This document shows, piece after piece, positions 1 through 64,000 of a stretch of DNA of 64,000 nt (position 1 is the first letter of the stretch; every line of letters begins with the position of its first letter). The position numbers and the translations under genes are program-made. The notes under the pieces were generated by a model. It was given only the letters and a program-made list of their open reading frames with translations, did no database searches and was not told where the DNA came from. The stretch is taken from assembly GCF_021347895.1 (NCBI RefSeq), contig NC_067122.1, positions 41,731,082-41,795,081 on the forward strand, read 5' to 3'. The stretch is from Acanthochromis polyacanthus. Lineage: Eukaryota; Chordata; Actinopteri; Pomacentridae.

Positions 1-1540
1 TGACGAGTCGATTACCGATCTGTGTACATTGTTCGGGGGGGGGGGTGCATCCGAATACTTTGAATCTCAAAATAAATATTCGGATAACCACCCATCACGA
101 CAATAAGTGCGTCCAGCCCTACTCTTTTTTTGTATGCTTATTGAAGAAAAGGACCGATCTGTCAGCTCTCTTCACTTCTAACCTCCATCCTGGTGTAATC
201 TTTCAGATGGACGATCAAAGGAATTGTGCTGTGTGGGTTTTTCTCGATGAGGCGTCTCGCTGTCCAGCTTTCACGTAGGGCGTTCAGGTTTCTGCTCTGC
301 ATCAATCAGCAGTGTGTGTGACCGGTTACTGATTTCGACCGACGGCCTCCCTGACCTCGGCCCTCGGCCTTATGTGTCATCTGCGGCATGATCGATATAA
401 GATTCTCCGCTGCCTGGTGTTTGTCTTGTCAATGGTTCTTGGATGGGTTGTTAGGCAGCAGCCTCACACGCCTCGAGACGCAGATCAGGAATATTCCAGT
501 GTTTGGCCGGCGGCTGCGTTTCTGCAGAGCTGCCAACGTGTGGTGGTGGTGAGAGCCTTCGTTGTGTATCCGAGCCAGAAAGTGTTTGTGGAATCTTGAA
601 ATGTTATTCCAGGAAGCTCATGCCGAAATCTTTTAACTTTCATCCCTGCTCAATTCCACCAGAGGCTCCGCTCGTTACGAGGCTTGAGTCTTCTTCTTGG
701 CCAAGAAAATTGTTTTTTTTTTTTTTTTGGGAAAAGGGTTTTGGAGGGCGAAAAACTTTTATTTAAACTCCAGGAGAGATCTCAACAGTTTCGAGGAACC
801 CCAAATCTGTCAGCGCTGAATGTGGAGAGAAATGTAGGAGATTATGTGGAGTGTGTTGTACATGGTTGAAAAAGATGCATGTCAAAACAGAGAACAGTTT
901 GTTCTTCTGCTGCACGATGTAGTTTTTTCAACAAAGAGTCGTTTATCGGAACGCGAGAGAAACACGTTTTACTACCCTGGGTAAAGGAGGGCAATTTTGG
1001 GTAAATTTTTTCAGTATTACTTTGTTTATCTCCAGGAAACATAAAACAGCAATTTCTAAAAATCAAAACCGTGTTAATTGAAAGATATAAATGTGCTGTT
1101 ATTAATAGAAAAATCATTTTGATCCTCTGTTGATTAATCAGGACACTTTGACACTTGGTACTTTTATCACACTTAATACCAAATAAATGCTTTAAGCCAA
1201 TAATCAGGAGTGGCTCTGCACTCACCATTATAGGTTCCACGTTCAATCCAGCTGATCTCCAGTGAACCGGACCAAGTAAAACCACAGACAGATAACTGTA
1301 AATAACCCACAACTCCTAATGGTTCTTTTGGTACGACAATGCCAAAAATGTTCCATTTAAGGAATTATCTTTCGCTAAACAATCATGAAAACAACCATGA
1401 AATTTATGAAGAAAAATCAATTCGATTTAGCAACATTTCAGCCTTCAGTTTATTTCATTTTCCACATTACAATGCCAGTCACAGCTGTGTTACAAGGCAC
1501 ACAACATTTAGTCACCTGGAACTGAACATAGAGGATTTAC
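1..1540. other. Non-coding, no recognisable gene
   Basis: I see no exon, domain or RNA gene here. Open frames on both strands (the longest about 156 codons, minus strand, 842-1312) give protein that matches no family I know and has no start context or splice pattern. There is a G homopolymer near 36-46 and a T run near 714-729. It could be intron or intergenic DNA. Confidence 0.6.
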
Positions 1541-1599
1541 TGGAGGCATCAAACACCACAAAAACAGAAAAAATATTACAAAAACCTGACCCCAAAAAC

Positions 1600-2090
1600 T
1601 GACAAAAATGAGCACAAACAACACGAAATTTAAAAAAAAAGATACAAAAAATTACAAAGCGAAAAAAATGGGACAAACAACAAAGATCAGACAAAAAAAT
1701 TACGAGTGTACACCAAACGACGACAAAGTGACAAAGCAAAAAACAAAACAACAAAGAAACTAGGACACACAACGAGGAAAAAACACCAACACAATAAACG
1801 AAACAATGGAAAAATGAGACAAACGAACACGAAACAAAAACAAAAAAGAGGAAAAAATAGAAAAGTGACCAAAATGGGCAAACAACAAGACGAGATGAAA
1901 ACAATGAATAAGCCAAAACAACAATTGACAAAAACTAGATAAACGCAACACGACAAAAAACATGAGACACAAAATGGAATGAAAACAAAATAAAAAAGAG
2001 ACAAAAATTCAGACAAAAAGTTACAAACGAAACAAATGGCACAAACGACAAAAAAAAAGACAAAAAATGACAAAATGAGAAACACTTCAA
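1600..2090. repeat. A-rich, T-poor low-complexity tract (degenerate ACAAA/GACAAA)
   Basis: About 490 bases are composed almost wholly of A, C and G in degenerate ACAAA, GACAAA and AAACGA words, with very few T on the plus strand. Overlapping open frames on both strands (Lys/Thr-rich on plus, Phe/Val/Cys-rich on minus) follow from this composition and are not genes. The period is irregular, so it is a decayed simple repeat rather than a clean satellite. Confidence 0.7.
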
Positions 2091-3660
2091 GAGCATTAAT
2101 GAGAGCCTCAGAGCTCAGAATTTTCCGTTAGTCGCTTGAATCTGTTAACTATTTTTACTTCTCAGGTGACGTTTTCTGCCTCAGGTTAATTTTATTTAGT
2201 TAATTAACAAACAGCAGGCATTTCACACTATTCGACAAACTTCATAAATGTAATTTAGGACACTGAGTCTTTTAATATTTAGAAAATTAACGCAAGTTAT
2301 GTATTTAGTTTTTCTACTGACCGTGAGATGACGCATTGGACCGTTGATTTATAAAAGCATTTACAACTGCCTTCTCATAAGCAGGAAGTCCATTCTCCCT
2401 TGCTGTATATCTACAGGCGACTGATATAACACTCCAAACACTCATCTAAACACAGTGAGATGCATTGAGCATCTCCTCCAGACAGCAGCGCTGTTTTCAT
2501 CAGTCAGGAACGCCTCTGCCACGCTGCCACTCTTCTCTGTAGTTATTTAAACACCATCTATCAGTGACGGAGAGGCAGAGAGATGTTCTGTCATTATGTA
2601 ACCCTAATCATAATAGTAATAAGTGCAAGAATAGCCGAGGCCTGAAGGACCACCAAATACACCTGACAGATGAGCCAAATCCTCCACACACACACACGAT
2701 TTATTGCAGTGCACGTTGTCATGGTAACGATGCACATTGTCGTGGCAACGCAAGCATAAAAACTAATCATAAAGTACTTATATAGCACTGATTCAAAACA
2801 GAAGTCACACAAGGGCTCAGCAGCGAGCTTTAATTAAGAACATGGAGGAGAAGAATCAAAGCGGTGTTTCCCAACCTGTGGTCTGGGTCCATGAGAAGGG
2901 CTCACAAGATAAATCTGGAAGGAGACACAAGACGTATTTAAACTAAGACAATGTGTTATTATGACTGATATATGCTAAACACTCTATAATGCACTTGGTA
3001 TAATATGGATGAAATGTCTTCATCGGCCGTTAGAAAAACTGCCACAGACACCGACGTACTTACCACCACTGTGCATGGACAATTCGTTTACAAATAAGGG
3101 TGGTTCCCGTATATGGTTTAAAAGTATCCTTTGTAAAGACTGTAATGCAAGGTCAATCTAAGAAGTTAGGATGAAGGCATAAATCAGCTACAGGAGACTT
3201 TGGTTCACACAATGTGCAGAAACATTATTTTGGGGTGCGTTCCAATCCTTCCTTACAATGTAATGCGCCATAAAAAGATTCAATCTGTTTCCAATATGTA
3301 GTATGTCAATTATAGTTTACCAAAATACCCAGAATTCCTACTCATCCACTCTGACCCACAGTCTTCTGCACAGTTATATCACCTACATTATGGTGTTGTG
3401 CACAAGTATGGACAAGCGACAGACACCTCAGACAGATGGCTGCTCATTTCACACTACAGACTATGAGTTAAGGTTTAAGACACATTATTGTACCGTATCA
3501 ACAAAGTGATATGTCCCAGCTGTATGCGTTCTGTATGGAACTGTGCATCCTTTTGAGCTAAGCTATAGTACAAATAATTATACAATTTAGAATGCAGCTG
3601 TAGACTTAAGTCTTGTTTTATACTCGCTCTTTGATTTACTTTGGACACCATAAATAAGTA
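2090..3660. other. Non-coding, AT-rich, no gene seen
   Basis: No coding potential or known repeat was recognised. A short CACACACACAC run lies near 2689-2698. The only patterned site is the X-box-like pair at 2715-2749, listed separately. Confidence 0.55.
2715..2749 (+). promoter_or_regulatory. Tandem pair of RFX X-box-like sites
   Basis: GTTGTCATGGTAAC at 2715-2728 and ATTGTCGTGGCAAC at 2736-2749 are two imperfect X-boxes (family palindrome GTTGCC-NN-GGCAAC), 21 bp apart in a 21-bp tandem duplication. RFX proteins bind such palindromes. No promoter or gene is visible beside them, so function is inference only. Confidence 0.3.
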
Positions 3661-3664
3661 GGTT

Positions 3665-3702
3665 TAGAATAGAATAGAATAGAATACCATAGAATAGAAT
3701 AT
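3665..3702. repeat. (TAGAA)n pentanucleotide microsatellite
   Basis: Interrupted tandem TAGAA copies are followed by TATGCTTTATTG. Teleost non-LTR elements often end in such pentamers, so this could be the 3' tail of a minus-strand LINE or SINE remnant extending to about 3790. That assignment is uncertain. Confidence 0.6.
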
Positions 3703-3839
3703 ATGCTTTATTGCTCCTAACAACAAAATTACTTGTAACAGCAGCATTTGATACACAGACAATCCACGAACCTGATGAACACCAACACAATAGTCTAAAT
3801 ATTGATCTAACTGTCATATATCTATAGAAATTAGAATAT

Positions 3840-4069
3840 TGTGGTGGACCCACTTTGTGAGAGATGAGAGACATTCACCAAGGAGGACTTGTGCCTTTAA
3901 GAGAGGAGTTTTGAGGGTTTTTTTCCTGTTACGGGGTTTTCTGGGTATTTGGTTGTTTTCCCGGTAAAAACTACACACAAGTGTTCTGGTTTCTGATGTG
4001 CTGTAAAGTGGAGAGAAACAGTAAATTAACTCGACTCTCGCAAGTCTGCTGTCTCGTTGTTTCGACTCC

Positions 4070-4072
<3 letters not shown>
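3840..4072. mobile_element. Candidate solo LTR (233 bp)
   Basis: The segment starts TGTGGTGGACC and ends GACTCCACA, so it has TG...CA ends with short inverted termini, and ATAT lies directly on both sides as a possible 4-bp target duplication. Its last 60 bases look like an LTR R/U5 region. The right-hand ATAT merges into an (AT)n microsatellite, which weakens the duplication argument. No internal retroelement region is present. Confidence 0.35.

Positions 4073-4114
<42 letters not shown>
4073..4114. repeat. (AT)n(GT)n microsatellite
   Basis: About 28 bases of AT are followed by 14 bases of GT directly after the candidate solo LTR. Such AT/GT tracts are unstable and can adopt non-B DNA. Confidence 0.9.
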
Positions 4115-7100
4115 ATGTATAAATTAAAAAACATACTCATAGGTTAAAAGTATTAATAAGAATTAATGAGAATCAAAAAGTCTGAGTGTAGCTGTTTAGC
4201 TAGGTTTAGGACAATATCATGGCTTGGGTTCTACTACATCTATAAAACTTCCTCATTTTTTGGTTACCAAGGTGATAAGTCTCACCTCATCTAATATATA
4301 ATTGGTTGGTTAAAAAGGAGCAACAGCAAAGCAATAATCTTAATATAAAAGACACGTTCATTAGTAATGTATCTGAGATATGTCACGAAATGCAGTTTAG
4401 TTGCATAGGAACAAAATTTGATGAGGTACAGCAAGTAGATTCTGTCTCCTTTTAGAGCGCACAAACAAAAAGCTTGGACACCACTTATTTAAAAGCAGGG
4501 GTTATTAAAATGTTGTGTGTGTAATAGTCTTGGCTGTAGCGAGAATCCATGGTCTTGATGAGCTACAACCATCAGTAGGACTAATTACTTAAGGATTGGG
4601 ATTATTTAAAGCCAGAATAAGGAGCCTATGTGGGCATACAATCAAAATAGAAACATTAACAGGAAAAATAAACACTTTCAGCATTTCACGCAGCAACATT
4701 TGTGGTTCAAGTCAAGTAAATTAGGTGTTGCTGTAGATGAAAGATCTGAAAGCTCATACTAGTCTCAGTGTCATTGACTGACAGCACTGATCTAATTTTA
4801 GTCATAAAATTAGCAAAGAAAACGTGATGGAAGAAGCTTTTTGAAATATAGTTCTTGCAGGACGACGGCTGAGGTGATGATTGTGATGAAGAGATGTGTG
4901 GGCGTGCTGTGCTGCTGGAAGAGCGTGGTTTTTAACCAACATTCAAACCTTTTTTATTTTTAGATTGATTGATTGATTGATTTAGACAATATGTTTTTTA
5001 TTTCTTTATGGCTGACAAATGTTTTTTTTCAGTTCAGAACAGTACAATATGAGAATCACCTCAAAGAAAGCTGGAACTTGCTGTGAAAAATGATCAGCTC
5101 TGATATAAAGATTGTAATTTATCATGAATACGCTAAACAGAGGAAAATCAGATGAGGATGGAAATGTGAATATTGAGTCGCGGTACATTTGATGATCTTC
5201 CTGGTGGAGGATAAGTAGACCTCAGGTGTTATCGCCTCCAGATTCCTACTGTACACTGGAGTTAAGAGTGGGTGTTTTACAAAGCTTCACTGTGGAGTTA
5301 GATGTCTTCTTTATGTGTCTTAACATGTACAGTGGGTCTTTCTTTGCTCACAAGATGCTCCAGTTCTCATTTTTAGAACCTTTTATGCTGAAGCTTATAT
5401 GTATTTTAGGATAGTGTGGGTGAAAGTGTTGAAAATTTGGCAAATCTAGACCTGTTTTCTCCGATCACAATCTAAGACCATAGTTATTATAATAATGTGT
5501 GACTGTTCTATAGCATTAATAGAACACTTATCTTGACAATAAGGCATTTAAAAGAGGTTTACCAATCATAAATTCATCTTTTATCTCTGTATTCAAACAG
5601 TTTAAATTTAAAAAGTTTAAATTCTCACTTTAATGTTTTGTTTCGTTTTAAAAATTGCATCCAGAGAACGTATATATGCATGAACCTGCGTCCCTGAGCC
5701 GAGAACTTCCACACAACTTCCTTTAAGTATCAGTTACCACTATACAGTAATTCCCCAGTGACTGCGATCCACCATTAAGGGAATCCCTGCTTCAGTTTCA
5801 TTGAGTAAGAATAGCCTTTCATGCACTAAATGCTCCTATCTAGGTTAAGTGGTGTTTGATGCCTTGGTAGAAGGCAGAATGCCTGCCAGTGACTGTTTCT
5901 CTTGTTTAACTAGTCACTCCACATTATCTGCTTGGCTGACTCTAAATTAATCATTCATTACTAGTGTGTCAGTGTTTGGTGTAGCGTACTTGCAAACTAG
6001 GTCATTTGGCACGAACGGATGTCCTCTCAGGCTTCACACTAACGGACATCTTGCATAAGCCTGTGAACATATCAGCACAGTGTTACAAAAATCCCACTAT
6101 TCCACCATACATTTGTTTGTCACACAGTCATGTTGCACTTGTTACTTGAGAGCACTTATACGCACCAGTTTCCACTTGTTTTTGTGTAGCCATATACATT
6201 ATACATAAAAATCCCTGTCTGAGCAGAAGTGAATGCTGTAGCGTTCTATCTCACACACGATAAATGATTCCACAGCGGTTTTGTCATTAATGTAATATTT
6301 ATACTCTGTGGTGTTTTTTAAACCTGCAGGAACTGATTTGTGGCCACACAGCGACAGAGGAAACACATTTAGCATCATTTCAGCTTATATGCTTTTCTTC
6401 CAGTACAGAGAAACAAAGCATTTGGAGTTGTGTCTCTGTTCATTTAGCGAATCAAATATTCATTCAGTTTTTAGTTCTCCACCAACTCCTGAGGGAAATA
6501 TCAGGCTCTTTTGCTGATAAATATTCTGCTGTATTCACCAGCAAGTTGTCGTCTGTTTGTTTGTTGCTGTCACCGAAATCAGCTGCAGTCAACAACAGTG
6601 ATAAGAAGAGTGAACTAAATCTGTAGCATTATGCCTAAAAAAGCAAAAGAATGAACCGAAAGATACTAGAAGATGTTTTATAGGACTGAGAGGAGCTGCA
6701 AAGTTGGTTATTGCTTCACTATAGGTTGTCAGTATGAGAACAATGTCTCACAAACAACTAGTTGTCTGATCTCATGTTAATATATAATACTCATTATAGC
6801 CTATTTACCTTACTTTTCTGGGTGTAAAAAGGTGTTGTTAACATTATTTTGATTAAAATGATAGAAAAAACATCTCTTTAAATCTTACTGATCTTTGGAT
6901 CTTTGTCCAGTCATATAAATATAGCAAGCTGGTTATAAAACTTAACATCCAGTCTATGGTTTCTCTTTTACCCTGCATCTTTTCAAATCTAAAAAGATCC
7001 CCTGTATCACTATTTAAGCTCAGAGGTCTTTTCCACACACATCACTGACTATATGTTCACTTGCTTAGATGTTTCTGCCCTCTAGGAGCAAAAGGTTTAT

Positions 7101-7131
7101 GAAAAAGTGGGCTATGCAACAATTTTACACA
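4115..7131. other. Non-coding, AT-rich, no gene seen
   Basis: I see no domain, RNA gene or clear repeat. A short (GATT)4 run lies at about 4966-4981. Open frames are all below 70 codons and unrecognised. Confidence 0.55.
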
Positions 7132-7492
7132 TTAAAGCTGCAGTAGGAAGAAATTATCCATCTCTGTTTGAAGCCTCTTTCACCAGTCTGCAATGCACTT
7201 CAGACAAGATAGTCAGGCATAAGGATCACTAGGGTCCATGCGATGTAGTTTTTATATTTCCCTTAGTCTACGGACATGCAGCTCAAAATTTGTGTTCATG
7301 CAGTGGCTGTACTACAAGGGCAATAGTGGCACAAAATATAGAGAATTTATAGATACCACCTACTGGCCATGTGTGCAACACAGTTTTCTATGTGAACTCC
7401 TACAGACTAGAAAAGTAGCATTGAACTACAATATGCCAAAAAAGTACAAAATAAAAACACACAAACAAAAATCCTGCTTACCCCAGCTTTAA
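7132..7492. mobile_element. TTAA-flanked MITE, 361 bp
   Basis: The left end reads TTAAAGCTGCAGTAGG, and the right end reads CCCCAGCTTTAA, which inverts to TTAAAGCTGGGG. The element therefore has imperfect terminal inverted repeats of about 15 bp and a TTAA on each side (7132-7135 and 7489-7492). TTAA targets are typical of piggyBac-type transposons. There is no transposase, so it would be non-autonomous. Confidence 0.6.
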
Positions 7493-7658
7493 GATTGTCA
7501 CTCTTTATAGAGGTTATCACTATAAAGTCTGAGAAAATAACCCCTAATGGTGCTATAAGGGTTATCTCAGGATGACTTTGGGAATGGCTATAGTGTTTTA
7601 ACAAAGACTAATTACAAACTGGAAGCATGTAGTTTATTGCAGAGTTAATCATGGGAAT

Positions 7659-7964
7659 TTGTTGACCCATGAAATGTTTAAAGTCAGAATAATATGTTCC
7701 CCGAACATTTGCCTAATTGGTGACCTAACGCTAACAGCCTTACTGGACATCCGCATCCAACCCACACTTGCAGCTATCGCCATTGCCAAAAAAACTATTT
7801 TAGTTAACTGGAAACATAAGAAAGCCCTCAACATCATCCATTGGCTGAACCTCCTCACAGAACACATTTCACTGGAGAGAATGTCGGCTACTCGGAAAAA
7901 ACAATTGGACTCATTCAAAGAAAAATGGTCTCAATTTATTAATTCATTAAATATTAACCGATAG
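7659..7964 (+). pseudogene. L1 (Tx1/Swimmer-like) LINE ORF2, C-terminal end only
   Basis: This open frame of about 100 codons has no real start codon; its first codon is internal to the element. It matches the extreme C-terminus of fish L1 ORF2 as I know the family: a 'CLIGDLTLTALLD' segment, then 'AIAKKTILVNWK', then 'HWLNLLTEHISLE', ending 'WSQFINSL' before the stop. The reverse transcriptase and endonuclease are absent, so this is a 5'-truncated copy, as most LINE insertions are. Downstream is a short A-rich stretch (8008-8020), then the Tc1 insertion at 8117. The G-rich block beyond the Tc1 may be the rest of this element's 3' region. The L1 assignment is from recognition of conserved words, not a search. 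Confidence 0.7.
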
Positions 7965-8116
7965 CTTCTGCTTGTATGTGGGCATATGCCACTGCCGCCA
8001 TTATAACAAAAAAAAAAAAACAACAACATTGTAATACCTGTTCTGTCTGTGCATATGGTCTAACTTTCCTCTGCTTTATTTCAGTTTATTAACACTCCAA
8101 CTCTCAAAGATTGATA

Positions 8117-8334
8117 CAGTGCCTTGTGAAAGTATTCAGCCCCCTTGAACTTTTCAACCTTTCGCCACATTTCAGGCTTCAAACATAAAGATATAAAATT
8201 TGAATTTTTTGTCAAGAATCAACAACAAGTGGGACACAATCGTGAAGTGGAATGAAATTTATTGGATATTTTATACTTTTTTAACAAATAAAAACTGAAA
8301 AGTGGGGCGTGCAATATTATTCGGCCCCCTTGCA
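8117..8334 (+). repeat. Tc1 left terminal inverted repeat
   Basis: It pairs with 9526-9742 in inverted orientation and differs at scattered positions and in one small indel. Outer end CAGTGCCTTG; inner end near GGCCCCCTTGC. Two related short words (GGCCCCCTTG and CAGCCCCCTTG) near the outer and inner ends suggest the IR/DR layout of vertebrate Tc1 elements. Confidence 0.85.
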
Positions 8335-9351
8335 TTAATACTTTGTAGCTCCACCTTTTGCTGCAATTACAGCTGCAAGTCGCTTGGGGTATGTCTCTAT
8401 CAGTTTTGCACATCGAGAGACTGAAATTCTTGCCCATTCTTCCTTGCAAAACAGCTCGAGCTCAGTGAGGTTGGATGAGAGCATTTGTGAACAGCAGTCT
8501 TCAGCTCTGCCCACAGATTCTCGATTGGATTCAGGTCTGGACTTTGACTTGGCCATTCTAACACCTGGATACGTTTATTTGTGAACCATTCCATTGTAGA
8601 TTTGGCTTTATGTTTTGGATCATTGTCCTGTTGGAAGATAAATCTCCGTCCCAGTCTCAGGTCTTTTGCAGACTCCAACAGGTTTTCTTCCAGAATGCTC
8701 CTGTATTTGGCTCCATTCATCTTCCCATCAATTTTAACCATCTTCCCTGTCCCTGCTGAAGAAAAGCAGGCCCAAACCATGAGGCTGCCACCACCATGTT
8801 TGACAGTGGGGATGGTGTGTTCAGGGTGATGAGCTGTGTTGCTTTTACGCCAAACATATCGTTTTGCATTGTGGCCAAAAAGTTCCATTTTGGTTTCATC
8901 TGACCAGAGCACCTTCTTCCACGTTTGGTGTGTCTCCCAGGTGGCTTGTGGCAAACTTCAAACGAGACTTTTTATGGATATCTTTGAGAAATGGCTTTCT
9001 TCTTGCCACTCTTCCATAAAGGCCAGATTTGTGCAGTGTACGACTGATTGTTGTCCTATGGACAGATTCTCCCACCTCAGCTGTAGATCTCTGCAGTTCA
9101 TCCAGAGTGATCATGGGCCTCTTGGCTGCATCTCTGATCAGTCTTCTCCTTGTTCGAGGTGAAAGTTTAGAGGGATGGCCGGGTCTTGGTAGATTTGCAG
9201 TGGTCTGATACTCCTTCCATTTCAATATGATTGCTTGCACAGTGCTCCTTGAGATGTTTAAAGCTCGGGAAATCTTTTTGTATCCAAATCCAGCTTTAAA
9301 CTTCTCCACAACAGTATCTCGGACCTGCCTGGTGTGTTCCTTGGTCTTCAT
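8335..9351 (-). pseudogene. Tc1 transposase, broken by two frameshifts
   Basis: The protein starts with MKTKEHTRQVRDTVVEK at 9351 and ends with GGATKY at 8335. The first frame (9351 to about 8920) carries the paired-type DNA-binding region, with a helix-turn-helix around 'KKISRALNISRSTVQAI', a 'NLPRPGHPSK' linker and a second helix-turn-helix. A frameshift near 8919-8926 moves the reading to the catalytic part. There WSDETK supplies the first Asp, QQDNDPKH the second, and NPIENLW the Glu, with 34 residues between the second Asp and the Glu (DD34E). A second frameshift near 8478-8486 moves the last 50 residues to a third frame. All three catalytic residues survive, but the protein cannot be made in one piece. 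Confidence 0.9.
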
Positions 9352-9525
9352 GATGCTCTCTGCACTTTAAACAGAACCCTGAGACTATCACAGAGCAGGT
9401 GCATTTATACGGAGACTTGATTACACACAGGTGGATTCCATTTATCATCATCAGTCATTTAGGAGAACATAGGATCATTCAGAGATCCTCACTGAACTTC
9501 TGGAGTGAGTTTGCTGCACTGAAAG

Positions 9526-9742
9526 TAAAGGGGCCGAGTAATATTGCACACCCCACTTTTCAGTTTTTTATTTGTTAAAAAAGTATAAAATATCCCAAAA
9601 ATTTCATTCCACTTCACGATTGTGTCCCAATTGTTGTTGATTCTTGACAAAAAATTAAAATTTTATATCTTTATGTTTGAAGCCTGAAATGTGGCGAAAG
9701 GTTGAAAAGTTCAAGGGGGCCGAATACTTTCACAAGGCACTG
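9526..9742 (-). repeat. Tc1 right terminal inverted repeat
   Basis: Inverted partner of 8117-8334, followed by the TA target duplication at 9743-9744. Confidence 0.85.
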
Positions 9743-9744
9743 TA

Positions 9745-11560
9745 GCACCAGTGGGGGTGCTACAGTGGGGGTGGGGGCTGGGTCTTCTCTCTGGGGGGGT
9801 GGCTCTGGCCCACCTGGGCACAGGCCTTGATCCTGGCCTGTGTGCCGCCACTGGAGTCCATTTTCTGCTGGCTGGGGGCCTCCGTCCGGGCCTGGTGCTG
9901 TCCTGGGGTGTGGTGGGGTGGGCAGGGTCTCGGGGGCGCTGCGGGGTGGGCGCCCTGCGTCCTTGGCGTGCTGGCTCCTGGGTGGGCGTTGCGGCTTGTG
10001 GCCCTCGCTTCCTTGTGGCGCGGCCTGGTCCCCCTTCGGGGTGGGGTGCCACATGTAGCTGACCTGTGTTGGGGCTATGGTGCCTGCCGGGGCGCTGCTC
10101 TGATCTGCAGCTCCCGGGGGGTTCTTGTGCCGGCTGGGCCAGTTGGTTCGTGTGGGCCCTCCCCGGTCCCTTGCCTCTTGGCTCTGGGGCCCTCTGCATC
10201 AGTACCGGTGGTCTTGCTACCTGCCTCCCCCACTGCTCTGTCCTCTTGGGCCGGATCCACACCAGACTGCCTCCGATTGTGCACTTCACATTTTTCACAC
10301 CTCACTGTAAATAGCAACCTTTAGGCACATATAGGGACACAACAGCTAGGGCCCCGAGGGTAGGTGGGGGTGGGAACGATGGGCACTGTGGTGGGGCGGG
10401 TGGCAGGGCTATACGGCCCTGTCTCCCCCTCATCACCCTCTTGCCTGCCTTCCCTGCTCTCCAATCTTTTTTTTAATGCACCACACACACTCACCTTGGG
10501 GTTAGGTCTGGGTTGGCTGACGCCCCCCCAGCCTCCCCACTTTTAATGCACCACATGACACTCAGGGTTACACTATCACGGTGCTGGGATAATGTTTCCC
10601 GTTCGGGATCGGGAGACATATTACTAGGAGAGTAATGGGTGGGTTTCACAGTTATGGCTTTGCTGGTGGGATCTGGCCCCCCGTACGGCTATGGGGCGGC
10701 GGGGTGTACCATCATCCGTGTCGCTGTGGCTGGGGGTCCCCGGGGCCGTGGGGCCGTGGCCTGTGGGGGTTCTCCTGCATGTCCGACTAGTTCTGGCTGG
10801 TGCGGTGGCTCTTGCTGGGCTGCAGGATCTGGATTGGCTGTCCCGGTGAGTGCTGTGGCTGTGGTGCGGGCTGGTGGTGTGTGGTGGCTCTGTCCTGGTG
10901 GGGGGGTTGGTTCGCGTCGCGGGATGTGGGGGACTTGGGTGTGCTGTGCTTGGCCGGGGACTGGTGCGGGTGGGTATGCGGGGTGCCCCCCATTTGGCGT
11001 TGCCGGGCCCCACCGCTCTGTCCATTTTTGCCCTCTGGACTCGCATTGGTCCCGCCTCGGTTCCCTCTGGTCGGCCTCTGGTGGCGGCCTGCCCGGTGTT
11101 GGGCTGGTTGCCATCCCTTCGGGGGGGCGCTCTGCCCCTGTGTCTGACTTCCTGGCTGCTTGGGGCCATCGGCCCCCCCCTGGGGTGGGATGTGGGTGGG
11201 GTGTGGGCGGGTGGGGTGGTGTGGTGCGGGGGCTGGTGGGGGCTGGGGCAGGCGGGGTTGGGGTTTGGGCGGCGGGTGGGTCCTCTTGCCCCGGGCTGCC
11301 TGGGTCGGTTCTGGCGTGCTGGGGGTGTCGGTAGCTGCTCCCTCTTGTCTTCGGGGTCCGTGTGGTACACGGTGGCCCCGGTTGCTCTCTGGGGGCGCTG
11401 CCCCGTGGCTCCTGCGTCCCGTGGGGGGGGGCGCCCTGCCGGCTTGGCCCTGCATTGCTGTGATGGCTGTTCTGGGCTTCGGGGTCTTTCACACTTGCAT
11501 GTGCATGTTTCCTTAGGTCCCACCAGCTCCTGTTGAGTTCTGCTGTTGAGCAGTGATGAG
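9745..11560. repeat. G-rich, strand-skewed low-complexity block (possible L1 3' region)
   Basis: About 1.8 kb is strongly G+T-rich on the plus strand, built of degenerate GGGGTGTGG, GGCTGGTG and GGGGGC words. A less skewed island at about 10260-10640 contains two ACACACTCACC/TTTTAATGCACC-like boxes. G runs such as 9753-9782 (four runs of three or more G) could form G-quadruplexes. Open frames of up to 303 codons on both strands are Gly/Trp/Cys- or Pro/Arg/Thr-rich and follow from composition; they are not proteins. It follows L1 C-terminal coding sequence once the Tc1 is removed, so it may be an unusual LINE 3' region. That link is inference. Confidence 0.55.
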
Positions 11561-12010
11561 ACCCGCCGGAATGTGCTGAGACTCCAGAGTCTAATCTCAC
11601 ACTAAACCCTCTCTCCTTTTCTCTAGTATCTTCCTCGAGTATCTTCTGGCCTATTCCACTCTATACTAACATGACACCCACAACTATGGTGTTCAGTACT
11701 GTCTGGCTAATTATTCATTTATTTATTTATTTATTTATTGTTTGGTTGGTTTTATGTTCTCTTGTGTATGTGTTTGCTTGTTTGTCTTATTGATGGGTAA
11801 TTATTAGTTGGGAATAACACAACACCTGATATTCTTCAGATGTAATAGCACCGCTTGCTAGTCCCTGTCCCTGTCCCTGTCCCTGTCCGTCCCCTCTCGT
11901 TCTGTCCACCCTTTGTTTCCCCTCACATCACGACTGAGGTGTAGCACTGCCCTCCCTGGCTCTTAACAGGGAAATGTAATAAAGAGTGTCAGCTTAGCTT
12001 TCAGGGAGGG
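11561..12010 (+). repeat. Probable 3' end of the same repeat element
   Basis: This stretch holds a (TTTA)n tract at about 11717-11739, T/G-rich sequence, four TCCCTG copies at about 11863-11887, and an AATAAA polyadenylation-type hexamer at about 11980. The look is that of a LINE 3' untranslated end on the plus strand. No coding sequence is seen. Confidence 0.35.
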
Positions 12011-12767
12011 CTGGTGATGGTCACACGCATGCACTAAATAATAAGATATTTGGCTGCAAGACTAAAATATGCATTAATCTCATAAAGTGTTGACACCCCT
12101 TCCATGGAGTTAAACAATGAGAATAAATGCAGACAAAAAAAAAAGTCAGAATATGCTGGCTGTCATATTAGGTCATTAAATACTGATCTTTTTTCGTTGT
12201 ATTAGTTTCTTGCAAGATACTAAGTTGCCATTTTTAATATCCTGTCTTTTTATTTTAAAAAAACATTTTAATGCTTGTTTTTGCCAGTAAAACCTTTCAG
12301 CTGTTTTGCCAGTTTACCATAAGGTGATGTGTACGATTGTAATCCAGTACTTATTTATGTCAGACTCAGTGAATATTTCCTCACAGCCTTCAAGTTTTAT
12401 GTTCTATATGTGCACAGCCGTAGTAGTTTGGACCGATCACCCAGCTTTTCTCGTGCATGGTGTCTCCATGTTCATGCACAGGGAAGAGGAAAGGGAAGAG
12501 GAGGGGATGTTGGAGAAAAGGGAGCAGGGGATGTTGGAGAAAAGGGAGCAGTGGGAATGAGTGGGACACTTAATCTGCCACGTTAACTTTCTAAAAATAG
12601 TAAATATCAACAGTCTTTCTCCAAAATCACACACTCCACCTTAAATGTTGCTCCTGTAAGACAGCTAAGTTATACATATTAAAAAAAAAACTTTGAAAAC
12701 ATATCATTGAGCTAAGTATAGCAACAGTTGTTTCAGGTGTTTCTGTGTCATAGATTCCCATGAAATC
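12011..12767. other. Non-coding, no gene seen
   Basis: AT-rich flank between the G-rich element and the L2 tail. It contains one tandem duplication, 12503-12550, listed separately. Confidence 0.55.
12503..12550. repeat. 24-bp tandem duplication
   Basis: GGGGATGTTGGAGAAAAGGG plus AGCA is present twice head to tail (12503-12526 and 12527-12550), within a purine-rich tract starting at about 12480. Confidence 0.85.
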
Positions 12768-12790
12768 ATTCAATTCAATTCAATTCAATT
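12768..12790 (-). repeat. (ATTCA)n terminal pentamers of the L2 element
   Basis: Four to five ATTCA copies directly abut the element's 3' end. L2-clade LINEs usually end in a short tandem motif instead of a poly-A tail. Confidence 0.85.
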
Positions 12791-13602
12791 TTATTTATAT
12801 AGCGTCAATTACAGTCAAATCGTCTCAAGACGCTTTACAGAACCCATATGCCTGACCCCCAGAGCAAGCCCAAAGGCGACAGTGGCAAGGAAAAACACCC
12901 TTTTAACAGGGAAGAAACCTCGAGCAGAAGCCGGCTCTATATAGGGGGGACCCATCTGCCTGCTGGCCGGGCGGGTTGAGAAGGACAGAAGAGGGCAAGG
13001 GGGAGGGATGGGAGAAGAGGGAGGGGTGGGAAAGCAAGGAAAACACAACACACATTTGGATACATGCATGACAGGATATGTGACACAGACAAAGTATAAG
13101 CTAACATTGAAAACTGACTCATAATTTACTCTTATGATGTACAGCTCTGACATTAAACATACTCCATATATAGCTAGCAGTAAAATTCAAACAGTATGTA
13201 AGTTAGGATAACAGTATAGTGAAGGCAATGCAGAGTTGACTGGTGGAAAAAGGGAGTTGGAAGCAGAGGGCCGGAGGAAGGTCAGCAGCAGCATCCCACA
13301 GTGGACACGATGGAGACTGGACCAGTTGGTGGAACATCGACCGCAGATCTGAAGCATCCAGCTCCGGGACCAGGGACACTCGGAGAAATAGCACAGGGGG
13401 AAACAGAGTGAATGTACTGCAATAACGGTATACATATTAAATGTAAAGGTAGATAGAGAAGGGCTCAGTGCGTCAAGAAAAGTCCCCCAGCAGCCTAGGC
13501 CTATAGCAGCATGACTAGAGGCAGAATGAAGGGACGTCCAAGAGGGAGTCAGCTGTGCAAATGAAGACACAAGCCGAACCCCTGTGGGTCACCCAGTCAG
13601 CC

Positions 13603-15201
13603 CTAACTATAAGATTTGTCAAAAAGGAACGTTTTAAGCCTGGTCTTAAAAATAGAGAGGGTGTCTGCCTCCCGAACCCAAACTGGGAGCAGGTTCCACA
13701 GGAGAGGCGCCTGATAACTGAAGGCTCTGCCTCCCATTCTACTTTTAGAAATTCTAGGAACAACAAGTAAGCCTGCAGTTTGAGAGCGAAGAGTTCTACT
13801 AGGATAATAAGGTACTATCAGATCTTTAAGATATGATGGAGATTGGTTATTAAGAGCTTTATATGTCAGAAGAAGGATTTTAAATTCTATTCTGGATTTA
13901 ACAGGAAGCCAGTGAAGAGAAGCACGTATAGGGGAAATATGATCTCTTTTGCTAACTCCTGTCAGTACTCTCGCAGCAGCGTTTTGGATCAACTGTAGAT
14001 ATTTGAGAGAGCTATTTGGACAACCCGATAATAAAGAATTGCAATAGTCAAGCCTGGAAGTAACAAAAGCATGAACTAATTTTTCTGCATCACTCTGAGA
14101 CAGAATGTTCCTGATTTTTACAATATTACGCAGGTGAAAAAAGGAAGTCCTACAGACTTGCTTTATGTGTGAGTTAAAGGACATGTCCTGGTCAAAAATA
14201 ACTCCAAGATTCCTCACAGTAGTACTGGAGGCCAATGTGATGCCATCCAGAGTAACTATTTGCTTTGAAAGCGAGTTTCTAAGATGTTTGGGGCCAAATA
14301 CAATGACTTCAGTTTTGTCTGAATTTAGCAGTAGGAAGTTAAAAGTCATCCAGGTTTTAATGTCCTCAAGACAATCTTGCAGTCTAGCTAACTGATCAGT
14401 TTCATCTGGCTTCATAGATAAATACAATTGTGTGTCATCTGCATAACAATGGAAGTTAATACAATGATTCCTAATAATATTGCCTAAAGGAAGCATGTAT
14501 AATGTGAAAAGTATCGGTCCTAAGACAGAACCCTGAGGAACTCCATGATTAACTTTAGTATGCTCAGAAGAGTTATTGTTGACATGCACAAACTGGAACC
14601 TATCTGATAAGTAGGATTTAAACCAATCCAGTGCTGTCCCTTTAATGCCAATTGAATGTTCTAGACGCTGTAATAAAATTTTGTGGTCGATTGTGTCAAA
14701 TGCTGCAGTAAGATCTAACAAAACAAGTATAGAGACTAGTCCATTATCTGATGCTATGAGAAGGTCATTAGTAACTTTCACCAGAGCTGTTTCTGTGCTA
14801 TGATGCACTCTGAACCCTGACTGAAACATTTCAAACAAATTATTCCTTTGTAAGTGTTCACATAATTGATTTGCAACTGTTCTTTCCAGAATTTTAGAGA
14901 GAAATGGTAGGTTGGATATCGGTCTATAGTTAGCTAACACATCTGGATCTAAAGTGGGCTTTTTAAGCAAAGGTTTGATGACAGCAACCTTAAAAGCCTG
15001 TGGTACATAGCCTGTTACTAGAGAGAGATTAATCAGATCTAGCATTGAAGAATTAATTAAAGATAAAATCTCCTTGAAGAGTCGAGTTGGGATAGGATCT
15101 AAAAGACATGTTGATGGTTTGGATGTAGAAACTGTTGAAATTAGTTCAGAGAGACATATAGGAGTGAAGAATTCTAAAGATTCATCAGGTCTAACAGCCA
15201 A
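13603..15201 (-). pseudogene. L2 ORF2: reverse transcriptase and C-terminal region
   Basis: This is an uninterrupted 532-codon frame. The first ATG is internal, since homology continues upstream in another frame. Reverse transcriptase motifs, counted from that ATG, are [16 protein letters not shown] (about 91-106), motif [14 protein letters not shown] with Asp163, [14 protein letters not shown] (about 219-232) and the catalytic YADD at 253-256. The tail '[11 protein letters not shown]' and '[22 protein letters not shown]' is typical of L2/CR1 elements. The domain itself is intact and the catalytic Asp residues are present. The protein is disabled by the upstream frameshift near 15240 and by loss of the endonuclease. 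Confidence 0.9.
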
Positions 15202-15238
15202 TTCAAAAGCATCTGTGACATTTGTAGGAAGGGCCAGA

Positions 15239-15885
15239 TTAATTTTTATCTCTAATCAGAACTATTTTATGTGTAAAGAAGCTCATGAAGTCATTACTGG
15301 CTAAAGCTAAAGGAATACAAGGTTCAACAGAGCTCTGACTCTTTGTCAGCCTGGCGACAGTGCTAAAGAGAAACCAAGGGTTGTTCTTGTTCTCATCTAT
15401 TAAAGATGAATAATAAGTTGTCCTGGCATTACGAAGAGCTTTTTTATAGATTACTAGACTATTTTTCCAAGCCACATACACTTCCTCTGAATTAGTGGAA
15501 TACCATTTTCTTTCCAGCTTTCGGGATGCCTGCTTTAAAGTCCGCAGCTGGGAATTATACCAAGGAGCAAGTCTTCTCTGAGATATAACTTTCTTTTTTA
15601 CAGGTGCAACACTATCAAGAGTTATACGCAGTGAGGCTGAAGCATTATTAACATAATAATCCACTTCTGTGGGGGTAAAATTATAATATTTGCCTTCTGA
15701 TTTATCAGTAAATGTTGCTGAAGTAAACAGTGAGGGTATTATTTCCTTAAATTTAGATACTGAATTGTCAGACAAACACCTACTGTAATGATATTTGTTC
15801 TCAGCTGCTAAACAATCCTTTACTTTAAATTGAAATGTTATCATAAAATGGTCAGAAAGAAGAGGGTTCTGGGGAAATACTGTTA
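15239..15885 (-). pseudogene. L2 ORF2: endonuclease C-terminus and linker
   Basis: This is the upstream part of the same L2 protein in another frame. It includes the endonuclease end 'VFPQNPLLSDHFMITF', whose SDH is a conserved catalytic-site motif of LINE endonucleases. A basic linker follows (for example 'RRLAPWYNSQLRTLKQASRKLERKW'-type sequence, shown only in part here). The frame runs on to 15898, but its first few codons come from the Tc1 end. A stop near 15238 follows a shift at the A/T run around 15241-15248; beyond it the sense continues in the neighbouring frame as '...[21 protein letters not shown]' into the reverse transcriptase part. Confidence 0.85.
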
Positions 15886-16100
15886 CACACGTGGACAAAA
15901 TTGTTGGTACCCCTCAGTTAAAGAAGGAAAAACCCACAATTCTCACTGAAATCACTTGAAACTCACAAAAGTAACAATAAATAAAAATTTATTGAAAATT
16001 AAATAATCAAAAACAGCCATTACTTTTGAATTGTTGATTAACATAATTATTAAAAAAAACAAACTAATGAAACAGGCCTGGACAAAAATGATGGTACCTC
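15886..16100 (+). repeat. Left IR/DR of the intact Tc1
   Basis: Outer direct repeat at about 15893-15913 and inner direct repeat at 16079-16098 (TGGACAAAAATGATGGTACC). These are the presumed transposase binding sites. The repeat is inverted at 17307-17522. Confidence 0.85.
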
Positions 16101-16164
16101 TATAAAAGATTGAAAACTATTTGACCAGAGTGACATGATTAACTCAGGTGTGTCATTTAATTGA

Positions 16165-17301
<1,137 letters not shown>

Positions 17302-17306
17302 GTTAT

Positions 17307-17522
17307 GGGTACCATCATTTTTGTCCAGCCCTATTTCATGAGTTTGTTTTTTTTTAAATAATTATGTTAATCAACAATTCAAAAGTGATGGCTGATTTTG
17401 ATTATTTAATTTTCAATAAATTTTTATTTATTGTTACTTTTGTGAGTTTCAAGTGATTTCAGTGAGAATTGTGGGTTTTTCCTTCTTTAACTGAGGGGTA
17501 CCAACAATTTTGTCCACGTGTC
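17307..17522 (-). repeat. Right IR/DR of the intact Tc1
   Basis: Inner site 17308-17327 and outer site 17497-17515, both inverted relative to the left ones. The outermost bases differ slightly (left CACACGTGG, right reading inward GACACGTGG). Confidence 0.85.
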
Positions 17523-17625
17523 TAACGCTTCAATTTCTATGCCATAAGTCAGGACAAGGTCAAGAGTGTGATTAGAAATCATGCTGTACATGTCCTGAAT
17601 CAGTGAGGTATTCCCATCCACTTAG
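17523..17625 (-). pseudogene. L2 ORF2: endonuclease fragment beyond the Tc1
   Basis: On the minus strand this reads 'SNHTLDLVLTYGIEIEA' up to the Tc1 boundary. With one TA copy removed, it joins in frame to TVFPQNP on the other side. HTLDLVLT is a conserved L2 endonuclease word. An in-frame stop lies about 30 codons upstream and the match fades near 17.62 kb. Confidence 0.8.
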
Positions 17626-18590
17626 TAGGAAACTTTGTTCCCTTCCTACATCTGTTTCGTACGTCTGTAGGAAACATGACGCGATTACCGTCTTCATGCT
17701 ATAATTATTGTCTTCCCTCTCGGTGAAGCAATCACAGGCTTCTCTTGAGAAAATTCAGCCACATGCAGTGAATTCTTTGCTTGTACATCCTTCTCCTCCC
17801 CTATCCACAACACAGGCATCAGGACCAGCATGCAAATTAAATTACAGAAGATACAGAGCTCCATAGAGTACACTGAGTGAATTTCTTTAAATTCCAGCGT
17901 GTGTGTGTGTTTGTGTGTATGGTGATACATGCAGAGAGAGAATTAGTCTTCGCATCACTGCTGGGAATGCAGGCAATACGACTACAGCGCTATAAGACAA
18001 GGAGGAATAAAAAAATCTTTTGGGATTAGTCCATGGAATTGACACCCCCTCCCCCCTTCCCACTGCTGAAAAGGACTTTCTTCTTGCCAAGTGGCAGCGT
18101 GTATCAAGGCCTTCATTTCAAAATCGCAGCAAATGAGCTATGTTTCTCTGTTCTGTTGCCATGGGTAACACATCTTTTTCTTCTCATGTCTAATCTTGGC
18201 TTCTCTTTGAGATATCTTCCATTTGGAAAGACTGCCTGCTACTGCAGCACTGGCACTGTTTCTGCTCGGTGGCTAGGAAATCACACTACTGCGTACTTTT
18301 GTGTGTATAGATGGATTATTATATCAACTATCCACTGCTGGCAGATGCAGAAGGCTAATCTTTGTCTGAGGCTGCGTTGGCATCTTAAAGCTAATTTTTT
18401 GCTCATAAATTATGTACAGTAAATATACTGAACAGAGGGAGCTGCTGGCTTCCACTGACACGTTTATGGGTCCAAACACGTGCCTCATGCACTCATTCTC
18501 ATGTTTTTGCTTTATTTTTGTTAATAACATTAGTAAATGATTTGAATTAGGAACCATGTCTATGTAACTAAAACAAGATATCTGAAGAAA
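17626..18590. other. Non-coding, no gene seen
   Basis: AT-rich single-copy-looking DNA with a short GT-rich microsatellite near 17899-17920. No frame resembles a known protein. Confidence 0.5.
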
Positions 18591-18932
18591 TCACAAATTC
18601 AGTCTTTAAGTTCCAGATTTTTGCATGATAAAGTTTTTTTAACCAAATTTTTGTTTAAAATACATTTTCTTATATTTTATATCTATATCCAGTTCAAAAA
18701 TGGACAAATGAAAACATACACATGATAAACCAAAACAAATATACAATCTGGCAACACAACTAACTCATGGCATCATCTACACCCACACAAAGAGGAGAAT
18801 TTCAAATTAAATTTACAGATAAATTAAACTAGAGAGCAGCAAGGGTTTATGAAACATGTAAAATTCACAATCCAGATGCAAATATCATTACATCTCCACT
18901 TGCAATTCAAACAAAACAACTCCCCCAGCCTG

Positions 18933-19252
18933 TCAAATATGTAAAATCACTGAAGTTAAATCAAAGTAAGCAATAACAGAAGCCCATGAATTCAAAAAGG
19001 AACCGAATTTCAATTGGAGTTTTTTTTCCATTAAATACACTTTCTTTAATCTCTCTCTCCATTGGTGGAAGGTAGGAGGTAGTGGTCTGAGCCAAGACAC
19101 AGTTATCGTTTTGTTATAGGATATGTAATAGATATGCCTTTTTTTATCCATTACTTCTTCTTGAATAAAACTGATTATATAGAGCAATGGCTCAAGTGGC
19201 AAATTTCTGCCTGAATGCCCTCCCAAAATAATTTCAGTTTTGGACAGTCCCA
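18933..19252 (-). pseudogene. L1 (Tx1-like) ORF2 C-terminal fragment
   Basis: On the minus strand the frame contains 'SKTEIILGGHSGRNL', 'LYIISFIQEEVMDKKR', 'NKTITVSWLRPLPP' and 'WRERLKKVYLMEKKLQLK', which match the order of words at the C-terminus of fish L1 ORF2 as I know it. The expected conserved WDCPK-like box is degraded. A fold-back element interrupts it at 19253, and similarity seems to resume at 19784 to about 19850. The low-complexity sequence from 18590 to 18930 may be its 3' untranslated end. It is clearly dead. Confidence 0.6.
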
Positions 19253-19330
19253 AACTAGAAAAGCACTCGGAGAGTGCATACCTCCGCGCATACCTCCGTC
19301 CAATTGAGAGATGGCCGCCAGGCCATCTCT

Positions 19331-19336
19331 CAATTG
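19331..19336. repeat. Short palindrome inside the fold-back element
   Basis: CAATTGAGAGATGGCC at about 19300-19315 is repeated inverted as GGCCATCTCTCAATTG at about 19321-19336, with a five-base spacer. This is an 16-bp stem able to form a hairpin. Confidence 0.75.
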
Positions 19337-19490
19337 TCCTTCGACCTTCAAAAAATTCCTGGATCCAGACGGTGATTCGGATCACCTCCAAAATCTAATC
19401 GATTCTTACTCTTGCTCTTCCGGACATCCTGTAAAAATTTGGTGAAAATCCGTCCATGACTTTTTGAGTTATGCTGTTAACAGACAAACA

Positions 19491-19492
<2 letters not shown>

Positions 19493-19568
<76 letters not shown>
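19493..19568. repeat. (CA)n microsatellite
   Basis: About 76 bases of CA inside the fold-back element, followed by GACGGACAGACAAACAGAC. Confidence 0.95.
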
Positions 19569-19571
<3 letters not shown>

Positions 19572-19850
19572 GGACAGACAAACAGACTCCGGTGATTACA
19601 TAACCTCCTGGCGGAGGTAATTACCTCCGTCTGTCCGTCTGTCTGAAATTTGGTGAAAATCCGTCCATGACTTTTTGAGTTATGCTGTTAACAGACAGAC
19701 AGACACACACACACGGACACGCAGACGGACAGACAGACAAACGGGATGGCAGAGGTATGCGCTTTCCGAGTGCTTTTCTAGTTATGTGAGTGTGGTGCAT
19801 GATAAAGTTTAAGGCAAGTGGAGTCAAATAGTCTTTTATTTTAAAGAATC

Positions 19851-20539
19851 ATTGCAGTTCAGGCTAATTTACCAACAGTAACTTTTGTGGGAGATTTGCA
19901 TCTCATTAATTTTATGAATATGAACCCAAGCGCATCAATTTTTACTGCTCTTATTATCAAATATTAATTGTGGTGGCAGTGGCAGCTTTATTTCCAATCT
20001 TAGCACAAGTATTATCTGCTCAGAAGTGGCTTTATTCAACTAGAGGGGGGATGAAATGCAGGAAAAACAGTAGATTTAGTGGAATTTTCAGAGTAATTGG
20101 ACATTTTTCAGAAATTAAACCCCAGTTGTGGCATTTTAACTTTCATTTCAGAGGATTTAGGGGCATCTGTCACTGAAGTTTCCAGCAATCCCAAGCATGT
20201 AGGAGAAGCTGCAGCTTTGCAGAGCCAGTGTTTGTTTGGTCTGTTCTGGAGAGACATGGCGTGCTCTAAGAAAAAGGCTTCCTGTTTGCAGTTGAATAGT
20301 CCTTTTCTTGGTGAGGAAGGTTCCTAACTAAGTGAAATGACCCTGAAATATGTAAGCGGCAGCCACGATAAGAGCCGGTGGAACTCTAAATGTGAAAGAA
20401 AGATGCTTCAGTGCTTCCTTTCTTGTCTCTTGTAGCACAGAAGGAGAATAATGAAATGTCTTCTGGCAGTAAAATTCAAATTGATGCACCTTTCACGATA
20501 TAACCACATCAGCAACATTACATAGTTGCATAGTGAAAC
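19851..20539. other. Non-coding left flank of the macrosatellite
   Basis: I see no gene or known repeat. The last 10 bases (ACAATAATAAAAA) grade into the (AAT)n-type linker that precedes every satellite unit, so the array boundary is near 20540. Confidence 0.55.
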
Positions 20540-20550
20540 AATAATAAAAA

Positions 20551-22868
20551 TTAAAGCTGCAAGCAGCGTTGAACGGGTCCTTGCATCCTTGCTGGTCGGC
20601 GACCCCAAGCATTTCCACCAGGCAATGCTACAACTGAGAGTGTATTTAGGCCCATGAATGTCACAAAGGCTGGATTCTGAGCACACAGGTCAAATTTCAG
20701 GCAGATTGGAGCATATACAGGCTATTAATGCAGCACTTTGTGTCCATCCACCACGTGGCGCTATCTCTTTGACTGTATAGTGGTCTATGAAACTCATCAG
20801 GACTGGACTCTGATCAAACATGTAAAGTTTGAGGCAGATTGCAGCATGTATAGGGGATTTACACAAGATGTCCTGCTTCATGGCGTAACATTAAAGTTCA
20901 GTTGGCCGCCATGGCCACGCCCTTTGAGTTTTGTGAACAATTTTCACAAATATTCAACCTGAAGGCGTGGAGTACATATTTTCCCAAATTCAGGTGTTTT
21001 GGGGGTATTGCCTGTGAGAAATGAATTGTTGAAAATGATCAAAAACACCAAAAATCTGATATTTAATTCAAAATAGCGGACATCCTGTTGGGTTTAGAGA
21101 ATGACTCCAAGAGACTTTTTTGTTTGCACTGACGTGCTACGTATGCATGCCAAATTTCATAGTCATAGGTGAAACTCCCCGTGGAGGCTATTTTTTAAAA
21201 TGCTTTCGGGGCGCTATGGTACATGCTGTGAATGTATTTTGGCCAATAAATGTGCTCAGGACAGGACTGTATTTAATCATGTGAGGTCTGAGGTAGATTG
21301 GAGCATGCAGAGGATAGTTAGGTAGCACTTGATGTTTCATGGCAAACCATCAAAATTCTGGAGGTCGCCATGTCCACACCCTTTGACTCTGGAAGAATCC
21401 TTTAATAACTTTTGATCAGGAGATCGTGTTGTATTTCCTGGTAAAATTTGAGGTCTGTAGGAGTTAACCCGAGGAGGAGTTCGTTCTCAAAAATTAAAAT
21501 AATAGAGAAAATTTATCCACGTATTTCAAAATGGCAGACTGCCTGTTGAGTTTAGGGGATGGCTCCAAGAGGCTTTTTTGTGTGTGCTGGTGTGCTCTAT
21601 AGGCCTCCCAAATTTTGTGGATCTAGGTGAAACGTGCTGCCGGGGCTGTTTGTTAAACATACTGTAGGGGCCGCTATAGCACATGCCCTGTAGAGATGCA
21701 TACAGTGTTATTCCTTGAGACGACTGTGATGTGTGTGTAAATTTTAGTGAGCTGTTGAACATTCTAAGCCTGTCAAAAAGTACTTTGTTTGTCACAACAA
21801 CAACACGTTGCCACGACAACAGCATTTTATCAAATGCTAAAATTTTCACACTTTGGCATTGTCAGGGGGTGAAGACTGAGCTGACCAGTTTCCAGAAGGA
21901 TATGACAAAGTTTGAGGCAATAATGCACGCAAATGTAATTTCTAAACTACTTGTTACCAATAGGTGTCGCTATGACTTTTTCTAAATTTTTCAGTGTGGA
22001 TGTCCTCAAACTGGTTCTGGTGTCCAGCACATGAAGTTTGGGGCAGATAGGATCCTTTGCAGCTGAGATATGAACACTTCAATTTTCATGGCGAAACATC
22101 AAACTTTGCCGTCCCGCAGACACGCCTTTTTATGACACGTCACCATTTTTTCTGTGATTCATCATCAATGTGTTCAGGCTTCTGTCGCCACATCTGAGGT
22201 GACTCTGAGCAACAGGCTAAGAATAGTACATGAAAGTGTAAAAAATGTCAAATTCTTGATACCACAAGGTGGCGCTGTGACTGTGAATGAATCTTGCTAT
22301 ATGGATGTCATCGAGGCAGGTCTGTGATCATACATGTAAAGTTTCATTCAGATTGGAGCATGTTCAGGAGAGTTAGACAGCATTTCCTGTTTCATGGCGA
22401 AAGATCAAATTTCGACAGGCCGTCATGACCACACCCTTTAACTATGGAGGAAGGTTTTAATAACTTTTTCTCAGGACGGCCTGCTGTATGTATTGGCAAA
22501 ATTTCAGATCGCTAAGACTTTCCCCCTCGGAGGAGTCCATCACAGATTTTGTACAGTTAACGCATGATGGCGCACTTCCTGTTGGGTTTAGAGCATGGCT
22601 GTAATTGACTTTTTTGTGTTTCCTGATGTGTTGCATATGCCTCCCAAATTTTGTAGGTCTAGACCAAATTCCTTCTGAGTTGGCCTAATACCACTTTTTA
22701 AAATTTTGTAGGGGGCGCTATGGAGCCATTTTTGCACACATCTCCACATGCCCTACAAAATATGAAAATTTTCGCCAGTTTTGATGTGTGTGCAAATTTT
22801 CATGATTTTTTGAGCATGTTTAGGCCCTCAAAAATGCAGTTGTTCTGAGAGACAAATAATAATAATAA
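20551..22868 (+). repeat. Macrosatellite unit 1 (leftmost)
   Basis: 2318 bp, subfamily A. It is diverged from the right-hand units. Its first CTCF-like core at 20748-20763 reads CCACCACGTGGCGCTA, which creates a CACGTG E-box. Confidence 0.93.
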
Positions 22869-23654
22869 TTAAAGCTGCAAGCAGCGTTGAACGGGTCTTC
22901 GCATCCTTGCTTGTCAGCAACCTCAAGCATCTCCACCAGGCAATGATACGACAGAGTGTATTTAGGCCCATGAATGTCACAAAGGCTTGATTCTGAGCAC
23001 ATAGGTCAAATTTCAGGCAGATTGGAGCATGTACAGGCTATTAATTCAGCACTTTGTGTCCATCCACCAGGTGGCGCTATCTGTGTGACTGTATATTGGT
23101 CTATGAAACTCATCAGGACTGGACTCTGATCAAACATGTAAAGTTTGAGGCAGATTGCAGCATGTACAGGGGATTTACACAAGACGTCCTGCTTCATGGC
23201 ATAACATTAAAGTTCCGTTGGCCGCCATGGCCACGCCCTTTGAGTTTTGTGAACAATTTTCACAAATATCCAACCTGAAGGCATGTTGTATATATTGTCC
23301 AAAATTCAGGTGTTTTGGAGTTATTGCCTGTGACAAATGAATTGTTGAAAATGACCAAAACTACCAAAAATCTGACATTTAATTCAAAATGGCGGACTTC
23401 CTGTTGGTTTTAGAGAATGATTCCAAGAGACTTTTTTGTTCGTACTGATGTGCTACATATGCATGCCAAATTTCATAGTCATAGGTGAAAGTGTCAGGGA
23501 CGAGCGGGTGGACCCAAGCAGAGAGCCACACTACCAAGGCAGGCTGGAATGATAGTGTTTATTGTTGGAGGTGAAATGGTGGCTTGATGGGGGGAAAATC
23601 CAGGGTACAGGAGCGGCTGGTGTAGTAGGGGGTCTTGGCCAGAAACGGGGGGTC

Positions 23655-23762
23655 CAGGCAGGGGCAGAAGGGGTCCAGGAAGGAATGGGGGTCCAGGCAG
23701 GAGCGGGGGTCCAGGCAGGAGTGGGGAGGTCCAGGCAGGAGTGGGGAGGTCCAGGCAGGGAA
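23655..23762. repeat. GTCCAGGCAGGAGTGGGGAG minisatellite
   Basis: About six degenerate copies of a 17-21-bp unit within the 852-bp element. Confidence 0.8.
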
Positions 23763-24035
23763 AAACCGACGATGACTGGGCTGGGGAGAGCCGGAGGGGA
23801 AGGAGGACGGCAGGGATCCCAGACAGCTGACCTAGGTGAGGAGGCAGGAGAAAACAGCGTAAGAAAACAAAGACAGGAACTCAACAGAAAATGCAGAAGG
23901 CTAGAGAGTGAACTGAACTGCGTGGTCTTAGTTCAACAATCTGGCAGGGAGTGGAAGGATGAGCCAGTTCTTATTGCAGGGGTGATAATCAGCGTGATGT
24001 CTCTCAGCTGTCCGGGAGCCGGGGAGGTGGTTGAT

Positions 24036-24080
24036 TGCCTGAGTGGAGTCAGCTGAGAAGCGAGACTCCACTCAGGCACC
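24036..24080. repeat. Inverted repeat inside the 852-bp element
   Basis: TGCCTGAGTGGAGTC pairs with GACTCCACTCAGGCA across a short AGCTGAGAAGCGA loop, giving a 15-bp stem. Confidence 0.8.
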
Positions 24081-24116
24081 GAGCTGTAGGGGGAGAGACA
24101 AGGCAGAGGAGTGGAT

Positions 24117-24264
24117 GGGAGACAGGCAAGACAGACAGGGCAGAGGAGCGGATGGGAGACAGGCAAGACAGACAGGGCAGAGGAGCGGATGGGAGACAGG
24201 CAAGACAGACAGGGCAGGGGAACGGATGGGAGAAAGGCAAGACAGACAGGGCAGGGGAACAGGA
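24117..24264. repeat. 37-bp minisatellite, about four copies
   Basis: Copies start at 24117, 24154, 24191 and 24228 (GGGAGACAGGCAAGACAGAC core), exactly 37 bp apart. The last copy is degenerate. Confidence 0.9.
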
Positions 24265-25324
24265 GAGGGAGGAAGAACCAGATGGGAAAAGGGTATTGGG
24301 GAGGTCAGGTGGGAAGGATGGGGGTGAGAAGGGAGCCGTGACAGAAAGTCTGTGTGGAGGCTATTTTTTAAATGCTTTAGGGGGCGCTATGGTACATGCT
24401 GTGAATGTATTTTGGCCTGTAAATGTGATCAGGACAGGACTGTGTTTAATCATGTGAGGTCTGAGGTAGATTGGAGCATGCAGAGGATAGTTAGGTAGCA
24501 CTTGATGTTTCATGGCGAACCATCAAAATTCTGGAGGTCGCCATGTCCACACCCTTTGACTCTGGAAGAATCTTTTAATAACTTTTGATCATAACATCGT
24601 GTTGGATACCCTGCTAAAATTTGAGGTCTCTTGGAGTTAACCCCGAGGAGGAGTTCGCTCTCAAAAATTAAAAAAATAGAGAAAATTTATCCATGTAATT
24701 TAAAATGGCGGACTTCCTGTTGAGTTTAGGGGATGACTCCCAGAGTCTTTTTTGTGTGTCCTGGTGTGCTCTATAGGCCTCCCAAATTTTGTGGATGGAG
24801 GTGAAACATGCTGCCGGGGCTGTTTATTAAACATACTGTAGGGGGCGCTATAGCACATGCCCTGTAGAGATGCATACAGTGTTATTCCTTGAGACGACTG
24901 TGATGTGTGTGTAAATTTTGGTGAACTGTTGAACATTCTAAGCCTGTCAAAAAGTACTTTGTCACAAAAACAACACGTTGCCACGGCAACAGCATTTCAT
25001 CAAATATCAAAATCTTCACACTGTGGTATTGTCTGGGGGTGAAGAATCAGCTGACCAATTTTCAGAATGATATGAAAAAGTTTGGAGCAATGGTGTGTGC
25101 AAATGTAATTTCTAAACTTCTTGTTACCAATAGGTGGCGCTATGACTTTTTCTAAAATTTTCACCATGGATGTCCTCACACTGGTCCTGGTGTCCAGCAC
25201 ATGAAGTTTGGGGCAGATATGATGAGGATTTGCTGAGATATAAGCATTTTAGAAGTCATGGCAAGACATTGAAATTCGCCGTGCCGCCACAGACACGCCT
25301 TTTGATGACACATCACCATTTTAA

Positions 25325-25858
25325 CCCTTTAAGCTTCAGTGTACCGCCGGCGGTACACCTACTAATTTGCATAGGAATTTCAAGAATGTCCGACGGGTGC
25401 AAACACGATTATACAAACACTATACACCGATGGAAAGCTTAGATTCTCATGAATCCGCCGGTATAAACCACTTTCAGATGCGATTACCACAGCAGGTGAG
25501 AAAAACACATTTGTCCGACAAAAACAAATATTCATCCATCCGTTCTCTATACACGGCTTCAAAGCACACAGCGCGACTCACATTTCCGGGTATATTATTA
25601 CACACAAAAAAAAAGATTCCACAAAAAACGGCCATAATCCAACCTTTTACATCAGATGACACAAGCCAGTAAACTATTTTGTCCAAAACATGTCCTGAAG
25701 TCGGTATAAAATCCCCGAATCGGTCGTTTTCAAGGAAATGCACCTCCCGATGCGCGTCCAATATTCCCCGTATTTTTCGGAATTTTTTTTATTTAAAAAT
25801 AGAATATTAGCGATTTTTTTGTACTGAAAACGGCTGGAATTGACTGAAGCTTAAAGGG
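25325..25858. mobile_element. piggyBac-type MITE, 534 bp
   Basis: TTAA at 25321-25324 and 25859-25862 flank an element that starts CCCTTTAAGCTTCAG and ends CTGAAGCTTAAAGGG, a perfect 15-bp terminal inverted repeat. TTAA target and CCC-type ends are piggyBac hallmarks. It has no transposase. Removing it restores the satellite sequence (CACCATT TTAA CTGTGATTCATC). Confidence 0.9.
25339..25358. repeat. Perfect 20-bp palindrome in the MITE
   Basis: GTGTACCGCCGGCGGTACAC is its own reverse complement. It lies 14 bases inside the left end of the MITE. Confidence 0.95.
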
Positions 25859-28263
25859 TTAACTGTGATTCATCATCAACATGTTTAGGTTTATATCACC
25901 ACATTTGAGGTGAATCTGAACAAGACAAAGAATAATACATCAAAGTGTAAAAAATGACATTTTCTGTTGCCAGCAGGTGGCGCTCTGACTGTGAATGGAT
26001 TTCATCATATGGATGTGATCAGGGCAAGAATCTGATCATACATATAAGATTTCAGGCAGATTGGAGCATGTTCAGGGCATTTACACAGCACTTGAAATTT
26101 CATGGCGAAGGATCAAAATTCCACAGACCGCCACGGACACGCCCTTTGACTTTGGAAAAAGATTTTAATAACTTTTGGTCATTAAGGCCTCCTGTATGTA
26201 CCGGTCAAATTTGAGGCGAATTGGAGTTTCCCCCTGGGAGGAGTTCGCTCTGGAAAAAAATGAAAAATGGGCTAGATCTGACAATCAACACAAAATAGCT
26301 CACTTCCTGTTGGGTTTGGAATATGGCTGTCACTGACTTTTTTGCTCAGTCTGATGTGCTGCATATGTGTACCAAATTTGATATCTGTAGGTGAAACATG
26401 ATGGCCGTGGGAAAGTGTAGGGGGCGCTATGGAGCCATTTTGCTATACACCTCCACAATTCCTTTAAAATATGAAATTTGTCACCAGTCCTGATGTGTGT
26501 ACAAATTTTCATGAGTTTTTAAGCATGTTTAGGCCCTCAAAAATGCAGTTGTTCTGAGAGACAAATAATAATAATAATTAAAGCTGCAAGCAGCGTTGAA
26601 CGGGTCCTCGCATACTTGCTGGTCAGCGACCCCAGGTATTTCCACCAGACAATGCTGCGACTGAGAGCGTATTTCGGCCCATGAATGTCACAACGGCTTG
26701 ATTGTGAGCACACAGGTCAAATTTCAGGCAGATTGGAGCATGTACAGGCTATTAATTCAGCACTTTGTATCCATCCACCAGGTGGCGCTATCTCTGTGAC
26801 TGTATGTTGGTCTATGAAACTCATCAGGACTGGACTCTGATCAAACATGTAAAGTTTGAGGCAGATTGCAGCATGTACAGGGGATTTACACAAGACGTCC
26901 TGCTTCATGGCATAACATTAAAGTTCCGTTGGCTGCCATGGCCACGCCCTTTGAGTTTTGTGAACAATTTCACAAATATCCAACCTGAAGGCGTGTTTTA
27001 TGTATTGTCCCAAATTCAGGTGTTTTGGAGTTATTGCCTGTGACAAATGAATTGTTGAAAATGACCAAAACTACCAAAAATCTGACATTTAATTCAATAT
27101 GGTCGACTTCCTGTTGGTTTAGAGAATGATTCCAAGAGACTTTTTTGTTTGCACTGACGTGCTCCATATGCATGCAAAATTTCATAGTCATAGGTGAAAG
27201 TCTGTGTGGAGGCTATTTTTTAAATTCTTTTAGGGGGCGCTATGACACATACTGTGGATGTATTTTGGCCTGTAAATGTGATCAGGACAGGACTGTGTTT
27301 AATCATGTGAGGTCTGAGGTAGATTGGAGCATGCAGAGGATAGTTAGGTAGCACTTGATGTTTCATGGCGAACCATCAAAATTCTGGAGGTCGCCATGTC
27401 CACACCCTTTGACTCTGCAAGAATCTTTTAATAACTTTTGATCATAGCATCGTGTCTTATATCCTGGCAAAATTTCAGCTCTCTAGACCTTAACCCCGAG
27501 GAGGAGTTCGCTCTCAAAAATGAAAAAATACAGAAATTTTATCCACTTAATTCAAAATGGCGGACTTCCTGTTGAGTTTAGGGGATGGCTCCAAGAGGCT
27601 TTTTTGTGTGTCCTGGTGTGCTCTATAGGCCTCCCAAATTTTGTGGATGTAGGTGAAACATGCTGCGGGGGCTGTTTATTAAACATACTGCAGGGGGCGC
27701 TATAGCACATGCCCTGCAGAGATGCATACAGTGTTATTCCTTGAGACGACTGTGATGTGTGTGTAAATTTTGGTGAGCTGTTGAACATTCTAAGCCTGTC
27801 AAAAAGTACTTTGTTTGTCACAAAAATAACGCGTTGCCACGGCAACAGCATTTCATCAAATATCAAAATCTTCACACTGTGGTATTGTCTGGGGGTGAAG
27901 AATTAGCTGACCAATTTTCAGAATGATATGACAAAGTTTGGAGCAATGATGTGTGCAAATGTAATTTCTAAACTGCTTGTTACCAAGAGGTGGTGCTATG
28001 ACTTTTTCTAAAGTTTTCAGTGTGGATGTCCTCAAACTGGTTCTGGTGTCCAGCACATGAAGTTTGGGGCAGATAGGATCCTTTGCAGCTGAGATATGAA
28101 CACTTCAATTTTCATGGCGAAACATGAAAGTTTGCCGTCCCGCCACAGACACGCCTTTTCATCACACGTCACCATTTTTTCTGTGCTTCATCATCAATGT
28201 GTTCAGGCTTATGTCACAACATCTGAGGTGAATCTGAGCAACAGGCTAAGAATAGTACATGAA

Positions 28264-28683
28264 AGTCTAAAAAATGTCAAATTCTTGATACCACAAGGTG
28301 GCGCTGTGACTGTGAATGAATCTTGCTGTATGGATGTCATCGAGGCAGGTCTGTGATCATACATGTAAAGTTTCATTCAGATCGGAGCATGTTCAGGAGA
28401 GTTAGACAGCATTTCCTGTTTCATGGCGAAGGATCAAATTTCGACAGGCCGCCACGACCACACCCTTTAACTAAGTCTAAAAAATGTCAAATTCTTGATA
28501 CCACAAGGTGGCGCTGTGACTGTGAATGAATCTTGCTGTATGGATGTCATCGAGGCAGGTCTGTGATCATACATGTAAAGTTTCATTCAGATCGGAGCAT
28601 GTTCAGGAGAGTTAGACAGCATTTCCTGTTTCATGGCGAAGGATCAAATTTCGACAGGCCGCCACGACCACACCCTTTAACTA
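28264..28683 (+). repeat. 210-bp exact tandem duplication within unit 3
   Basis: The segment starting AGTCTAAAAAATGTC is present at 28264-28473 and again at 28474-28683 with no differences that I can see. It contains one CTCF-like core (CCACAAGGTGGCGCTG), so this unit has seven cores instead of six. Confidence 0.92.
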
Positions 28684-29093
28684 TGGAGGAAGATTTTGAT
28701 AACTTTTTCTCAGGAAGGTCTGCTGTATGTACTGGCAAAATTTCAGATCGCTCAGACTTTTCCCCTAGGAGGAGTTCATCATAGATTTTGTACAGTTAAC
28801 GCATGATGGCACACTTCCTGTTGGGTGTAGAGCATGGCTGTCATTGACTTTTTTGTGTTTCCTGATGTGCTGCATATGCCTCCCAAATTTTTTAGCTCTC
28901 GGCCAAATTCCCTCCGAGTTGGCCTAATACCACTTTTTAAAATTTTGTAGGGGGCGCTATGGAGCCATTTTGTCATACACTACCACAATTCCTTTAGAAT
29001 ATAAAATTTTTCACCAGTTCTGGTGTGTGTACAAATTTTCATGAGTTTTTGAGCATGTTTAGGCCCTCAAAAATGCAGTTGTTCTGAGAGACA

Positions 29094-29135
<42 letters not shown>

Positions 29136-29353
29136 CCGTAGGGTTCCAATAGGGTCCTACGGCACCGTTGGTGCCTTGGACAGCCGGTGCCCTTGCACCG
29201 CCTGTCCTCGGCACCTCGGTGCTCGGCACCTCGGTGCTCGGACCCTAATAATAAACCGTAGGGTTCCGATAGGGTCCTACGGCACCGTTGGTGCCTTGGA
29301 CAGCCGGTGCCCTTGCACCGCCTGTCCTCGGCACCTCGGTGCTCGGACCCTAA
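29094..29353 (+). repeat. (AAT)n linker plus two long hairpin minisatellite copies
   Basis: About 40 bases of AAT are followed by two long-form copies of a sequence running from AACCGTAGGGTTCC to CTCGGACCCTAA. The first copy has an extra GGCACCTCGGTGCTC. See the minisatellite finding for structure. Confidence 0.9.
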
Positions 29354-31684
29354 TTAAAGCTGCGAGCAGCGTTGAACGGGTCCTCGCATCCTTGCTGGTC
29401 GGCGACCCCGAGCATCTCCACCAGGCAATGCTACGACTGAGAGTATATTTAGGCCCATGAATGTCACAAAGGCTGGATTCTGAGCACACAGGTCAAATTT
29501 CAGGCAGATTTGAGCATGTACAGTCTATTTATGCAGCACTTTGTGTCCATCCACCAGGTGGCGCTATCTCTGTGACTGTATGTTGGTCTATGAAACTCAT
29601 CAGGACTGGACTCTGGTCAAACATGTAAAGTTTGAGGCGGATTGCAGCGTGTACAGGGGATTTACACAAGACGTCCTGCTTCATGGCGTAACATTAAAAT
29701 TCAGCTGCCCGCCATGGCCACGCCCTTTGAGTTTTATGAACAATTTTCGCAAATATGCAACCTGAAGACGTGTCTTATATATTTTCCCAAATTCAGATGT
29801 TTTGGAGTTATTGCCTGTGAGAAATCAATTGTTGAAAATGACCAAAAACACCAAAAATCTGACATTTAATTAAAAATGGCCGACTTCCTGTTGGTTTTAG
29901 AGAATGATTCCAAGAGACTTTTTTGTTTGCACTGATGTGCTACATATGCATGTCAAATTTCATAGTTATAGGTGAAAGTCTGTGTGGAGGCTATTATTTA
30001 AATGCTGTAGGTGGCGCTATGGTACATGCTGTGAATGTATTTTGGCCTATAAATGTGATCAGGACAGGACTGTGTTTAATCATGTGAGGTCTGAGGTAGA
30101 TTGGAGCATGCAGAGGATAGTAAGATACCACTTGATGTTTCATGGCGAACCATCAAAATTCTGGAGGTCGCCATGTCCACACCCTTTGACTCTGGAAGAA
30201 TCTTTTAATAAGTTTTGATCATAGCATCGTGTTGTATATCCTGGCAAAATTTCAGGTCTCTCGAGCTTAACACCTCGGAGGAGTTCGCTCTCAAAAATTC
30301 AAAAAATACAGAAAATTTGTCCACTTAATTCAAAATGGCGGACTTCCTTTTGGGTTTAGGGGATGGCTCCAAGAGGCTTTTTTGTGTGTCCTGGTGTGCT
30401 CTATAGGCCTCCCAAATTTTGTGGATGCAGGTGAAACGTGATGCCGGGGCTGTTTATTAAATATACTGCAGGGGGCGCTATAGCACATGCCCTGTGGATA
30501 TGCATACAGTGTTATTCCTTGAGACGACTGTGATGTGTGTGTAAATTTTGGTGAGCTGTTGAACATTCTAAGCCTGTCAAAAAGTACTTTGTTTGTCACA
30601 ACAACAACACGTTGCCACGGCAACAGAATTTTATCAAATGCTAAAATCTTCACACTTTGGCATTGTCAGGGGGTGAAGACTGAGCTGACCAGTTTCCAGA
30701 AGGATATGACAAAGTTTGGACCAACAATGCACGCAAATGTAAATTCTAAACTGCTTGTTACCAATAGGTGGCGCTATGACTTTTTCTAAATTTTTCAGTG
30801 TGGATGTCCTCAAACTGGTTCTGGTGTCCAGCACATGAAGTTTGGGGCAGATAGGATCCTTTGCAGCTGAGATATGAACACTTCAATTTTCATGGCGAAA
30901 CATCAAACTTTGCCGTCCCGCCACAGACACGCCTTTTCATCACACGTCACCATTTTTTCTGTGCTTCATCATCAATGTGTTCAGGCTTATGTCACAACAT
31001 CTGAGGTGAATCTGAGCAACAGGCTAAGAATAGTACATGAAAGTCTAAAAAATGTCAAATTCTTGATACCACAAGGTGGCGCTGTGACTGTGAATGAATC
31101 TTGCTGTATGGATGTCATCGAGGCAGGTCTGTGATCATACATGTAAAGTTTCATTCAGATTGGAGCATGTTCAGGAGAGTTAGACAGCATTTCCTGTTTC
31201 ATGGCGAAGGATCAAATTTCGACAGGCCGCCACGACCACACCCTTTAACTATGGAGGAAGATTTTGATAACTTTTTCTCAGGAAGGTCTGCTGTATGTAC
31301 TGGCCAAATTTCAGATCGCTCAGACTTTTCCCCTAGGAGGAGTTCATCATAGATTTTGTACAGTTAACGCATGATGGCGCACTTCCTGTTGGGTGTAGAG
31401 CATGGCTGTGATTGACTTTTTTGTGTTTCCTGATGTGCTGCATATGCCTCCCAAATTTTTTAGCTCTCGGCCAAATTCCCTCCGAGTTGGCCTAATACCA
31501 CTTTTTAAAATTTTGTAGGGGGCGCTATGGAGCCACTTTGCCACACACCTCCACATGCCCTAAAAAATACGAAATTTTTCGCCAGTTCTGATGTGTGTGC
31601 AAATTTTCATGACTTTTCGAGCATGTTTAGGCCCTCAAAAATGCAGTTGTTCTGAGAGACAAATAATAATAATAATAATAATAA
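29354..31684 (+). repeat. Macrosatellite unit 4
   Basis: 2331 bp, subfamily A, clean. CTCF-like cores at 29551, 30004, 30465, 30761, 31069 and 31512. The X-box GTTGCCACGGCAAC is at 30611-30624. Confidence 0.95.
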
Positions 31685-34003
31685 TTAAAGCTGCGAGCAG
31701 CGTTGAACGGGTCCTCGCATACTTCCTGGTCGGCGACCCCAAGCATCTCCACCAGGCAAAGCTACGACTGAGAGTGTATTTAGGCTCATGAATGTCACAA
31801 AGGCTGGATTCTGAGCACACAGGTCAAATTTCAGGCAGATTTGAGCATGTACAGGCTATTTATGCAGCACTTTGTGTCCATCCACCAGGTGGCGCTATCT
31901 CTGTGACTGTATGTTGGTCTATGAAACTCATCAGGACTGGACTCTGATCAAACATGTAAAGTTTGAGGCGGATTGCAGTGTGTACAGGGGATTTACACAA
32001 GACGTCCTGCTTCATGGCGTAACATTAAACTTCAGCTGCCCGCCATGGCCACGCCCTTTGAGTTTTATGAACAATTTTCGCAAATATGCAACCTGAAGAC
32101 GTGTCTTATATATTTTCCCAAATTCAGATGTTTTGGAGTTATTGCCTGTGAGAAATGAATTTTTGAAAATGACCAAAAACACCAAAAATCTGACATTTAA
32201 TTAAAAATGGCCGACTTTCTGTTGGGTTTAGAGAATGACTCCAAGAGACTTTTTTGTTTGCACTGACATGCAACATTTGCATGCCAAATTTCATAGTCCA
32301 AGCTGAAAGTCTCTGTGCAGTCTATTTTTTAAATGCTGTAGGGGGCGCGATGGTACATGCTGTGAATGTATTTTAGTCTATAAATGTGATCAGGACAGGA
32401 CTGTGTTTAATCATGTGAAGTCTGAGGTAGATTGGAGCATGCAGAGGATAGTAAGATACCACTTGATGTTTCATGGCGAACCATCAAAATTCTGGAGGTC
32501 GCCATGTCCACACCCTTTGACTCTGGAAGAATCTTTTAATAACTTTTGATCATAACATCGTGTTGTATACCCTGGTAAAATTTGAGGTCTCTGGGATTCA
32601 ACCCCTCGGAGGAGTTCGCTCTCAAAAATAAAAAAAATAGAGAAAATTTATCCACTTAATTCAAAATGGCGGACTTCCTGTTGAGTTTAGGGGATGGCTC
32701 CAAGAGGCTTTTTTGTGCATCGTGATGTGCTCTATAGGTCTCCCAAATTTTGTGGATGTCGGTGAAACATGCTGCCGGGGCTGTTTATTAAACATACTGT
32801 AGGGGGCGCTATAGCACATGCCCTGCAGAGATGCATACAGTGTTATTCCTTGAGGGGACAGTGATGTGTGTGTAAATTTTAGTGAGCTGTTGAGCATTCT
32901 AAGCCTGTCAAAAAGTACTTTGTTTGTCACAAAAACAACGCGTTGGCACGGCAACAGCATTTCATCAAATATCAAAATCTTCACACTGTGGTATTGTCTG
33001 GGGGTGAAGAATCAGCTGACCAATTTTCAGAATGATATGACAAAGTTTGGAGCAATGATGTGTGCAAATGTAATTTCTAAACTGCTTGTTACCAAGAGGT
33101 GGCGCTATGACTTTTTCTAAATTTTTCAGTATGGATGTCCTCAAAGTGGTTCTGGTGTCCCGCACATGAAGTTTGGGGCAGATAGGATCCTTTGCAGCTG
33201 AGATATGAACACTTCAATTTTCATGGCGAAACATCAAACTTTGCCGTCCCGCCACAGACACGCCTTTTCAACACACGTCACCATTTTTTCTGTGCTTCAT
33301 CATCAATGTGTTCAGGCTTATGTCACCACATCTGAGGTGAATCTGAGCAACAGGCTAAGAATAGTACATGAAAGTGTAAAAAATGTCAAATTCTTGATAC
33401 CACAAGGTGGCGCTGTGACTGTGAATGAATCTTGCTATTTGAATGTCATCGTGGCAGGTCTGTGATCATACATGTAAAGTTTCATTCAGATCGGAGCATG
33501 TTCAGGAGAGTTAGACAGCATTTCCTGTTTCATGGCGAAGGATCAAATTTCGACAGGCCGCCACGACCACACCCTTTAACTATGGAGGAAGATTTTGATA
33601 ACTTTTTCTCAGGAAGGTCTGCTGTATGTACTGGCAAAATTTCAGATCGCTCAGACTTTTCCCCTAGGAGGAGTTCATCATAGATTTTGTACAGTTAACG
33701 CATGATGGCGCACTTCCTGTTGGGTGTAGAGCATGGCTGTGATTGACTTTTTTGTGTTTCCTGATGTGCTGCATATGCCTCCCAAATTTTGTAGGTCTAG
33801 ATCAAATTCCCTCTGAGTTGGCCTAATACCACTTTTTAAAATTTTGTAGGGGGCGCTATGGAGCCATTTTTACACACACCTCCACATGCCCTACAAAATA
33901 TGAAATTTTTCGCCAGTTTTGATGTGTGTGCAAATTTTCATGACTTTTCGAGCATGTTTAGGCCCTCAAAAATGCAGTTGTTTTGGCAGAATAATAATAA
34001 TAA
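31685..34003 (+). repeat. Macrosatellite unit 5
   Basis: 2319 bp, subfamily A. First CTCF-like core 31882-31897. The X-box is changed to GTTGGCACGGCAAC. The right linker is of the TTTTGGCAGAATAAT type instead of the CTGAGAGACAAATAAT type. Confidence 0.95.
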
Positions 34004-36326
34004 TTAAAGCTGCGAGCAGCATTGAACGGGTCCTCGCATCCTTGCTGGTCAGCGACCCCAAGCATGTCCACCAGGCAATGCTGCGACAAAGTGTATTTAG
34101 GCTCATGGATGTCACAAAGGCTGGATTCTGAGCACACAGGTCAAATTTCAGGCAGATTGGATTATGTACAGGCTATTTATGCAGCACTTTCTGTCCATCC
34201 ACCAGGTGGCACTATGTCTGTGACTGTATAGTGGTCTATGAAACTCATCAGGACTGGACTCTGATCAAACATGTTAAGTTTGAGGCAGATTGCAGCATGT
34301 ACAGGGGATTTACATAAGACGTCCTGCTTCATGGCGTAACATTAAAGTTCAGTTGGCCGCCATGGCCATGCCCTTTGAGTTTTGTGAACAATTTTCACAA
34401 ATACTCAACCTGAAGGCGTGTAGTATATATTGTCCCAATTTCAGATGTTTTGGAGCTATTGCCTGTGAGAAATGAATTGTTGAAAATGATCAAAAACACC
34501 AAAAATCTGACATTTAATTCAAAATAGCGGACTTCCTGTTGGGTTTAGAGAATGACTCCAAGAGACTTTTTTTTTGCACTGACGTGTTACATATGCATGC
34601 CAAATTTCATAGTCATAGGTGAAAGTCTGTGTGGAGGCTATTTTTAAAAATTCTGTAGGGGGCGCTATGACACATACTGTGGATGTATTTTGGCCTATAA
34701 ATGTGATCAGGACAGGACTGTGTTCAATCATGTGAGGTCTGAGGTAGACTGGAGCATGCAGAGGATAGTTAGATAGCACTTGATGTTTCATGGCAAACCA
34801 TCAAAATTCTGGAGGTCGCCATGTCCACACCCTTTAACTCTGGAAGAATCTTTTAATAACTTTTGATCATAACATTGTGTTGTATATCCTGGCAAAATTT
34901 CAGGTCTCTAGCAGTTAAACCCCAGGAGGAGTTCGCTCTCAAAAATTAAAAAAATAGAGAAAATTTGTCCACTTAATTCAAAATGGCGGACTTCCTGTTG
35001 GGTTTAGGGGATGGCTCCAAGAGGCTTTTTTGTGCGTTCTGATGTGCTCTATATGTCTCCCAAATTTTGAGGATGTAGGTGAAACGTGCTGCCGGGGCTG
35101 TTTATTAAACATACTGTAGGGGGCGCAATAGCACATGCCCTGCAGAGATGCATACATTCTTATTCCTGGAGACGACAGTGATGTGTGTGTAAATTTTGGT
35201 GAGCTGTTGAACATTCTAAGCCTGTCAAAAAGTACTTTGTTTGTCACAAAAACAACGCGTTGCCACGGCAACAGCATTTCATCAAATATCAAAATCTTCA
35301 CACTGTGGTATTGTCTGGGGGTGAAGAATCAGCTGACCAATTTTCAGAATGATATGACAAAGTTTGGAGCAATGATGTGTGCAAATGTAATTTCTAAACT
35401 GCTTGTTACCAAGAGGTGGCGCTATGACTTTTTCTAAATTTTTCAGTGTGGATGTCCTCAAACTGGTTCTGGTGTCCAGCACATGAAGTTTGGGGCAGAT
35501 AGGATCCTTTGCAGCTGAGATATGAACACTTCAATTTTCATGGCGAAACATCAAACTTTGCCGTCCCGCCACAGACACGCCTTTTCATCACACGTCACCA
35601 TTTTTTCTGTGCTTCATCATCAATGTGTTCAGGCTTATGTCACAACATCTGAGGTGAATCTGAGCAACAGGCTAAGAATAGTACATGAAAGTCTAAAAAA
35701 TGTCAAATTCTTGATACCACAAGGTGGCGCTGTGACTGTGAATGAATCTTGCTGTATGGATGTCATCGAGGCAGGTCTGTGATCATACATGTAAAGTTTC
35801 ATTCAGATCGGAGCATGTTCAGGAGAGTTAGACAGCATTTCCTGTTTCATGGCGAAGGATCAAATTTCGACAGGCCGCCACGACCACACCCTTTAACTAT
35901 GGAGGAAGATTTTGATAACTTTTTCTCAGGAAGGTCTGCTGTATGTACTGGCAAAATTTCAGATCGCTCAGACTTTTCCCCGAGGAGGAGTTCATCATAG
36001 ATTTTGTACAGTTAACGCATGATGGCGCACTTCCTGTTGGGTGTAGAGCATGGCTGTGATTGACTTTTTTGTGTTTCCTGATGTGCTGCATATGCCTCCC
36101 AAATTTTTTAGCTCTCGGCCAAATTCCCTCCGAGTTGGCCTAATACCACTTTTTAAAATTTTGTAGGGGGCGCTATGGAGCCATTTTGCCACACACCTCC
36201 ACATGCCCTAAAAATAATGAAATTTTTCGCCAGTTCTGATGTTTGTGCAAATTTTCGTGACTTTTCGAGCATGTTCAGGCCCTGAAAAATGCAGTTGTTT
36301 TGGCAGAATAATAATAATAATAATAA
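34004..36326 (+). repeat. Macrosatellite unit 6
   Basis: 2323 bp, subfamily A. The first core (34199-34214) reads CCACCAGGTGGCACTA, so the CpG is lost. Confidence 0.95.
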
Positions 36327-38756
36327 TTAAAGCTGCGAGCAGCGTTGAACGGGTCCTCGCATACTTCCTGGTCGGCGACCCCAAGCATCTCCACCAGGCA
36401 AAGCTACGACTGAGAGTGTATTTAGGCCCATGAATGTCACAAAGGCTGGATTCTGAGCACACAGGTCAAATTTCAGGCAGATTTGAGCATGTACAGGCTA
36501 TTTATGCAGCACTTTGTGTCCATCCACCAGGTGGCGCTATCTCTGTGACTGTATGTTGGTCTATGAAACTCATCAGGACTGGACTCTGATCAAACATGTA
36601 AAGTTTGAGGCGGATTGCAGCGTGTACAGGGGATTTACACAAGACGTCCTGCTTCATGGCGTAACATTAAACTTCAGCTGCCCGCCATGGCCACGCCCTT
36701 GGAGTTTTATGAACAATTTTCGCAAATATGCAAGAAGTGTCTTATATATTTTCCCAAATTCAGATGTTTTGGAGCTATTGCCTGTGAGAAATGAATTGTT
36801 GAAAATGATCAAAAACACCAAAAATCTGACATTTAATTCAAAATAGCGAACTTCCTGTTGGGTTTAGAGAATGACTCCAAGAGACTTTTTTGTTTGCACT
36901 GACGTGTTACATATGCATGCCAAATTTCATAGTCATAGGTGAAAGTCTCTGTGGAGGCTATTTTTAAAAATTCTGTAGGTGGCGCTATGACACATACTGT
37001 GGATGTATTTTGGCCCATAAATGTGATCAGGACAGGACTGTGTTACATCATGTGAGGTCTGAGGTAGACTGGAGCATGCAGAGGATAGTTAGATAGCACT
37101 TGATGTTTCATGGCAAACCATCAAAATTCTGGAGGTCGCCATGTCCACACCCTTTAACTCTGGAAGAATCTTTTAATAACTTTTGATCATAACATTGTGT
37201 TGTATATCCTGGCAAAATTTCAGGTCTCAAGCAGTTAAACCCTAGGAGGAGTTCGCTCTCAAAAATTAAAAAATAGAGAAAATTTGTCCACTTAATTCAA
37301 AATGGCGGACTTCCTGTTGGGTTTAGGGGATGGCTCCAAGAGGCTTTTTTGTGCGTTCTGATGTGCTCTATATGTCTCCCAAAGTTTGAGGATGTAGGTG
37401 AAACGTGCTGCCGGGGCTGTTTATTAAACATACTGTAGGGGGCGCTATAGCACATGCCCTGCAGAGATGTATACATTCTTATTCCTGGAGACGACAGTGA
37501 TGTGTGTGTAAATTTTGGTGAGCTGTTGAGCATTCTAAGCCTGTCAAAAAGTACTTTGTTTGTCACAAAAACAACGCGTTGCCACGGCAACAGCATTTCA
37601 TCAAATATCAAAATCTTCACACTGTGGTATTGTCTGGGGGTGAAGAATCAGCTGACCAATTTTCAGAATGATATGACAAAGTTTGGAGCAATGATGTGTG
37701 CAAATGTAATTTCTAAACTGCTTGTTACCAAGAGGTGGCGCTATGACTTTTTCTAAATTTTTCAGTGTGGATGTCCTCAAACTGGTTCTGGTGTCCAGCA
37801 CATGAAGTTTGGGGCAGATAGGATCCTTTGCAGCTGAGATATGAACACTTCAATTTTCATGGTGAAACATCAAACTTTCCCGTCCCGCCACAGACACGCC
37901 TTTTCATCACACGTCACCATTTTTTCTGTGCTTCATCATCAATGTGTTCAGGCTTATGTCACAACATCTGAGGTGAATCTGAGCAACAGGCTAAGAATAG
38001 TACATGAAAGTGTAAAAAATGTCAAATTCTTGATACCACAAGGTGGCGCTGTGACTGTGAATGAATCTTGCTGTATGGATGTCATCGAGGCAGGTCTGTG
38101 ATCATACATGTAAAGTTTCATTCAGATCAGAGCATGTTCAGGAGAGTTAGACAGCATTTCCTGTTTCATGGCGAAGGATCAAATTTCGACAGGCCGCCAC
38201 GACCACACCCTTTAACTATGGAGGAAGATTTTGATAACTTTTTCTCAGGAAGGTCTGCTGTATGTACTGGCAAAATTTCAGATCGCTCAGACTTTTCCCC
38301 GAGGAGGAGTTCATCATAGATTTTGTACAGTTAACGCATGATGGCGCACTTCCTGTTGGGTGTAGAGCATGGCTGTGATTGACTTTTTTGTGTTTCCTGA
38401 TGTGCTGCATATGCCTCCCAAATTATTTAGCTCTCGGCCAAATTCCCTCCGAGTTGGCCTAATACCACTTTTTAAAATTTTGTAGGGGGCGCTATGGAGC
38501 CATTTTGCCACACACCTCCACATGCCCTAAAAAATATGAAATTTTTCGCCAGTTCTGATGTGTGTGCAAATTTTCATGACTTTTCGAGCATGTTCAGGCC
38601 CTGAAAAATGCAGTTGTTTTGGCAGAATAATAATAATAATAAAAAACCCTAAGGTTCCAATAGGGTCCTTCGGCACCGTTGGTGCTCGGACCCTAATAAT
38701 AAAAAACCCTAAGGTTCCAATAGGGTCCTTCGGCACCGTTGGTGCTCGGACCCTAA
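36327..38756 (+). repeat. Macrosatellite unit 7 with short-form minisatellite
   Basis: 2430 bp, subfamily A. First core 36524-36539. Two 60-bp short-form hairpin minisatellite copies (38641-38700 and 38701-38756) sit at the right junction. Confidence 0.94.
38641..38756 (+). repeat. Short-form hairpin minisatellite, two copies
   Basis: Exact 60-bp period. Each copy runs from AAAACCCTAAGGTTCC through GGCACCGTTGGTGC to CTCGGACCCTAAT. Confidence 0.93.
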
Positions 38757-41057
38757 TTAAAGCTGCGAGCAGCGTTGAACGGGTCCTCGCATACTTCCTG
38801 GTCGGCGACCCCAAGCATGTCCACCAAGCAATGCTACGACTGAGAGTGTATTTGGGCCCATGAATGTCACAAAGGCTGGATTCTGAGCACACAGGTCAAA
38901 TTTCAGGCAGATTTGAGCATGTACAGGCTATTCATGCAGCACTTTGTGTCCATCCACCAGGTGGCGCTATCTCTGTGACTGTATGTTGGTCTATGAAACT
39001 CATCAGGACTGGACTCTGATCAAACATGTAAAGTTTGAGGCGGATTGCAGCGTGTACAGGGGATTTACACAAGACGTCCTGCTTCATGGCGTAACATTAA
39101 ACTTCAGCTGCCCGCCATGGCCACGCCCTTTGAGTTTTATGAACAATTTTCGCAAATATGCAACCTGAAGACGTGTCTTATATATTTTCCCAAATTCAGA
39201 TGTTTTGGAGTTATTGCCTGTGAGAAATGAATTTTTGAAAATGACCAAAAACACCAAAAATCTGACATTTAATTAAAAATGGCCGACTTTCTGTTGGGTT
39301 TAGAGAATGACTCCAAGAGACTTTTTTGTTTGCACTGACATGCTACATTTGCATGCCAAATTTCATAGTCCTGGGTGAAAGTCTCTGTGGAGGCTATTTT
39401 TTAAATGCTGTAGGGGGCGCGATGGTATATGCTGTGAATGTATTTTAGTCTATAAATGTGATCAGGACAGGACTGTGTTCCATCATGTGAGGTCTGAGGT
39501 AGATTGGAGCATGCAGAGGATAGTAAGATACCACTTGATGTTTCATGGCGAACCATCAAAATTCTGGAGGTCGCCATGTCCACACCCTTTGACTCTGGAA
39601 GAATCTTTTAATAACTTTTGATCATAACATCATGTTGCATACCCTGGTAAAATTTGAGGTCTCTGGGAGTTAACCCCGAGGAGGAGTTCGCTCTCAAAAA
39701 TTAAAAAAATAGAGAAAATTTATCCACATAATTCAAAATGGCGGACTTCCTTTTGAGTTTAGGGGATGGCTCCAAGAGGCTTTTTTGTGCATCGTGATGT
39801 GCTCTATCGGCCTCCCAAATTTTATGGATGTAGGTGAAACATGCTGCCGGGGCTGTTTATTAAACATACTGTAGGGGGCGCTATAGCACATGCCCTGTCG
39901 AGATGCATACAGTGTTATTCCTTGAGGGGACAGTGATGTGTGTGTAAATTTTAGTGAGCTGTTGAGCATTCTAAGCCTGTCAAAAAGTACTTTGTCACAA
40001 AAACAACGCGTTGGCACGGCAACAGCATTTCATCAAATATCAAAATCTTCACACTGTGGTATTGTCTGGGGGTGAAGAATCAGCTGACCAATTTTCAGAA
40101 TGATATGAAAAAGTTTGGAGCAATGGTGTGTGCAAATGTAATTTCTAAACTTCTTGTTACCAATAGGTGGCGCTATGACTTTTTCCAAAATTTTCACCGT
40201 GGATGACCTCACACTGGGAATGGTGTCCAGCACATGAAGTTTGGGGCAGATACGATTAGGATTTGCTGAGATATAAACATTTTAGTCGTCATGGCGAGAC
40301 ATCTAAATTCGCCGCGCCGCCACAGACACACCTTTTTATGACACGTCACCATTTTCACTGTGAATAATCATCAACATGTTAAGGTTTATTTCACCACATT
40401 TGAGGTGAATCTGAGCAAGAGACAAAGAATAATACATCAAAGTGTAAAAAATGACATTTTCTGTTGCCAGCAGGTGGCGCTCTGACTGTGAATGGATTTC
40501 ATCATATGGATGTGATCAGGGCAGGAATCTGATCATACATATAAAGTTTCAGGCAGATTGGAGCATGTTCAGGGCATTTACACACAACTTGAAATTTCAT
40601 GGCGAAGGATCAAAATTCCACAGACCGCCACGGACACGCCCTTTGACTTTTGAAAAAGATTTTAATAACTTTTGCTCATTAAGGCCTCCTGTATGTACTG
40701 GTTGAATTTGAGGCGAATTGGAGTTTCCCCCTGGGAGGAGTTCGCTCTGGAAAAAAATGAAAAATGGGCAAAATCTCACATTCAACTTAAAATAGCTCAC
40801 TTCCTGTTGGGTTTGGAATATGGCTGTCACTGACTTTTTTGTTCAGTCTGATGTGCTGCATATGTGTACCAAATTTGGTAGCTGTAGGTGAAACATGAAG
40901 GGCGTGGGAAAGTGTAGGGGGCGCTATGGAGCCATTTTGCAACACACCTCTACAATTCCTTTAAAATATGAAATTTTTCACCAGTCCTGATGTGTGTACA
41001 AATTTTCATGAGTTTTTGAGCATGTTTAGGCCCTGAAAAATGCAGTTGTTTTGGCAG

Positions 41058-41569
41058 AAAAATAATAATAATAATAATAATAATAAAAAACCCTAAGGTT
41101 CCAATAGGGTCCTTCGGCACCGTTGGTGCTCGGACCCTAATAATAATAATAATAATAATAAACCGTAGGGTTTCAATAGGGTCCTACGGCACCGTTGGTG
41201 CCTTGTTAGGGTCCGAGCACCGGCACCTCGGTGCTCGGACCCTAATAATAAACCGTAGGGTTTCAATAGGGTCCTATGGCACCGTTGGTGCCTTGGACAG
41301 CCGGTGCCCTTGCACCGCCTGTCCTCGGCACCTCGGTGCTCGGACCCTAATAAACCGTAGGGTTCCAATAGGGTCCTACGGCACCGTTGGTGCCTTGGAC
41401 AGCCGGTGCCCTTGCACCGCCTGTCCTCGGCACCTTGGTGCTCGGACCCTAATAATAATAAACCATAGGGTTTCAATAGGGTCCTCCGGCACCGTTGGTG
41501 CCTTGGACAGCCGGTGCCCTTGCACAGCCTGTCCTCGGCACCTCGGTGCTCGGACCCTAATAATAATAA
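41058..41569 (+). repeat. (AAT)n plus five hairpin minisatellite copies
   Basis: One short-form copy is followed by four long-form or rearranged copies separated by AAT. It is the largest minisatellite block in the array. One copy is rearranged into a fold-back (41206-41245). Confidence 0.9.
41206..41245. repeat. Perfect 17-bp inverted repeat (hairpin)
   Basis: TTAGGGTCCGAGCACCG (41206-41222) pairs with CGGTGCTCGGACCCTAA (41229-41245) across a GCACCT loop. It arose by inversion of a minisatellite end. Confidence 0.95.
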
Positions 41570-43889
41570 TTAAAGCTGCAAGCAGCGTTGAAAGGGTCCT
41601 CGCATCCTTGGTGGTCGGAGACCCCAAGAATTTCCACCAGGCAATGCTACGACTGAGAGTGTATTTAGGCCCATGAATGTCACAAAGGCTGGATTCTTAG
41701 CACACAGGTCAAATTTCAGGCAGATTGGAGCATGTACAGGCTGTTTATGCAGCACTTTCTGTCCATCCACCAGGTGGTGCTATCTGTGTGACTGTATATT
41801 GGTCTATGAAACTCATCAGGACCGGTCTCTGATCAAACATGTTAAGTTTGAGGCAGATTGCAGCATGTACAGTGGATTTACATAAGACGTCCTGCTTCAT
41901 GTCGTAACATTAAAGTTCAGTTGGCCGCCATGGCCACGCCCTTTGAGTTTTGTGAACAATTTTCACAAATATGCAACCTGAAGGCGTGTAGTATATATTG
42001 TATCAATTTCAGGTGTTTTGGAGCTTTTGCCTGTGAGAAATCAATTGTTGAACATGATCAAAAATACCAAAAATCTGACATTTAATTCAAAATGGCCAAC
42101 TTCCTGTTGGGTTTAGAGAATGACTCCAAGAGACTTTTTTGCTTGCACTGATGTGCTACATATGCATGCCAAATTTCATAGTCATAGGTGAAAGTCTCTG
42201 TGGAGGCTATTTTTAAAAATTCTGTCGGGGGCGCTATGACACATGCTGTGAATGTATTTTGGCCTATAAATGTGATCAGGACAGGACTGTGTTCAATCAT
42301 GTGAGGTCTGAGGTAGATTGGAGCACACAGAGGATAGTGAGGTAGCACTTGATGTTTCATGGCGAACCATCAAAATTCTGGAGGTCGCCATGTCCACATC
42401 CTTTGACTCTGGAAGAATTTTTTAATAAATTTTGATCAAAACATCGTGTTGTATATCCTGGCAAAATTTCAGCTCTCGAGACCTTAAACCCTAAGAGCAG
42501 TTCGCTCTCAAAAATTAAAAAAAATAGAGAAAATTTATCCACTTAATTCAAAATGGCGAACTTCCTGTGGGGTTTAGGGGATGGCTCCAAGAGGCTTTTT
42601 TGTGTGTCCTGGTGTGCTCTATATGCCTTTCAAATTTTGTGGATGTATGTGAAACGTGCTGCGGGGGCTGTATATTAAACATACTGTAGGGGCGCTATGG
42701 CATGCACAGTGCTGAGAAGCATACCGTGTTCTTCCTTGAGACGACTGTGATGTGTATGTAAATTTTGGTGAGCTGTTGAACATTCTAAGCCTGTCAAAAA
42801 GTACTTTGTTTGTCACAACAACAACACGTTGCCACGGCAACAGCATTTTATCAAATGCTAAAATCTTCACACTTTGGCATTTTCAGGGGGTGAAGACTGA
42901 GCTGACCAGTTTCCAGAAGGATATGACAAAGTTTGGAGCAATCATGCACACAAATGTAATTTTTAAACTGCTTGTTACCAATAGGTGGTGCTATGACTTT
43001 TTCTAAATTTTTCAGTGTGGGTGTCCTCAAACTGGTTCTGGTGTCAAGCACATGAAGTTTGGGGCACATCAGATCTTTTGCAGCTGAGATATGAACACTT
43101 TAATTTTCATGGCGAAACATCAAACTTTGCTGCGCTCCAACAGACATGCCTTTTCATGACATGTCACCATTTTTTCTGTGATTCATCATCAATGTGTTCA
43201 GGCTTATGTCACCACATCTGAGGTGAATCTGGCCAACAGGCTAAGAATAGTAGACAAAAGTGTAAAAAATGTCAAATTCTTGATACCACAAGGTGGCGCT
43301 GTGACTGTGAATGAATCTTCCGATATGGATGTGATCGAGGCAAGTCTGTGATCATACATTTTAAGTTTCATTCAGATTGGAGGATGTTCAGGAGAGTTAC
43401 ACAGCATTTCCTGTTTCATGGCAAAGGATCAAATTTCGACAGGCCGCCACGACCACACCCTTTGACTATGGAAGAAGATTTTGATAACTTTTTTTCAGGA
43501 AGGCCGGCTGTATGTTCTGGCAAAATTTCAGATCGCTCAGACTTTCCCCCGAGGAGGAGTTCATCATAGATTTCGTACAGTTAACGCATGATGGCACACT
43601 TCCTGTTGGCTTTAGAGCATGGCTGTGATTGACTTTTTTGTGTTTCCTGATGTGCTGCATATGCCCCCCAAATTTTGTAGGTCCAGACCAAATTCACTCT
43701 GAGTTGGCCTAATACCACTTTTTACAAATTTGTAGGGGGCGCTATGGAGCCATTTTGGCGCACACCTCCACATGTCCTATAAAATATGAAATTTTTCGCC
43801 AGTTCTGATGTGTGTGCAAATTTTCATGACTTTTCGAGCATGTTCAGGCCCTGAAAAATGCAGTTGTTTTGGCAGAATAATAATAATAA
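41570..43889 (+). repeat. Macrosatellite unit 9
   Basis: 2320 bp, subfamily A but with many private substitutions. The first core (41767-41782) reads GGTGGTGCTA, so the CpG has become TpG. The third core is one G shorter (AGGGGCGCTATGG near 42690). Confidence 0.94.
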
Positions 43890-46210
43890 TTAAAGCTGCG
43901 AGCAGCGTTGAACGGGTCCTCGCATCCTTGCTGGTCGGCGACCCCAAGCATGTCCACCAGGCAATGCTACGACTGAGAGTATATTGAGGCCCATGAATGT
44001 CACAAAGGCTGGATTCTGAGCACACAGGTCAAATTTCAGGCAGATTTGAGCATGTACAGTCTATTTATGCAGCACTTTGTGTCCATCCACCAGGTGGCGC
44101 TATATCTGTGACTGTATGTTGGTCTATGAAACTCATTAGGACTGGACTCTGATCAAACATGTAAAGTTTGAGGTGGATTGCAGCGTGTACAGGGGATTTA
44201 CACAAGACGTCCTGCTTCATGGCGTAACATTAAACTTCAGCTGCCCGCCATGGCCACGCCCTTTGAGTTTTATGAACAATTTTCGCAAATATGCAACCTG
44301 AAGACGTGTCTTATATATTTTCCCAAATTCAGATGTTTTGGAGTTATTGCCTGTGAGAAATGAATTGTTGAAAATGACCAAAAACACCAAAAATCTGACA
44401 TTTAATTAAAAATGGCCGACTTCCTGTTGGTTTTAGAGAATGATTCCAAGAGACTTTTTTGTTTGCACTGACATGCTACATTTGCATGCCAAATTTCATA
44501 GTCCTGGGTGAAAGTCTCTGTGGAGGCTATTTTTTAAATGCTGTAGGGGGCGCTATGGCTCATGCTGTGAATGTATTTTAGTCGATAAATGTGATCAGGA
44601 CAGGACTGTGTTTAATCATGTGAGGTCTGAGGTAGATTGGAGCATGCAGAGGATAGTAAGATACCACTTGATGTTTCATGGCGAACCATCAAAATTCTGG
44701 AGGTCGCCATGTCCACACCCTTTGACTCTGGAAGAATCTTTTAATAACTTTTGATCATAACATCGTGTTGTATACCCTGGTAAAATTTGAGGTCTCTAGG
44801 AGTTAACCCCAAGGAGGAGTTCGCTCTCAAAAATGAAAAAAATAGAGAAAATTTATCCACATAATTCAAAATGGCGGACTTCCTGTTGAGTTTAGGGGAT
44901 GGCTCCAAGAGGCTTTTTTGTGCATCGTGATGTGCTCTATATGCCTCCCAAATTTTGTGGATGTCGGTGAAACGTGCTGCCGGGGCTGTTCATTAAACAT
45001 ACTGCAGGGGGCGCTATAGCACATGCCCTGCAGAGATGCATGCAGTGTTATTCCTTGAGACGACAGTGATGTGTGTGTAAATTTTAGTGAGCTGTTGAGC
45101 ATTCTAAGCCTGTCAAAAAGTACTTTGTTTGTCACATAAACAACGCGTTGGCACGGCAACAGCATTTCATCAAATATCAAAATCTTCACACTGTGGTATT
45201 GTCTGGGGGTGAAGAATCAGCTGACCAATTTTCAGAATGATATGAAAAAGTTTGGAGCAATGGTGTGTGCAAATGTAATTTCTAAACTTCTTGTTACCAA
45301 TAGGTGGCGCTATGACTTTTTCTAAAATTTTCACCGTGGATCACCTCACACTGGGCCTGGTGTCCAGCACATGAAGTTTGGGGCAGACACGATTAGGATT
45401 TGCTGAGATATAAACATTTTAGTCGTCATGGCGAGACATCTAAATTCGCCGCACCGCCACAGACACACCTTTTTATGACACGTCACCATTTTCACTGTGA
45501 ATCATCATCAACATGTTAAGGTTTATGTTACCACATTTGAGGTGAATCTGAGCAAGAGGCAAAGAATAATACATCAAAGTGTAAAAAATGACATTTTCTG
45601 TTGCCAGCAGGTGGCGCTCTGACTGTGAATGGATTTCATCATATGGATGTGATCAGGGCAGGAATCTGATCATGCATATAAAGTTTCAGGCAGATTGGAG
45701 CATGTTCAGGGCATTTACACTGCATTTGAAATTTCATGGCGAAGGATCAAAATTCCAGAGGCCGCCACGGACACGCCCTTTGACTTTTGAAAAAGATTTT
45801 GATAACTTTTGCTCATTAAGGCCTGCTGTATGTACTGGTCGAATTTGAAGTGAATTGGAGTTTCCCCCTCGGACGAGTTCGCTCTAGAAAAAAACAAAAA
45901 ATGTTCAAAATCTGGAATTCAATGCAAAATAGCTCACTTCCTGTTGGGTTTAGAAAATCGCCACCACTGACTTTTTGTTCACCCTGATGTGCTGCATATG
46001 TGTACCAAATTTGGTAGCTGTAGGTGAAACATGCTGCCCGTAGGAAAGTGTAGGGGGCGCTATGGAGCCATTTTGTCATACACCTCCACAATTCCTTTAG
46101 AATATAAAATTTTTCACCAGTTCTGGTGTGTGTACAAATTTTCATGAGTTTTTGAGCATGTTTAGGCCCTCAAAAATGCAGTTGTTCTGAGAGACAAATA
46201 ATAATAATAA
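43890..46210 (+). repeat. Macrosatellite unit 10
   Basis: 2321 bp, subfamily B. First core 44087-44102 keeps the CpG. Confidence 0.95.
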
Positions 46211-48535
46211 TTAAAGCTGCGAGCAGCATTGAACGGGTCCTCGCATCCTTGCTGGTCGGCGACCCCAAGCATGTCCACCAGGCAATGCTGCGACAAAGTG
46301 TATTTAGGCTCATGGATGTAACGAGGACTGGATTCTGAACACTCAGGTCAAATTTCAGACAGATTGGAGCATGTACAGACTATTTTTGCAGCACTTTGTG
46401 TCCATCCACCAGGTGGCACTATGTCTGTGACTGTATAGTGGTCTATGAAACTCATCAGGACTGGACTCTGATCAAACATGTAAAGTTTGAGGTAGATTAC
46501 AGCATGCACAGGGGATTTACACAAGACGTCCTGCTTCATGGCGTAACATTAAAGTTCAGTTGGCCGCCATGGCCATGCCCTTTGAGTTTTGTGAACAATT
46601 TTCGCAAATATGCAACCTGAAGGCGTTTCTTATATATTTTCCCAAATTCAGGTGATTTGGAGTTATTGCCAGTGACAAATGAATTGTTGAAAATGACCAA
46701 AAACACCAAAAATCTGACATTTAATTCAAAATGGCTGACTTTCTGTTGTGTTTAGAGAATGACTCCAAGAGACTTTTTTGCTTGCACTGATGTGCTACAT
46801 ATGCATGCCAAATTTCATAGTCATAGGTGAAAGTCTGTGTGGAGGCCATTTTTTAAATTCTTTTAGGGGGCGCTATGGTAGATGCTGTGAATGTATTTTG
46901 GCCTATAAATGTGATCAGGACAGGACTGTGTTTAATCATGTGAGGTCTGAGGTAGATTGGAGCATGCAGAGGATAGTTAGGTAGCACTTGATGTTTCATG
47001 GCAAACCATCAACATTGAGGAGGTCGCCATGTCCACACCGTTTGACTCTGCAAGAATCCTTTGATAACTTTTGATCAGAACATCGTGTTGTATATCCTGG
47101 CAAAATTTCAGCTCTCTAGACCTTAACCCCGAGGAGGAGTTCGCTCTCAAAAATGAAAAAAATACAGAAATTTTATCCACTTAATTCAAAATGGCGGACT
47201 TCCTGTTGAGTTTAGGGGATGGCTCCAAGAGGCTTTTTTGTGTGTCCTGGTGTGCTCTATAGGCCTCCCAAATTTTGTGGATGTAGGTGAAACATGCTGC
47301 CGGGGCTGTTTATTAAACATACTGCAGGGGGCGCTATAGCACATGCCCTGTAGAGATGCATACAGTGTTATTCTTTGAGACGACTGTGATGTGTGTGTAA
47401 ATTTTGGTGAGCTGTTGAACATTCTAAGCCTGTCAAAAAGTACTTTGTTTGTCACAAAAACAACGCGTTGGCACGGCAACAGCATTTCATCAAATATCAA
47501 AATCTTCACACTGTGGTATTGTCTGGGGGTGAAGAATCAGCTGACTAATTTTCAGAATGATATGACAAAGTTTGGAGCAATGGTGTGTGCAAATGTAATT
47601 TCTAAACTTCTTGTTACCAATAGGTGGCGCTATGATTTTTTCCAAAATTTTCACCGTGGATGACCTCACACTGGGAATGGTGTCCAGCACATGAAGTTTG
47701 GGGCAGATACGATTAGGATTTGCTGAGATATAAACATTTTAGTCGTCATGGCGAGACATCTAAATTCGCCGCGCCGCCACAGACACACCTTTTTATGACA
47801 CGTCACCATTTTCACTGTGAATAATCATCAACATGTTAAGGTTTATTTCACCACATTTGAGGTGAATCTGAGCAAGAGACAAAGAATAATACATCAAAGT
47901 GTAAAAAATGACATTTTCTGTTGCCAGCAGGTGGCGCTCTGACTGTGAATGGATTTCATCATATGGATGTGATCAGGGCAGGAATCTGATCATACATATA
48001 AAGTTTCAGGCAGATTGGAGCACGTTCAGGGCATTTACACACAACTTGAAATTTCATGGCGAAGGATCAAAATTCCACAGACCGCCACGGACACGCCCTT
48101 TGACTTTGAAAAAGATTTTGATAACTTTTGCTCATTAAGGCCTCCTGTATGTACTGGTTGAATTTGAGGCGAATTGGAGTTTCCCCCTGGGAGGAGTTCG
48201 CTCTGGAAAAAAATGAAAAATGGGCAAAATCTCACATTCAACTTAAAATAGCTCACTTCCTGTTGGGTTTGGAATATGGCTGTCACTGACTTTTTTGTTC
48301 AGTCTGATGTGCTGCATATGTGTACCAAATTTGGTAGCTGTAGGTGAAACATGATGGGCGTGGGAAAGTGTAGGGGGCGCTATGGAGCCATTTTGCCACA
48401 CACCTCTACAATTCCTTTAAAATATGAAATTTTCACCAGTCCTGATGTGTGTACAAATTTTCATGAGTTTTTGAGCATGTTTAGGCCCTCAAAAATGCAA
48501 TTGTTCTGAGAGACAAATAATAATAATAATAATAA
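46211..48535 (+). repeat. Macrosatellite unit 11
   Basis: 2325 bp, subfamily B. The first core (46406-46421) has GGCAC. Confidence 0.95.
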
Positions 48536-50847
48536 TTAAAGCTGCGAGCAGCGTTGAACGGGTCCTCGCATCCTTGCTGGTCGCGACCACAAGCATGTCC
48601 ACCAGGCAATGCTGCGACTGAGAGTGTATTTAGGCCCATGAATACTACAAGGGCTTGATTCTGAGCACACAGGTCAAATTTCAGGCAGATTGGAGCATGT
48701 ACAGTCTATTTATGCAGCACTTTGTGTCCATCCACCAGGTGGCGCTATCTCTGTGACTGTATGTTGGTCTATGAAACTCATTAGGACTGGACTCTGATCA
48801 AACATGTAAAGTTTGAGGTGGATTGCAGCGTGTACAGGGGATTTACATAAGATGTCCTGCTTCATGGCGTAACATTGTCGTTCAGTTGGCCGCCATGGCC
48901 ACGCCCTTGAGTTTTGTGAACAATTTTCACAAATACTCCACCTGAAGGCATGTAGTATATATTGTCCCAATTGCAGGTGTTTTGGAGCTATTGCCTGTGA
49001 GAAATGAATTGTTGAAATGACCAAAAACACCAAAATCTGACATTTAATTAAAATGGCCGACTTTCTGTTGGGTTTAGAGAATGACTCCTAGAGACTTTTT
49101 TGTTTGCACTGACATGCTTCATTTGCATGCCAAATTTCATAGTCCAAGGTGAAAGTCTCTGTGGAGGCTATTTTTTAAATGCTGTAGGGGGCGCTATGGT
49201 ACATGCTGTGAATGTATTTTAGTCTATAAATGTGATCAGGACAGGACTGTGTTTAATCATGTGAGGTCTGAGTAGATGGAGCATGCAGAGGATAGTAAGA
49301 TACCACTTGATGTTTCATGGCGAACCATCAAAATTCTGGAGGTCGCCATGTCCACACCCTTTGACTCTGGAAGAATCTTTTAATAACTTTTGATCATAAC
49401 ATCGTGTTGTACACCCTGGTAAAATTTGAGGTCTCTAGGAGTTAACCCCAAGGAGGAGTTCGCTCTCAAAAATTAAAAAAATAGAGAAAATTTATCCACA
49501 TAATTCAAAATGCGGACTTCCTGTTGAGTTTAGGGGATGGCTCAAGAGGCTTTTTTGTGCATCGTGATGTGCTCTATAGCCTCCCAAATTTTGTGGATGG
49601 AGGTGAAACGTGCTTGCCGGGGCTGTTTATTAAACATACTGTAGGGGGCGCTATAGCACATGCCCTGCAGAGATGCATACAGTGTTATTCCTTGAGGGGA
49701 CAGTAATGTGTGTGTAAATTTTAGTGAGCTGTTGAGCATTCTAAGCCTGTCAAAAAGTACTTTGTTTGTCACAAAAACAACGCGTTGCCACGGCAACAGC
49801 ATTTCATCAAATATCAAAATCTTCACACTGTGGTATTGTCTGGGGGTGAAGAATCAGCTGACCAATTTTCAGAATGATATGAAAAAGGTCTGGAGCAATG
49901 GTGTGTGCAAATGTAATTTCTAAACTTCTTGTTACCAATAGGTGGCGCTATGACTTTTTCTAAATTTTCAGTGTGGATGTCCTCAAACTGGTTCTGGTGT
50001 CCAGCAACATGAAGTTTGGGCAGATACGATTAGGATTTGCTGAGATATAAACATTTTAGTCGTCATGGCGAGACATCTAAATTCGCCGCGCCGCCACAGA
50101 CACACCTTTTTATGACACTCACCATTTTCACTGTGAATCATCATCAACATGTTAAGGTTTATTTCACCACATTTGAGGTGAATCTGAGCAAGAGACAAAG
50201 AATAATACATCAAAGTGTAAAAATGACATAGCCTGTTGACAGCAGGTGCGCTCTGACTGTGAATGGATTTCATCATATGGATGTGATCAGGGCAGGACTC
50301 TGATGATACATGTAAAAGTTTCAGGCAGATTGAATATGTTCAGGGCATTTACACTGCATTTGAAATTTCATGGCGAAGGATCAAAATTCCAAGAGGCGCC
50401 ACGGACACGCCCTTTGACTTTTTGAAAAAAGATTTTGATAACTTTGCTCATTAAGGCCTGCTGTATGTACTTGGTCGAATTTGAAGTGAATTGGAGTTTC
50501 CCCCTCGGACGAGTTCGCTCTAGAAAAAAACAAAAAATGTTCAAAATCTGGAATTCAACGCAAATAGCTCACTTCCTGTTGGGTTTAGAAAATCTGTCCA
50601 ACCCTGACTTTTTGTCAGTCTGATGTGCTTGCATATGTGTACCAAATTTGGTAGCTGTAGGTGAAACATGCTGGCCCGTAGGAAAGTGTAGGGGGGCGCT
50701 ATGGAGCCATTTGTCCATACACTTCCACAATTCCTTTAGAATATAAAATTTTCACCAGTTCTGTGTGTGTACATAATTTTCATGAGTTTTTGAGCATGTT
50801 AGGCGCCTCAAAATGCAGTTGTTCTGAGAGACAAATAATAATAATAA
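48536..50847 (+). repeat. Macrosatellite unit 12, indel-rich
   Basis: 2312 bp, subfamily B. Many single-base deletions and insertions appear relative to all other units (for example near 48582, 49015, 49512 and 49614), mostly in short homopolymers. This looks like sequencing error more than biology. First core 48732-48747. Confidence 0.9.
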
Positions 50848-52242
50848 TTAAAGCTGCGAGCAGCATTGAACGGGTCCTCGCATCCTTGCTGGTCGGCGAC
50901 CCCAAGCATGTCCACCAGGCAATGCCTGCGACAAAGTGTATTTAGGCTCATGATCTGTCAACGAGGACTGATTCTGAGCACTCAGGTCAAATTTCAGACA
51001 GATTGGAGCATGTACAGACTATTTTGCAGCACTTTGTGTCCATCCACCAGGTGGCACTATGTCTGGGACTGTATAGTGGTCTATGAAACTCATCAGGACT
51101 GGACTCTGATCAAACATGTAAAGTTTGAGTAGATTACAGCATGCACAGGGGATTTACACAACACGTCCTGCTTCATGGCGTAACATTAAAGTTCAGTTGT
51201 CGCCATGCCATGCCTTTTGAGTTTTGAACAATTTTCGCAAATATGCAACCTGAAGACGGTCTTATATATTTTCCCCAAAGTCAGGTGATTTGGAGTTATT
51301 GCCTGTGAGAAATGAATTGTTGAAAATGACCAAAAACACCAAAAATCTGACATTTAATTCAAAATGGCCGACTTTCTGTTGGGTTTAGAGAATGACTCCA
51401 AGAGACCTTTTTGTTTGCACTGACGTTCTACATATGAATGTCAAATTCATAGTCATAGGTGAAAGTCTTGTGTTGGAGGCTATGTTTTAAATGTTTGGAG
51501 GGGGCGCTTATGGTAGATGCTGTGAATGTATTTTGGGCCTGTAAATGTGATCAGGACAGGACTGTGTTTAATCATGTGAGGTCAGAGGTAGATTGGAGCA
51601 TGCAGAGGATAGTTGGGTAGCACTTATATTTCATGGCGAACCATCATAATTCTGGAGGTCGCCATGTCCACACCCTTTGACTCTGGAAGAATCTTTTATA
51701 ACTTTTGATCATAACATCGTGTTGTATATCCTGGCAAAATTTCAGCTCTCTAGACCTTAACCCCGAGGAGGAGTTCGCTCTCAAAAATGAAAAAAATACA
51801 GAAATTTTATCCACTTAATTCAAAATGGCGGACTTCCTGTTGAGTTTAGGGGATGGCTCCAAGAGGCTTTTTTGTGTGTCCTGGTGTGCTCTATAGGCCT
51901 CCCAAATTTTGTGGATGTAGGTGAAACATGCTGCCGGGGCTGTTTATTAAACATACTGCAGGGGGCGCTATAGCACATGCCCTGCAGAGATGCATACAGT
52001 GTTATTCCTTGAGACGACTGTGATGTGTGTGTAAATTTTGGTGAGCTGTTGAACATTCTAAGCCTGTCAAAAAGTACTTTGTTTGTCACAAAAAAACGCG
52101 TTGCCACGGCAACAGCATTTCATCAAATATCAAATCTTCACACTGTGGTATTGTCTGGGGGTGAAGAATCAGCTGACCAATTTCAGAATGATATGAAAAG
52201 TTTGGAGCAATGGTGTGTGCAAATGTAATTTCTAAACTCTTT
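50848..52242 (+). repeat. Macrosatellite unit 13, cut by the gap
   Basis: The first 1395 bp only, again indel-rich. The last bases before the gap are of subfamily B type (GCAATGGTGTGTGC). First core 51044-51059 has GGCAC. Confidence 0.9.
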
Positions 52243-52342
52243 NNNNNNNNNNNNNNNNNNNNNNNNNNNNNNNNNNNNNNNNNNNNNNNNNNNNNNNNNN
52301 NNNNNNNNNNNNNNNNNNNNNNNNNNNNNNNNNNNNNNNNNN
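52243..52342. other. Assembly gap of exactly 100 N
   Basis: The left side stops at offset 1395 of a unit and the right side resumes at about offset 101 of the next. At least about 1 kb must therefore be missing, and possibly any number of additional whole units. The 100-N length is a placeholder. Confidence 0.99.
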
Positions 52343-54541
52343 ATGGATGTAACGAGGACTGGATTCTGAGCACTCAGGTCAAATTTCAGACAGATTGGAG
52401 CATGTACAGACTATTTTGCAGCACTTTGTGTCCATCCACCAGGTGGCACGCTATCTCTGTGACTGTATAGTGGTCTATGAAACTCATCAGGACTGGACTC
52501 TGATCAAACATGTAAAGTTTGAGGTAGATTACAGCATGTACAGTGGATTTACACAAGACGTCCTGCTTCATGGCGTAACATTAAAGTTCATTTGGCCGCC
52601 ATGGCCATGCCCTTTGAGTTTTGTGAACAATTTTCGCAAATATGCAACCTGAAGGCGTTTCTTAATATTTTCCCAAATTAAGGTGTTTGGAGTTATTGCC
52701 AGTGACAAATGAATTGTTGAAAATGACCAAAAACACCAAAAATCTGACATTTAATTCAAAATGGCTGACTTTCTGTTGTGTTTAGAGAATGACTCCAAGA
52801 GACTTTTTGCTTGCACTGATGTGTACTATGCATGCCAAATTTCATAGTCATAGGTGAAAGTCTGTGGAGGCTATTTTTAAAATTCTTTTAGGGGGCGACT
52901 ATGGTAGATGCTGTGAATGTATTTTGGCCAATAAATGTGATCAGGACAGGACTGTGTTTAATCATGTGAGGTCTGAGGTAGATTGGAGCATGCAGAGGAT
53001 AGTTAGTAGCACTTGATGTTTCATGGCGAACCATCAAAATTCTGGAGGTCGCCATGTCCACACCCTTTGACTCTGGAAGAATCTTTTAATAACTTTTGAT
53101 CATAACATCGTGTTGTATATCCTGGCAAAATTTCAGCTCTCTAGACCTTAACCCCGAGGAGGAGTTCGCTCTCAAAAATGAAAAAAATAGAGAAAATTTA
53201 TCCACTTAATTCAAAATGGCGGACTTCCTGTTGAGTTTAGGGGATGGCTCCAAGAGGCTTTTTTGTGTGTCCTGGTGTGCTCTATAGGCCTCCCAAATTT
53301 GTGGATGTAGGTGAAACATGCTGCCGGGGCTGTTTATTAAACATACTGCAGGGGGCGCTATAGCACATGCCCTGCAGAGATGCATACAGTGTTATTCCTT
53401 GAGACGACTGTGATGTGTGTGTAAATTTTGGTGAGCTGTTGAACATTCTAAGCCTGTCAAAAAGTACTTTGTTTGTCACAAAAACAACGCGTTGCCACGG
53501 CAACAGCATTTCATCAAATATCAAAATCTTCACACTGTGGTATTGTCTGGGGGTGAAGAATCAGCTGACCAATTTTCAGAATGATATGACAAAGTTTGGA
53601 GCAATGATGTGTGCAAATGTAATTTCTAAACTGCTTGTTACCAAGAGGTGGCGCTATGACTTTTTCTAAATTTTTCAGTGTGGATGTCCTCAAACTGGTT
53701 CTGGTGTCCAGCACATGAAGTTTGGGGCAGATAGGATCCTTTGCAGCTGAGATATGAACACTTCAATTTTCATGGCGAAACATCAAACTTTGCCGTCCCG
53801 CCACAGACACGCCTTTTCATCACACGTCACCATTTTTTCTGTGCTTCATCATCAATGTGTTCAGGCTTATGTCACAACATCTGAGGTGAATCTGAGCAAC
53901 AGGCTAAGAATAGTACATGAAAGTCTAAAAAATGTCAAATTCTTGATACCACAAGGTGGCGCTGTGACTGTGAATGAATCTTGCTGTATGGATGTCATCG
54001 AGGCAGGTCTGTGATCATACATGTAAAGTTTCATTCAGATCGGAGCATGTTCAGGAGAGTTAGACAGCATTTCCTGTTTCATGGCGAAGGATCAAATTTC
54101 GACAGGCCGCCACGACCACACCCTTTAACTATGGAGGAAGATTTTGATAACTTTTTCTCAGGAAGGTCTGCTGTATGTACTGGCAAAATTTCAGATCGCT
54201 CAGACTTTTCCCCTAGGAGGAGTTCATCATAGATTTTGTACAGTTAACGCATGATGGCGCACTTCCTGTTGGGTGTAGAGCATGGCTGTGATTGACTTTT
54301 TTGTGTTTCCTGATGTGCTGCATATGCCTCCCAAATTTTTTAGCTCTCGGCCAAATTCCCTCCGAGTTGGCCTAATACCACTTTTTAAAATTTTGTAGGG
54401 GGCGCTATGGAGCCATTTTGTCATACACTACCACAATTCCTTTAGAATATAAAATTTTTCACCAGTTCTGGTGTGTGTACAAATTTTCATGAGTTTTTGA
54501 GCATGTTTAGGCCCTCAAAAATGCAGTTGTTCTGAGAGACA

Positions 54542-54574
<33 letters not shown>

Positions 54575-54780
54575 CCGTAGGGTTTCAATAGGGTCCTACG
54601 GCACCGTTGGTGCCTTGGACAGCCGGTGCCCTTGCACCGCCTGTCCTCGGCACCTCGGTGCTCGGACCCTAATAATAATAAACCGTAGGGTTTCAATAGG
54701 GTCCTACGGCACCGTTGGTGCCTTGGACAGCCGGTGCCCTTGCACCGCCTGTCCTCGGCACCTCGGTGCTCGGACCCTAA
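52343..54780 (+). repeat. Macrosatellite unit 14, start lost in the gap
   Basis: Subfamily A. Its first core (52436-52453) is a hybrid, GGTGGCACGCTATC, with two extra bases as if the CAC and CGC variants were joined. Two long hairpin minisatellite copies lie at the right end (54573-54778). Confidence 0.92.
54544..54780 (+). repeat. (AAT)n plus two long hairpin minisatellite copies
   Basis: AAT tract at 54544-54572, then two nearly identical long-form copies of about 104 bp. Confidence 0.92.
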
Positions 54781-57086
54781 TTAAAGCTGCGAGCAGCATT
54801 GAACGGGTCCTCGCATCCTTGCTGGTCGGCGACCCCAAGCATGTCCACCAGGCAATGCTGCGACAAAGTGTATTTAGGCTCATGGATGTAACGAGGACTG
54901 GATTCTGAGCACTCAGGTCAAATTTCAGACAGATTGGAGCATGTACAGACTATTTTTGCAGCACTTTGTGTCCATCCACCAGGTGGCACTATGTCTGTGA
55001 CTGTATAGTGGTCTATGAAACTCATCAGGACTGGACTCTGATCAAACATGTAAAGTTTGAGGTAGATTACAGCATGTACAGGGGATTTACACAAGACGTC
55101 CTGCTTCATGGCGTAACATTAAAGTTCAGTTGGCCGCCATGGCCATGCCCTTTGAGTTTTGTGAACAATTTTCGCAAATATGCAACCTGAAGGCGTTTCT
55201 TATATATTTTCCCAAATTCAGGTGTTTTGGAGTTATTGCCAGTGACAAATGAATTGTTGAAAATGACCAAAAACACCAAAAATCTGACATTTAATTCAAA
55301 ATGGCTGACTTTCTGTTGTGTTTAGAGAATGACTCCAAGAGACTTTTTTGCTTGCACTGATGTGCTACATATGCATGCCAAATTTCATAGTCATAGGTGA
55401 AAGTCTGTGTGGAGGCTATTTTTTAAATTCTTTTAGGGGGCGCTATGGTAGATGCTGTGAATGTATTTTGGCCTATAAATGTGATCAGGACAGGACTGTG
55501 TTTAATCATGTGAGGTCTGAGGTAGATTGGAGCATGCAGAGGATAGTTAGGTAGCACTTGATGTTTCATGGCGAACCATCAAAATTCTGGAGGTCGCCAT
55601 GTCCACACCCTTTGACTCTGCAAGAATCCTTTGATAACTTTTGATCATAACATCGTGTTGTATATCCTGGCAAAATTTCAGCTCTCTAGACCTTAACCCC
55701 GAGGAGGAGTTCGCTCTCAAAAATGAAAAAAATACAGAAATTTTATCCACTTAATTCAAAATGGCGGACTTCCTGTTGAGTTTAGGGGATGGCTCCAAGA
55801 GGCTTTTTGTGTGTCCTGGTGTGCTCTATAGGCCTCCCAAATTTTGTGGATGTAGGTGAAACATGCTGCCGGGGCTGTTTATTAAACATACTGCAGGGGG
55901 CGCTATAGCACATGCCCTGCAGAGATGCATACAGTGTTATTCCTTGAGACGACTGTGATGTGTGTGTAAATTTTGGTGAGCTGTTGAACATTCTAAGCCT
56001 GTCAAAAAGTACTTTGTTTGTCACAAAAACAACGCGTTGCCACGGCAACAGCATTTCATCAAATATCAAAATCTTCACACTGTGGTATTGTCTGGGGGTG
56101 AAGAATCAGCTGACCAATTTTCAGAATGATATGACAAAGTTTGGAGCAATGATGTGTGCAAATGTAATTTCTAAACTGCTTGTTACCAAGAGGTGGCGCT
56201 ATGACTTTTTCTAAATTTTTCAGTGTGGATGTCCTCAAACTGGTTCTGGTGTCCAGCACATGAAGTTTGGGGCAGATAGGATCCTTTGCAGCTGAGATAT
56301 GAACACTTCAATTTTCATGGCGAAACATCAAACTTTGCCGTCCCGCCACAGACACGCCTTTTCATCACACGTCACCATTTTTTCTGTGCTTCATCATCAA
56401 TGTGTTCAGGCTTATGTCACAACATCTGAGGTGAATCTGAGCAACAGGCTAAGAATAGTACATGAAAGTCTAAAAAATGTCAAATTCTTGATACCACAAG
56501 GTGGCGCTGTGACTGTGAATGAATCTTGCTGTATGGATGTCATCGAGGCAGGTCTGTGATCATACATGTAAAGTTTCATTCAGATCGGAGCATGTTCAGG
56601 AGAGTTAGACAGCATTTCCTGTTTCATGGCGAAGGATCAAATTTCGACAGGCCGCCACGACCACACCCTTTAACTATGGAGGAAGATTTTGATAACTTTT
56701 TCTCAGGAAGGTCTGCTGTATGTACTGGCAAAATTTCAGATCGCTCAGACTTTTCCCCTAGGAGGAGTTCATCATAGATTTTGTACAGTTAACGCATGAT
56801 GGCGCACTTCCTGTTGGGTGTAGAGCATGGCTGTGATTGACTTTTTTGTGTTTCCTGATGTGCTGCATATGCCTCCCAAATTTTTTAGCTCTCGGCCAAA
56901 TTCCCTCCGAGTTGGCCTAATACCACTTTTTAAAATTTTGTAGGGGGCGCTATGGAGCCATTTTGTCATACACTACCACAATTCCTTTAGAATATAAAAT
57001 TTTTCACCAGTTCTGGTGTGTGTACAAATTTTCATGAGTTTTTGAGCATGTTTAGGCCCTCAAAAATGCAGTTGTTCTGAGAGACA

Positions 57087-57131
<45 letters not shown>

Positions 57132-57349
57132 CCGTAGGGTTCCAATAGGGTCCTACGGCACCGTTGGTGCCTTGGACAGCCGGTGCCCTTGCACCGCCTG
57201 TCCTCGGCACCTCGGTGCTCGGACCCTAATAATAATAATAATAAACCGTAGGGTTTCAATAGGGTCCTACGGCACCGTTGGTGCCTTGGACAGCCGGTGC
57301 CCTTGCACCGCCTGTCCTCGGCACCTCGGTGCTCGGACCCTAATAATAA
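54781..57349 (+). repeat. Macrosatellite unit 15 with junction minisatellite
   Basis: 2569 bp, subfamily A. First core 54976-54991 has GGCAC. Two long-form minisatellite copies lie at the right end. Confidence 0.95.
57088..57349 (+). repeat. (AAT)n plus two long hairpin minisatellite copies
   Basis: The longest AAT run in the window (about 43 bases) is followed by two long-form copies separated by more AAT. Confidence 0.92.
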
Positions 57350-59671
57350 TTAAAGCTGCGAGCAGCATTGAACGGGTCCTCGCATCCTTGCTGGTCGGCG
57401 ACCCCAAGCATGTCCACCAGGCAATGCTGCGACAAAGTGTATTTAGGCTCATGGATGTAACGAGGACTGGATTCTGAGCACTCAGGTCAAATTTCAGACA
57501 GATTGGAGCATGTACAGACTATTTTTGCAGCACTTTGTGTCCATCCACCAGGTGGCACTATGTCTGTGACTGTATAGTGGTCTATGAAACTCATCAGGAC
57601 TGGACTCTGATCAAACATGTAAAGTTTGAGGTAGATTACAGCATGTACAGGGGATTTACACAAGACGTCCTGCTTCATGGCGTAACATTAAAGTTCAGTT
57701 GGCCGCCATGGCCATGCCCTTTGAGTTTTGTGAACAATTTTCGCAAATATGCAACCTGAAGGCGTTTCTTATATATTTTCCCAAATTCAGGTGTTTTGGA
57801 GTTATTGCCAGTGACAAATGAATTGTTGAAAATGACCAAAAACACCAAAAATCTGACATTTAATTCAAAATGGCTGACTTTCTGTTGTGTTTAGAGAATG
57901 ACTCCAAGAGACTTTTTTGCTTGCACTGATGTGCTACATATGCATGCCAAATTTCATAGTCATAGGTGAAAGTCTGTGTGGAGGCTATTTTTTAAATTCT
58001 TTTAGGGGGCGCTATGACACATACTGTGGATGTATTTTGGCCTGTAAATGTGATCAGGACAGGACTGTGTTTAATCATGTGAGGTCTGAGGTAGATTGGA
58101 GCATGCAGAGGATAGTTAGGTAGCACTTGATGTTTCATGGCGAACCATCAAAATTCTGGAGGTCGCCATGTCCACACCCTTTGACTCTGCAAGAATCCTT
58201 TGATAACTTTTGATCATAACATCGTGTTGTATATCCTGGCAAAATTTCAGCTCTCTAGACCTTAACCCCGAGGAGGAGTTCGCTCTCAAAAATGAAAAAA
58301 ATACAGAAATTTTATCCACTTAATTCAAAATGGCGGACTTCCTGTTGAGTTTAGGGGATGGCTCCAAGAGGCTTTTTTGTGTGTCCTGGTGTGCTCTATA
58401 GGCCTCCCAAATTTTGTGGATGTAGGTGAAACATGCTGCCGGGGCTGTTTATTAAACATACTGCAGGGGGCGCTATAGCACATGCCCTGCAGAGATGCAT
58501 ACAGTGTTATTCCTTGAGACGACTGTGATGTGTGTGTAAATTTTGGTGAGCTGTTGAACATTCTAAGCCTGTCAAAAAGTACTTTGTTTGTCACAAAAAC
58601 AACGCGTTGCCACGGCAACAGCATTTCATCAAATATCAAAATCTTCACACTGTGGTATTGTCTGGGGGTGAAGAATTAGCTGACCAATTTTCAGAATGAT
58701 ATGACAAAGTTTGGAGCAATGATGTGTGCAAATGTAATTTCTAAACTGCTTGTTACCAAGAGGTGGCGCTATGACTTTTTCTAAATTTTTCAGTGTGGAT
58801 GTCCTCAAACTGGTTCTGGTGTCCAGCACATGAAGTTTGGGGCAGATAGGATCCTTTGCAGCTGAGATATGAACACTTCAATTTTCATGGCGAAACATCA
58901 AACTTTGCCGTCCCGCCACAGACACGCCTTTTCATCACACGTCACCATTTTTTCTGTGCTTCATCATCAATGTGTTCAGGCTTATGTCACAACATCTGAG
59001 GTGAATCTGAGCAACAGGCTAAGAATAGTACATGAAAGTCTAAAAAATGTCAAATTCTTGATACCACAAGGTGGCGCTGTGACTGTGAATGAATCTTGCT
59101 GTATGGATGTCATCGAGGCAGGTCTGTGATCATACATGTAAAGTTTCATTCAGATCGGAGCATGTTCAGGAGAGTTAGACAGCATTTCCTGTTTCATGGC
59201 GAAGGATCAAATTTCGACAGGCCGCCACGACCACACCCTTTAACTATGGAGGAAGATTTTGATAACTTTTTCTCAGGAAGGTCTGCTGTATGTACTGGCA
59301 AAATTTCAGATCGCTCAGACTTTTCCCCTAGGAGGAGTTCATCATAGATTTTGTACAGTTAACGCATGATGGCGCACTTCCTGTTGGGTGTAGAGCATGG
59401 CTGTGATTGACTTTTTTGTGTTTCCTGATGTGCTGCATATGCCTCCCAAATTTTTTAGCTCTCGGCCAAATTCCCTCCGAGTTGGCCTAATACCACTTTT
59501 TAAAATTTTGTAGGGGCGCTATGGAGCCATTTTGCACACACCTCCACATGCCCTAAAAATATGAAATTTTTCGCCAGTTCTGATGTGTGTGCAAATTTTC
59601 ATGACTTTTGAGCATGTTTAGGCCCTCAAAAATGCAGTTGTTCTGAGAGACAATAATAATAATAATAATAA
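57350..59671 (+). repeat. Macrosatellite unit 16
   Basis: 2322 bp, subfamily A, nearly identical to units 15 and 17 over long stretches. First core 57545-57560 has GGCAC. The last 150 bases carry several single-base deletions. Confidence 0.95.
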
Positions 59672-59865
59672 TTAAAGCTGCGAGCAGCATTGAACGGGTC
59701 CTCGCATCCTTGCTGGTCGGCGACCCCAAGCATGTCCACCAGGCAATGCTGCGACAAAGTGTATTTAGGCTCATGGATGTAACGAGGACTGGATTCTGAG
59801 CACTCAGGTCAAATTTCAGACAGATTGGAGCATGTACAGACTATTTTGCAGCACTTTGTGTCCAT

Positions 59866-59881
59866 CCACCAGGTGGCACTA
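59866..59881 (+). promoter_or_regulatory. CTCF-like core 1 of the reference unit
   Basis: CCACCAGGTGGCACTA. Other units read CCACCAGGTGGCGCTA, which agrees at every position with the vertebrate CTCF core CCACCAGGKGGCGCTA (K is G or T). CTCF is an 11-zinc-finger architectural protein conserved in fish. Here the internal CpG is lost. Confidence 0.5.
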
Positions 59882-60319
59882 TGTCTGTGACTGTATAGTG
59901 GTCTATGAAACTCATCAGGACTGGACTCTGATCAAACATGTAAAGTTTGAGGTAGATTACAGCATGTACAGGGGATTTACACAAGACGTCCTGCTTCATG
60001 GCGTAACATTAAAGTTCAGTTGGCCGCCATGGCCATGCCCTTTGAGTTTTGTGAACAATTTTCGCAAATATGCAACCTGAAGGCGTTTCTTATATATTTT
60101 CCCAAATTCAGGTGTTTTGGAGTTATTGCCAGTGACAAATGAATTGTTGAAAATGACCAAAAACACCAAAAATCTGACATTTAATTCAAAATGGCTGACT
60201 TTCTGTTGTGTTTAGAGAATGACTCCAAGAGACTTTTTTGCTTGCACTGATGTGCTACATATGCATGCCAAATTTCATAGTCATAGGTGAAAGTCTGTGT
60301 GGAGGCTATTTTTTAAATT

Positions 60320-60335
60320 CTTTTAGGGGGCGCTA
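60320..60335 (+). promoter_or_regulatory. CTCF-like core 2 of the reference unit
   Basis: CTTTTAGGGGGCGCTA. The 3' half AGGGGGCGCTA is exact, while the 5' CCACC part is not conserved. Weaker than core 1. Confidence 0.35.
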
Positions 60336-60645
60336 TGGTACATGCTGTGAATGTATTTTGGCCTATAAATGTGATCAGGACAGGACTGTGTTTAATCATG
60401 TGAGGTCTGAGGTAGATTGGAGCATGCAGAGGATAGTTAGGTAGCACTTGATGTTTCATGGCGAACCATCAAAATTCTGGAGGTCGCCATGTCCACACCC
60501 TTTGACTCTGCAAGAATCTTTGATAACTTTTGATCATAACATCGTGTTGTATATCCTGGCAAAATTTCAGCTCTCTAGACCTTAACCCCGAGGAGGAGTT
60601 CGCTCTCAAAAATGAAAAAAATACAGAAATTTTATCCACTTAATT

Positions 60646-60665
60646 CAAAATGGCGGACTTCCTGT
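60646..60665 (+). promoter_or_regulatory. YY1-like and ETS-like composite site
   Basis: CAAAATGGCGGACTTCCTGT joins AAAATGGCGG (YY1 core, the reverse of CCGCCATTTT) to ACTTCCTGT (ETS core, the reverse of ACAGGAAGT). The same or a decayed form recurs in the other long sub-repeats (for example near 60190 and 61688) and in all units. Confidence 0.4.
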
Positions 60666-60779
60666 TGAGTTTAGGGGATGGCTCCAAGAGGCTTTTTTGT
60701 GTGTCCTGGTGTGCTCTATAGGCCTCCCAAATTTTGTGGATGTAGGTGAAACATGCTGCCGGGGCTGTTTATTAAACAT

Positions 60780-60795
60780 ACTGCAGGGGGCGCTA
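60780..60795 (+). promoter_or_regulatory. CTCF-like core 3 of the reference unit
   Basis: ACTGCAGGGGGCGCTA. CAGGGGGCGCTA is an exact match to the core's conserved part. Confidence 0.5.
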
Positions 60796-60925
60796 TAGCA
60801 CATGCCCTGCAGAGATGCATACAGTGTTATTCCTTGAGACGACTGTGATGTGTGTGTAAATTTTGGTGAGCTGTTGAACATTCTAAGCCTGTCAAAAAGT
60901 ACTTTGTTTGTCACAAAAACAACGC

Positions 60926-60939
60926 GTTGCCACGGCAAC
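60926..60939 (+). promoter_or_regulatory. Palindromic RFX X-box
   Basis: GTTGCCACGGCAAC is a full X-box palindrome (GTTGCC-NN-GGCAAC). One copy occurs at the same place in every unit; some units have GTTGGC in the left half. Confidence 0.45.
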
Positions 60940-61075
60940 AGCATTTCATCAAATATCAAAATCTTCACACTGTGGTATTGTCTGGGGGTGAAGAATTAGC
61001 TGACCAATTTTCAGAATGATATGACAAAGTTTGGAGCAATGATGTGTGCAAATGTAATTTCTAAACTGCTTGTTA

Positions 61076-61091
61076 CCAAGAGGTGGCGCTA
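61076..61091 (+). promoter_or_regulatory. CTCF-like core 4 of the reference unit
   Basis: CCAAGAGGTGGCGCTA. It differs from the consensus at two 5' positions only. Confidence 0.5.
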
Positions 61092-61383
61092 TGACTTTTT
61101 CTAAATTTTTCAGTGTGGATGTCCTCAAACTGGTTCTGGTGTCCAGCACATGAAGTTTGGGGCAGATAGGATCCTTTGCAGCTGAGATATGAACACTTCA
61201 ATTTTCATGGCGAAACATCAAACTTTGCCGTCCCGCCACAGACACGCCTTTTCATCACACGTCACCATTTTTTCTGTGCTTCATCATCAATGTGTTCAGG
61301 CTTATGTCACAACATCTGAGGTGAATCTGAGCAACAGGCTAAGAATAGTACATGAAAGTGTAAAAAATGTCAAATTCTTGATA

Positions 61384-61399
61384 CCACAAGGTGGCGCTG
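61384..61399 (+). promoter_or_regulatory. CTCF-like core 5 of the reference unit
   Basis: CCACAAGGTGGCGCTG. In subfamily B units the same site reads CCAGCAGGTGGCGCTC. Confidence 0.5.
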
Positions 61400-61826
61400 T
61401 GACTGTGAATGAATCTTGCTGTATGGATGTCATCGAGGCAGGTCTGTGATCATACATGTAAAGTTTCATTCAGATCGGAGCATGTTCAGGAGAGTTAGAC
61501 AGCATTTCCTGTTTCATGGCGAAGGATCAAATTTCGACAGGCCGCCACGACCACACCCTTTAACTATGGAGGAAGATTTTGATAACTTTTTCTCAGGAAG
61601 GTCTGCTGTATGTACTGGCAAAATTTCAGATCGCTCAGACTTTTCCCCTAGGAGGAGTTCATCATAGATTTTGTACAGTTAACGCATGATGGCGCACTTC
61701 CTGTTGGGTGTAGAGCATGGCTGTGATTGACTTTTTTGTGTTTCCTGATGTGCTGCATATGCCTCCCAAATTTTTTAGCTCTCGGCCAAATTCCCTCCGA
61801 GTTGGCCTAATACCACTTTTTAAAAT

Positions 61827-61842
61827 TTTGTAGGGGGCGCTA
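61827..61842 (+). promoter_or_regulatory. CTCF-like core 6 of the reference unit
   Basis: TTTGTAGGGGGCGCTA. The 3' half is exact and the 5' half divergent. Confidence 0.35.
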
Positions 61843-61963
61843 TGGAGCCATTTTGTCATACACTACCACAATTCCTTAGAAATATAAATTTTTCACCAGT
61901 TCTGATGTGTGTACAAATTTTCATGAGTTTTTGAGCATGTTTAGGCCCTCAAAAATGCAGTTG

Positions 61964-61998
61964 TTCTGAGAGACAAATAATAATAATAATAATAATAA
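61964..61998 (+). repeat. (AAT)n inter-unit linker (example)
   Basis: Each unit ends with GAGAGACAAATAAT or TTGGCAGAATAAT, followed by 3 to about 14 AAT copies, then TTAAAGCTGC of the next unit. The copy number varies at every junction. Confidence 0.93.
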
Positions 61999-64000
61999 TT
62001 AAAGCTGCGAGCAGCGTTGACGGGTCCTCGCATCCTTGCTGGTCGGCGACCCCAAGCATGTCCACCAGGCAATGCTGCGACAAGTGTATTTAGGCCCATG
62101 GATGTACGAGGACTGGATTCTGAGCACACAGGTCAAATTTCAGCAGATTGGAGCATGTACAGGCTATTTTTGCAGCACTTTGTGTCCATCCACCAGGTGG
62201 CACTATCTCTGTGACTGTATAGTGGTCTATGAAACTCATCAGGACTGGACTCTGATCAAACATGTAAAGTTTGAGGTAGATTGCAGCATGTACAGGGGAT
62301 TTACACAAGACGTCCTGCTTCATGGCGTAACATTAAAGTTCAGTTGGCCGCCATGGCCATGCCCTTTGAGTTTTGTGAACAATTTTCGCAAATATGCAAC
62401 CTGAAGGCGTTTCTTATATATTTTCCCAAATTCAGGTGTTTTGGAGTTATTGCCAGTGAGAAATGAATTGTTGAAAATGACCAAAAACACCAAAAATCTG
62501 ACATTTAATTCAAAATGGCTGACTTTCTGTTGGGTTTAGAGAATGACTCCAAGAGACTTTTTTGCTTGCACTGACGTGCTACATATGCATGCCAAATTTC
62601 ATAGTCATAGGTGAAAGTCTGTGTGGAGGCTATTTTTTAAATTCTTTAGGGGGCGCTATGGTACATGCTGTGAATGTATTTTGGCCTATAAATGTGATCA
62701 GGACAGGACTGTGTTTAATCATGTGAGGTCTGAGGTAGATTGGAGCATGCAGAGGATAGTTAGGTAGCACTTGATGTTTCATGGCGAACCATCAAAATTC
62801 TGGAGGTCGCCATGTCCACACCCTTTGACTCTGCAAGAATCTTTTAATAACTTTTGATCATAACATCGTGTTGTATATCCTGGCAAAATTTCAGCTCTCT
62901 AGACCTTAACCCCGAGGAGGAGTTCGCTCTCAAAAATGAAAAAAATACAGAAATTTTATCCACTTAATTCAAAATGGCGGACTTCCTGTTGAGTTTAGGG
63001 GATGGCTCCAAGAGGCTTTTTTGTGTGTCCTGGTGTGCTCTATAGGCCTCCCAAATTTTGTGGATGTAGGTGAAACATGCTGCCGGGGCTGTTTATTAAA
63101 CATACTGCAGGGGGCGCTATAGCACATGCCCTGCAGAGATGCATACAGTGTTATTCCTTGAGACGACTGTGATGTGTGTGTAAATTTTGGTGAGCTGTTG
63201 AACATTCTAAGCCTGTCAAAAAGTACTTTGTTTGTCACAAAAACAACGCGTTGCCACGGCAACAGCATTTCATCAAATATCAAAATCTTCACACTGTGGT
63301 ATTGTCTGGGGGTGAAGAATCAGCTGACCAATTTTCAGAATGATATGACAAAGTTTGGAGCAATGATGTGTGCAAATGTAATTTCTAAACTGCTTGTTAC
63401 CAAGAGGTGGCGCTATGACTTTTTCTAAATTTTTCAGTGTGGATGTCCTCAAACTGGTTCTGGTGTCCAGCACATGAAGTTTGGGGCAGATAGGATCCTT
63501 TGCAGCTGAGATATGAACACTTCAATTTTCATGGCGAAACATCAAACTTTGCCGTCCCGCCACAGACACGCCTTTTCATCACACGTCACCATTTTTTCTG
63601 TGCTTCATCATCAATGTGTTCAGGCTTATGTCACAACATCTGAGGTGAATCTGAGCAACAGGCTAAGAATAGTACATGAAAGTCTAAAAAATGTCAAATT
63701 CTTGATACCACAAGGTGGCGCTGTGACTGTGAATGAATCTTGCTGTATGGATGTCATCGAGGCAGGTCTGTGATCATACATGTAAAGTTTCATTCAGATC
63801 GGAGCATGTTCAGGAGAGTTAGACAGCATTTCCTGTTTCATGGCGAAGGATCAAATTTCGACAGGCCGCCACGACCACACCCTTTAACTATGGAGGAAGA
63901 TTTTGATAACTTTTTCTCAGGAAGGTCTGCTGTATGTACTGGCAAAATTTCAGATCGCTCAGACTTTTCCCCTAGGAGGAGTTCATCATAGATTTTGTAC
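61999..64000 (+). repeat. Macrosatellite unit 18, cut by the window end
   Basis: The first 2002 bp, subfamily A. Single-base deletions cluster at 61870-62145, and the rest is nearly identical to unit 15. First core 62190-62205 has GGCAC. Confidence 0.95.

Follow-up and report, generated by a model that had tools for sequence, protein, structure and literature searches.

The stretch of Acanthochromis polyacanthus DNA analysed here, 64,000 nucleotides long and further called the window, holds a tandem repeat with CTCF-like cores that all face the same way. What are such cores for? An earlier note on this DNA suggested that the array could act as a one-way barrier to loop extrusion. The analysis points to another answer, i.e., that the array probably belongs to a macrosatellite family spread through the genome, with units that would serve as CTCF-binding platforms in the manner of DXZ4.

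The array and its CTCF-type sites

The array begins at ~20,553 and runs head to tail on the plus strand through the window end (20553..64000) with a unit of ~2.32 kb. The earlier count of 18 units was borne out: 17 starts were anchored, and one unit has lost its start at a 100-N assembly gap (52243..52342). The assembled array extends past the window to coordinate 75,005, a length to be taken as a minimum, since it stops at a second 100-N gap, which begins at 75,020. It is composed of 23 unit pieces over 54.5 kb, ~41-95 kb from the contig end; the kb-scale, head-to-tail organisation is that of a macrosatellite. The GC content is ~0.42 (mostly 0.40-0.45) and the array looks methylated in the germline overall, because its CpG observed/expected ratio is 0.49. 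The unit U02 carries two insertions, neither with an assigned strand: one is foreign to the unit and has TGTCA...TGACA ends with GAAAG on both sides (23493..24343), the other has inverted CCCTTTAAGCTTCAG ends between TTAA copies (25323..25862). In U03 a 210-bp tandem duplication (28263..28683, plus strand) doubles one CTCF-type site, S5 (28288 and 28498). A unit junction composed of (TAA)n and a GGCACC-rich minisatellite with a 60-120-bp period lies at 29094..29346 (plus strand), and junctions resembling it are found at 38634, 41061, 54542, and 57087. One array frame across the minisatellite gave scores of the low-complexity type (HIG_1_N, 24.8 bits, no stretch passing), and an Rfam scan of the window returned no match at gathering score.

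The unit consensus contains six GG(G/T)GGCGCT cores, all on the plus strand. It had been claimed that each unit has six CTCF-like sites ending in GG(G/T)GGCGCTA; the six cores are indeed present, but the last base of the S5 core is G or C and not A, and only four of them (S1, S3, S4, and S5) are CTCF matches, S2 being weak and S6 not a match. In the representative complete unit U05 (31687..34005, plus strand; delimited by anchors, 96% to the unit consensus) the following plus-strand sites were scored with a CTCF matrix that, like the YY1 matrix, is an approximation, so that all bit scores are approximate: S1, CATCCACCAGGTGGCGCTA, at 31879..31897 (23.4 bits), the weak core S2 at 32332..32350 (10.4 bits), S3 at 32793..32811 (15.5 bits), S4 at 33089..33107 (17.4 bits here and 19.7 in other units), and S5 at 33397..33415 (19.8 bits). 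The plus-strand S6 core, GGGGGCGCTA, at 33849..33858 is without the CTCF 5′ half and gives no matrix match. The undecayed form of S1, CCACCAGGTGGCGCTA, was said to fit the CTCF core, and with this matrix it does (23.4 bits, P ~7e-9 per position). A second form of S5, TTGCCAGCAGGTGGCGCTC, reaches 24.6 bits at 25967, 40464, 45601, and 47921. S2 attains 8 bits in just 7 units, where it scores 10.4-12.7, and no S6 (TTTTGTAGGGGGCGCTA) does so.

Exact GG(G/T)GGCGCTA occurs 65 times in the window, always on the plus strand, vs. 0.02 in shuffles, and the scan against shuffled sequence that had been proposed as a check gave 65 matrix matches of at least 14 bits vs. 0.76. From 20,540 on, there are 78, 76, 70, 65, 58, and 40 plus-strand matches at 8, 10, 12, 14, 16, and 18 bits (shuffles: 9.9, 4.5, 2.0, 0.76, 0.22, and 0.06), two of the 78 (24080 and 24256) sitting inside the foreign insertion; on the minus strand there is none at thresholds of 8-18 bits. 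The cores therefore all lie on the plus strand, as claimed, and the estimate of roughly 100 of them in 43 kb was too high. In the units of the whole assembled array the matches of at least 14 bits run in one direction, as in CTCF-bearing macrosatellites (82 plus, 0 minus), and 101 kb of nearby non-array DNA holds 2 plus and 3 minus. YY1-like motifs accompany them, with 36 sites of at least 14 bits vs. 1.5 at random. In U05 one such site, CAAAATGGCGGA, lies at 32662..32673 (plus strand, 17.1 bits by the approximate YY1 matrix), and the array portion of the window has 15 copies of this 12-mer; the second of the unit lies at 32203..32214 (plus strand, same matrix) and scores 13.9 bits here and up to 16.4 elsewhere.

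The 2.32-kb unit is itself composed of six diverged modules, 36-67% identical to one another. The most conserved 12-mer among them is the CTCF core (0.92 vs. a mean of 0.51), a result that leans on anchoring, because the modules were cut at the cores; unanchored alignments left the cores unpaired in 6 of the 15 module pairs. All six modules have AGG(G/T)GGCGCTAT in common (with G for the A in S5), and not the CCA half, and in the two S5 forms the 16-mer identity is no higher than that of the surroundings. An ancestral module of ~300-450 bp with one AGG(G/T)GGCGCTAT core may thus have grown into the six-module, higher-order unit, in which four of the six cores would be full CTCF sites with YY1-like sites alongside.

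Slow change at CTCF-read positions

Changes were counted on a tree of 49 units, i.e., 34 dispersed loci and 15 window units. The dispersed loci were drawn from 40 single-unit ones (L020-L059), of which 39 were mapped and 34 kept with at least 1300 aligned bases; they represent younger copies, since they were picked by an exact 30-mer. Of the 17 anchored window units, one ending at the gap and one at the window end were left out. The loci L002-L009 entered only early comparisons and not the tree. The information cut of 0.85 was fixed before the tree rates and after the raw per-position divergence had been seen.

At the high-information, non-CpG CTCF columns of S1, S3, S4, and S5 there were 15 changes in 36 positions (0.42), vs. 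2714 changes in 2046 positions (1.33) in the rest of the unit, and the 20 bp on either side of the strong sites changed at the normal rate (208 changes in 158 positions, 1.32). For base-matched positions 54 changes are expected, and none of 20,000 draws was as low as 15. The strong-site columns were slower on both terminal (0.22 vs. 0.86) and internal branches (0.19 vs. 0.47), and dropping any single strong site left the rate at 0.37-0.44. The same columns at the weak S2 and S6 underwent 34 changes in 18 positions (24 in S2 and 10 in S6), and with information cuts from 0.5 to 1.3 the rates were 0.39-0.42 at strong and 1.68-2.0 at weak sites. Thus, within one genome, the CTCF motif is kept while the unit body diverges, some non-CTCF blocks (CACTTCCTGTTGG, TTTCATGGCGAA, and ACGCCCTTTGAG) being as slow as the CTCF cores or slower. 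The CTCF reading is strengthened by the slowness of the four strong sites, which the two weak ones do not share, by the normal rates 20 bp to either side, and by the core being best conserved between modules. Conservation of the YY1-like sites was mixed (0.5, 0.9, 1.2, and 2.2 changes per position).

The column weighting inside the strong sites is modest and rests largely on column 7: low-information columns changed at a rate of 1.03, with 33 changes of which 16 fell in column 7 (11 in S3), and at 0.61 (17 changes in 28 positions) without it. Across whole 16-bp blocks the slowdown has P = 0.02, and S3 is not slow when taken as such a block. Raw invariance among the 34 dispersed units gave a modest difference (25/36 vs. 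1070/2046, P = 0.04). In shallow single-window divergence each core lay within the lowest 9-21% of windows, and the six cores jointly had the lowest divergence with 1 exception among 1965 shifts. Core CpGs underwent 3.3 changes vs. 7.2 at other CpGs (P = 0.03), a retention that is not CTCF-specific, since weak S2 and S6 keep theirs too (4 and 1 changes). A score test on raw substitutions, which counted shared changes many times, gave way to one on the tree. In the latter S5 (P 0.0004), S3 (P 0.02), and weak S2 (P below 0.0002) did better than expected and S1 (0.12), S4 (0.22), and S6 (0.08) no better; as weak S2 also passes, the test does not discriminate.

The family and its known counterparts

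Among the matches listed, the repeat family is found on all 15 contigs, mostly in one 2-Mb region each, and 494 of the 633 exact CCACCAGGTGGCGCTA 16-mers genome-wide stand in its context. The 40 dispersed loci hold 131 matches of at least 14 bits on the unit strand and none on the opposite one, with at least one match in 39 loci; an opposite-strand match was seen in one of eight further loci (L005). Repeat words searched in collections of viral and genome contigs gave only one 18-base match (L001), which was taken as chance. In a limited literature collection, searched for CTCF arrays of fish, macrosatellites of teleosts, and CTCF in repeats of tandem or pericentromeric type, no title or opening of an abstract describes the repeat, and six of its words had no full-text match.

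To our knowledge, CTCF-laden macrosatellites are mammalian and for the most part X-linked. This architecture would be uncoupled from X inactivation by a fish family that has several CTCF-type sites in each unit and is present on all 15 contigs listed. As its arrays vary naturally in copy number and direction, they would allow one to study the number of same-facing sites required for a barrier, and whether CTCF helps repeats to spread.

DXZ4/Dxz4 has CTCF motifs that mostly face one way, YY1 alongside CTCF, and a unit body that diverges while the CTCF motifs stay (PMC5899087, PMC6985041). The window array is alike in its kb-scale tandem units, one-direction CTCF motifs, YY1-like motifs, and a CTCF motif kept amid a diverging body. 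It is not DXZ4 itself, which is described as a single locus on the X whose unit is rich in CpG, whereas the window family is on all 15 contigs among the matches listed, with GC ~0.42 and the CpG ratio of 0.49, and is without known link to dosage compensation. Moreover, the human-type DXZ4 unit has a single CTCF site (PMC8662614), and the window unit has four strong ones. The position relative to the contig end recalls D4Z4, the subtelomeric kb-scale array with CTCF sites at human 4q35, which lies ~25-50 kb from the telomere and loses CTCF when multimerised (PMC2639723). A D4Z4 unit would be expected to have a DUX-type coding frame; the 11 frames scanned out of 40 listed array frames of at least 100 aa showed no homeobox. 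Fish repeats that give many CTCF sites are exemplified by zebrafish SINE3-1a and HATN9_DR, which are named transposon subfamilies counted as separate sites (PMC9341505), whereas the window family has several sites per tandem unit. Firre likewise is a bank of repeat-borne CTCF sites, but motif searches there gave similar numbers in both orientations (PMC5899087), and the window array has one direction.

Possible readings: binding platform, relic, or barrier

The repeat probably binds CTCF, to judge from its sequence. Under the preferred reading as a binding platform, CTCF would occupy the sites in at least some cells, most likely in the germline or early embryo. An unmethylated, bound, same-facing array would stall cohesin coming from the 3′ side (here the contig-end side), which might further set up a block that is locally insulated or forms a stripe, as at DXZ4. 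It is more likely that the family persists by amplifying itself and by an advantage from open chromatin than through a role played at the window locus. A wider version seems doubtful: arrays in one interior region of most chromosomes (probably by centromeres) and near some ends, which hold most perfect CTCF sites, would be selected for CTCF binding and would organise or insulate, as an autosomal genome-wide counterpart of DXZ4.

It is also unlikely, though to be taken seriously, that the cores are relics inherited with the repeat, the arrays now being methylated heterochromatin without CTCF, like multimerised D4Z4. The low CpG ratio and the loss of CTCF from D4Z4 arrays with copy number (PMC2639723) are consistent with this, as is the S1 CpG, retained in 9 of 18 window copies and lost in the other 9, and lost in 14 of the 23 copies of the assembled array. 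However, the CTCF-read columns are slow on terminal branches too, i.e., after dispersal, and the commonest S1 loss, to GGTGGCACTA, costs only ~1 bit (23.4 to 22.4). Constraint of another origin, in which the core is kept for a different DNA-binding protein or for amplification or retroposition and its CTCF likeness is partly incidental, would explain why the modules share AGG(G/T)GGCGCTAT and not the CCA half, why several unrelated blocks are slow as well, and why low core-CpG loss extends to the weak cores. It is rather improbable, given that in the CCA columns the strong sites changed slowly (7 times in 16 positions) and the weak sites fast (24 times in 8), and that AGGKGG is slow at strong sites only (9 in 24 vs. 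13 in 12). A one-way extrusion barrier or domain boundary selected at the window locus is very unlikely, even though the 82 same-facing sites lie in 54.5 kb at ~41-95 kb from the contig end and tandem same-facing Dxz4 arrays are reported to act so (PMC5899087). The cores face one way because the units are head-to-tail tandem duplicates, the orientation being automatic in such copies (among the matches listed, all 44 pairs of close neighbours share their strand). The barrier as a designed feature is not supported, since strands differ from locus to locus and a growing D4Z4 array can lose its CTCF. Window units also interleave with units of other contigs, and 9 of the 67 listed flank frames, when scanned, gave no host gene family above its cut-off, four being transposon or LINE pieces. 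Among the matches listed, family loci lie on both strands in 12 of the 15 contigs, and the strand near contig ends varies, being plus at the start of C4, minus and then plus at the start of C6, minus at the end of C7, and plus at the end of C10.

Extent, site content and make-up of the array

The units, of about 2.32 kb and arranged head to tail, run from 20,553 on, with 17 anchored starts in the window (C10:41,731,082–41,795,081; C10 is one of the 81 contigs of the 957-Mb genome). Past the window end more of the array is assembled, up to window coordinate 75,005, and it halts at a 100-N gap at 75,020; a second assembly gap lies within it at 52,243. The end of C10 (41,846,870) is situated about 41 kb beyond the assembled stop, which places this array copy near the contig end, probably a chromosome end; no TTAGGG array is present at the assembled end of C10. 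The repeats point to a fish origin of the DNA.

Exact GG(G/T)GGCGCTA cores number 65 in the window, where 0.02 are expected. The CTCF matrix MA0139.1 was used for scanning; it is named as the CTCF matrix also for zebrafish (PMC9077971). At 14 bits or more it matches 65 times on the plus strand and 0 times on the minus strand of the window, vs. 0.76 in shuffles, so that the comparison with shuffled sequence proposed in the earlier note turned out in its favour. The whole assembled array holds 82 plus and 0 minus matches at this threshold, and the surrounding 101 kb hold 2 plus and 3 minus. All cores are same-facing on the plus strand, exact and matrix-defined ones alike, as had been claimed. 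By the matrix, the "roughly 100" cores of the same note come down to about 65 for the window and 82 for the assembled array. A typical unit contains four good sites among its six successive cores, S1–S6 (S1 mostly 22–23 bits, S3 15–17, S4 17–20 and S5 20 or 25); S2 reaches 8 bits in 7 units only and S6 in none in the same scan. A strong lone CTCF-type site, ACTCCACTAGGGGGCAGCA (20.2 bits), is found at window coordinate 79436 (C10:41810517), 4.4 kb past the last assembled base of the array.

The consensus unit, split by the six cores, gives six modules that are 36–67% identical, with AGGTGGCGCTAT as the 12-mer best preserved across them (mean identity 0.92 vs. 0.51 overall, in modules cut at the cores, which favours alignment there); without anchoring, core-to-core alignment is still obtained in 9 of 15 module pairs. 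A YY1 matrix places three YY1-like sites (15.9–17.1 bits) in the consensus, and 36 of at least 14 bits within the array portion of the window vs. 1.5 at random. Some unit junctions carry (TAA)n and then a variable GGCACC-rich minisatellite (29094–29346, 38634–38757, 41061–41566, 54542–54781 and 57087–57350), each stopping just short of a unit start.

Rate of change at the CTCF-type sites

Changes were counted on a tree of 49 units, from the window and from dispersed single-unit loci, at non-CpG positions with matrix information of at least 0.85. The 36 tested positions of the strong sites (S1, S3, S4 and S5) show 15 changes, where the base-matched expectation is 54 and 0 of 20,000 draws were as low; comparison rates are 1.33 changes per position for the remainder of the unit and 1.32 for the 20 bp flanking these sites on each side, and 1 of 1811 same-pattern shifts along the unit was as low. 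This slowdown is present on terminal and internal branches and is robust to information cuts from 0.5 to 1.3. The weak sites changed at 1.89 per position in the same columns (24 changes in S2 and 10 in S6, 9 positions each), hence the slow ones among the six cores are the four full CTCF sites. We infer that CTCF binds to the sites of the array.

Several observations argue against a constraint specific to CTCF. The low-information columns inside strong sites show 1.03 changes per position, half of them in column 7 (16, of which 11 in S3); without that column the rate is 0.61, which implies that the strong sites are slow nearly throughout and not sharply by column. Over whole 16-bp blocks the slowdown reaches P = 0.02 only. 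Since S3 as such a block is not slow, and since non-CTCF blocks change no faster than the CTCF sites (unit consensus 2022–2037, CACTTCCTGTTGG, which we take to be ETS-like; 1842–1857, TTTCATGGCGAA; 365–380, ACGCCCTTTGAG), CTCF is not the sole thing kept. CpG loss in the cores is about half that of other CpGs (P = 0.03), a reduction common to the weak cores as well. The score-change test gave a mixed outcome, and the two S5 forms diverge as much at the site as around it.

A genome-wide family

A literature search, judged by titles and abstract openings, found no prior description of this macrosatellite. One 30-mer of the unit has 152 genome copies, 56 on the plus and 96 on the minus strand, and its reversed control has none. 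The 100 places listed fall on C1–C15, and 88 of them lie inside the densest 2 Mb of their own contig (46 of 56 with neighbours merged), a single interior cluster per chromosome that suggests pericentromeres. The exact 16-mer CCACCAGGTGGCGCTA occurs 633 times, 494 of them within the 23-base context of the family (controls 0 for both); among 100 occurrences listed, on C1–C4, 62 lie within 6 kb of another copy on the same strand, and each of the 44 adjacent close pairs shares one strand. Further family arrays lie near contig starts, at C4:0.52 Mb and C6:0.126–0.477 Mb, those of C6 being minus at 0.126–0.133 Mb and plus at 0.22–0.48 Mb. Loci are found on both strands, and both are present in 12 of 15 contigs among the places listed.

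In the 49-unit tree the proximal units of the window cluster with units of C3, C7, C9, C11 and the interior of C10, and the distal units are mutually 99–100% identical; the array thus consists of units from a shared genome-wide pool plus a recent local expansion. Because strand differs between loci and units come from this pool, the direction of the array on C10 is taken as a by-product.

Possible function and neighbouring features

By the convergent rule, the orientation of a CTCF site sets the side where cohesin stops. The plus-facing array, if bound, would stop cohesin arriving from its 3′ side, which here would be the stretch of at least 41 kb towards the contig end. The family would owe its persistence to CTCF-bound units, which would remain open and spread; alternatively, clusters of such sites would serve chromosome regions generally.

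If bound, the array would work like DXZ4; however, its family occupies many contigs and is not CpG-rich, hence it is not DXZ4. Conservation of the Dxz4 unit is reported to be limited to a 13-bp stretch and the CTCF motifs, and Dxz4 inversion to redirect contacts (PMC5899087); paired CTCF and YY1 sites are given as the portion conserved across mammals (PMC6985041). D4Z4 is subtelomeric, as the array probably is, and its CTCF binding and insulation fade with added copies (PMC2639723), which is a warning for the CTCF reading.

Elsewhere in the window, a GC-rich tract of G-runs (9671–11601; 1-kb windows up to 0.63 GC) contains long open frames that overlap one another, on either strand; neither of the two frames scanned has a Pfam match, and the tract is probably low-complexity rather than coding. 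A LINE-type element (13603–15913, minus) comprises two adjoining frames, the longer with a reverse transcriptase domain. Tc1/mariner-type transposase genes or their remains are located at 8400–9366 (minus), split into two frames, and at 16165–17301 (plus), where a single open frame of 378 codons encodes HTH and DDE domains.
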